From the IMG/VR virus record IMGVR_UViG_3300048593_000017, positions 1-30,439 of that record: a stretch of DNA of 30,439 nucleotides; one strand, given 5' to 3'. This DNA is from a virus. The first letter of the stretch is position 1, and each line of letters opens with the position of its first letter. This document shows positions 1 through 30,439 of the stretch, one piece after another. The notes under the pieces are model-generated. The model did not search any database and was not told the DNA's origin. It saw only the letters and a program-made list of their open reading frames with translations. The position numbers and the translations under genes are program-made.

Positions 1-1
1 T

Positions 2-313
2 GTTTTCCGCACTTACACAATTGCATTAAAGAATGCAAACATGTTCAACTACAGTTTTGATGGTAAGGCTGACAGCGAGTTTGTTCTACCTGGCACATCA
101 ATCAAAGTTGTTGCAGTTGCAGGCTTGAATGGCACTAGCAAGATCTATGCAATGCGTATTTCTAACATGTTCTTAGGAACTGATCTTTTAGATGAGGAAA
201 CTAAGTTCAGCATCAAATATGCTGAGGAGGCTGATCAAATCCGTTTTGTAGCGAAATTCAAAATGGGTGTTCAATTCGCTTTCCCTGAGGAAATCGTTAA
301 GTTCACTGTATAA
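2..313 (+). CDS. Probable major capsid protein, C-terminal part (5' end outside the window)
   Basis: The reading frame is open from base 2, so the methionine at 41 is internal and the true start lies upstream of the window. About 103 residues remain. The end of the protein (GTDLLDEETKF, a basic and aromatic stretch, then GVQFAFPEEIVKF) resembles the C-terminus of major capsid proteins of Bacteroidota phages; this is recognition from memory, not a search. Arginine is written CGT here, and CpG is much commoner than in the following genes, as expected for a very highly expressed gene. A stem-loop follows directly. Another virion protein cannot be ruled out because most of the gene is missing. 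Confidence 0.6.
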   Translation, partial: VFRTYTIALKNANMFNYSFDGKADSEFVLPGTSIKVVAVAGLNGTSKIYAMRISNMFLGTDLLDEETKFSIKYAEEADQIRFVAKFKMGVQFAFPEEIVKFTV

Positions 314-320
314 ATTCTAC

Positions 321-350
321 AGGGCAGGGATTAAGTTTCCTGCCCTATTT
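321..350 (+). terminator. Stem-loop terminator after the capsid gene
   Basis: AGGGCAGG (321-328) pairs perfectly with CCTGCCCT (339-346) over a 10-base loop and is followed by ATTTT. The T tract is short, so termination may be partial. It would separate the capsid message from the next gene. Confidence 0.65.
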
Positions 351-375
351 TAAAAAATAATAAATAATTCATAAC

Positions 376-888
376 ATGGCATGTGCATTAACACAGGGAT
401 ATACTTTAGACTGTAAGGATAGTATAGGTGGCATCAAGGCTGTATGGTTTATTGCAACAGGTGATGTTTCATCTGTAGCAGAGGCATCAGGAGTGGTGAC
501 AGCTATCACTAAGGCATCAGGCAAAGTATTCTATAAATACCAGCTTGTTAAGAATAGCAGTTCATTAACTGAAAACGTAAACGCAAACGTACAAAACGGC
601 ACTGTGTTTTATGCTCAGGAATTAGCAATTGTTCTAAACAAGATGCAAGCAAATACAAGAAACGAAATCTTGTTATTGGCTAAAAACAATTTGATGGCTG
701 TAGTTGAAGATGCAAACGGCAAATACTGGTTACTAGGCAAACAAAATGGCTTAGACCTTTCTGCTGGATCATCTGCAACAGGTACTGCACAGGCAGACCG
801 TAATGGCTACACATTGACATTCAGTGGTGGTGAGAAAGAATTAGCACCTGAGGTGACTAGTGGCATCATTGCTGGATTGACAGCATAG
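376..888 (+). CDS. Conserved virion protein candidate, possibly tail tube or head decoration
   Basis: This gene encodes 170 residues with no signal peptide or membrane segment. It is rich in Gly, Ala, Ser and Thr, and contains the segments LDCKDSIGGIK, NGKYWLLGKQNG and DRNGYTLTFSGGE. I recognise it only as a conserved type of protein in the structural region of Bacteroidota phages. It lies between two terminators, so it can be expressed on its own, and it shares the capsid gene's richer CpG use (for example four CpGs within 571-600). Both facts suggest a product needed in many copies, such as a tail tube or capsid decoration protein. The function is inferred from context. Confidence 0.6.
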   Translation: MACALTQGYTLDCKDSIGGIKAVWFIATGDVSSVAEASGVVTAITKASGKVFYKYQLVKNSSSLTENVNANVQNGTVFYAQELAIVLNKMQANTRNEILLLAKNNLMAVVEDANGKYWLLGKQNGLDLSAGSSATGTAQADRNGYTLTFSGGEKELAPEVTSGIIAGLTA

Positions 889-918
889 GCTTTCGTGGTT
901 TTCAATAGTAGGTAGTCG

Positions 919-950
919 GCCAGTCTCTATTCAGGGGCTGGCTTTTTTTT
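919..950 (+). terminator. Rho-independent terminator
   Basis: GCCAG (919-923) pairs with CTGGC (938-942), followed by eight T (943-950). It closes the 376-888 unit before the portal operon. Confidence 0.75.
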
Positions 951-984
951 GTGGTAAAACATACGGCAAAAGCTATTTAACAAT

Positions 985-1365
985 ATGATATACCTGACAA
1001 AAGGCCAAACCAGTAGTGTGATCCTGACTTTGAAAGAAAAGCAGACATTGGCTGCACCAAATTACTTATTCTATTTTGTTAATAGAACTAGCAATGAGGT
1101 GGTGAAGTTTGTGAAGTTGAACAATACTGACATATCTACACACAAAGACAGATACAATAAATTCAGTATTGATGCCCAGCATGAGATCCACAATAAGCTG
1201 GCAGGTGAATGGACATACTACATCTATGAGCAAACTAGCCAACACAATACAAATCCTGCCCAGGCCACTAGTCTTTTGGAGACTGGCATTTTGAGGCTAG
1301 ATGACAATAGCAATTTTGCATTCACCGAATATGACACAGATAATACATTTAAAGTAAGAGAATGA
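985..1365 (+). CDS. Small structural or head accessory protein, function unknown
   Basis: The product has 126 residues and no membrane segment or catalytic motif. Alternating hydrophobic residues and the segment GEWTYYIYEQ suggest a small beta-sandwich protein. It is first in the operon that continues with the portal: its stop overlaps the portal ATG in an ATGA arrangement, so the two are probably translationally coupled. The leader just before its ATG (AAGCTATTTA) recurs before the tail fibre at 4535. I do not recognise a precise function; a minor head or neck component is likely from position. Confidence 0.55.
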   Translation: MIYLTKGQTSSVILTLKEKQTLAAPNYLFYFVNRTSNEVVKFVKLNNTDISTHKDRYNKFSIDAQHEIHNKLAGEWTYYIYEQTSQHNTNPAQATSLLETGILRLDDNSNFAFTEYDTDNTFKVRE

Positions 1366-3404
1366 AACTAACAGACAATATGTTCATGCTGACCTTTGCT
1401 GAGGCAAAGCAGCCTGAGTTTATGGAAAAAAGAGGTGCAGGCTACATTGAATTTGGTAACAACAATGACTATCCCAGCTACCTTTTAGAAATGTACAATA
1501 AAAGTGCAAAGCACAATGCTATTGTAAGGGGCAAAGTAAACTACATCACTGGCAATGGATGGGCTACCAAAGAGGCTGATCCTGCTGCTGAGATGTTCAT
1601 CAAAAAGGCCAATGACTATGAGAATCTGAATGATTTGACTAGAAAGGTGTCTATTGACATTGAGGTGTTTGGTGGTGCATACCTGGAGGTGATTTGGAGT
1701 GAGGTGGGTGGCATGCTTACAACTGTCAATCATATTGATTATACAAAGATCAGATCTAACAAAGACAATACATCATTTTGGTACAAACAAGACTGGAAAG
1801 ACAGCAGAGAAAAGCCAATTGAAATAGCTGCATTTAACACACAGGTAAGACAGGGCAAACAGATCCTGTACATTAAAGAATACAGACCAGGGATGGACAC
1901 CTATTCACTGCCTGGCTACATGGGTGCATTGAATTACATCCTGAGTGATATTGAGGTTTCAAAGCATGTTTTGGGCAATGCTCAGACAGGGTTTTCTGCC
2001 AGTAAACTTATCACACTACCAAATGGTGAGCCTAGCAATGAGGAAAAGGGCAACATTGAAAAGCGTTTTGAAAAGCGTTTCACTGGGGCTGATGGCAAAA
2101 AGTTCATTTTAAACTTTGTTACTGGTGCAGACAGAAAGGCTATTGTTGAGGATCTAGGCACATCAGATCTGACCAAAGAGGATTTTAGCAGGGTTGATTC
2201 TATGATCCAGCAAAACATCTTTGCAGGTCATCAGATCACTACACCATCATTGTTTGGTATTAGTGAGCCTGGAAAGATGGGAACTAGAACTGAGATGAGG
2301 GATGGATATGAGATCTTCAAATCTACATACTGCAATGACAAACAGCAATTTTTGGAAAGTGTGTTCAACATGTTGGCCAGGTTAAAGGGTGCAACACAGG
2401 ACATGTACATCCAGCCAGTTGAGCCAATTGGCTTTGAGTTCAGTGAAAACATTATTGCCCAGGTAGCACCTAAAGAGTGGATTTTGGAAAAGATGGGCAT
2501 TGATCCTACTAAATACGGCATGCCTACTGATCCAGTAGAACAGCAGCAGGCTGCATCTGTTAATGAGCATTTAAAGGGGCTTAAAGGCAGGGAATGGCAG
2601 AACATGCAAAGAATCATCAGAGAGTTCACAAAGGGCAAAATCACCAGGGATCAGGCCACAGCAATGCTGAAAGGTGGGTATGCTTTATCAGATGATGAGA
2701 TCAATACCTGGTTAGGATCTGATGAGGAAAGTGCAGCATTTAGCAAACAGATGTTCAGTGAGGATGAGGTGTTGAGTGTCTTTGCCCAGTTCGGTGAGGA
2801 TGCAGACAACTATGCTATTTTAAAAAAAAAGAATGTAGGATTTAAGTCTGTTGAACTGTTGGGTGATGATGAGATCATGATGATGGAATTTAAGGATGTG
2901 ATCCTTAGTGAGATTGAAAAAAATGTGATTGATCTAGTTACTAAAGATAAGAGGATCACACCTGAGGTGATTGCTAAGGTCACAAAGACTGATCTAATAA
3001 TCATCAATGAGGTGATGAAAAAACTAGTGGAGAATGGCATACTTAGAGCAAAGGTGGTAGGTGGTACAATTGAAAGGGAGGCAAAAGAGCCACTGAGTAA
3101 ACTGACACCAGGTGAGCCTGCACAGACTACCAGTTTCAAATTGATGTACAAATATGACTGGGACTATAGGAAACTAGCAGCAGAGGGTGCAAAAGCCAAT
3201 TCAGCCACATCTAGGTCATTCTGTAAAAAGTTAATGGCTATGAATAAGCTGTACAGCAGATCAGACATTCAACAGCTTAGTGAGAGACTGGGCTACAGTG
3301 TGTTTGATCGGAGAGGTGGCTGGTGGACAATGCCAAATGGTGAGCATAGCCCTAGCTGTAGACACACATGGGTGAGTAATGTTGTAATAAAAAAAGATAA
3401 ATAA
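1362..3404 (+). CDS. Portal protein fused to a C-terminal minor-head-like domain
   Basis: This is a 680-residue protein. The first 450 or so residues look like an HK97-type portal: an N-terminal clip and stem region with NNNDYPSYLLEMYNKSAKHN, a central part with QNIFAGHQITTPSLFGI, and a helical region near 390-450. Residues 515-560 look like a winged helix. The last 85 residues contain SATSRSFCKKL, LGYSVFDRRGGWW and a CRHTW motif, which resemble the tail end of Mu gpF or SPP1 gp7-like minor head proteins. Typical portals are about 400-520 residues, so this is a long fusion. Codons 489-490 lie in an A9 tract forming A AAA AAG, a possible slippery site. The portal forms the dodecameric DNA gate at the capsid vertex. 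Confidence 0.8.
   Translation: MKLTDNMFMLTFAEAKQPEFMEKRGAGYIEFGNNNDYPSYLLEMYNKSAKHNAIVRGKVNYITGNGWATKEADPAAEMFIKKANDYENLNDLTRKVSIDIEVFGGAYLEVIWSEVGGMLTTVNHIDYTKIRSNKDNTSFWYKQDWKDSREKPIEIAAFNTQVRQGKQILYIKEYRPGMDTYSLPGYMGALNYILSDIEVSKHVLGNAQTGFSASKLITLPNGEPSNEEKGNIEKRFEKRFTGADGKKFILNFVTGADRKAIVEDLGTSDLTKEDFSRVDSMIQQNIFAGHQITTPSLFGISEPGKMGTRTEMRDGYEIFKSTYCNDKQQFLESVFNMLARLKGATQDMYIQPVEPIGFEFSENIIAQVAPKEWILEKMGIDPTKYGMPTDPVEQQQAASVNEHLKGLKGREWQNMQRIIREFTKGKITRDQATAMLKGGYALSDDEINTWLGSDEESAAFSKQMFSEDEVLSVFAQFGEDADNYAILKKKNVGFKSVELLGDDEIMMMEFKDVILSEIEKNVIDLVTKDKRITPEVIAKVTKTDLIIINEVMKKLVENGILRAKVVGGTIEREAKEPLSKLTPGEPAQTTSFKLMYKYDWDYRKLAAEGAKANSATSRSFCKKLMAMNKLYSRSDIQQLSERLGYSVFDRRGGWWTMPNGEHSPSCRHTWVSNVVIKKDK
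2825..2831 (+). other. Possible -1 ribosomal slippage heptamer in the portal gene
   Basis: The heptamer A AAA AAG is in the correct phase for slippage (zero-frame codons AAA AAG) and sits at the 3' end of an A9 run. A -1 shift adds four codons and stops at 2843-2845, giving a product of about 494 residues, the usual portal size, without the C-terminal domains. It is the same heptamer used by E. coli dnaX. No stimulatory structure was established. Confidence 0.35.
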
Positions 3405-3405
3405 G

Positions 3406-3999
3406 ATGAGCAGAAATACACTTTTTATTTCGGTTAAAACTATAAAAGAAAGGACAGGGCTGCATGCCAATGTGGATGAGAAACTGATCCTGCCTGAGAT
3501 CCTGACAGCACAGGACATGTACATATTGCCAGCACTAGGCACAGGCTTGTACAACAGATTGCAGGATGGCATTGATGCAGGAAACCTGACAGCTGATGAA
3601 TCAGATCTGCTAGACACCTACATCACAAACTGCCTGGTGTACTATGTGATGAGTGAACTGCCAATGGGACTGTCATATCAATTCTACAATAAAGGTGTGG
3701 TGAGAAAAAGCAGTGACAATACTGATCTGCCATCTGCACAGGACATGATTGATGTGGCCAACAGGTACAGATCCAGGGCTGAATTTTACGGCCAAAGACT
3801 GGTGAAGTATTTGAAACAGGTAGCAACTACTGTGAAATTTCCTTTATACAACAGCCCAGGAATAGGTGTAGACATCATCAAACCTGAGAGAGATTCATAC
3901 ACAACTACTATTTGGTTGGGTGATGACTACTGCTGTAAAGATCCAAAGAACTTAGACAACTGGCTAAAAGACACAAACCAATGCTGTGATGGCGAATAA
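3406..3999 (+). CDS. Head-tail connector (adaptor) protein, DUF6712-like
   Basis: The 197-residue protein begins one base after the portal stop. Its mostly helical N-terminal half (ISVKTIKERTGLHANVDEK, then ILTAQDMYILPALG and LYNRLQDGI) resembles gp6-like head-completion adaptors of the DUF6712 type; this is recalled by pattern. A conserved tyrosine-rich central region (NCLVYYVMSELP, YQFYNKGVVRK) fits the family. Such proteins form a ring beneath the portal. The position straight after the portal supports the call. The C-terminus is Cys- and Asp-rich. Confidence 0.65.
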   Translation: MSRNTLFISVKTIKERTGLHANVDEKLILPEILTAQDMYILPALGTGLYNRLQDGIDAGNLTADESDLLDTYITNCLVYYVMSELPMGLSYQFYNKGVVRKSSDNTDLPSAQDMIDVANRYRSRAEFYGQRLVKYLKQVATTVKFPLYNSPGIGVDIIKPERDSYTTTIWLGDDYCCKDPKNLDNWLKDTNQCCDGE

Positions 4000-4058
4000 A
4001 ACATATTCAAAAAAGAATCAGGAGAAACTAAAAATCTACCTGGAGAAAAAATTTAAAA

Positions 4059-4520
4059 ATGGCAGCAAGAACACTGACACTAAATCAAGTGGTGCAACAA
4101 ATCAAAGCAATAGCAGAGGCACACGAGCAAATTAATACTGTTTATTACGGTGACTTTGATGAGTTTTTGGGTGAGAGTGCAGACAATGTATATCCTGCCA
4201 TGTACTTTGATTCAACCAATGCCAGCATCACTACCAGGACACTTGCACTGAATTTCAGTCTGTATTTCTTTGACAGAATGCTGCCTGAGAAAATCAATGA
4301 GACAGAGGCAGTGAGTGACATGCTAAGTGTGGCACAGGACATCATTGCACAGTTGCTGTATGAGGAATTTGAGTTTGAGATGCAGGACAATGTGCAGCTG
4401 ACATTTATCACAGAGGACACACCTGACAATCTAGTGGCTGTAAAGGCTGACATCAGCTTGCAGCTACCATACACAGCTGACAGATGTCAAGTGCCAACAA
4501 ACTACCAATATCCTAGCTAA
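4059..4520 (+). CDS. Putative head-tail joining or tail-completion protein
   Basis: The product has 153 residues: an N-terminal helix (LNQVVQQIKAIAEAHEQI), a YPAMYFD segment, a hydrophobic strand ending SLYFFDRM, a middle helix and a C-terminal strand pair (VAVKADISLQL). This alpha-beta pattern resembles tail terminator or tail-completion proteins, which cap the tail tube, and the gene follows the connector. GGAG lies 15 to 18 bases before ATG. The assignment is by pattern and position; no specific family is certain. Confidence 0.5.
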   Translation: MAARTLTLNQVVQQIKAIAEAHEQINTVYYGDFDEFLGESADNVYPAMYFDSTNASITTRTLALNFSLYFFDRMLPEKINETEAVSDMLSVAQDIIAQLLYEEFEFEMQDNVQLTFITEDTPDNLVAVKADISLQLPYTADRCQVPTNYQYPS

Positions 4521-4534
4521 AGCTATTTATCAGT

Positions 4535-7075
4535 ATGGCAAATAAGAAAATATCAGAATTAGAATCCAGGGCATCCCTTAGTCTCAGTGACCTGATGGCT
4601 GTGGGTGATCCCAGCACTGGATATTTATATAAGACTACCATCAGTGATCTGAAAACTTTGACAGGTGCTGGGGTGGTTTCTTTCAATGGCAGATTTGGCA
4701 CAGTCAATCCTGCTGAGGGTGACTATACATTGACACAACTGGGTGATGTGATTATCACTAGCCCTAGCAATGGCCAGGTGCTAAAGTACAACGGATCAAA
4801 CTGGGTGAATGCAACAGAGGTGTCAGAGGCTGATACTTTGGACACAGTTACAGGCAGAGGCAATACAACTGCCAACAGCATCACAGTAGGATCTGTGACA
4901 GCTGCTGGCCTTTCAAACTTACTAGGACAGATTAGGACATTTGTAACTACAGGCAACATCTACATGGGTGCAAACCCAGGATCTGCAACTGATGCAGGAT
5001 TCAAATTGGATGTATTAGGCACAACCAGGTTGAACGGCAATACTACTGTCACAGGTGTATTGACAGGATCGGACACAATCAGATCTACAAATGGCACTGT
5101 GACTGTATCAATAAGCTATGGATCAACTGCTGGTATTATAGGCACTACATCAAACCACAGTTTGGAAATAAGAACAAACAATACATACAGAGTTGGTGTA
5201 AGCACAGCAGGTGTGGTGAATATTGCAAATTTGATTGGCACAGGATCTAGGATTGTTGTTGCTGATTCAGCAGGCAATCTGAGTGCAACAACTGCAATAG
5301 GTGACTTTGTTACTATAAACACTACACAAACCATCACAGGTGCAAAGACATTCAATAATTTAACCACATTCAATCAAAACATTGTTGGTGGAATCATCAA
5401 ACTAAGTCAGGGAGTATTGCTGTCAAAATCAGCAGCTGTTGGAACTGATGCTGGTTACTTATCATTGATTGCAACATCAGCAACTGGGTTGAATTATATC
5501 AACATTGCAGACGGTGATGCACCATCAAACACACAAAGATTTGCCATCCCAAACACTGGCACTTACACTTACACATTGCCAGGTGCATCAGGCACACTAG
5601 CATTGACATCAGACATCCCATCTGTGGCAGGTGTTTACTTACCACTATCAGGTGGCACATTGACTGGTGCGTTGAATGGCACTAGTGCAAGTTTCAGTTC
5701 TAATTTTTATGTAAGCGGAGGAACAAATACAAATGTTGGAAATGGCATTCATGCTTATTATGAATCTAACTATGCACAAATACAATTGAATGGTGACAGT
5801 GCAGCAGGTAGTTTGATTGATTTTTCAACAAGTGGAACTGACTATAAAGGGCGAATTGTTTACAGAAATGCTACTAATCAATTTGAATTTAATACAAACG
5901 GGAATGGCACTCCTGTTTTGACATTAGCATCAGGTGGTGCTGCAACATTTAGCAGCACTGTGACCACAGGCGGTGATGTAACAATCCCCAATGGTAGCTA
6001 CTACTATGCAAAAAGACAATCAGGTGGAGCATCTATAAATGTTTTAGGATTTGCATCAGGCAGTGATACACTAATAATAAAAGGTGGTACAAGTGGATCA
6101 GGTGTGTCAATACAGTTTCAAGACACAGGTGGAAATATAGCAGCATTTAACAATGGAAATTTTGGGATAAATACTACAAACCCAAATGGTAGATTACACG
6201 TAGAAACATCTTCAGGATCTACTTTATTAAGATTGTCAGCATCAGCCGTAAATACAAAATATCTATATACACTTACAGGAGGTGCAGATGATGCTTTTAC
6301 ATTATCAAGAGACCATACAAGTGCTGGAGGTTTAGATATAATGACCTGGACTTATTCTGGAAAAGTTGGAATCGGTACTACAAGCCCGACTGAACTATTC
6401 CATTTATATACAGCATTTGCAGGATCATCAGGTGTTGGTACTATAATGAAATTTGAATCAGCAGGTGCAGGTGGTGACCAGGCATGGATTGGAGTGAACA
6501 AAGGCACTGGGAATGGTTTGACATTTTCAGTAGAAAATAGAGATATAATTTTCAGAACTGGTGCAACTACTGCATTTGGTGGCAGCGAGAAACTAAGAAT
6601 AACATCAGGTGGTGATATTATAGTTAATTATTCAGTTGCAAATGATTCAGGAAGTAGAGTAATCAATATACAAGGATCTCGTTCTGCTACCAATGTTGAT
6701 ATTTCTAGTTTATATCTTACTCAAATTTGGAATGGTACTGCATATCCTGTAATACTTGCAGCACAGCAAGATTTAAGTTATGGTAATGCATCAGGAATTT
6801 TCGTACTTAAAACATCATACTGGAATGGTAGTTCTGTTTCAACAGGTGAGAGATTAAGGGTTACAGCTGAGGGGAATTTATTAGTAAATACAACGAGTAA
6901 TTCAGGATTTAAAGTTGATGTGAATGGCACAGGTAGATTTACTGGTGATGTAAAAGTTAAGACCTTAGAAGTGACAAACGTGGGTACAGATGCAACATCA
7001 AGTGGTGTATCTACTTACATGAGAATAACAGTAAACGGACAAAATTATTTGATACCATTGCATGGTACACCTTAA
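4535..7075 (+). CDS. Tail fibre or appendage protein with beta-repeat shaft
   Basis: The 846-residue protein starts with ISELESRASLSLSDLMAVGD, an N-terminus common in Bacteroidota phage fibres, followed by an attachment-like segment (SFNGRFGTVNPAEGDYTLTQLGDV). The rest is Gly, Ser, Thr and Asn rich and built of degenerate repeats such as VGIGTTSPTELFHLYT, FGINTTNPNGRLHVET and FKVDVNGTGRFTGDV, typical of trimeric fibre shafts. The end (YMRITVNGQNYLIPL) resembles fibre termini. No S74 chaperone domain is visible. From about 5690 the DNA has more CpG and more A+T than the first part, which may mark an exchanged host-range segment. Confidence 0.8.
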   Translation: MANKKISELESRASLSLSDLMAVGDPSTGYLYKTTISDLKTLTGAGVVSFNGRFGTVNPAEGDYTLTQLGDVIITSPSNGQVLKYNGSNWVNATEVSEADTLDTVTGRGNTTANSITVGSVTAAGLSNLLGQIRTFVTTGNIYMGANPGSATDAGFKLDVLGTTRLNGNTTVTGVLTGSDTIRSTNGTVTVSISYGSTAGIIGTTSNHSLEIRTNNTYRVGVSTAGVVNIANLIGTGSRIVVADSAGNLSATTAIGDFVTINTTQTITGAKTFNNLTTFNQNIVGGIIKLSQGVLLSKSAAVGTDAGYLSLIATSATGLNYINIADGDAPSNTQRFAIPNTGTYTYTLPGASGTLALTSDIPSVAGVYLPLSGGTLTGALNGTSASFSSNFYVSGGTNTNVGNGIHAYYESNYAQIQLNGDSAAGSLIDFSTSGTDYKGRIVYRNATNQFEFNTNGNGTPVLTLASGGAATFSSTVTTGGDVTIPNGSYYYAKRQSGGASINVLGFASGSDTLIIKGGTSGSGVSIQFQDTGGNIAAFNNGNFGINTTNPNGRLHVETSSGSTLLRLSASAVNTKYLYTLTGGADDAFTLSRDHTSAGGLDIMTWTYSGKVGIGTTSPTELFHLYTAFAGSSGVGTIMKFESAGAGGDQAWIGVNKGTGNGLTFSVENRDIIFRTGATTAFGGSEKLRITSGGDIIVNYSVANDSGSRVINIQGSRSATNVDISSLYLTQIWNGTAYPVILAAQQDLSYGNASGIFVLKTSYWNGSSVSTGERLRVTAEGNLLVNTTSNSGFKVDVNGTGRFTGDVKVKTLEVTNVGTDATSSGVSTYMRITVNGQNYLIPLHGTP

Positions 7076-7085
7076 AAACAATAAA

Positions 7086-7406
7086 ATGGCAATACAATAC
7101 AACTGGATCATCAGTGCAATGGACACAGCACCACAGGATGGTGAACTTTTAGATGTAGTGAAAACAATTCACTGGAGGTATGCAGGCACAGATGGTGACA
7201 TCTATGCTGACACCTATGGTGCAATGGCATGTGCTACACCATCAGAAACAGACTTTACAGCCTATCCTGATTTGACAGAGGATCAAGTGATCAGCTGGCT
7301 AGAGGCAGGGCTGGATGTTGAGGCATTGCAGGCAAATGTTGCTGCAAAGATTGCAGACATTAAGAATCCACCAATAGTGAATCTACCACTGCCCTGGGCA
7401 GAATAA
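7086..7406 (+). CDS. Small fibre-associated protein, DUF7936-like
   Basis: The first ATG clear of the fibre gene, at 7086, gives 106 residues. An upstream in-frame ATG at 7062 lies inside the fibre gene and would add eight residues. The sequence follows a pattern known in small phage proteins near fibres: WIISAMDTAPQDG, a tryptophan strand (TIHWRYAGTDG), LTEDQVISWLEAGLDVE and a PLPW end. Family recognition is from memory. It may be a fibre chaperone or accessory protein. Confidence 0.55.
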   Translation: MAIQYNWIISAMDTAPQDGELLDVVKTIHWRYAGTDGDIYADTYGAMACATPSETDFTAYPDLTEDQVISWLEAGLDVEALQANVAAKIADIKNPPIVNLPLPWAE

Positions 7407-7447
7407 CAAACCAGGTGTGTGATGATGCACACCACAAATAAGACGGA

Positions 7448-7699
7448 ATGACAAAGACAATCAGTGCAGTCAGCACCTGGAAAGATGGTGCAGCTGTGAC
7501 AGCCACAAAGCTGTTTTTAAAATGCATAGATGATGACCTGGATGCCCAGGCAGTTTATTACTATGAACTGTGGACATCAGGAAATGTAAAGGTAGCGGAT
7601 GGCAACCTGACCATGTCAGAATCTGACTACACATCCAGGACAGGCAACACATACACATGGAGTTGGGCTGCTGGTGAATTAGGGCTGACACTTACATGA
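7448..7699 (+). CDS. Small hypothetical protein
   Basis: The 83-residue product is rich in Thr, Asp, Trp and Tyr and probably forms beta strands (TKLFLKCIDDD, AVYYYELWTSG, TYTWSWAAGELGL). No signal peptide or membrane helix is seen. It lies between the fibre accessory gene and the gene before lysis, so a small virion or fibre-tip component is possible. I do not recognise the family. Confidence 0.5.
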   Translation: MTKTISAVSTWKDGAAVTATKLFLKCIDDDLDAQAVYYYELWTSGNVKVADGNLTMSESDYTSRTGNTYTWSWAAGELGLTLT

Positions 7700-7742
7700 T
7701 AAAAAATAGCTGAAAAGCTATATATTAAAAACACGAAAAGCA

Positions 7743-8159
7743 ATGAAATTAAAACTACATGAGGTAGTGGCACTACACTACGAATTGAACGGAATCACAA
7801 AGCAAAAAGCAGACGGATCAAATGAGATCATCAGTCATGGTTTGTTGAAACAAAAGACAAACATGAAAACAAAGCTGTATTTGCAAAGGCTGAATGCCAT
7901 TGTAGGTGATGAGTTCAAACTTTATTCTGAGGCTGAACAGGAACTATTCAAAAAGTACGGTGAGGAAAAAGACGGAATGATCACTGTGTCAAAAGAAAAA
8001 TGGCCTGAATTGCAGAAAGAAAAAGAGGAACTATTGACAGCTGAAAAGGACATTGATGTTGTGAATTTGTGGTCAGGTGAAATCACCATTGACACAATAG
8101 GCAACATTGAGACTGATGAGATCTATCCAGTATTTTTAAAATTGATTGATAGTAAGTAA
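7743..8159 (+). CDS. Hypothetical protein with central charged helices, possibly DUF1617-like
   Basis: The protein has 138 residues. An N-terminal segment (MKLKLHEVVALHYELNG) recalls DUF1617-type phage proteins, which often lie between tail and lysis genes, but the likeness is weak. The centre is lysine and glutamate rich and helical (EKWPELQKEKEELL). A short stem-loop, ATAGCT paired with AGCTAT (7706-7721), lies in the spacer ahead of the gene. It ends two bases before the next ATG. No enzymatic motif is visible. Confidence 0.5.
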   Translation: MKLKLHEVVALHYELNGITKQKADGSNEIISHGLLKQKTNMKTKLYLQRLNAIVGDEFKLYSEAEQELFKKYGEEKDGMITVSKEKWPELQKEKEELLTAEKDIDVVNLWSGEITIDTIGNIETDEIYPVFLKLIDSK

Positions 8160-8161
8160 AC

Positions 8162-8380
8162 ATGACAAGTATTGCGGTTTTTTTAGCAGGCCAGGCCATA
8201 GCCATCATCATTGGATTGATAGGCATCTATGTAAAAGTTAGTTTGAAATTAAAAGAACTAGAGGTCAGGGTGAGCATGGTTGAAAAGAATGAGGACAGTA
8301 TTGCTAAAAAGCTGGACAATATTATTGAGACTATCAACAAGCTGGCAATATCCATGCAAAACAAACAAGACAGAGAATGA
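8162..8380 (+). CDS. Small membrane protein with coiled coil (lysis cassette, holin-related candidate)
   Basis: The 72-residue protein has one N-terminal membrane helix (residues 5-27, IAVFLAGQAIAIIIGLIGIY) followed by a charged amphipathic coiled coil (about 30-70). It starts the lysis cluster and its stop overlaps the next ATG (ATGA). The shape fits holin accessory proteins or single-helix holins, but it could equally be a membrane-anchored regulator of lysis. Confidence 0.6.
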   Translation: MTSIAVFLAGQAIAIIIGLIGIYVKVSLKLKELEVRVSMVEKNEDSIAKKLDNIIETINKLAISMQNKQDRE

Positions 8381-8868
8381 GGTTGATCATATTGGCTTTG
8401 CTGTTCACATCATGTTCATTGGTGCAAAAAGCTACCAATAAGCAAATCAAAGACAGTTCAGCTGTGGCAATAGATCAGTCAAGTCAGTTTGTTAAGTCAG
8501 ACAGTACAGCAAACACATCTACAAAAGAAATAGATACTACAGACCTGGTGGTGGTGTTAAAAGACACTGCCACTGGGATTTTTATTTTAAAGGGTGACAG
8601 TGTGAGCATACCTGCCCAGGCCATCAAAGAAATCCGCTATAAACGAAATAAACGAAAGGACAAACAGGAATCAACCAGCATCACCAAAGATGTGGCCATC
8701 CTGAATGACAAAAAGCAATCTGTCACAGTTTCTGAAAAGAAAGTGACAAAGACTGTAGAAAAGAAAAAGATCAGCTGGCTTTGGATCATTGTGTTAATAG
8801 CTGGCTTTGTGCTATATATATCCAGGAAAAGGATATATGAAATTCTTAAAAAACTTACTATCGGATGA
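8377..8868 (+). CDS. Lipoprotein with C-terminal membrane helix, putative unimolecular spanin
   Basis: This is a 163-residue protein. Residues 1-13 form a very short lipoprotein signal ending LFTSC, so Cys13 would be lipidated. A polar, Ser/Thr and Lys-rich middle (14-130) spans what would be the periplasm. Residues 132-149 form a membrane helix followed by basic residues (SRKRIYEILKK). An outer-membrane lipid anchor plus an inner-membrane C-terminal helix in one chain is the layout of unimolecular spanins such as T1 gp11, which join the two membranes at lysis. It sits between two small membrane-protein genes and just upstream of the endolysin. The call rests on topology and location. Confidence 0.55.
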   Translation: MRLIILALLFTSCSLVQKATNKQIKDSSAVAIDQSSQFVKSDSTANTSTKEIDTTDLVVVLKDTATGIFILKGDSVSIPAQAIKEIRYKRNKRKDKQESTSITKDVAILNDKKQSVTVSEKKVTKTVEKKKISWLWIIVLIAGFVLYISRKRIYEILKKLTIG

Positions 8869-9085
8869 TGGGCTGGTGAGTAGCAAGCGGTTTGCTGGCA
8901 TCACTGCTTTCATCAATGCTATTGTGATGGGCTACATGCCTAACACAAAGCAGTTTGTATTTGAGGGGTTTCTACTTTATTCAGCTGCTGTATTTGGAGT
9001 GACTGCATTTGAAAAATTTAAAAAAGATGAAAGACCAAAAGACACTGGAGAGGATTCAGCTACTGCACCCAAAATTGAGGGATGA
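8837..9085 (+). CDS. Putative holin
   Basis: I chose the ATG at 8837, preceded by AGGAAAAGGA, rather than one at 8807 deeper in the spanin gene; it gives 82 residues. A moderately hydrophobic segment at 20-33 (AGITAFINAIVMGY) and a clear one at 42-57 (FEGFLLYSAAVFGVTA) could be two membrane helices. A charged tail follows (EKFKKDERPKD). The segment SSKRFAGITAF and the second helix resemble small phage holins of Bacteroidota. It overlaps the spanin gene by 32 bases and the endolysin gene by 59. Confidence 0.6.
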   Translation: MKFLKNLLSDDGLVSSKRFAGITAFINAIVMGYMPNTKQFVFEGFLLYSAAVFGVTAFEKFKKDERPKDTGEDSATAPKIEG

Positions 9086-9533
9086 GGCACTGGAACTTTA
9101 TGATGAGATCCTGGCATCACTTACAGGTAGTGCCATTTGCCGTTTTGCGTACACCCTGAGGACTTTTGCAGAACAGGATGCACTATTTGCCCAGGGCAGA
9201 TCAAAGCCTGGTAAAGTGGTCACAAATGCCAAAGGTGGGCAGTCTTATCACAACTATGGCCTGGCCATTGACATTGTGCTGATCCTGGACAAAGACAAAA
9301 ATGGAACTTTTGAAACAGCATCATGGGATGTCAAATCAGACTTTGATGGTGATAAGAAAGCAGACTGGATGGAGGTAGTGCAGATCTTTAAGAGATACGG
9401 ATTTGAGTGGGGTGGTGACTGGAAATTTTTGGATCTGCCACATTTTCAAAAAACCTTTGGGAAATCTATATATGAATTGAAAAGCCTGCATGCTGCTGGG
9501 AAAGTAGACAAAAATGGTTTTGTGCTGATATAG
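9027..9533 (+). CDS. Endolysin, M15 family L,D-peptidase (L-alanyl-D-glutamate peptidase type)
   Basis: Starting at 9027 gives 168 residues; a start at 9009 would add six. The N-terminus (TLERIQLLHPKLRDEALELY) is typical of M15C endolysins. Zinc ligands are visible: His75 and Asp82 in SYHNYGLAID and His139 in LPHFQ; Glu127 or Asp131 in the WGGDW region is the likely catalytic acid. Between them are two acidic loops, DKDKNGTFE (88-96) and DFDGDKKADW (105-114), resembling calcium sites. It would cleave peptide stems of peptidoglycan. No signal peptide is present, so a holin is needed for release. Confidence 0.88.
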   Translation: MKDQKTLERIQLLHPKLRDEALELYDEILASLTGSAICRFAYTLRTFAEQDALFAQGRSKPGKVVTNAKGGQSYHNYGLAIDIVLILDKDKNGTFETASWDVKSDFDGDKKADWMEVVQIFKRYGFEWGGDWKFLDLPHFQKTFGKSIYELKSLHAAGKVDKNGFVLI

Positions 9534-9570
9534 TGGTCACAGAGTGACATTTATTTGAAATCCAATACCT

Positions 9571-10566
9571 ATGAAACACCCAAAGAAAGATACTGCCCAG
9601 CAGTATCATGACCGCTTTGCAGACACACCAACCCTGACACTAGCCAGGAAAATCTACAAAGAAAACAATCTACTGTACAAAGACATAGAGGATGCTAGAC
9701 AGTCATTGAGATATGTCAGAGGGCAGGTCGGTGATTACAAACGCAAATTCACTGGACACAAAAAAGAGGATTTAAAATACAATTACAATCCGTATAAATT
9801 ACCTGAAAGCAGTGCAGAGGAAAGAAAGCCATTTGTCCTGCCAACAGCCTGCAACAATATTCTGCTGATCTCAGATCTGCACATTCCCTATCATGACATT
9901 GCAGCCACTACAGCTGCATTCCAGTATGGCCAGGAAAACAATGTGAACACCATTTTCATCAATGGTGATCTGATGGACTTTTGTCAGATTAGTAGATTTG
10001 AAAAGAATCCTGCAAAGAGGTCAGTCAAATATGAACTGGACACAGCAAAGGTGATGCTGGATGCTATGAGAGAGGCATTTCCTACACAACAGATCTATTT
10101 CCTAAAAGGCAACCATGACATCAGACTGGAATTGTATCTGAGGGTGAAAGCACCTGAGATCCTGGACATGGATGAGTTTAAGATGGAAAGCCTGCTGAAT
10201 TTCAACAAATACAAGATCACCAGCATTGAGGACAATGTCCTGGTGAAAGCTGGTCACCTATCAATCACACATGGACACCATGTGATGAGAGGCTTTTTTG
10301 CACCAGTGAACAGTGCCAGGGGTTTATATACCAAAGCAAAGCAATCAACAATCATTGGGCATGTACACAAAGTGAGTGAGCATACAGAGACAAACATGGA
10401 TGGTGACATGACAACCACATGGTCTACAGGATGCCTGTGTGAACTGAAACCTGACTACAGCCCACTGGTGAGCAACTACAGTCATGGCTTTGCACACATC
10501 AAAGTGCATGCAGACAAATCCTATTCAGTAAGCAACAAAAGGATCTACAATGGCCAAATCCTGTAA
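9571..10566 (+). CDS. Calcineurin-like metallophosphoesterase
   Basis: The protein has 331 residues. After a roughly 90-residue helical basic N-terminal region of unknown role come all metal-binding motifs of the superfamily: SDLHIP (Asp102, His104), NGDLMD (Asp133), GNHD (180-183), HGHH (234-237) and GHVH (263-266). It would be a two-metal phosphoesterase or nuclease-like enzyme in the cytoplasm; the substrate cannot be told from sequence. It overlaps the following DUF3310 gene by 17 bases. Confidence 0.85.
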   Translation: MKHPKKDTAQQYHDRFADTPTLTLARKIYKENNLLYKDIEDARQSLRYVRGQVGDYKRKFTGHKKEDLKYNYNPYKLPESSAEERKPFVLPTACNNILLISDLHIPYHDIAATTAAFQYGQENNVNTIFINGDLMDFCQISRFEKNPAKRSVKYELDTAKVMLDAMREAFPTQQIYFLKGNHDIRLELYLRVKAPEILDMDEFKMESLLNFNKYKITSIEDNVLVKAGHLSITHGHHVMRGFFAPVNSARGLYTKAKQSTIIGHVHKVSEHTETNMDGDMTTTWSTGCLCELKPDYSPLVSNYSHGFAHIKVHADKSYSVSNKRIYNGQIL

Positions 10567-10774
10567 AGCATCTGACATCCAGGTGGGTGGTGGTCATTAT
10601 GCTAAATATAAGATCCAGCCTACAGAGTTCATACATAAAAACAATGTGCCATTCATAGAGGGCAACATCATAAAGTATGTGATGAGACACAGAGAAAAGA
10701 ATGGAGTTGAGGATCTGAAAAAAGCCAAACACTACATTGATCTACTAATACAATTTGAATATGAAAATGCCTAA
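10550..10774 (+). CDS. DUF3310 family protein
   Basis: The 74-residue protein matches the DUF3310 pattern well: GGGHYAKYKIQPTEFI, then a GNIIKYVMRH segment, then DLKKAKHYIDLLI. This family is common in phage genomes, sometimes called SaV-like or nucleotide-kinase-associated, and has no firm function. It overlaps the metallophosphoesterase gene, and the next gene begins before its end, so they form one operon. Confidence 0.85.
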   Translation: MAKSCKASDIQVGGGHYAKYKIQPTEFIHKNNVPFIEGNIIKYVMRHREKNGVEDLKKAKHYIDLLIQFEYENA

Positions 10775-10949
10775 AGGATTTAATAAGATGCCAGTCATGG
10801 ATCAGGAATCATGGCTGGTGCAGAAACTACAGGATGTGCATTCTTTGGAAAGCCAACTGAGAAAAATGCTGGCAGCTGTCAGAGGTGGTCAGAGGGTGAA
10901 CATTCCCGAAATAGACAGGCCTGATGAGGCTATCCTAAAAGATATTTAA
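10761..10949 (+). CDS. Small hypothetical protein
   Basis: From the ATG at 10761 the product is 62 residues; a TTG two codons earlier and an ATG at 10767 are alternatives. It contains an amphipathic helix (WLVQKLQDVHSLESQLRKML) and a C-terminal segment rich in Asp, Glu, Pro and Ile. It overlaps DUF3310 by 14 bases and ends two bases before the metallopeptidase. No family is recognised. Confidence 0.5.
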   Translation: MKMPKGFNKMPVMDQESWLVQKLQDVHSLESQLRKMLAAVRGGQRVNIPEIDRPDEAILKDI

Positions 10950-10951
10950 TT

Positions 10952-11536
10952 ATGGACTTTGTTGAACATGTCAAAAATACCTGCAAGACATTCAATGTCC
11001 AGTGCAAGCTAAAGAATACAAAGTATCTGAAACTAGATGCCACAAACAGATGTTCAGGATATTTTGATGAATCTGTGCCTGTGTTGGCCTGTGCTATGAA
11101 CAGACCTGATTCCTTTGAGATCCTGGTGCATGAATTTGCTCACTTTACACAATGGGCTGAACAATGTACAGCCTGGACAAATGCCATGAATGCAGGGGCA
11201 TATGACAGATTCAATGCTATGCTAGAGGGTAAGAAGGTCAGAAACCTGTCACACTATCTAGGACTGTGCAGGGATTTAGAACTGGACAATGAAATCAGGT
11301 CAGTGTCATTGATCAACAAATTCAAACTACCTATTGACAAAAAGCAGTACATCAAAAAGGCAAACACATACATCTATTTCTATAATTGGATGATGATCAG
11401 CAAAAGATGGTGCAAGTCAAACAACAGCCCATACAACAATAAAAGGCTGATGGATGTGATGCCTAGCCATTTTAAAAATGACTACACTGTGCTACCTAGT
11501 CACATTGAACAGATATTCAGAGAGGAAAAAATTTAG
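10952..11536 (+). CDS. HExxH metallopeptidase-like protein
   Basis: The protein has 194 residues. LVHEFAHFTQW carries an HExxH zinc motif (His, Glu, His near residues 59-63). A second acidic helix (LELDNEIRSVSLI) about 50 residues later could give the third ligand, as in gluzincins. There is no signal peptide, so it should act in the cytoplasm. The helix recalls ImmA/IrrE-type and SprT-like proteins, but I see no clear wider match. It ends an operon that began with the metallophosphoesterase and is followed by a terminator. The substrate is unknown; a repressor or host defence protein is possible. Confidence 0.6.
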   Translation: MDFVEHVKNTCKTFNVQCKLKNTKYLKLDATNRCSGYFDESVPVLACAMNRPDSFEILVHEFAHFTQWAEQCTAWTNAMNAGAYDRFNAMLEGKKVRNLSHYLGLCRDLELDNEIRSVSLINKFKLPIDKKQYIKKANTYIYFYNWMMISKRWCKSNNSPYNNKRLMDVMPSHFKNDYTVLPSHIEQIFREEKI

Positions 11537-11563
11537 TTGTTTTCATAGATTCGGTTAAATACG

Positions 11564-11591
11564 GCCTGCCATTTTCATGGTGGGCTTTTTT
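11564..11591 (+). terminator. Rho-independent terminator
   Basis: GCCTGCCA (11564-11571) pairs, with one G-T pair, with TGGTGGGC (11578-11585) over a six-base loop, followed by TTTTTTTA counting from 11586. It ends the metallophosphoesterase-metallopeptidase operon. Confidence 0.7.
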
Positions 11592-11618
11592 ACGTTTATA
11601 CGTTACCGTTAAAATAAA

Positions 11619-11649
11619 TTTGGCAGTATAACATAGTTTACTATCTTTG
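11619..11649 (+). promoter_or_regulatory. Bacteroidota-type promoter
   Basis: TTTG (11619-11622), 19 bases, then TATCTTTG (11642-11649) matches the known TTTG and TAnnTTTG promoter pattern exactly. The bases between (GG, then AGTATAA) closely match the promoter at 14905. It would drive the small genes from 11669. Confidence 0.8.
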
Positions 11650-11668
11650 TGTTCTAAACCTACAAACT

Positions 11669-11755
11669 ATGAAAAACAAAACCATCCAGGCAATCATTGC
11701 CGTATCAGCTGCATTTTACCTTTTGTCTTTACTGCAAGATCCTTTCTGCAAATAA
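11669..11755 (+). CDS. 28-residue single-helix membrane peptide
   Basis: This small open frame begins 19 bases after the -7 box and encodes 28 residues: a basic start (MKNKTIQ), a hydrophobic helix (AIIAVSAAFYLLSLL) and a short polar end (QDPFCK). The CTATG start context matches other promoter-proximal genes here. Two similar tiny membrane peptides occur at 14758 and 21006. The function is unknown. Confidence 0.5.
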   Translation: MKNKTIQAIIAVSAAFYLLSLLQDPFCK

Positions 11756-11765
11756 ACTACAGCCC

Positions 11766-12026
11766 ATGAAAACAGCAATGCAGGAATTGATTGATGTATT
11801 AGACATCAATGAAACCAACTTCATTTCCAGGATTGATGATAAAATAACTATAGCTTATCACAATGTGATAAAAAAGACTGTTGCAAGTTTTCTTGAAAAA
11901 GAAAATCAGCAAATGATTGCTCTAGTTCAAAGTTTAAAAGACTATACACATGAATCACATTCTATACTAGGTCATGATGAAAGAGAGGCTGCTGAATTTG
12001 TTGAAATATTTATTAACCAACCCTAA
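11766..12026 (+). CDS. Small hypothetical helical protein
   Basis: The ATG at 11766 is preferred over an upstream TTG at 11697, because that TTG lies inside the membrane peptide gene. It gives 86 residues, mainly helical and acidic (MQELIDVLDINETNFISRI, FVEIFINQP). No motif is recognised. It is second in the operon after the 28-residue peptide. Confidence 0.5.
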   Translation: MKTAMQELIDVLDINETNFISRIDDKITIAYHNVIKKTVASFLEKENQQMIALVQSLKDYTHESHSILGHDEREAAEFVEIFINQP

Positions 12027-12040
12027 AAAACCAATAACCT

Positions 12041-12307
12041 ATGGCCGAATTTATCAGACTGGCACAGATGCCAAAAGGCAAGACAAGCAAAACCCTATCC
12101 ATTAGGGAAAAGGAATACATTGATGAGAGTTACAAGTATGAGCCAGTGCAAAGGATGTCTCAGATCCTGGGCATCACCTACACAGATGTTGATGTCTATT
12201 GCAGGGTGAAAGGCTATGAGCCATCAAAAAAAGTAAGATCAAAGCCTAAAAAGTTGCCAAAAAGTGAGACATTTGATGTTGATTCCTATAAGACATGCAC
12301 AATATGA
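12041..12307 (+). CDS. Small putative DNA-binding protein
   Basis: The 88-residue protein is basic. Residues 20-57 (LSIREKEYIDESYKY, then VQRMSQILGITYTDVDVY) look like a helix-turn-helix, followed by a lysine-rich tail (SKKVRSKPKKLPKSE). A regulator or DNA-binding accessory role is plausible. The downstream gene overlaps its end by 13 bases. Confidence 0.5.
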   Translation: MAEFIRLAQMPKGKTSKTLSIREKEYIDESYKYEPVQRMSQILGITYTDVDVYCRVKGYEPSKKVRSKPKKLPKSETFDVDSYKTCTI

Positions 12308-12504
12308 CTAGAGATGAATTTTTTAAGATAGTACCTGCAAAGCAGTTTTTTACCAGGTATTGCACTGGGATCACAAACTACTATCACAAACTGAGGGGCT
12401 TTGATGGTAATAAGAAACCTATTGACTTCACTGATGAGGATAAAAGGCAGATGCAAAAGTGTGCAGCAAAGCTGGGCAAAGACCTGGCAAATGTCAAATT
12501 TTGA
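12295..12504 (+). CDS. Small hypothetical basic protein
   Basis: The 69-residue product starts at ATG 12295; the ATG at 12304 is an alternative, three codons in. It is basic and aromatic (FFKIVPAKQFFTRY, ITNYYHKLRGF) with a short C-terminal helix. No family is recognised. It is the last gene before the integration region. Confidence 0.45.
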   Translation: MHNMTRDEFFKIVPAKQFFTRYCTGITNYYHKLRGFDGNKKPIDFTDEDKRQMQKCAAKLGKDLANVKF

Positions 12505-12564
12505 TCAGATGTTTGTCTGTACGTTTTACCCATGCATGTAAGATATTGAATGTCATAGACATAG

Positions 12565-12582
12565 CAAATCCCACCAGCTCCA
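12565..12582 (+). other. Possible attP core resembling a tRNA 3' end
   Basis: CAAATCCCACCAGCTCCA reads like the T-loop end, the 3' side of the T stem (CCCAC), a seven-base acceptor strand (CAGCTCC) and the discriminator base of a tRNA. There is no matching 5' portion, so it is not a tRNA gene. Phages that integrate into tRNA genes carry such fragments beside the integrase. Confidence 0.4.
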
Positions 12583-12600
12583 CAGAAAGCAAAAACTAAG

Positions 12601-12624
12601 CCACTGAATTTCAGTGGTTTTTTT
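12601..12624 (+). terminator. Rho-independent terminator
   Basis: CCACTGA (12601-12607) pairs perfectly with TCAGTGG (12611-12617) over three bases and is followed by seven T (12618-12624). It separates the upstream operon from the integrase. Confidence 0.8.
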
Positions 12625-12718
12625 ATGTCCAGTCTACATTCCAGCCACTGGACTGCATTTGCAGGCTATGCTATTTTTATCTATTTTTATCCTTTATTAG
12701 TTCATTTGTTTGTCCTTT

Positions 12719-12742
12719 TGTTTTACCCACTGTTTTACCCAC
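12719..12742. repeat. Tandem repeat just upstream of the integrase start
   Basis: TGTTTTACCCAC occurs twice in tandem (12719-12730 and 12731-12742), ending one base before the integrase ATG. A further partial copy lies at 12523-12532. It could be an arm-type integrase site or an operator. Confidence 0.7.
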
Positions 12743-12743
12743 T

Positions 12744-13823
12744 ATGCAAAAGTTCACCATCAGGCCAGTGATCCTGAAACATAAGATCAATGAGAAAGGC
12801 ATGGCATCAATCAAAATTGCTGTCACTGTTGATAGGAAAGTCACATACATAAACACATCACACAGGGTACACAAAGACCAGTGGGATGATGAAAATAAAG
12901 CTGTTTACAGGCATGAAAATGCAAAGCTGATCAATGTGTCAATCAGGAGAAAGATTGCCGAAATTGAAAGGGATCTGATCAACAACAGCATCCAGGGTGT
13001 GCAGCTGTCAAAGAGGATTATCAAAGGCCAGGTGACAGTGGCCAGGTCATTCAAACAATATGCAAAAGAGGTCAAATGGGATCAGACAAAATTGAACAGG
13101 ATCATAGATTTTGGGGGTGAGCAATTATTGATCAGTGATGTGACAGTTGAATGGCTGAGAAAGTTTGAAACCTGGTGCAGAAAAAAGCCACTAGCACCCA
13201 ACACCATCCACACCACAATCAAATATGTCAGCAGGATCATCACACAGGCCAGGAAAGAAAAGATCATCCATGATGATCCATTTGATCAATACATCAAACC
13301 AAAGTATCAGCAGACAGATAGGCTGTACCTGGTGGATCATGAATTGAAATTGATGGTGGATCTGCTGGACAAACCAATGAGCAAATCAATGCATGACACA
13401 CTGTGCTATTTTCTGCTGGCATGCTACACAGGCCTGAGACATTCTGACTGGGGCAGATTTAGCATGAGCAATGTTGAGGATGGACATATAAAGCTGAGGG
13501 CATTGAAAAACAAAACACATGTGGTGCTGCCCATAGGCAAAACACTTTCAAAGATTCTTATACATATTGAGAATACTTTAAAACCTTTGAGCAATCAAAA
13601 ATGCAATGTGATGCTGAAAAGCCTGGCATCAATGGCTGGCATTGATAAAGAGATCAGTACACATAGTGGCAGACATTCATTTGGCTACATGTGTGCAGCC
13701 AATGGCCTGCCTGAAAGCACAACAGCAGCACTATTGGGAGTGAATGCCAACACTGTTAAAGTTTACTATCACCTAACAGGTGAAAAGATTAAACACCAGG
13801 CAAATGCTTTGAAATATGTTTAA
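12744..13823 (+). CDS. int: Tyrosine recombinase (integrase)
   Basis: The 359-residue protein has an N-terminal arm-type DNA-binding domain (about 1-90), a SAM-like core-binding domain (about 100-185) and a catalytic domain. Catalytic residues visible are Arg232 (TGLRHSD), Lys257 or Lys255 (LKNKT), His307 and Arg310 (HSGRH), and the nucleophile Tyr342 or Tyr341 (VYYHLTG). The usual second His or Trp, expected where the sequence reads LLGVN, is Val333. It would carry out site-specific integration between attP and attB. Its ATG directly follows tandem repeats that could control it. The opposing repressor gene ends about 80 bases downstream. Confidence 0.9.
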   Translation: MQKFTIRPVILKHKINEKGMASIKIAVTVDRKVTYINTSHRVHKDQWDDENKAVYRHENAKLINVSIRRKIAEIERDLINNSIQGVQLSKRIIKGQVTVARSFKQYAKEVKWDQTKLNRIIDFGGEQLLISDVTVEWLRKFETWCRKKPLAPNTIHTTIKYVSRIITQARKEKIIHDDPFDQYIKPKYQQTDRLYLVDHELKLMVDLLDKPMSKSMHDTLCYFLLACYTGLRHSDWGRFSMSNVEDGHIKLRALKNKTHVVLPIGKTLSKILIHIENTLKPLSNQKCNVMLKSLASMAGIDKEISTHSGRHSFGYMCAANGLPESTTAALLGVNANTVKVYYHLTGEKIKHQANALKYV

Positions 13824-13841
13824 ATAATAAAACTTAAACAG

Positions 13842-13895
13842 TTTCCGTTTGGGGCAGTATTAATTTTTTGCCCTATGAAAAGTGTGAAACGGAAA
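13842..13895. terminator. Inverted-repeat structure between converging integrase and repressor genes
   Basis: TTTCCGTTT (13842-13850) pairs with AAACGGAAA (13887-13895), and inside it GGGCA (13852-13856) pairs with TGCCC (13869-13873). T-rich sequence lies in the inner loop. Between two convergent genes a bidirectional terminator is likely; a recombination site is an alternative. Confidence 0.5.
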
Positions 13896-13905
13896 GAGAA
13901 AAAAA

Positions 13906-14325
13906 CTATCCCTGTTTCAATTCGTGTAAGATCTTTGCTAGATTATGCTGCAAAAGTTTTTCAGCCATCAGTTGAACATCCATCACAGAACGGTTTGAAG
14001 CAGCAGCCAAAGTCTCAATCATCATCTGCCGATTAGTTTGGATCTCAGCTTTAATCTGCAATATTGATTCAGTGAGTATTTGAAGGGCATCAGGTTTTTC
14101 AATAGTTTCCTGTTTGCCACCAGTTGCAAAGTCTTTCAGTTTTATGGCAAAGGCCTTCTCAAAATTCTTTTCAAATTCTGAGGAGGCTTTTGCATTTCCA
14201 CTAAGGTAGCTGCTGACAGTGGCCTTATTATATCCCATTTTGTCTGCAATGTCTTTGTCCTTTGTGATGATTCCCTTTCCATATAAATACTGCACAGCTT
14301 TATTCAAAAGTTCATTCTGATGCAT
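13906..14325 (-). CDS. Phage repressor (helix-turn-helix, CI-like role)
   Basis: The 139-residue protein is the only recognised gene on the minus strand. Residues 10-60 form an XRE-type helix-turn-helix (ITKDKDIADKMGYNKATVSS, then YLSGNAKAS). The rest is helical (DALQILTESILQIKAEIQ) and may dimerise. There is no LexA-type peptidase domain, so induction would not be by RecA-driven self-cleavage. It is divergent from the early regulator at 14444, and two palindromes lie in the shared control region, the usual lysogeny-switch layout. Confidence 0.75.
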   Translation of the reverse strand: MHQNELLNKAVQYLYGKGIITKDKDIADKMGYNKATVSSYLSGNAKASSEFEKNFEKAFAIKLKDFATGGKQETIEKPDALQILTESILQIKAEIQTNRQMMIETLAAASNRSVMDVQLMAEKLLQHNLAKILHELKQG

Positions 14326-14343
14326 AGTATTAAATTTTGCATA

Positions 14344-14369
14344 CTATGTTTGGAAATAACCAAACAAAG
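14344..14369. promoter_or_regulatory. Palindromic operator candidate over the repressor promoter
   Basis: CTATGTTTGG (14344-14353), six bases, then CCAAACAAAG (14360-14369) is an inverted repeat with nine of ten positions matching. It overlaps the leftward -7-like box (CAAAGTTT on the plus strand, 14365-14372; the -33 TTG is CAA at 14394-14396), which suggests repressor autoregulation. Confidence 0.5.
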
Positions 14370-14386
14370 TTTAAATTTGAGCATGA

Positions 14387-14424
14387 TTTGCCACAATATA
14401 CTAACAATATTTAGTTTTTGTTAG
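14387..14424 (+). promoter_or_regulatory. Rightward early promoter with overlapping operator candidate
   Basis: TTTG (14387-14390), 21 bases, then TAGTTTTTG (14412-14420) resembles a Bacteroidota promoter with one extra base in the -7 box. The inverted repeat CTAACAA (14401-14407) and TTGTTAG (14418-14424) overlaps the -7 region, fitting repression of the early genes. Confidence 0.5.
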
Positions 14425-14443
14425 CTTTTTTCAACTTTATTCT

Positions 14444-14758
14444 ATGACAACAGAACAACTGAAAGAAATCAAAAGATTCAATGACAACATTGAGTGGCTG
14501 AAAAACAGCCAGGTAGTGCCAGTGACCAGTGATCTGATCACTATGAAAGAGGCCATGAATTTAATCAACAGACAGCGGACATGGATTCAGGTCAGGATGG
14601 TCAAAGACTTAGATCCTGGACAAGATGCAAACAGTCACCTGGTCAGAGATGTAGACTGGATCAGGGAGGGCAACAGAGTGATGTTTAAAAGGGACAGCAT
14701 ACTGAGATTGAAAACTGAGGTGCTGACAGCTATTGGAAACAAATATGACAATATATGA
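14444..14758 (+). CDS. Early regulator or excisionase-like helix-turn-helix protein
   Basis: The 104-residue protein is the first gene to the right of the switch. After an N-terminal helix, residues 28-90 look like a winged helix of the excisionase or MerR kind (DLITMKEAMNLINRQRTW, then DVDWIREGNRVMFKRDSILR). Position suggests a Cro-like regulator or an excisionase. The stop overlaps the start of a tiny membrane peptide. Confidence 0.6.
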   Translation: MTTEQLKEIKRFNDNIEWLKNSQVVPVTSDLITMKEAMNLINRQRTWIQVRMVKDLDPGQDANSHLVRDVDWIREGNRVMFKRDSILRLKTEVLTAIGNKYDNI

Positions 14759-14835
14759 TGTACTTAATTTTCATGAGTGGTGTTGTGGCAGGATTCTTAG
14801 TGACAGCACTACTTTCAGGACTAAAAGATGATTGA
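14758..14835 (+). CDS. 25-residue membrane peptide
   Basis: The ATG at 14758 overlaps the last base of the previous stop, and an alternative ATG one codon earlier is in the same frame. The product is nearly all one hydrophobic helix (MYLIFMSGVVAGFLVTALL) with a short charged end (KDD). It is followed within 14 bases by a terminator. The function is unknown; small membrane peptides are easily missed in annotation. Confidence 0.45.
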   Translation: MYLIFMSGVVAGFLVTALLSGLKDD

Positions 14836-14848
14836 AAAACCATCAAAG

Positions 14849-14875
14849 GGCAGATGTCAAGTCTGCCTTTTTTTT
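14849..14875 (+). terminator. Rho-independent terminator
   Basis: GGCAGA (14849-14854) pairs with TCTGCC (14862-14867) over a seven-base loop, followed by a run of eight T. It ends the first rightward early transcript. Confidence 0.85.
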
Positions 14876-14904
14876 AAACATTTCAAAAAAAAGTTTGGAA
14901 ATAG

Positions 14905-14935
14905 TTTGGTAGTATAAAATGTTTTACTATTTTAG
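14905..14935 (+). promoter_or_regulatory. Early promoter
   Basis: TTTG (14905-14908), 19 bases, then TATTTTAG (14928-14935), one mismatch from TAnnTTTG. The spacer shares AGTATAA and TTTACTAT with the promoter at 11619, so both probably respond to the same polymerase form. A second TTTGG lies at 14894. Confidence 0.7.
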
Positions 14936-14959
14936 CAGTGTCATTTAACCGACACCACT

Positions 14960-15295
14960 ATGAAAACACTTTTTGAAATCATTGATTTTATTGCAGAAAG
15001 GAATCTAAATTCTTTGACTGTAGAACTGGAAAACACTACATGTGAAATTCCACTATCTAAGTTTGAAAACTGGCTGGAACGCACAGACAGACTGAACTGG
15101 GTGCATGACTGGTCAGATCACACTGGTGAGCATTGCCAGGAATCAGGCACATACACACTGGATCAGTATTGGGACATGTCACATAAGTACATTTCACATG
15201 ACATCTACACTTACATTCTTTTGCACTTTGTAGATCCATTCAAAGACATCAAAAATTCAATCACCAAAATAACAGCTGAATATGCAGGAAAATAA
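14960..15295 (+). CDS. Early hypothetical protein
   Basis: The 111-residue acidic protein is rich in aromatic residues, His and Asp (NWVHDWSDHTGEHCQ, YWDMSHKYISHDIYTYI). The His, Asp and Cys cluster could bind metal, but no family is recognised. It is first in the operon leading to the ERF and SSB genes and has a CTATG start context. Confidence 0.55.
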   Translation: MKTLFEIIDFIAERNLNSLTVELENTTCEIPLSKFENWLERTDRLNWVHDWSDHTGEHCQESGTYTLDQYWDMSHKYISHDIYTYILLHFVDPFKDIKNSITKITAEYAGK

Positions 15296-15482
15296 ACTAC
15301 CTACCTGGTGTGACCTAGTGCCACATGAAAGACATCAACTGTTGGGTGAACTGATTGATGCCATGATCTACAGCCCAGTGGCTGTGATGACCATCCAGGA
15401 TGTCCTGAAATGCTTTAAGACAGCTGGATATGTTAAAAGCACTATACTACCAATAAATACTATCATAAATGAAAACAACTAA
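15282..15482 (+). CDS. Small early hypothetical protein
   Basis: The 66-residue product overlaps the previous gene by 14 bases and the ERF gene by 14. It is helical (ERHQLLGELIDAMIYSP, VMTIQDVLKCFKTAGY), and the second half could be a winged-helix fragment. No family is recognised. Confidence 0.5.
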   Translation: MQENKLPTWCDLVPHERHQLLGELIDAMIYSPVAVMTIQDVLKCFKTAGYVKSTILPINTIINENN

Positions 15483-16119
15483 AGCAATGACACAAAACAA
15501 CATTTACATGGCCATCAATGCAATCATGCAGGAAATTGAGGCCATTGGTAAAAACAAAAAGAATCAACAGCAGGGCTATTCATTCAGAGGCATTGATGAC
15601 ATGTACAATGCTTTGCAGCCACTGTTCAAAAAGAATGCAGTATTCATCACCAGCAATGTCCTGGAATCTAAGAGAGAGGAAAGGCAGACAGCCAAAGGTG
15701 GTGTGCTGATCTACACCATTGCCAAATGCCAGTTTAAATTTTTCACCACTGATGGATCATACATTGAATCTGTCCTGGAGGGTGAGGCTATGGACAGCGG
15801 TGACAAGTCTACCAACAAAGCCATGTCTACTGCATTGAAATATGCACTGATGCAAATGTTTCTGATCCCTACAGAGGAAAAGCTGGACACTGAGTATGAC
15901 ACACATGAGGTCAAACCAAAGGCAGAGCCACAGCCATCTGAGGTTGATCTGTTGGCCAGGAAAGCATATACCACTGTAGATGATCTGTTGATGGTGCTGG
16001 ACAGCTGTGAGAGCATAGGACAGCTGAATACACTGTACCACATGAACAGCAAAATGGTTGAGGAAAACAATATCAAATCACACTTTACAACTAAAAAAGA
16101 TGCAATTAGAAAAAATTAA
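15469..16119 (+). CDS. ERF family single-strand annealing protein
   Basis: The protein has 216 residues; a start at 15487 would remove six. The ERF pattern is clear: GYSFRGIDDMYNALQPLF (36-53), AKGGVLIYTIAKCQFKF (75-91), and GEAMDSGDKSTNKAMS followed by ALKYALMQMF (105-131). A variable helical tail follows. ERF proteins anneal complementary single strands and aid phage recombination, end repair and circularisation. An SSB gene lies one gene downstream, a common partnership. Confidence 0.85.
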   Translation: MKTTKAMTQNNIYMAINAIMQEIEAIGKNKKNQQQGYSFRGIDDMYNALQPLFKKNAVFITSNVLESKREERQTAKGGVLIYTIAKCQFKFFTTDGSYIESVLEGEAMDSGDKSTNKAMSTALKYALMQMFLIPTEEKLDTEYDTHEVKPKAEPQPSEVDLLARKAYTTVDDLLMVLDSCESIGQLNTLYHMNSKMVEENNIKSHFTTKKDAIRKN

Positions 16120-16537
16120 TCTTGATGACATTAAGGTAGGGGAAATTGCCCCTACCAAATTTGGCCTGGATCTGATGGCTGAGGCCATTGCAGAACAGGT
16201 GAAAGATGGCTACATCAATCCACTGGATGCTGTGATCAGACTGAATGCAATGGAGACATTGACTAAGATGGTCAGAGAGAAAATCAGCAGTGATGTGATG
16301 GATGAACTGGGCAAACACCCAAAGATGAAAGCTGAGATCAATGGGGTGCAGGTGTCAGAAATGACCAGCATCAAATATGACTACAGCCATCTACCTGGAT
16401 GGTCAGAACTGGATCAGCAGATTGCAGAACTAAAGGAAAAGCAGAAAGCTATTGAGGATCATGAAAGGACATACCACAAAGGTGATTTGCCGATCAAGAC
16501 CAGCACATCAACATTCAAAATTCAAATCCCTAAATAA
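16100..16537 (+). CDS. Hypothetical early protein between ERF and SSB
   Basis: The start at 16100 gives 145 residues and overlaps ERF by 20 bases; a TTG at 16058 is less likely. The protein is acidic and helical (MAEAIAEQVKDGYINPLDAV, MVREKISSDVMDELGKH) with a predicted coiled coil near 105-130 (LDQQIAELKEKQKAIEDHE). This gene type is often found beside phage SSBs, but I cannot name a family. Its place suggests a recombination or SSB accessory role. Confidence 0.5.
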   Translation: MQLEKINLDDIKVGEIAPTKFGLDLMAEAIAEQVKDGYINPLDAVIRLNAMETLTKMVREKISSDVMDELGKHPKMKAEINGVQVSEMTSIKYDYSHLPGWSELDQQIAELKEKQKAIEDHERTYHKGDLPIKTSTSTFKIQIPK

Positions 16538-16544
16538 AACAAAC

Positions 16545-16868
16545 ATGAGCAAATTGCTATCAGGCAGTATCTGCCTATCAGACATTCCAAAGGACAAAAT
16601 TTGGAAATCAGAAAAAACAGGAAAACAGTATCTGAACATCAATGTGTGGATCAATGATGATGCAGACAAGTTTGGAAAAAATGGCAGCATCCAGGTAAAT
16701 CAAACCAAAGAGGAAAGAGAGGCCAAAGACACAAAAGTGTATGTGGGCAACCTTAAATTTGTGGAGGCAAAGCAACAGACTGCTGCTGCCAATGTACCTG
16801 TAAAAAAGTCAGCACCAGCTGCACCTGTAGAGGATGCAGAGATTGTTGATGATGATCTACCATTTTAA
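16545..16868 (+). CDS. ssb: Single-stranded DNA-binding protein (SSB-like)
   Basis: The ATG at 16545 gives 107 residues. The upstream TTG at 16452 would overlap the previous gene and add unrelated sequence. Residues 1-75 form a short OB-fold-like region (LSGSICLSDIPKDKIW, YLNINVWINDDADKFG, TKVYVGNLKFVE), followed by a flexible Ala/Pro linker and an acidic end, DDDLPF, the hallmark SSB tail that recruits partner proteins. It would coat single strands during replication and annealing. A strong terminator follows. Confidence 0.75.
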   Translation: MSKLLSGSICLSDIPKDKIWKSEKTGKQYLNINVWINDDADKFGKNGSIQVNQTKEEREAKDTKVYVGNLKFVEAKQQTAAANVPVKKSAPAAPVEDAEIVDDDLPF

Positions 16869-16874
16869 TCAATT

Positions 16875-16910
16875 AGCCCAGCATATCACAGTGCTGGGCT
16901 TTACTTTTTA
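16875..16910 (+). terminator. Strong terminator after SSB
   Basis: AGCCCAGCA (16875-16883) pairs perfectly with TGCTGGGCT (16892-16900) over eight bases, followed by TTACTTTTTA. No promoter is obvious between it and the next gene, so some read-through is expected. Confidence 0.8.
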
Positions 16911-16913
16911 ACT

Positions 16914-17096
16914 ATGAAAAGACTAAAATGCAGAGAGGTCAGGGGTGTCATTTGCCTGTACAAAAATGACCGTTTAATCAGGGATCAGAAGTTTTTTAAA
17001 CGCTATGACATGAAAAAATACATGAAGCAGTTTAAAGAGATCTGTGACCATTCAAAACCTAATCTTTATTACATCACCATCCTATTAGACATGTAA
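16914..17096 (+). CDS. Small basic hypothetical protein
   Basis: The 60-residue product is strongly basic (MKRLKCREVRGVICLYKN, FFKRYDMKKYMKQFKEICDH). It begins four bases after the SSB terminator with a CTATG context. A nucleic-acid-binding role is possible from charge alone. No family is recognised. Confidence 0.45.
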   Translation: MKRLKCREVRGVICLYKNDRLIRDQKFFKRYDMKKYMKQFKEICDHSKPNLYYITILLDM

Positions 17097-17097
17097 C

Positions 17098-17367
17098 ATG
17101 TATGACTATCAAACCAGCCTACCTGCATACCAGGAGGCACAGAAAAACATCAATTTAAAACAAAGCATTGTTTTAGATGCCATCATTAAACTAGGCACAT
17201 GCTGTGACCATCAGATTGCAGAACAGCTGGACTGGCCTATCAACAGGGTGACACCCAGGAGAGGTGAACTGATTGAGGCTGGCAGGATTCAGTTTGCATT
17301 TAGGGGAAAGGATTTTGAAACAGGCAGGACTGTAAACTTTTGGAAACCCACTATTTTTTTGCCCTGA
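17098..17367 (+). CDS. Small winged-helix DNA-binding protein
   Basis: The 89-residue protein has a winged-helix pattern in residues 20-75: SIVLDAIIKLGTCCDHQIAE, then QLDWPINRVTPRRGELIEAG and a wing strand (RIQFAFRGKDFETGR). This resembles small phage regulators with MarR-like or replication-protein-like wings. It starts one base after the previous stop and is followed by a new promoter. Confidence 0.6.
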   Translation: MYDYQTSLPAYQEAQKNINLKQSIVLDAIIKLGTCCDHQIAEQLDWPINRVTPRRGELIEAGRIQFAFRGKDFETGRTVNFWKPTIFLP

Positions 17368-17380
17368 CATCAAAACTTAG

Positions 17381-17412
17381 TTTGGTAGTTTCAAAACTTT
17401 GAAACATATTTG
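17381..17412 (+). promoter_or_regulatory. Promoter for the leader, HNH and replication genes
   Basis: TTTG (17381-17384), 20 bases, then CATATTTG (17405-17412), one mismatch from TAnnTTTG. The 12-base sequence GAAACATATTTG is shared with the promoter-like site before the VRR-NUC gene at 19204. Confidence 0.6.
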
Positions 17413-17509
17413 AAAAACGATTCATACAGAAAGGGAAGTTCAGTATGAGTTTATTCGGTTAGTAACTAACCAGCCCCTTTGCATCTTCCCTGCACTGGGG
17501 CTTTTTTTT
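17413..17509 (+). ncRNA. Structured leader or small RNA candidate
   Basis: A promoter at 17381 and a terminator at 17472-17509 bracket about 95 bases with no gene of normal size. It contains a five-codon frame (ATG at 17445, stop ending 17462), a palindrome GGTTAGT-A-ACTAACC (17457-17471) and GGGAAG (17433-17438), which is complementary to CTTCCC in the terminator loop (17485-17490). It may act as an attenuator for the HNH and replication genes or as a free small RNA. Confidence 0.4.
17472..17509 (+). terminator. Terminator just before the HNH gene
   Basis: AGCCCC (17472-17477) pairs with GGGGCT (17497-17502), with an inner TGCA/TGCA pair (17480-17483 and 17491-17494), followed by a run of eight T. 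It ends seven bases before the HNH start codon. Confidence 0.8.
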
Positions 17510-17515
17510 AATCCT

Positions 17516-17863
17516 ATGACATATATAGAAAAATTACAAAGCCCAAAGTGGCAAAAGAAAAGACTAGAGATCCTGCAAAGAGATCAATGGGAATGTTGTG
17601 TTTGTAAAACTGGAGACACACAACTGCATGTACATCACAAAACATATGACTATGGGAATGATCCCTGGGATTATGATGATTCAAATTTTGTGACACTATG
17701 CAGCAAATGTCATTCTGTTGTGGAACATGATAAAACCATTTTTAATGCAGCAGTAAAATTTTTATTAAAAAACAATGTGTCCTATTACGATTTGATTGGT
17801 TTAGTACAAAATAAGTTTTGGGAAGTAAAAGCAAACATGCAAAAGGAAACTAATAATGGCTAA
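17516..17863 (+). CDS. HNH endonuclease
   Basis: The 115-residue protein has Cys27 and Cys30 (CCVC), the catalytic His cluster HVHH (38-41), an Asp/Asn-rich segment and CSKCH (62-66), which fits a zinc-supported HNH fold. It overlaps the replication gene by eight bases. Free-standing HNH genes in phages are often homing elements, and the A+T-rich codon use here and in the next gene differs somewhat from neighbours. Another role such as DNA processing is possible. Confidence 0.85.
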   Translation: MTYIEKLQSPKWQKKRLEILQRDQWECCVCKTGDTQLHVHHKTYDYGNDPWDYDDSNFVTLCSKCHSVVEHDKTIFNAAVKFLLKNNVSYYDLIGLVQNKFWEVKANMQKETNNG

Positions 17864-18623
17864 AAGATTTATTGATACAGGACTATTTGATGATGAATGG
17901 TTTTCTGAATTACCATGTGATGCTAAAATATTTTGGCTGTATTACTTAACAAAATGTGATCATGCTGGGCTATTAAAATTTAATAAAAGGCTGATTGAAT
18001 TTCAATGTGGATTCAAAGACTTAGAAAAAGTTTTGGATCAGTTTCCTAACCGTATTGTAAGAGTTAGTGAACAGTTGCTATTCTGTCCAAAATTTATTGA
18101 TTTTCAATATCCAGGATTCCCTGACTGCAAATTCAAAGCTGCCATTTCTGCAAAGGATATTTTGATCAAAAATAATATAGATCCTAACAGTTACCAAAGT
18201 GTTAGTCAAGACTTAAATAAGTCTTATGGTAACGGTAATGGTAAGAGTAATGGTAACGGTGATGGTATGGGTAAGAGTATAAGCAGATCAGAAAAACCTA
18301 AAAAAACTGATCATCTATTTTCTGAATCACCATTTTTTGACATTGAATTATTTAAAAGCCAGTTTGTAGGTACACAGTACGAGAATGCAAATTTCATGTA
18401 CTACCATGAAATCATTTCAAATTGGTCAGCATCAAATGGTAATAAGAAAAAGGACTGGATTGCCACAGCTAAAAACTGGATGGCTGCTGATATGACAAAA
18501 GGAAAATTCATTGATAATAAATTTAAACCAAATGGAACTGCAAAAACATACAAAACAGGAGTTAGCCATATCACAGACGAACAACTTAACGAGGCAGCTG
18601 CTAAACGCTTTGGCCGTTGGTAG
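17856..18623 (+). CDS. Replication initiation protein (O-like role)
   Basis: This is a 255-residue protein. The N-terminal 105 residues (FIDTGLFDDEWFSELP, AKIFWLYYLTKCDHAGLLKF) look like the winged-helix DNA-binding domain of phage replication proteins. A low-complexity linker (GNGNGKSNGNGDGMGKS, about 126-142) is coded by short GGTAA repeats. The C-terminal part (FYYHEI-like and WIATAKNWMAAD) resembles domains that contact a helicase or its loader. The layout, with repeats inside the gene between two domains, parallels lambda O. It overlaps the HNH gene upstream and the next gene downstream. Confidence 0.65.
   Translation: MAKRFIDTGLFDDEWFSELPCDAKIFWLYYLTKCDHAGLLKFNKRLIEFQCGFKDLEKVLDQFPNRIVRVSEQLLFCPKFIDFQYPGFPDCKFKAAISAKDILIKNNIDPNSYQSVSQDLNKSYGNGNGKSNGNGDGMGKSISRSEKPKKTDHLFSESPFFDIELFKSQFVGTQYENANFMYYHEIISNWSASNGNKKKDWIATAKNWMAADMTKGKFIDNKFKPNGTAKTYKTGVSHITDEQLNEAAAKRFGRW
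18208..18280. other. Putative replication origin with iterons inside the initiator gene
   Basis: An 18-base palindrome, AAGACTT-AAAT-AAGTCTT (18208-18225), is followed from 18228 to 18280 by nine six-base units of the GGTAAN type (GGTAAC, GGTAAT, GGTAAG, AGTAAT, GGTAAC, GGTGAT, GGTATG, GGTAAG, AGTATA). An A+T-rich stretch lies just downstream (about 18290-18357) and could be the unwinding element. Confidence 0.5.
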
Positions 18624-19155
18624 CACTGGCCAGGTGTTCAATGAGATGTGCAGATGGAAAGAAAAGGGAGAGCCATTGCCAATGATGGTGATCCAACAGA
18701 TCCCAGTAAAGGACAGGCTGCCAGGACTGGCTGAAAAGTATGGGAATGATAAGATGGCCACAATACTAGCCAAAGCAATCAACAGGGCTTTGTCAAATTT
18801 CAACCTGAGGGTAGGCATGAATGCAGATCAGGTGATGGAATTGTCACTACAGCTGATTGATTCAGCGAATGAGGATCAGCTGGCATTTGAGGACATCATG
18901 CTATTCCTGGATGGTATGATCAAAGCAAAGTATGGCAAAGTCTATGACCGTATGGACATCCCTACATTTTTTGAAATGCTAGAGCAATACAGGGATGAAA
19001 GGCACAGGCAGTATGTAAGATTCAAAGATGAACAGAATGCACAATTCAAATCCAGTGGTGATTCAAACAGATCCAGTGATGATGTGACCAGTGAAAAAGA
19101 ACAGTTCAGAAATGCCATGAAAAGCTACATGCAGGAATCAGCAAAAAAAAGTTAG
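18532..19155 (+). CDS. Replication-associated hypothetical protein, possible helicase loader
   Basis: With the ATG at 18532 the protein has 207 residues and overlaps the initiator gene by 92 bases; ATG 18646 is an alternative giving 169 residues and no overlap. The central part (KMATILAKAINRALSNFNL, then IMLFLDGMIKAKYGKVYDRM and FFEMLEQYRDERHRQY) recalls DUF6633-like proteins near replication genes of Bacteroidota; this memory match is weak. No Walker motif is seen. The tail is Ser, Asp and Lys rich. Position next to the initiator and origin suggests a loader or accessory role. Confidence 0.5.
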   Translation: MELQKHTKQELAISQTNNLTRQLLNALAVGSTGQVFNEMCRWKEKGEPLPMMVIQQIPVKDRLPGLAEKYGNDKMATILAKAINRALSNFNLRVGMNADQVMELSLQLIDSANEDQLAFEDIMLFLDGMIKAKYGKVYDRMDIPTFFEMLEQYRDERHRQYVRFKDEQNAQFKSSGDSNRSSDDVTSEKEQFRNAMKSYMQESAKKS

Positions 19156-19163
19156 TAAAATAT

Positions 19164-19194
19164 TTTGTACTATCAGAACATAGAAACATATTTG
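19164..19194 (+). promoter_or_regulatory. Promoter before the nuclease and sigma-like genes
   Basis: TTTG (19164-19167), 19 bases, then CATATTTG (19187-19194), one mismatch from the consensus. The -7 box ends nine bases before the ATG at 19204, so the transcript would have almost no leader. Confidence 0.55.
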
Positions 19195-19203
19195 GAATAT
19201 ACT

Positions 19204-19524
19204 ATGAAAGAATTGACTGTATCACACATCACAACTACTGCCATCAAGATCCTGGAAACCAGGATGTGTTTTGTATGGAGACAGAACAATCTAGCTGTCA
19301 GAGGCAGAACATTTACTGGACTGAAAGGTGTACCTGACATCATAGGATTCCACAAATTTACTGGTGTAGCTGTTTACTGTGAGGTCAAAACAATCAATGA
19401 CAGAATGAGCCAGGATCAAATCAATTTCATGAACAGAGCAAAAACATCAGGATGCCAATGCCTGATTGCAACAGAGGAAAATGGACTGGTGTGCATCAAA
19501 GAATGGACAAACCCAACCCTATGA
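19204..19524 (+). CDS. VRR-NUC domain nuclease
   Basis: The ATG at 19204 gives 106 residues; a TTG at 19165 is less likely because it lies in the promoter. The PD-(D/E)XK core of VRR-NUC nucleases is visible: GLKGVPDIIGF with Asp45, YCEVKT with Glu60 and Lys62, and SQDQINFM with Gln72, close to the family's usual minimal size. Such enzymes cut structured or flap DNA, often Holliday junction-like, and the gene lies among replication and recombination genes. Its stop overlaps the next ATG. Confidence 0.8.
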   Translation: MKELTVSHITTTAIKILETRMCFVWRQNNLAVRGRTFTGLKGVPDIIGFHKFTGVAVYCEVKTINDRMSQDQINFMNRAKTSGCQCLIATEENGLVCIKEWTNPTL

Positions 19525-20222
19525 AAAAAGATACCATCATCACACAGATGTACCAAGATAAGGACATCAACCAGGCCATCAGTAAGATGCAGCCTGTAGA
19601 ATTACAGGATGATTTAAGACAGGAAATTTTCCTGGTATTGTGTGAGATGGATTCAGAGAGACTGTGTGGCATGTGGACTAGTGGATATTTAAAATACTTT
19701 ATTGTCAGGACAATGTTGAACATGGCAAAGAGTGACCGATCTACATTTTTCAACATGTTCAGAAAGTCATTTGGTGAGTATTGTGACAACTATGAGACAG
19801 CAGATGACCAGTCAGATGTGCATGAGGAAATGGACAGCAAGCTGAAAAAGTCAATGGGTGAACTGCACTGGTATGAGAAAAACATATTTGAGGACTATGC
19901 TGAGAATGGAAAGAACATTTTGAAACTAAGCAGAGACACACAAATCCCCTACAGATCCCTATTTAAAACTGTAACGAAGGTTAAAAAGAAACTTTCAAAA
20001 GCACTTAGAAAAGAGGATATGACACAGAAAAAATTGATAGGGAATTTTATTCATGCAGGCCTGGATGTGATGATTGACATCAATAAGGAAACTGACATGG
20101 ACACATTGATTGACATCATTGATGAGGTAAATGAATTTATCAGGGAAAAGGTTGAGGGCAGACTGAAAGATGATGTGTGCATCAAACAAATTGGAGGCCT
20201 TAAAATTAAAAAAGTAATATGA
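19521..20222 (+). CDS. Sigma-70-like transcription factor
   Basis: The ATG at 19521 overlaps the nuclease stop (ATGA) and gives 233 residues. Residues 30-82 resemble sigma region 2 (DLRQEIFLVLCEM, then YLKYFIVRTMLNMAKSDRS). Residues 115-163 resemble region 4, with a helix-turn-helix (NILKLSRDTQIPYRSLFKTV followed by KKKLSKAL). An acidic helical extension (165-233) follows. It is the last large gene before the late region, so a role in late promoter use is plausible. A DNA-binding regulator that only resembles sigma factors is the alternative. Confidence 0.6.
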   Translation: MKKDTIITQMYQDKDINQAISKMQPVELQDDLRQEIFLVLCEMDSERLCGMWTSGYLKYFIVRTMLNMAKSDRSTFFNMFRKSFGEYCDNYETADDQSDVHEEMDSKLKKSMGELHWYEKNIFEDYAENGKNILKLSRDTQIPYRSLFKTVTKVKKKLSKALRKEDMTQKKLIGNFIHAGLDVMIDINKETDMDTLIDIIDEVNEFIREKVEGRLKDDVCIKQIGGLKIKKVI

Positions 20223-20479
20223 TCAATCTACTATTAAACATCCTAGCATCAGCACTATTCAGCTACTATTTTATTGAAATGGGCAGATTCCCATTGAAAT
20301 GGAAAATGAATTTCAAGCCATTCAACTGCCTGGTGTGTCTACCTGCATGGGTGTCACTGGTACTGTACATGTTGCCAATAGAGGCCACAGAGATCATCAT
20401 TGTCATGTTTGCATCAGCAATCCTGGCAGTATTATTTAAAACATTAATGAACAAAGCATATGAATCAGGATCACATTGA
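20219..20479 (+). CDS. Small membrane protein with Cys-x-x-Cys, DUF1360-like
   Basis: The 86-residue protein has hydrophobic segments at about 3-20, 41-55 and 57-73. Between the first two lies FNCLVCLPAW, which recalls DUF1360-type membrane proteins. ATG overlaps the sigma-like gene's stop. Lysis or membrane-associated roles are possible, but it lies far from the lysis cassette. The function is unknown. Confidence 0.5.
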   Translation: MINLLLNILASALFSYYFIEMGRFPLKWKMNFKPFNCLVCLPAWVSLVLYMLPIEATEIIIVMFASAILAVLFKTLMNKAYESGSH

Positions 20480-20771
20480 TTTTATTGAAAAGCACAAAAT
20501 AAACTTTGAGACAGTTAAACTGGGCTACACCAGGCAGATCCCTATGGATGTCCTGCAAATGTATGAACACATTTATCATCAGTATTTAGATCCACAGTAT
20601 GTGCTGACCTACTGGTGTGGTGGCTGTGTGTTTGACATGATGAAAAGGCTGATGCACTACTATGAGACAAATGTAGTAAATGCACAACCAGTTGTGCAAG
20701 CTGTTCAGGAATCTTTACAGGAGGCTGTGCAAACTGAGGCAAAACCTAAAGCAAAAAGAACAAAGAAATAA
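20460..20771 (+). CDS. Hypothetical protein with Cys pair and basic tail
   Basis: The 103-residue product overlaps the membrane protein gene by 20 bases. The N-terminal 70 residues are helical with YWCGGCVFDMM, which could bind metal. A Gln/Val/Glu-rich linker and a lysine-rich end (KPKAKRTKK) follow. I do not recognise a family; similar small proteins often lie near phage DNA-metabolism genes. Confidence 0.5.
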   Translation: MNQDHIDFIEKHKINFETVKLGYTRQIPMDVLQMYEHIYHQYLDPQYVLTYWCGGCVFDMMKRLMHYYETNVVNAQPVVQAVQESLQEAVQTEAKPKAKRTKK

Positions 20772-20774
20772 AAG

Positions 20775-20993
20775 ATGGAATGTGAGCATGGATGGAAAGG
20801 ACATTGCTGTTGCAACTGCACTAGACAAATACCACTAGGAAAACATCCAATGAATAGTGGTGATGGTAAAGGCAGGATGTCAGAAATTATGGGCTATGCA
20901 TGTACTGCATTTTGGGACATGGATAAAAATGAGCCAATGATATTTTTTGACAAGCAACATGGAATGTGTGAAATGCATTCACCTAAAATTTAA
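20775..20993 (+). CDS. Small cysteine-rich protein
   Basis: The 72-residue product contains CEHGWKGHCCCNCTRQ near its start and CEMH near its end, six Cys and several His in all, so it probably binds zinc. It lies in the early-to-late transition operon. The function is unknown. Confidence 0.5.
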   Translation: MECEHGWKGHCCCNCTRQIPLGKHPMNSGDGKGRMSEIMGYACTAFWDMDKNEPMIFFDKQHGMCEMHSPKI

Positions 20994-21005
20994 AATATAC
21001 CTACT

Positions 21006-21107
21006 ATGATCACCACAATCTACTGGATTTGCATTGCAGCTGTCATGACAGCATTTGCACTGGCTGGGATCTATGACTTACTGGTGCAAATCAAAAAGCT
21101 AAAATGA
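21006..21107 (+). CDS. 33-residue membrane peptide
   Basis: The small frame begins with ATG 21006 and its stop overlaps the glycosyltransferase ATG (ATGA). One membrane helix (IYWICIAAVMTAFALAGIY) is followed by a basic end (QIKKLK). The tight coupling to the next gene supports that it is translated. Confidence 0.5.
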   Translation: MITTIYWICIAAVMTAFALAGIYDLLVQIKKLK

Positions 21108-22111
21108 GAATATTAGTCATCACACAACAGAACAGTGGTGTGGGCTATCACAGACTGATGATGCCCATCTACTACATGAAAAAGGAATTTGCATTCTTTA
21201 CAGACACCATCAATGATGAGATCCTTTCTGAGCAATATGACATTGTGGTTGTCAATAGGTACATCCCAACCTGTCACATAGATGACCTAAAAGCCTACAG
21301 GGAAAAGTATGGTTTCAAACTGATCCTGGACATTGATGACTATTGGCATTTAGATCCCTGGCACATCCTGTATGGCCAGTATGATGCAGAGCCTATCATT
21401 GAACATATTAAGGCAGCTGACCTGGTTACCTGCACAAACATGGGATTGAGGTATCACATCAGCAAATACAATGAGAAAGTGCATGTAGTACCAAATGCCC
21501 TACCATACGGCAAAGATCAGTTCACTGATGTACACACACCAGGTGACAGGATAAGGGTGGTATATACAGGATCAATCACCCATCAGAAAGATGTGGCACT
21601 ATTGGGCAACCCATTCAAAAGGGTGCTGTCAGATAAGCACCTGGTCAATCAGCTGCATTTCACATTGTGTGGCTATGATCCAGCAAATGATTTTAGCAAG
21701 ATAGTATGGCACAGAATGATCAATGATTTTACTGTGGCACTACAAATGCCAGGGGCAGTCAAAAAGGCTTTGCCCATCACAGAGTACATGAATTTCTACA
21801 ATGAGGCTGATGTGTCTATTGTGCCACTGGTTGAAAGCAAGTTCAACAGCATGAAATCAAACCTGAAAGTATTAGAGGCAGCCACCAAAAAGATCCCTGT
21901 CATTGTCAGCAATGTTGATCCATACAAAGGATGCCCATACACAGTGAAGGTGAGCAAACAAACTGACTGGTATAAGGCAATCAAAAAAGTGGCCACAGAT
22001 GCTATTTATAGGAAGGAAATAGGTGAGGCAAACCATGAGTGGTGCAATCAATATTTCCATTTGGATAAGATTAATGAACTGAGACACCAGCTGTACAGCA
22101 GTCTCATTTAA
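21104..22111 (+). CDS. Glycosyltransferase, GT-B fold (GT4-like)
   Basis: The 335-residue protein has an N-terminal Rossmann domain (MRILVITQQNSGVGYHRLMM), a DIDDYWHL segment, a linker (VHVVPNALPYG), and a C-terminal domain with RVVYTGS and the nucleotide-sugar region ADVSIVPLVESKFNSMKSN followed by LKVLEA. These fit GT4-like enzymes that use an NDP-sugar. The acceptor could be modified phage DNA, virion protein or host surface glycan. It lies between DNA-metabolism and packaging genes, beside an HNH nuclease and a methyltransferase. Confidence 0.75.
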   Translation: MRILVITQQNSGVGYHRLMMPIYYMKKEFAFFTDTINDEILSEQYDIVVVNRYIPTCHIDDLKAYREKYGFKLILDIDDYWHLDPWHILYGQYDAEPIIEHIKAADLVTCTNMGLRYHISKYNEKVHVVPNALPYGKDQFTDVHTPGDRIRVVYTGSITHQKDVALLGNPFKRVLSDKHLVNQLHFTLCGYDPANDFSKIVWHRMINDFTVALQMPGAVKKALPITEYMNFYNEADVSIVPLVESKFNSMKSNLKVLEAATKKIPVIVSNVDPYKGCPYTVKVSKQTDWYKAIKKVATDAIYRKEIGEANHEWCNQYFHLDKINELRHQLYSSLI

Positions 22112-22117
22112 GATATT

Positions 22118-22181
22118 CTCATCCTTAATTTTTTTTAATTATTAATTAACCAACGAAAAAAATTAATGGGGAAAGGATGAG
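22118..22181 (+). promoter_or_regulatory. Long inverted repeat covering the HNH start codon
   Basis: CTCATCCTT (22118-22126) is perfectly complementary to AAGGATGAG (22173-22181), which includes the HNH start ATG (22177-22179). The 46-base spacer is very A+T rich. In RNA from upstream, this stem could hide the start codon. Confidence 0.4.
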
Positions 22182-22437
22182 GAAACACACACAGATTTAT
22201 TTGCAGGGGATGGGGTATAAAAACAGTGACTTTATCCCCTGTGAAGTGTGTGGCAGGCAGGCAGTAGACATTCACCACATCAAAGCCAGGGGCATGGGTG
22301 GATCAAAGGATAAAGATGTGATTGAGAATCTGATGGCAGTATGCAGATCCTGTCACTTAGAATACGGAGACAAAAAACAGTGGGTGGACTTTTTAATTGA
22401 TAAGCACAAAGAGAAACTGAATGATCACAGATGCTGA
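22177..22437 (+). CDS. HNH endonuclease near the terminase genes
   Basis: The 86-residue protein has Cys22 and Cys25 (CEVC), the catalytic DIHHIKARGMGGS (31-43), Asn51 and CRSCH (56-60), a clear HNH zinc fold. HNH genes beside terminase genes are common and in some phages take part in packaging-site cleavage. It overlaps the methyltransferase gene by 17 bases. A 9-base inverted repeat may limit its translation from long transcripts. Confidence 0.85.
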   Translation: MRKHTQIYLQGMGYKNSDFIPCEVCGRQAVDIHHIKARGMGGSKDKDVIENLMAVCRSCHLEYGDKKQWVDFLIDKHKEKLNDHRC

Positions 22438-22948
22438 ATTTTTACGGATTGAATTAGAGATGGGCATCAGCCTGGACAATCCTGCATTTTTACAACTAGG
22501 GGCAGCTACAGCAACACAGCTGTCAGATCTGCCAGTAAGGACAGTGCTGGACTTTGGGGCAGGCACTGGGGTTTATTCTGATGCATTCCACAAAGCAGGC
22601 TATGATGTAAAGGCATGTGAAAAGTTCAAATCACATATTGAATACATGAAAATCAGAGTGCCACACATTGAGATCCTGGGCAAACCAATCACCACAGATC
22701 TACTGGTATTTATTGAAACAGCAGAACACATGACTGATAAGGAGTTGGATGCACTATTTAAACAAATACAGCCATCATACATCCTATTCAGTTCAACATC
22801 ACAGCGGACAGAAAATGATGAGGCCTGGGGGCATATTAATGTTAAAGAGCAATCTGAATGGGATGCATATTTTTTAAACAAAGGATATAAGCTGATCAAA
22901 CCATTGGCCTATCCTACAAACTGGTCAAAGTTATATGGCAAAGGTTAG
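22421..22948 (+). CDS. Class I SAM-dependent methyltransferase
   Basis: The 175-residue protein shows motif I (VLDFGAGTGVYS, about 42-53) and the acidic residue after strand 2 (ACEKF, Glu67). The motif IV region reads LLVFIETAEHM and the following strand ILFSSTS, more like small-molecule or protein methyltransferases of the Methyltransf_11/23 type than DNA methyltransferases, which have DPPY or PC. The substrate is unknown; it may act with the upstream glycosyltransferase. Confidence 0.65.
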   Translation: MITDAEFLRIELEMGISLDNPAFLQLGAATATQLSDLPVRTVLDFGAGTGVYSDAFHKAGYDVKACEKFKSHIEYMKIRVPHIEILGKPITTDLLVFIETAEHMTDKELDALFKQIQPSYILFSSTSQRTENDEAWGHINVKEQSEWDAYFLNKGYKLIKPLAYPTNWSKLYGKG

Positions 22949-23057
22949 CAATGGATCATTCAAAGTAAGTTTTGGAAAACGGAAAAGAGGATCAGCCAAA
23001 AAAAGTTACAACAAACACAGCCCTAGACCTAAGGCATACAGGGGGCAGGGCAGATGA
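22935..23057 (+). CDS. 40-residue very basic small protein
   Basis: The ATG at 22935 overlaps the methyltransferase end by 14 bases and the stop overlaps the next ATG (ATGA). The product is very rich in Lys, Arg, Ser and Gly (FGKRKRGSAKKSYNKH) and ends YRGQGR, a type of ending I recall from small phage proteins. It could bind DNA or RNA. Confidence 0.5.
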   Translation: MAKVSNGSFKVSFGKRKRGSAKKSYNKHSPRPKAYRGQGR

Positions 23058-23275
23058 GTAAGCTGAGAGCCATTTGGAAAATCCTGTCCAACAAATGTTG
23101 GTTTCTAGCTGTAAGCAAAACAGGGATGAGTGGTGACCAACTTGAAACATCAGGACACTACACATACAACATGGCAGATGCCCTGATCAACAAACACATC
23201 ACTGATGTCAATAATTTTTTAGAACAGGAAAGTGCTGTCAATGAATTTAACAACATAGTAAACGGAATCAAATGA
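23054..23275 (+). CDS. Small hypothetical protein
   Basis: The 73-residue product has a basic N-terminus (MSKLRAIWKILSNKCWFLAV) that may be weakly amphipathic, then a helical acidic part (INKHITDVNNFLEQE). ATG overlaps the previous stop and the next ATG overlaps its end. No family is recognised. Confidence 0.5.
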   Translation: MSKLRAIWKILSNKCWFLAVSKTGMSGDQLETSGHYTYNMADALINKHITDVNNFLEQESAVNEFNNIVNGIK

Positions 23276-23622
23276 TTTTACTACCTGCACAGATTGAAAG
23301 CATAGCATCCCGAAAAGATAAGACAGTCAGGATCACCATAGGCACACAAGAATTGACACCTGCCCAGGCAGCTGAACTATTCCAGCTGAATCAGAAATTT
23401 TGCTATGCAGCTATAAAAGAGGAATCATTCCAGGCTAGTGAGTTGGATGCCATTGAGAATCTAAAGACAGACCTGGAAACCGAAAAGACACCCAGCCAAA
23501 GACTGAGGGCAATCCTGTACATAAACTATCAGCAAAAGCCTGATGGCTATAAGGACTTTGCTACTTACTACCAGGGAAAGATGGAAAAGATATGTGAGCA
23601 TTTCAAATCAAAATTAGACTAA
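23272..23622 (+). CDS. Hypothetical protein before the small terminase
   Basis: The 116-residue helical protein (LTPAQAAELFQLNQKFCYAA, then QRLRAILYINYQQKPDGYKD and FATYYQGKMEKICEHFK) resembles small proteins that often precede terminase genes in Bacteroidota phages. It is in a tightly packed operon with TerS and TerL. A packaging accessory role is inferred. Confidence 0.5.
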   Translation: MILLPAQIESIASRKDKTVRITIGTQELTPAQAAELFQLNQKFCYAAIKEESFQASELDAIENLKTDLETEKTPSQRLRAILYINYQQKPDGYKDFATYYQGKMEKICEHFKSKLD

Positions 23623-23623
23623 C

Positions 23624-24115
23624 ATGGCAAAGGCAATAAAGAAACCTACTAAGAAAGCTGCACCTAAAAAGGCAGCAAAGCCAGTTGGCAGGCCAAAGAA
23701 TATTGAGACACCTGAGATCATGTGGGATCTGTTTCAGCAATATAAGAAAGACACCAAAGCAAATCCATTCATTGTCAAAGACTGGGTGGGTGGAATGGGC
23801 AAACAGGTGCTGAGAGAGAAAGAGAAACCACTGACACTGGAGGGATTCAATGTGTGGTGTTTTGAACAGGGGATTGCATCATGGCTGCATGATTATTTCA
23901 TGAATAAAGATGGCAGGTACAAAGAATTTGCCAATATCTGCTCTATAATAAAGGAACAAATCAGGCAGGATCAGGTGGCTGGTGGCATGGCTGGGATCTA
24001 CAATCCGAGCATCACACAGAGACTGAATGGACTGGTAGATAAGATCCAGGAGGATGGCAGCAAAGAGGTGACCATCAAAGTGAAGTATGAAAAGAAAGAA
24101 ACACCAAAAGATTAA
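23624..24115 (+). CDS. terS: Terminase small subunit
   Basis: The 163-residue protein starts with a Lys/Ala/Pro-rich basic tail (KAIKKPTKKAAPKKAAKP), then a PVGRPKNIETPE segment and helices resembling phage DNA-packaging proteins (IMWDLFQQYKKDTKANPF, DYFMNKDGRYKEF, IRQDQVAGGMAGIYNPSITQ). The YNPSITQRLNGL segment is typical of the family. It recognises phage DNA for packaging. Its stop overlaps the TerL start by one base. Confidence 0.75.
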   Translation: MAKAIKKPTKKAAPKKAAKPVGRPKNIETPEIMWDLFQQYKKDTKANPFIVKDWVGGMGKQVLREKEKPLTLEGFNVWCFEQGIASWLHDYFMNKDGRYKEFANICSIIKEQIRQDQVAGGMAGIYNPSITQRLNGLVDKIQEDGSKEVTIKVKYEKKETPKD

Positions 24116-25287
24116 TGCTAGAAAAGACAGTACACCTGAATGAACTGCATGTCAATCAGCAGAAAGTTGTGGATGGCCATAAAAGGTTTTCTGTGCTATC
24201 ATGTGGCAGACGGTGGGGCAAATCAGCCCTGGCCATCAACCTGCTATCTGAGACAGCCATTGCAGGCAAATTGGCTGGCTATTTCACACCTACATACAAA
24301 CTACTGGATGGCACATTCAATGAGTGCCTGCATGCCCTAGAGCCTATCATATCACGCAAAAATGACCATCAATTCATTGAACTGATCACAGGTGGCAAAA
24401 TAGAGTTTTGGTCACTAGAGAATGAACTGGCAGGTAGATCCAGGAAATACCACAGGAATATCATTGATGAGGCTGCATTCGTTAAAAACCTATGGAATAG
24501 ATGGACTGAATCCATCAGGCCTACACTGACTGACTTTAAGGGTGATGCATTCTTTTTATCTACACCTAAAGGCAAAAATGACTTTCATAAGATTTGGCAG
24601 AGAGGCAAATCAGGTGATGCCGGTTGGGTAAGCTGGCAGATGTCTACCTATGACAATCCCTATATTGATCCAACAGAAATAGATGAGGCTAGACTGGATC
24701 TGCCTGAGTTGGCATTTAGTCAGGAATACATGGCTGAGTTCAATGAGAATGTGGCAAATCCATTTGGTGCTATGTTCATCCAGCAGTGTACCTATCCCAT
24801 GAGCAATCAGCCAGCTGTATGCTATGGCATTGACCTGGCAAAGTCATATGACTACACAGTGATCATAGGCCTGGATGAGAATGGCACAGTGTGTCACTTT
24901 GATAGGTTTCAGGATGACTGGCGTACCACTAAGCAAAGAATCACAGCACTGCCCAGGTCACCGATTCTGATGGACAGCACTGGTGTGGGTGATCCTATCT
25001 TTGAGGATCTACAGGCAGCAGGCCTGGATGTCACAGGCTTTAAGTTCAGCAGCACATCTAAACAGCAACTGATGACAGGGCTACAGACAGCCATCCAACA
25101 GAGAAAGATTGCTTTTCCTGATGGTGCAATCACAGCTGAACTGAACATCTTTGAATATGAGTTCACCAACAGTGGTGTGAAGTATGCAGCACCTAGTGGA
25201 TTCCATGATGACTGTGTGATGGCATTGGCACTGGCCTGGAATAACCACAACACAAAGAGAGGCACAGGCAGATATTCATTTGCTTAA
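24115..25287 (+). CDS. terL: Terminase large subunit
   Basis: The 390-residue protein has an ATPase domain with Walker A GRRWGKS (31-37), Walker B IIDEA (116-120) and a coupling motif FLSTPKG. Its RNase H-like nuclease domain has Asp240 (YGIDLAKSYD), Asp287 (LMDSTGVGD) and Asp365/366 (FHDDCVMALALA). All key residues are present, so it appears complete though shorter than many large terminases. It powers DNA packaging and cuts the concatemer at the portal. It starts within the last base of terS. Confidence 0.93.
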   Translation: MLEKTVHLNELHVNQQKVVDGHKRFSVLSCGRRWGKSALAINLLSETAIAGKLAGYFTPTYKLLDGTFNECLHALEPIISRKNDHQFIELITGGKIEFWSLENELAGRSRKYHRNIIDEAAFVKNLWNRWTESIRPTLTDFKGDAFFLSTPKGKNDFHKIWQRGKSGDAGWVSWQMSTYDNPYIDPTEIDEARLDLPELAFSQEYMAEFNENVANPFGAMFIQQCTYPMSNQPAVCYGIDLAKSYDYTVIIGLDENGTVCHFDRFQDDWRTTKQRITALPRSPILMDSTGVGDPIFEDLQAAGLDVTGFKFSSTSKQQLMTGLQTAIQQRKIAFPDGAITAELNIFEYEFTNSGVKYAAPSGFHDDCVMALALAWNNHNTKRGTGRYSFA

Positions 25288-25547
25288 CATAAGTCAAAAA
25301 GTGCCATTCATGACACATATTCCATACAAATAGTGCATTTTAAAACACATTATTGTGAAATAATCACAAATTGATAGTGGTAGTATTACTACCGAATTTG
25401 GCTGCATTTTATTACAGACTTTGTCAAATCCTATTGCATAATTCGTAAAGCTATCCCTTTACTTTGTGTCAAGTTTGGTCAAGTTTTACCTTTACTTTAT
25501 TACATGCTGCCATCTGTTCAATCAGGTGGCATTTTCTATTTATAGGC
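25288..25547. promoter_or_regulatory. Late-operon control region
   Basis: This 260-base gap has no gene. It holds inverted repeats TTGTGA-AATAA-TCACAA (25353-25369) and GGTAGT-ATT-ACTACC (25379-25393), an AT-rich palindrome-like stretch near 25335-25350, and a promoter-like pair: TTG (25434-25436), 22 bases, TTACTTTG (25459-25466). Transcription would drive the tail genes from 25548. Its palindromes may bind a phage activator or repressor. Confidence 0.55.
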
Positions 25548-26201
25548 ATGACATGGAAAGATATAAACGTATTTCAGTGGCAGCAACTGTATGACCTGCA
25601 ATCAAATGTTGAGAGCATGTCTGAACAGGAAATGAGCATCAAGACAATTGCCATCCTGACAAATAAGACTGAGCAACAGATCCAGGATATGTCTGAAAAG
25701 CAATTCCTAAAGATTGCCCACAAAATCAAGTTTCTACAAAAGCAATTTGATGTCAAGCATGTAAACTACATCTATGCAAATGGCAAAAGATTCAAATGCC
25801 AGTATGATGTCAAAAGAATGCCAGCAGGCAGGTACATAGAGACAAAGCACTTTGCTGCCAGCTTTACTGAAAACCTGCATAGAATAGCAGCAACAATGGT
25901 CATCCCACAGAAAAGAAACTGGCTAGGCATGTGGGTAGATCTGCCCTATGATCCATCTAGTCATGAGGAATATGCAAATGACATGCTGACTGCACCCATC
26001 ACAGATGTGCTGGGATCTGTGGTTTTTTTTTGTCAAGTGTACAGGCACTGGATAAAAGTTTCAAAGGACTTTTTGATCTCGGAGATGATGAGGATGAAGA
26101 TGAGCAAGCTACAAGCGGAAATAGTGTATCAGGCTTTATGCAGCGTTTTGGATGGATTTACCAGGCATCCATTGTTGCCGAACATGAAAAGATCAAACTA
26201 G
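25548..26201 (+). CDS. Tail assembly chaperone, zero-frame product
   Basis: The ATG at 25548 gives 217 residues; a TTG at 25464 lies in the promoter and is rejected. The N-terminal 161 residues (MTWKDINVFQWQQLYDLQS, then FLKIAHKIKFLQKQF and a YDVKRMPAGRYIETKHFAA segment) resemble tail assembly chaperones of Bacteroidota phages, encoded upstream of the tape measure. Zero-frame codons 162-217 follow a T9 run and look partly like an antiphase reading of the next frame. A -1 shift would instead add the 26030 frame. The chaperone coats the tape measure during tail assembly. Confidence 0.65.
   Translation: MTWKDINVFQWQQLYDLQSNVESMSEQEMSIKTIAILTNKTEQQIQDMSEKQFLKIAHKIKFLQKQFDVKHVNYIYANGKRFKCQYDVKRMPAGRYIETKHFAASFTENLHRIAATMVIPQKRNWLGMWVDLPYDPSSHEEYANDMLTAPITDVLGSVVFFCQVYRHWIKVSKDFLISEMMRMKMSKLQAEIVYQALCSVLDGFTRHPLLPNMKRSN
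26024..26030 (+). other. Slippery site, T TTT TTT, for -1 frameshift
   Basis: A nine-T run (26023-26031) contains T TTT TTT in the right phase (zero-frame codons TTT TTT at 26025-26030). A -1 shift resumes at TTG (26030) exactly where the second frame opens, giving a fusion of about 255 residues. Polymerase slippage adding one T would give the same protein. Confidence 0.6.
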
Positions 26202-26314
26202 AGGATGTGTATGATCTGATGACTATCCAATTTTTAAATGACTTATCCTATTTGAAAGCCAAAGCAGAACACGATAAAGCACAACTGAAAAAAGTGTATG
26301 GCAAAAACAACTAA
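26030..26314 (+). CDS. Tail assembly chaperone, frameshifted C-terminal domain
   Basis: This 94-residue open frame has no good start of its own; the TTG at 26030 coincides with the shift site, and the only early ATG is well inside at 26138. It holds an acidic stretch (LGDDEDEDEQ) and a helical domain (GFMQRFGWIYQASIVAEHEK, YDLMTIQFLNDLSYLKAKAE), as in gpT-like extensions that bind the tape measure. It overlaps the following gene by 17 bases. Confidence 0.6.
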   Translation: MSSVQALDKSFKGLFDLGDDEDEDEQATSGNSVSGFMQRFGWIYQASIVAEHEKIKLEDVYDLMTIQFLNDLSYLKAKAEHDKAQLKKVYGKNN

Positions 26315-27026
26315 ACAACTACAGAATGAACTGGTCAATGATGGATTCCTGGACAAACTAGGAAATGATCCAACTGACTTTGCAACTGTGGGTGAACTGC
26401 CTACAGTGGAAAGATTCATGATCAAGTCTGCTGCACTGTTTATTCAGAACATAAAGGATGAGTTAAACAGAAAGGGAAAGGTTGCCAGTGGTGGCATAGA
26501 GGATGGCATTTCAGAGGGTGCATTGACAAAAGACAGCAATGGCTATGAGATCACTATAGGATGGGACAAATCAGATCCTGCATCTAAATACTATGACTTT
26601 GTCAATAAAGGTGTCAGCGGTTTTGAGAAAGGTGAGCCTGGATCACCATACAGCTTTAAAAAGAAACTGAACAAAAAGGGTGGCATCCTTATAGGTGCTG
26701 CCATGCAAAAGAGCCTGTTGAGGTGGTATCAGCTGAGAGGCACAATGGGCAGCAGAGAGGATCAAAAGAAAAAGCTATCAGCTGGCCAGCGTAAAAATAA
26801 GAGTTTAGCAAAGGTCAAATCAGCTGATGAAAAGATGAAATCCATTGTGTATGCTACAGCGGTGAACATTAAAAAGAAAGGTATCAGACGGACTGGATTC
26901 TTTGACAATACCATCAATTCAACATTTGGGCAGAGTTTCCTGGAATCCCTATCTAAAGTAGTTGGGCAGGATGTGAAGGTCATAATAAGACAGGCAAATA
27001 ACAATTTAAACGATAAAAAAGAATAA
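26298..27026 (+). CDS. Tail-region structural protein, possible tail-completion or neck role
   Basis: The 242-residue protein is basic in its second half. The N-terminal part (LPTVERFMIKSAALFIQNIK, then IEDGISEGALTKDS) and the positively charged middle resemble gp10-like tail-completion proteins, but the likeness is loose. The C-terminal third (VYATAVNIKKKGIRRTGFF) is similar to small minor tail proteins. It is followed by tail genes, one base overlapping each. The function is from context. Confidence 0.45.
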   Translation: MAKTTKQLQNELVNDGFLDKLGNDPTDFATVGELPTVERFMIKSAALFIQNIKDELNRKGKVASGGIEDGISEGALTKDSNGYEITIGWDKSDPASKYYDFVNKGVSGFEKGEPGSPYSFKKKLNKKGGILIGAAMQKSLLRWYQLRGTMGSREDQKKKLSAGQRKNKSLAKVKSADEKMKSIVYATAVNIKKKGIRRTGFFDNTINSTFGQSFLESLSKVVGQDVKVIIRQANNNLNDKKE

Positions 27027-28201
27027 TGGCAATAACAATCAATAGCACACCTGAGGCATATCCATCAGCACATGATGATCTGTACTTTGTGGTGACATCT
27101 AATAACTATGCACAGGCAGGTTTCAAATATGTGTTTGACATCTTAATCAGTGGCACACTGGTGACCAGGATCAAACTATTTCCTGATCCTGCAACTACCA
27201 AAGGCATCTTTAATGCTGGCAGTGTGGTCAGAAGTTACCTAAATGGATATTTCAAACCCAATGCCACAACCACTGCATTTGCTTACACAGGGAATGATCT
27301 GTACATCAACTATGAGATCAGATTTGGTGAGGACTATGGTGGCACTACATACACCAACCTGGCATCAGGTAACTATAGAGCATTCAACTTTGTCAATCCA
27401 GTATTCAGAGACTGGACTACATCATACTACCAACCAAAGATCAACACCTGGCTGACAGGCAGGGATGTGACCACAGCTGAGGTAGGACTGACAGAGAGGC
27501 TGTATGCTGGTTTCATGAACACAGCTGCAACCACTACCAACCTGACATTGACAGTACAAAAGTATTTACCAGGTGGGGCAGCAGACGGATCATCATCAAC
27601 AGGCAACAGTATTGCATGCAGTGCATTTGTATTGTTTGACCTGTCACCTGCTGCCATCAATGCATACCTGGGCAGTTCACTGATCAATGCAGCCACATAC
27701 CAGTATGGTGTGAAAGTAAACTATGGAGGCAATCAGTCACCTGAGTTTAAGATCAAGTTAGCTTGCAACCCTAGATGGACACCAGTGACATTGCATTTCT
27801 TAAATAAGCTGGGAGGCTATGACAGCTTTGCATTTAGATTAGTGAATAAGAGATCTGCATCTGTTGAGAAAAAAAGCTATCAGCAACTAGACTGGCAGTA
27901 TAATTCAGGATCTATGACCAGGTATGATTCATTCAAAAGGATCAATGCTGGTGTCAATACGTTTGCAGTTAATGAGATGGTGAGTTTTAAACTATCAAGT
28001 GACTATATCAATGCCACTGACTATTTATGGCTAAAGGATCTTATCACCAGCCCTGAGGTCTACTATGAGGATGCTGGCTACTACTATCCTGTTGGAATTA
28101 AGAACACCAGCTGGGAGGAAAAGAATAGGATTGCTGACAAGATGTTCAACTTTGATTTAGAGGTTGAATTTGCTCAAAAAATGAATAGTCAATACAGATG
28201 A
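27026..28201 (+). CDS. Tail or baseplate structural protein
   Basis: The 391-residue protein is rich in Thr, Asn, Tyr and Ser with beta-strand patterns throughout (LYFVVTSNNYAQAG, DLYINYEIRFGEDYGG, WLTGRDVTTAEVGLTERLYA). I recall this type from tail regions of Bacteroidota phages, often just before the 730-residue protein below. It lacks membrane or enzyme motifs. The stop of the previous gene and this ATG share bases. Confidence 0.6.
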   Translation: MAITINSTPEAYPSAHDDLYFVVTSNNYAQAGFKYVFDILISGTLVTRIKLFPDPATTKGIFNAGSVVRSYLNGYFKPNATTTAFAYTGNDLYINYEIRFGEDYGGTTYTNLASGNYRAFNFVNPVFRDWTTSYYQPKINTWLTGRDVTTAEVGLTERLYAGFMNTAATTTNLTLTVQKYLPGGAADGSSSTGNSIACSAFVLFDLSPAAINAYLGSSLINAATYQYGVKVNYGGNQSPEFKIKLACNPRWTPVTLHFLNKLGGYDSFAFRLVNKRSASVEKKSYQQLDWQYNSGSMTRYDSFKRINAGVNTFAVNEMVSFKLSSDYINATDYLWLKDLITSPEVYYEDAGYYYPVGIKNTSWEEKNRIADKMFNFDLEVEFAQKMNSQYR

Positions 28202-30390
28202 TCAAAACAGAAATATATATTGAAAATCAGAGGCTGGATCTTACTAAAGACCTATCAACTGAGTTCACATACAACATTGATGATGTTAAGGATTTTTCAT
28301 CACGCAATACCAACTTTTCTAAGACTATTGTCTTACCTGGGAATGCTGTAAACAATCAGGTGTTTGGACACATCTTTGAGTTTGGATCATCAAATGATTA
28401 TGATCCTGCACTGATCAATGTGGGCTACAATTTCAACCCATCAAAGGCAGCCAACTGTGTTGTGTTTGTAGATAAGGTGCAGATCTTTAAAGGCATTCTG
28501 AGGATGCTGGAAATCATCCTGGACAATGGGACAATAGAATATGAGTGTGCTGTGTTCGGTGAATTGGGTGGCTTTATAGCTGCACTAGGAAATGAAAAGC
28601 TGGAAAACTTAGATTTTTCCCAGTATGATCATACCTGGAATATGACCAACATCACAGGATCATGGGACAATGTGCAGGGATCAGGTTACTACTATCCATT
28701 GATGGACTATGGCCTGGTGAGTTCAGCAAACAAACATGACTGGAATGTGCAGGCATTCAGACCTGCATTGTATGTGAGAGAGTACATGGATAAGATCATC
28801 AGCGGATCAGGCTACACCTATGAATCTAGCTTTTTCAATTCAGCTGTGTTCAGACGGTTGATCATCCCACAAAACGGAAAGATCCTAATCAAAAACACTA
28901 CAAAGCTGGTGCAGGCTGACAGGAATAATGCATACACTGTAATGAACTTACAGAACACCAGCACTGAAAATTTGAAATTTGACAGCATATCACTGGCACA
29001 GTTCACCCAAACAAATGATGAATCATTTACATATACAGGCACAGCGGTGGCAAACACAGTCATCAATCTGAATCTGTATGGTGTTTTGAATTTAGGATTT
29101 TCAGGATTTGGCACAGCTTACACCACATTAAGATTTGACCTGTACAAAGGGACAACAGTGCTGGCCACAAAGTCATTCAACAATACAGTAGGATCAGCAC
29201 CATCACTGGCTATTCCATACCTATGGACTGACACACTAAATGCAGTGATCAACCCAGGTGAAACGCTAAGGATTGAAGTCAATTACACAATGTCATTTGA
29301 TCCTAGCTTGCAATTTTTATTTGGCAATGTTGAATCATACGGTGGCACATTCTTAAAGATTGACAATGCAACTAGCATCACAGTGCCTGCTGAGTATGGT
29401 GACACCATCAGCATCAATGACAACATCCCAAAGGGAATATTTCAAAAGGACTTTTTTGCATCCATCATCAAGATGTTCAACATGTATGTGGTTGAAGATC
29501 CTATTAAGTCAAAGCACCTGATCATCAAACCATACATTGAGTTCTATGATTTTGATGGGCTTTCTTTACTAGCCATTGATGATTTTAATGGCCTATTAAA
29601 AATAAATGACCTGGACAATCTATTGCTAGAGGATGGGGTGATCAGATACATTGACTGGACATATAAGGTGGACAGATCAAAGCCTATCAGGTTGAAACCA
29701 ATGAGTGAACTGAATGGTAGATATTTTGAGTTCAAATACAAAAATGATACAGACTACTACAATGATCAGTATCAAAAGAAATACAGCCAGGCCTATGGCA
29801 CACGAATAGAGGACAGTGGGTATGACTTTGCAAAGGAAAAGCAGACAGCTGAAATCATCTTTGCACCTACACCACTGGTGGGCTATAATGGTGAGGATAA
29901 AGTGTTCAGCACAATATTCAAACTGAACAATGGGGTAGAGGATGTGACTGAGCATGTGATCAGGATCTTACAGGCCAAAAAGATCACAGGTGTCACCAGC
30001 TATGCAGTTAAGAATGGTGGGGCAACATTGCAGAATTTAACTACTTATGGATATGCTGGACATCTTGATGATCCTGATGCACCACAGGCAGATTTGAACT
30101 TTGGCACACCTGGTGAACTGTACTTTGAACTGGTTACACCATACCCAACAGCAAATCTATTCAATGGATATTGGAGTGAGTACATAGCGGAGATCACAGA
30201 TAAGGACAGCAAACTACTATCAGCATTTGTCTACCTGAAAGCAAAAGACATATACAGCCTGGACTTTGCAAGACTGATCTATATAGATGGGGCTTTGTGG
30301 AGGTTGAACAGTGTGCAGGACTACAATCCAATGGACACTGGCATCACAAAGGCTGAATTTTTAAAAGTAATTGAGACAACATACGAATAA
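28198..30390 (+). CDS. Large tail or baseplate protein
   Basis: The 730-residue protein starts with IYIENQRLDLTKDLSTEFTY, then NTNFSKTIVLPGNAVNN, a recognisable pattern from Bacteroidota phage tail proteins. The rest is Tyr and Asn rich beta structure with a region near 410-480 rich in hydrophobic and acidic residues (FFASIIKMFNMYVVEDPIKS). It precedes the tape measure. Tail-tip or baseplate roles fit size and place. No enzymatic motif is visible. Confidence 0.6.
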   Translation: MIKTEIYIENQRLDLTKDLSTEFTYNIDDVKDFSSRNTNFSKTIVLPGNAVNNQVFGHIFEFGSSNDYDPALINVGYNFNPSKAANCVVFVDKVQIFKGILRMLEIILDNGTIEYECAVFGELGGFIAALGNEKLENLDFSQYDHTWNMTNITGSWDNVQGSGYYYPLMDYGLVSSANKHDWNVQAFRPALYVREYMDKIISGSGYTYESSFFNSAVFRRLIIPQNGKILIKNTTKLVQADRNNAYTVMNLQNTSTENLKFDSISLAQFTQTNDESFTYTGTAVANTVINLNLYGVLNLGFSGFGTAYTTLRFDLYKGTTVLATKSFNNTVGSAPSLAIPYLWTDTLNAVINPGETLRIEVNYTMSFDPSLQFLFGNVESYGGTFLKIDNATSITVPAEYGDTISINDNIPKGIFQKDFFASIIKMFNMYVVEDPIKSKHLIIKPYIEFYDFDGLSLLAIDDFNGLLKINDLDNLLLEDGVIRYIDWTYKVDRSKPIRLKPMSELNGRYFEFKYKNDTDYYNDQYQKKYSQAYGTRIEDSGYDFAKEKQTAEIIFAPTPLVGYNGEDKVFSTIFKLNNGVEDVTEHVIRILQAKKITGVTSYAVKNGGATLQNLTTYGYAGHLDDPDAPQADLNFGTPGELYFELVTPYPTANLFNGYWSEYIAEITDKDSKLLSAFVYLKAKDIYSLDFARLIYIDGALWRLNSVQDYNPMDTGITKAEFLKVIETTYE

Positions 30391-30439
30391 TGGCAAATGA
30401 AAAAGTAGGTGTTGATATTGTAGTCAATACAGGTGATTC
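30390..30439 (+). CDS. Start of a probable tape measure protein (truncated by the window)
   Basis: The ATG shares a base with the previous stop and 16 codons are visible, reading MANEKVGVDIVVNTGD. This opening is typical of tape measure proteins, which set tail length. Position after the chaperone and tail genes supports it, but the rest lies outside the window. Confidence 0.5.
   Translation, partial: MANEKVGVDIVVNTGD

Follow-up and report, generated by a model that had tools for sequence, protein, structure and literature searches.

The 30,439-base virus record analysed here in full (G000; hereafter, the window), a fragment of a temperate tailed Bacteroidota phage, is strongly and genuinely depleted of CpG, and it is well supported that this depletion is maintained by selection at the level of the dinucleotide. 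Restriction is the most likely agent of this selection: strong purifying selection against CpG in the double-stranded DNA of this lineage, exerted by host restriction that reads CpG-containing sites, is the explanation that we consider probable, if by a modest measure.

Phage Fragment and Gene Content

The window encodes a portal protein, a terminase, a metallo-phosphoesterase, an integrase, a repressor-like protein, ERF, HNH and VRR-NUC proteins and a glycosyltransferase. The features that are relevant for the present analysis are as follows (o/e, observed/expected ratio).

1–30439, unstranded: whole phage fragment, CpG o/e 0.12 (coding 0.11 versus intergenic 0.20)
1–1000, unstranded: least depleted stretch, 17 CpG, o/e 0.45
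1362–3404, plus strand: portal protein gene, 5 CpG versus 83 expected
4535–7075, plus strand: long ORF, probably tail-fibre-like as judged from position and repeats only, 19 CpG versus 98 expected
9571–10566, plus strand: metallo-phosphoesterase gene, 4 CpG versus 45 expected
12550–12630, plus strand: candidate attachment site, located directly upstream of the integrase gene: a tmRNA/tRNA-like 3' end (AATCCCACCAGCTCCACA) and, after it, a terminator hairpin
12744–13823, plus strand: tyrosine integrase gene, 1 CpG versus 46 expected
13906–14325, minus strand: gene for a repressor-like regulator, which points to a temperate lifestyle
21104–22111, plus strand: glycosyltransferase gene, 1 CpG versus 44 expected
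22421–22948, plus strand: class I methyltransferase gene (Methyltransf_23 match below the curated cut-off), outside the DNA-methylase families
24115–25287, plus strand: terminase large subunit gene, 6 CpG versus 59 expected; the query with which relatives were gathered

The closest matches within host genomes are Chitinophagaceae prophages (terminase identity 52–56%), and by the portal protein the nearest isolates are the Nonlabens phages P12024S/L (25% identity). The latter (Inhavirus) resemble the window in being Bacteroidota phages, ~35 kb in size, with ERF and VRR-NUC genes and a similar gene order, but their CpG content is normal (0.93). None of the DNA methylase families was detected in the window or in G003; a C5 methylase is present in the clade member G004, which has the highest CpG ratio of the clade (0.22).

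Extent of the CpG Depletion

The window contains 147 CpGs, whereas its base counts predict ~1,208 (rho 0.12); GpC is at 1.19, TpG at 1.59, CpA at 1.58 and TpA at 0.66. Depletion to an o/e below 0.36 is found in 40 of the 43 genes (the exceptions are g1, g10 and g27, at 0.57, 0.39 and 0.38, respectively) and involves all codon phases, with o/e from phase-specific marginals of 0.19 (positions 1-2), 0.06 (2-3) and 0.12 (3-1). Across the low-CpG clade to which the window belongs (clade A), intergenic DNA shows o/e of 0.12–0.27 and coding DNA 0.11–0.15. The milder depletion of the first kilobase of the window had gone unmentioned in the initial annotation of this sequence.

That annotation attributed the depletion to selection on the dinucleotide rather than on codons alone, having counted two CpGs by eye at 2401–3000 and one at 27661–28200. 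Both counts are exact, and the attribution is borne out by the intergenic depletion, by the quantitative substitution fit described below and by codon junctions, where 64 CpGs are observed versus 567 ± 16 expected (z −31) in a synonymous-codon shuffle that changes neither the encoded protein nor the pooled codon usage, i.e., far fewer than codon use predicts. The accompanying codon habits extend to the entire window: arginine is encoded by AGA or AGG in 271 of 306 codons, and pyrimidine-ending codons end in C in 5% of the cases before G versus 68% before A (before G: Asp, GAT 154 and GAC 5; Ile, ATT 124 and ATC 2; Asn, AAT 162 and AAC 18). The frequent occurrence of GATC, which had been presented as a corollary of this junction rule, is a true enrichment (232 sites, 2.1 times the zero-order and 1.27 times the second-order Markov expectation; 213 seen versus 126 expected in the codon shuffle), but the junction rule alone is no simple cause of it. 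One CpG-poor lineage of relatives (L019/L020) shows a GATC deficit (0.6x).

Distribution of Low CpG in the Phage Family

Low CpG is a clade-wide trait. Relatives with 89–99% terminase identity to the window have CpG ratios of 0.06–0.23 throughout, and the full records of the clade members are CpG-depleted end to end, whereas relatives at 66–71% identity (L025–L031), which form the sister clade, have ratios of 0.77–1.01 and avoid GATC. In the terminase tree, the low-CpG clade of the window adjoins this high-CpG sister clade, with moderate support (92–93) in a quick search. A second, separate shift is observed elsewhere in the tree, where L043, L057 and L068 (0.24–0.29) contrast with L046 and L047 (0.89–0.92) at a DNA identity of 81–84%; across this shift, most of the GpCs are retained but no more than about a quarter of the CpGs. 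The CpG trait switches inside the family, between clade A and its sister and once more in the second shift, which speaks for the restriction explanation.

Selection at the Dinucleotide Level

In genome pairs that differ by about 5%, synonymous third positions preceding G were compared with those preceding A, C or T. The CpG-creating T>C change is fixed at 0.12 times the matched rate and the CpG-removing C>T change at 3.0 times that rate. A>G changes that create NCG codons occur at 0.0039 versus 0.05–0.08 elsewhere, i.e., NCA to NCG changes are about 13–20 times rarer, and every route into CpG is suppressed, including A>C and G>C before G. Polarisation of the changes by an outgroup gives a CpG gain of 0.018 versus 0.185 and a CpG loss of 0.355 versus 0.155. 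A two-state fit, in which stationarity is assumed and the pairs share one genome (G008), so that the exact numbers are affected and the direction less so, yields 0.128x for gain and 3.14x for loss, compared with 0.136x and 3.33x predicted under pure selection with S = 3.20. The fit persists when only genes under a CpG o/e of 0.2 or of 0.12 are retained, with S of 3.7–3.8. Selection of this kind would have a strength of about 2Ns 3.2–3.8 per site. Given that CpG gain is suppressed tenfold and CpG loss is raised only about threefold, these patterns indicate selection rather than decay.

Sequence Context and the Selecting Agent

All NCGN contexts are depleted, the non-palindromic ones to 0.05–0.31 and the palindromes to 0.00–0.08 (in the window, CCGG occurs once; GCGC, TCGA and CGCG are absent). 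Compared with the expectation derived from the bases that flank the CpGs still present, palindromic CpG sites number 10 versus 41 in the window, 7 versus 47 in G005 and 2 versus 40 in G006. At codon junctions, TCGA is found at 1 of 562 sites, in contrast to 3.5–15% for TCGC, TCGG and TCGT with the same codons.

In several CpG-poor relatives, a single context is spared. CCGG is present at 1.7x in G010+L249, where each other CpG context is at most at 0.26, and at 2.8–3.5x in L037 and L039, in which CCGC is at 0–0.07; conversely, L040, L043, L057 and L068 keep CCGC at 0.74–0.86 and have no CCGG or GCGC. Recognition sites of restriction systems account for these exceptions; a mutational or RNA-level process offers no reason for them. 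Phage methylases were considered as a cause of the CCGG sparing and rejected, no PF00145, PF01555 or PF02086 domain being found in G010 (half of the genome) or G016. A direct mutation path was discarded as well: the clade A homologues of the G010 CCGG sites are mostly CCTG or CAGG, which at 74% identity reflects codon preference.

Furthermore, GATC, CTAG, GGCC or CATG is wholly missing in many relatives, so this phage family is heavily shaped by site avoidance. GATC, CATG and GGCC are common in clade A and missing from many of the relatives, as if the set of encountered enzymes had changed. As in the restriction-site avoidance of prokaryotic viruses, short words are lost by selection from the double-stranded DNA of the window lineage, palindromic four-mers are the most depleted, and relatives differ in the words that they lack. 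In a survey of such avoidance, the vast majority of the cases were at orthodox Type II sites and the effect was strongest in non-temperate phages (Rusinov et al., 2018; PMC6286503); unlike those cases, the window lineage, which encodes an integrase, loses CpG in every context, including the non-palindromic ones.

We therefore propose the following scenario, in keeping with the host CpG restriction suggested in the initial annotation, which, in view of the context-specific sparing and the extra loss of palindromes, is the best remaining cause although the enzymes themselves are only candidates. No restriction enzyme is known to read bare CpG, which counts against this reading in that several enzymes or a single relaxed one must be assumed; the agent could be a panel of Type II enzymes that recognise CpG-centred and asymmetric sites, or one very relaxed CpG-specific enzyme. 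Each added CpG would make cleavage of the incoming phage DNA, ahead of its modification, more likely. Palindromic CpG four-mers, of which essentially none are left, would carry the greatest danger, whereas non-palindromic CpGs would be cheaper and remain at between about a tenth and a quarter of the expected level. A context that the host does not attack, or modifies, would stay common, as may be the case for CCGG in L019/L249 and L037/L039 and for CCGC in L040/L043/L057/L068.

The temperate appearance of the window counts against the restriction reading, given that site avoidance is usually weaker in temperate than in virulent phages (PMC6286503).

Parallels in Other Bacteroidota Phages

Ratios even lower than that of the window are found in crAss-like phages of Bacteroides, in stretches of 30–50 kb: 0.01 in DAC15, 0.02 in DAC17, 0.03 in crAss001, 0.04 in cr126_1 and 0.08 in cr116_1. 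Less extreme values are seen in cr111_1 (0.21), cr128_1 (0.29), phi14:2 (0.50) and B124-14 (1.18), and the non-Asinivirinae crAss002 and cr4_1 are at 0.63 and 0.54. In crAss001, most of the remaining CpGs are within the first 10 kb, where the tRNA genes are located. The five most depleted phages, all Asinivirinae, resemble the window as Bacteroidota phages with very low CpG, but their genomes are unrelated to it, are ~100 kb in size and show an excess of AG/CT instead of the TG/CA excess of the window, which implies that CpG was replaced by other routes there. It follows from the values for the Asinivirinae that near-complete elimination of CpG arose more than once in Bacteroidota phages. We found no prior description of CpG depletion in Bacteroidota phages among the open-access papers searched.

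A broader, distinctly speculative and, on balance, unlikely reading of these parallels is that an anti-phage activity of Bacteroidota reads bare CpG in the DNA that enters the cell, whether plain or methylated, and that unrelated phages escaped it independently by shedding nearly all CpG. The escapees would then be the freshwater clade of the window, the second lineage of the same family and the gut Asinivirinae.

Host Search and Alternative Explanations

Among the alternatives to direct restriction, modification-dependent restriction fares best, although we regard it as rather unlikely. Under this hypothesis, a CpG methylase of the host marks the phage, Type IV enzymes of neighbouring hosts cut 5mCpG, and phages that move between hosts are selected to be CpG-free. 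CpG-specific bacterial methylases exist (M.SssI and M.MpeI; PMC5944983), and the hypothesis accounts for both the two-base specificity and the selection at the DNA level, but alone it leaves the extra loss of palindromes and the sparing of CCGG and CCGC unexplained.

Somewhat less probable still is host mimicry, whereby the phage resembles a host whose own genome is CpG-poor, through a common mutation and repair regime or common codon use. Searches for the host were negative: the best terminase match in GTDB contigs was 56% (Chitinophagaceae UBA8137), and no host was found with the terminase in about 300 Chitinophagaceae genomes, through matches to window DNA or spacer-like matches in 396 genomes, where short matches were shared terminator hairpins, or with the candidate attachment site, which was sought in 396 genomes as well as in all viral contigs. 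Host composition was screened with CGNNCGNNCG versus its reversed control, only a rough proxy, in about 680 Chitinophagales genomes. Only G050 (0 versus 277) and G324 (0 versus 35) scored zero, yet their fetched contigs have CpG ratios of 0.73–0.79 and 0.31. The CpG-poor candidates from a pattern survey (G050, G064, G375, G324 and G126) were discarded, with fetched contigs at 0.31–0.87; for the lowest-scoring Chitinophagales, sampled contigs for which sequence was fetched are at 0.26–0.87. Some Chitinophagaceae are indeed moderately CpG-poor, at 0.26–0.45 (contigs of G062, G324 and G375, and a single 3.3-kb G152 contig), in line with mimicry, but none of the fetched Chitinophagales contigs contains a stretch as CpG-poor as the phage, although the actual host might not be among the genomes sampled. 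The sister phages, whose hosts are probably related, have CpG near 1, which also speaks against mimicry.

Mutational decay, in which CpG methylated by the host is converted to TpG/CpA through deamination of 5-methylcytosine to T, is very unlikely and is rejected as the main cause. As in vertebrate and other methylated genomes that undergo such deamination, CpG is very low in the window and TpG/CpA are raised, to 1.56; in clade A, the gain in NCA codons nearly equals the loss in NCG, and CpG loss is elevated 2–4 times. However, with mutation as the sole force and an unchanged CpG frequency, 265 synonymous C/T differences would be expected at CpG/TpG junctions, against the 66 that are seen (p = 3e-51), and in the most depleted genes 115 against 35; the tenfold suppression of CpG gain, which distinguishes the window lineage from deaminated genomes, could not be produced by decay, and 80% of the synonymous junction CpGs are common to genomes 5% apart. 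The lack of C5 methylase genes in the window and G003 also argues against decay. In the second shift, transversion losses are raised as much as transitions, but codon position confounds this comparison and a high-high control pair behaves alike, so it was rejected as proof. Accordingly, the methylation invoked in the initial annotation is set aside as the main cause as far as decay is concerned and survives in the form of methylation with subsequent modification-dependent cutting.

Selection on RNA or translation, through sensing of CpG in transcripts, as in vertebrate RNA viruses, where CpG is suppressed and sensed by ZAP (PMC10191365), or through avoidance of CGN and NCG codons, is the least credible alternative: the bulk of the genome is transcribed, Arg CGN codons and NCG codons have almost disappeared and selection across codon boundaries is shared with those viruses, but codon choice is not the cause because the depletion extends to intergenic DNA, nearly as strongly as to coding DNA, and to junctions independently of codon use, in double-stranded DNA and with a restriction-like dependence on flanks, including a palindrome effect that has no obvious RNA meaning.

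Implications

Phage backbones that are nearly identical but differ in CpG, at about 0.9 and about 0.25, represent a natural experiment, and the cultured parallels make the cause testable at the bench, with DAC15 and DAC17 on Bacteroides thetaiotaomicron and crAss001 on B. intestinalis. The flux test, i.e., the comparison of CpG gain and loss used here, can be applied to any dinucleotide bias for which close relatives exist, to distinguish selection from decay through methylation. It is known that phages shed individual restriction sites; to give up an entire dinucleotide whatever its context is far more demanding and is informative on the breadth of the defences that phages encounter.

CpG content within the phage family

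CpG depletion is weaker in the first kilobase of the window (positions 1–1000), which holds 17 of its 147 CpGs, perhaps owing to recent acquisition or recombination. The highest CpG ratio in the window's clade (0.22) belongs to a member that carries a C5 cytosine methylase gene, possibly for self-protection:

L111 (record of L009), 13570–14496: C5 cytosine methylase gene

In related lineages (L019, L020 and L249, as well as L037 and L039), CCGG is the only CpG context that is spared or enriched, and L037 and L039 additionally lack CCGC. Methylases of three families were searched for in CCGG-sparing records G010 (half a genome) and G016, and none was found.

The candidate attP adjoins the integrase and is conserved in G003 and G012, two other records:

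Window, 12550–12630: candidate attP, tmRNA/tRNA-like 3' end with terminator hairpin

Comparison with gut crAss-like phages

In Asinivirinae gut crAss-like phages (L281, MH675552 1–50000; L283, MT074136; L288, MT074138; L289; L290), CpG observed/expected is 0.01–0.08, i.e., below that of the window, and AG/CT is raised, whereas in the window it is TG/CA. The leftover CpGs of crAss001 cluster in the initial 10 kb, the part with tRNA genes.

Palindrome avoidance

Chitinophagaceae genomes themselves strongly avoid many palindromes: in contigs of G062, G152 and G324 (L195–L202), GCGC, CGCG, CCGG and GATC are near 0, and G152 encodes five C5 methylases.

Several palindromic four-mers are also wholly absent from relatives of the window in its phage family (L254–L269, L037–L081), with GATC, CTAG, GGCC, GCGC, TCGA or CATG at 0 in 10–20 kb. 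The missing set varies by subclade, and the restriction repertoires of the hosts can probably be read from it.

Follow-up and report, generated by a model that had tools for sequence, protein, structure and literature searches.

Tail-chaperone frameshifts are textbook cases of ribosomal recoding, and the locus analyzed here raises the question of whether a gene with the same two-product layout may owe its longer product to RNA polymerase instead. The window, a viral sequence of 30,439 bases (positions 1–30,439 of the IMG/VR record IMGVR_UViG_3300048593_000017), contains two overlapping ORFs that meet at a run of nine T's, hereafter T9 (Table 1). A first-pass annotation made from the letters alone read them as a tail chaperone pair joined by a −1 frameshift, and mentioned polymerase slippage as an aside. 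The −1 joining stands, while the weighting of the two machines is reversed by the observation that the run is kept at nine in three codon phases. The pair probably represents a single two-product gene of Bacteroidota siphophages, similar to tail assembly chaperones, whose fusion product would arise through polymerase slippage on T9.

Table 1. Positions of the gene pair and its neighbors in the window.
Feature	Position	Strand	Remarks
Terminase large subunit (TerL), upstream neighbor	24115–25287	+	tblastn to annotated TerL, best E 8e-52
ORF1, zero frame	25548–26201	+	ATG at 25548; 217 aa; N-terminal domain of 161 aa up to the slip, followed by a 56-aa tail
T9 slip run	26023–26031	+	Zero-frame codons GTT TTT TTT TGT (codons 159–162 of ORF1)
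C-terminal domain, −1 frame	26030–26314	+	94 aa; stop codon 26312–26314; conserved motif FMxxYGWIYQ...LNDLxYLKxK
Dual-coded stretch	26030–26201	+	172 nt; first ~40–45 codons constrained in both frames
HK97-gp10-like gene	26298–27026	+	Begins before the −1 ORF has ended; PF04883 match (E 0.008) under the curated cut-off
Predicted tail protein	28198–30390	+	730 aa; in relatives the tape-measure gene is next, past the window end

The heptamer T_TTT_TTT lies in phase at 26024–26030, and the second frame resumes at the shift point, 26030, just as the first-pass annotation described. A slip at the run connects the N-domain with the −1 frame into a fusion of 255 aa. The −1 frame contains no ATG or GTG upstream of the slip in the window, and the TTG at 26030 is its sole start-like codon. 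In two relatives, L021 (at 6456) and L298 (at 7989), an ATG of the −1 frame immediately precedes the run, and the C-domain might be produced there on its own. The +1 frame, which would be opened by the deletion of one T, is closed about 8 codons on by a TAA that is near-universal in the clade (~26053–26055 in the window).

Relatives were collected by similarity to the N-domain or the C-domain, never by the T run. Five scans of IMG/VR with N-domain or C-domain queries revealed 171 distinct loci holding both parts. Of these, 161 have the C part in the −1 frame, 160 with T9 (including L274, whose run was read by eye) and one, L021, with T10. In L067, a ~57-nt duplication at the T9 run (around 2668) brings both parts into frame, through either an assembly fault or a natural fusion. 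A first scan of GTDB genomes, by pattern, found no relative; a scan with the C-domain found a contig of a Mucilaginibacter metagenome-assembled genome (MAG), L298, with T9. Profile searches were run over nearly 2,000 genomes, only a handful of them from outside Bacteroidota. They yielded six further Bacteroidia loci, each with T9, in one of which (L322) the N-terminal ORF is broken, and a prophage, G262, also with T9, integrated in a 366-kb contig with host genes on both sides, from a genome of the same family as the Mucilaginibacter MAG. The IMG/VR relatives of two genome loci contributed 79 more distinct loci, 79 out of 79 with T9; L421, cut by a contig end, was left out of this count.

Frameshifted relatives come from IMG/VR contigs, from the phage isolates Nonlabens P12024S and P12024L, and from Bacteroidia genomes, and a Bacteroidota setting is supported. 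They amount to 250 distinct loci: the 161 of the window's clade, the 79 additional IMG/VR loci, the two isolates, L298, G262, and the six Bacteroidia loci. T9 is present in 249 and T10 in one, and runs of 7 or 8 T's were not seen among them. The N-domain identity among the deep lineages is ~18–25%. Two 9-mer runs are found in the window against 1.64 expected by chance, and a T9 alone is not rare; because 249 of the 250 frameshifted relatives have exactly nine T's, it is the conservation of the run, not its presence, that exceeds chance. The joined pair proposed by the first-pass annotation and the conservation of the run are both supported.

The isolates P12024S and P12024L (Nonlabens, formerly Persicivirga, phages) were found with tblastn. 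In both, this gene comes after TerL, and its T9 has the phase seen in the window. The N-domain homology of P12024S was indicated with hhalign (96%, E 1.6e-9), and a fold search with the model returned the same protein (E 2.6e-6); the hhalign match between the C-domain and the −1 part of P12024S was not significant. Unlike the present reading, genes 38 and 39 of P12024S were deposited as two separate hypothetical proteins, with the frameshift unmentioned, and in PHROGs the two halves (L292:5923–6617) are split into the unknown families phrog_32199 and phrog_38404. By this evidence, these two families in P12024S would be one recoded gene. Other isolate phages were rejected: the match in Tenacibaculum phage JQ (E 5) is spurious, with no corresponding gene or run; Flavobacterium phage 6H gave a weak fold match only, and the pair was not seen; Elizabethkingia phage TCUEAP1 has a similar gene order, but its gene after TerL is in one frame and homology was not shown. 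A mixed alignment of N and C fragments (A7) was misaligned and was excluded.

The first-pass annotation named as a refutation the finding of relatives in which a single frame encodes the two parts and no T run is present. Such relatives do exist. They are nine loci (L225, L227, L230, L231, L234–L237, and L249), in which the sequence ...FGSVMNWITNIKNLDSGFKGLF... aligns residue for residue with ...LGSVVFF-LSSVQALDKSFKGLF... of the fusion. In the maximum-likelihood tree, this one-frame clade is nested inside the T9 lineages, with P12024S and L019 on long branches. The single frame is thus a derived loss, and its interpretation as the ancestral state is rejected by the same nesting. As a derived loss, it does not refute the switch elsewhere, and it confirms the fusion, which this in-frame clade shows to be a genuine separate product. 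Stops close the remaining frames of the clade, and thus it has lost both the short form and the tail. The possibility that the C-domain is a chance ORF is ruled out by its conservation and by its in-frame coding in this clade.

The run length is nine in all three codon phases. Phase 1 (NTT TTT TTT TNN) is observed in the window's clade, P12024S, L298, L300, L324, L326, and L408; phase 2 (NNT TTT TTT TTN) in L019 and its clade, L322, L325, and L327; and phase 0 (TTT TTT TTT) in L323, a single lineage with marginal N-domain similarity. The N-domain E-values of L322, L323, and L327 are marginal (~1e-4 to 1e-5 per genome), and their placement is supported by the −1 frame and the run. For the ribosome, the seven T's of NNT TTT TTT suffice. 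In the phase-1 lineages, each of the two extra T's is the middle base of a codon for a hydrophobic residue in one or the other frame. In the phase-2 and phase-0 lineages, a T is absent on one side and gained on the other, and the total is still nine.

How often a run would reach nine was estimated with synonymous shuffles of the phages' own genes: among 66 runs of at least 7 T's, 2.6 reach 9 (~4%). Were this ~4% lifted to 30% by local protein constraint, a run that changes phase several times would still be unlikely to stay at nine; the estimate is rough, because the lineages share ancestry. Such runs are avoided elsewhere in these phages; in their other genes, T runs of at least 9 were observed 0 times against 2.6 expected, and A runs of at least 9 were observed 3 times against 21.9 expected. 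In the one host contig analyzed the avoidance is weaker, with 6 A9 runs against 8.5 expected. An SD-like motif upstream of the run was recognized in only 7 of 42 sequences. RNA structure near the run was not found either: the mean fold z is 0.14 upstream and −0.29 downstream, and RNAalifold gave −2.5 kcal/mol with no covarying pair. Baranov 2005 (PMC1088944) considered that a run of 9A or 9T whose length is conserved among homologs very likely serves purposeful transcriptional slippage. On this ground, and because nine is kept in three phases, runs are avoided elsewhere, and no stimulator was found, we infer that programmed transcriptional slippage (T9 to T10 in the mRNA) is favored over ribosomal frameshifting.

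A −1 shift of the ordinary ribosomal type at T_TTT_TTT, of the kind seen in lambda G/GT and P2 E/E′, with the extra T's kept only for the hydrophobic flanking residues, is possible though unlikely. All frameshifted relatives have the heptamer in phase, and the hydrophobic codons of the phase-1 lineages mean that protein constraint explains part of the run. Besides, the literature searched, which covered few subscription journals, describes every tail-chaperone shift found as ribosomal, and no report of transcriptional slippage for a tail chaperone was found there. The exchange of T's between the two sides in the phase-2 and phase-0 lineages, the missing intermediate lengths and stimulators, and the ~4% of the shuffles speak against the ribosome.

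The stretch after the slip is read in both frames, as the first-pass annotation proposed for the overlap between the 56 zero-frame codons and the second frame. The zero-frame tail has 47–85 codons across the window's clade. Measured over 70 non-overlapping relative pairs, the −1 frame has a 4-fold synonymous rate of 0.02–0.08 over the first 40 codons past the slip, against 0.30 for the N-domain in its own frame. The rate rises to 0.13–0.18 beyond codon 60, where the zero frame is still open, and to ~0.18–0.28 over most of the stretch past the zero-frame stop. In the distant clade of L326 (30 pairs), the corresponding rates are 0.21 in the N-domain and 0.00–0.02 over the first 40 codons. Because the synonymous rate in the overlapping frame falls several-fold in two clades, the zero-frame tail is, on these substitution patterns, under protein-level selection over ~40–45 of its residues. 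A conserved RNA element behind the low rate is less likely, since the effect spans ~40 codons and no structure was found.

The protein features of the tail are as follows. The AlphaFold model of the 217-aa form (mean pLDDT 83) predicts confident helices at residues 173–182 and 187–205 in the tail, with blocks at a pLDDT of ~79–87. The pattern xxLxxxLxxxxxYLxxE recurs in the zero-frame tail across lineages. The same DNA read in the −1 frame encodes mainly an acidic linker. In the model of the fusion, the confidence of the C-domain was too low, and this model was not used.

The role of the pair as a tail chaperone, assigned by the first-pass annotation, is likely rather than proven. It is the best reading of the synteny, the architecture, and matches to Phage_TAC_7, the family of P2 gpE, below the curated cut-off. 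The architecture is of the G/GT type: two ORFs are joined in the −1 frame, and a short form and a fusion share the N-domain. Phage_TAC_7 matches the N-domain in 9 of 47 members with the best E-value 2.8e-4, and the single match checked scored 12.3 bits against a curated cut-off of 25 bits. P2 gpE/E+E′ also resembles the present gene in its T-rich slip site and overlapping frames; the P2 site, T_TTT_TTG, is favored by the ribosome only. A fold search against PDB gave no convincing match.

The position of the tape-measure gene differs among relatives. A place directly upstream of the tape measure is typical of G/GT chaperones, but is not strictly defining. In L008, a longer relative of the window, the gene at L008:10855 matches the tape measure family phrog_1538 (E 4e-6), and it is not directly downstream, as three further genes intervene. 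In prophage G262, a tape-measure-like gene is found upstream, next but one, with one ORF on the opposite strand between.

These observations bear on the alternative that the pair is some other two-form factor of the virion or of packaging encoded after the terminase, which is unlikely. Such a factor would fit the position directly after TerL in the window, P12024S, and L298, the tape measure lying several genes downstream in the window's relatives, and the lack of an above-threshold match to a named family or solved fold. It fits poorly with the two-product −1 architecture, with the adjoining gp10-like gene and the Phage_TAC_7 matches, and with the tape-measure-like gene of G262.

For a tail-chaperone-like gene switched by the polymerase, the following steps are proposed. 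Most transcripts would carry the templated nine U's and be translated into the 217-aa protein, composed of the N-domain and the helical tail under selection. Some transcripts would gain one U when RNA polymerase slips on T9, and normal translation of these would yield the 255-aa fusion of the N-domain, the acidic linker, and the C-domain. If the roles parallel those of lambda gpG/gpGT, the tape measure protein would be coated by the short form, and tail tube subunits would be recruited by the fusion.

The gene shares with lambda gpG/gpGT and other siphophage chaperones a short protein and a −1 fusion with a common N-domain, the location in the tail gene region, and a slippery run at the junction (PMC5009743). 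In lambda the shift is ribosomal, and the ratio of the two products is about 30:1 (Atkins 2016, PMC5009743). Unlike in lambda, the T9 here has a fixed length in three phases, the zero-frame tail is selected in the clades tested, and the tape measure is not directly downstream. In Shigella mxiE and spa13 and Citrobacter tssM1, a homopolymer joins two ORFs via nucleotides added in the mRNA (PMC4256274, PMC5009743), as is proposed here. Citrobacter tssM1 also has no SD-like or structural signals near its run (PMC4256274, PMC5009743). These are enteric secretion-system genes in which slippage is experimental, measured at 15–55% (PMC4256274 for Shigella), in contrast to the Bacteroidota phages, where it would follow from comparison of sequences.

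A mixture of the two machines, in which the run feeds polymerase slippage and the ribosome shifts at the in-phase heptamer on unslipped mRNA, is quite improbable. Every T9 contains the heptamer in any phase, and both routes are physically available and lead to the same junction peptide; nothing separates the mixed route from either pure form. The suspicion that the run was miscalled or the second frame arose by chance, raised by error-prone homopolymers and by the expectation of one T9 somewhere in the window, is not credible, as 249 of 250 sequences agree and the C-domain shows conservation and, in one clade, in-frame coding.

Two-product tail-chaperone switches are of a known kind, credited to the ribosome elsewhere; here a nine-T switch is kept in ~250 distant phages and is probably operated by polymerase stutter. 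We lean, somewhat, toward the wider reading that in a large and old family of Bacteroidota phages the ratio between the two tail-chaperone forms is determined at an exact T9 by slippage of RNA polymerase and not by the ribosome, with the short form's tail and the fusion's linker encoded in the same DNA and selected in both frames. If this is true, the same two-product layout is achieved via the polymerase, and it would be the ratio, not the machine, that is kept by selection. With the sequence rule of T9 after the N-domain, genes now recorded as pairs of unknown proteins could be annotated in hundreds of Bacteroidota phages, and the overlap offers a well-defined dual-coding stretch for study.

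Several other features of the window were recognized. The portal gene contains an A9 run (2822–2830) in a phage group otherwise avoiding such runs; it was rejected as a second slip site, the same sequence being found only in the near-identical L424 and L425. Positions 1–313 are apparently the C-terminal end of a major capsid protein, the 5′ part of whose gene is absent from the record. The record ends at 30391–30439, just before the tape measure gene, which it does not include; related contigs are 32–35 kb. Upstream of the terminase genes, close relatives carry variable cargo genes (L008:3610–4260; ahead of TerL in L007 and L010), which by eye are amidase-, acyltransferase-, or glycosyltransferase-like. 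An ORF at 12744–13823, likewise judged by eye, is similar to tyrosine recombinases, as would suit a temperate phage and in agreement with the integrated relative found in G262.
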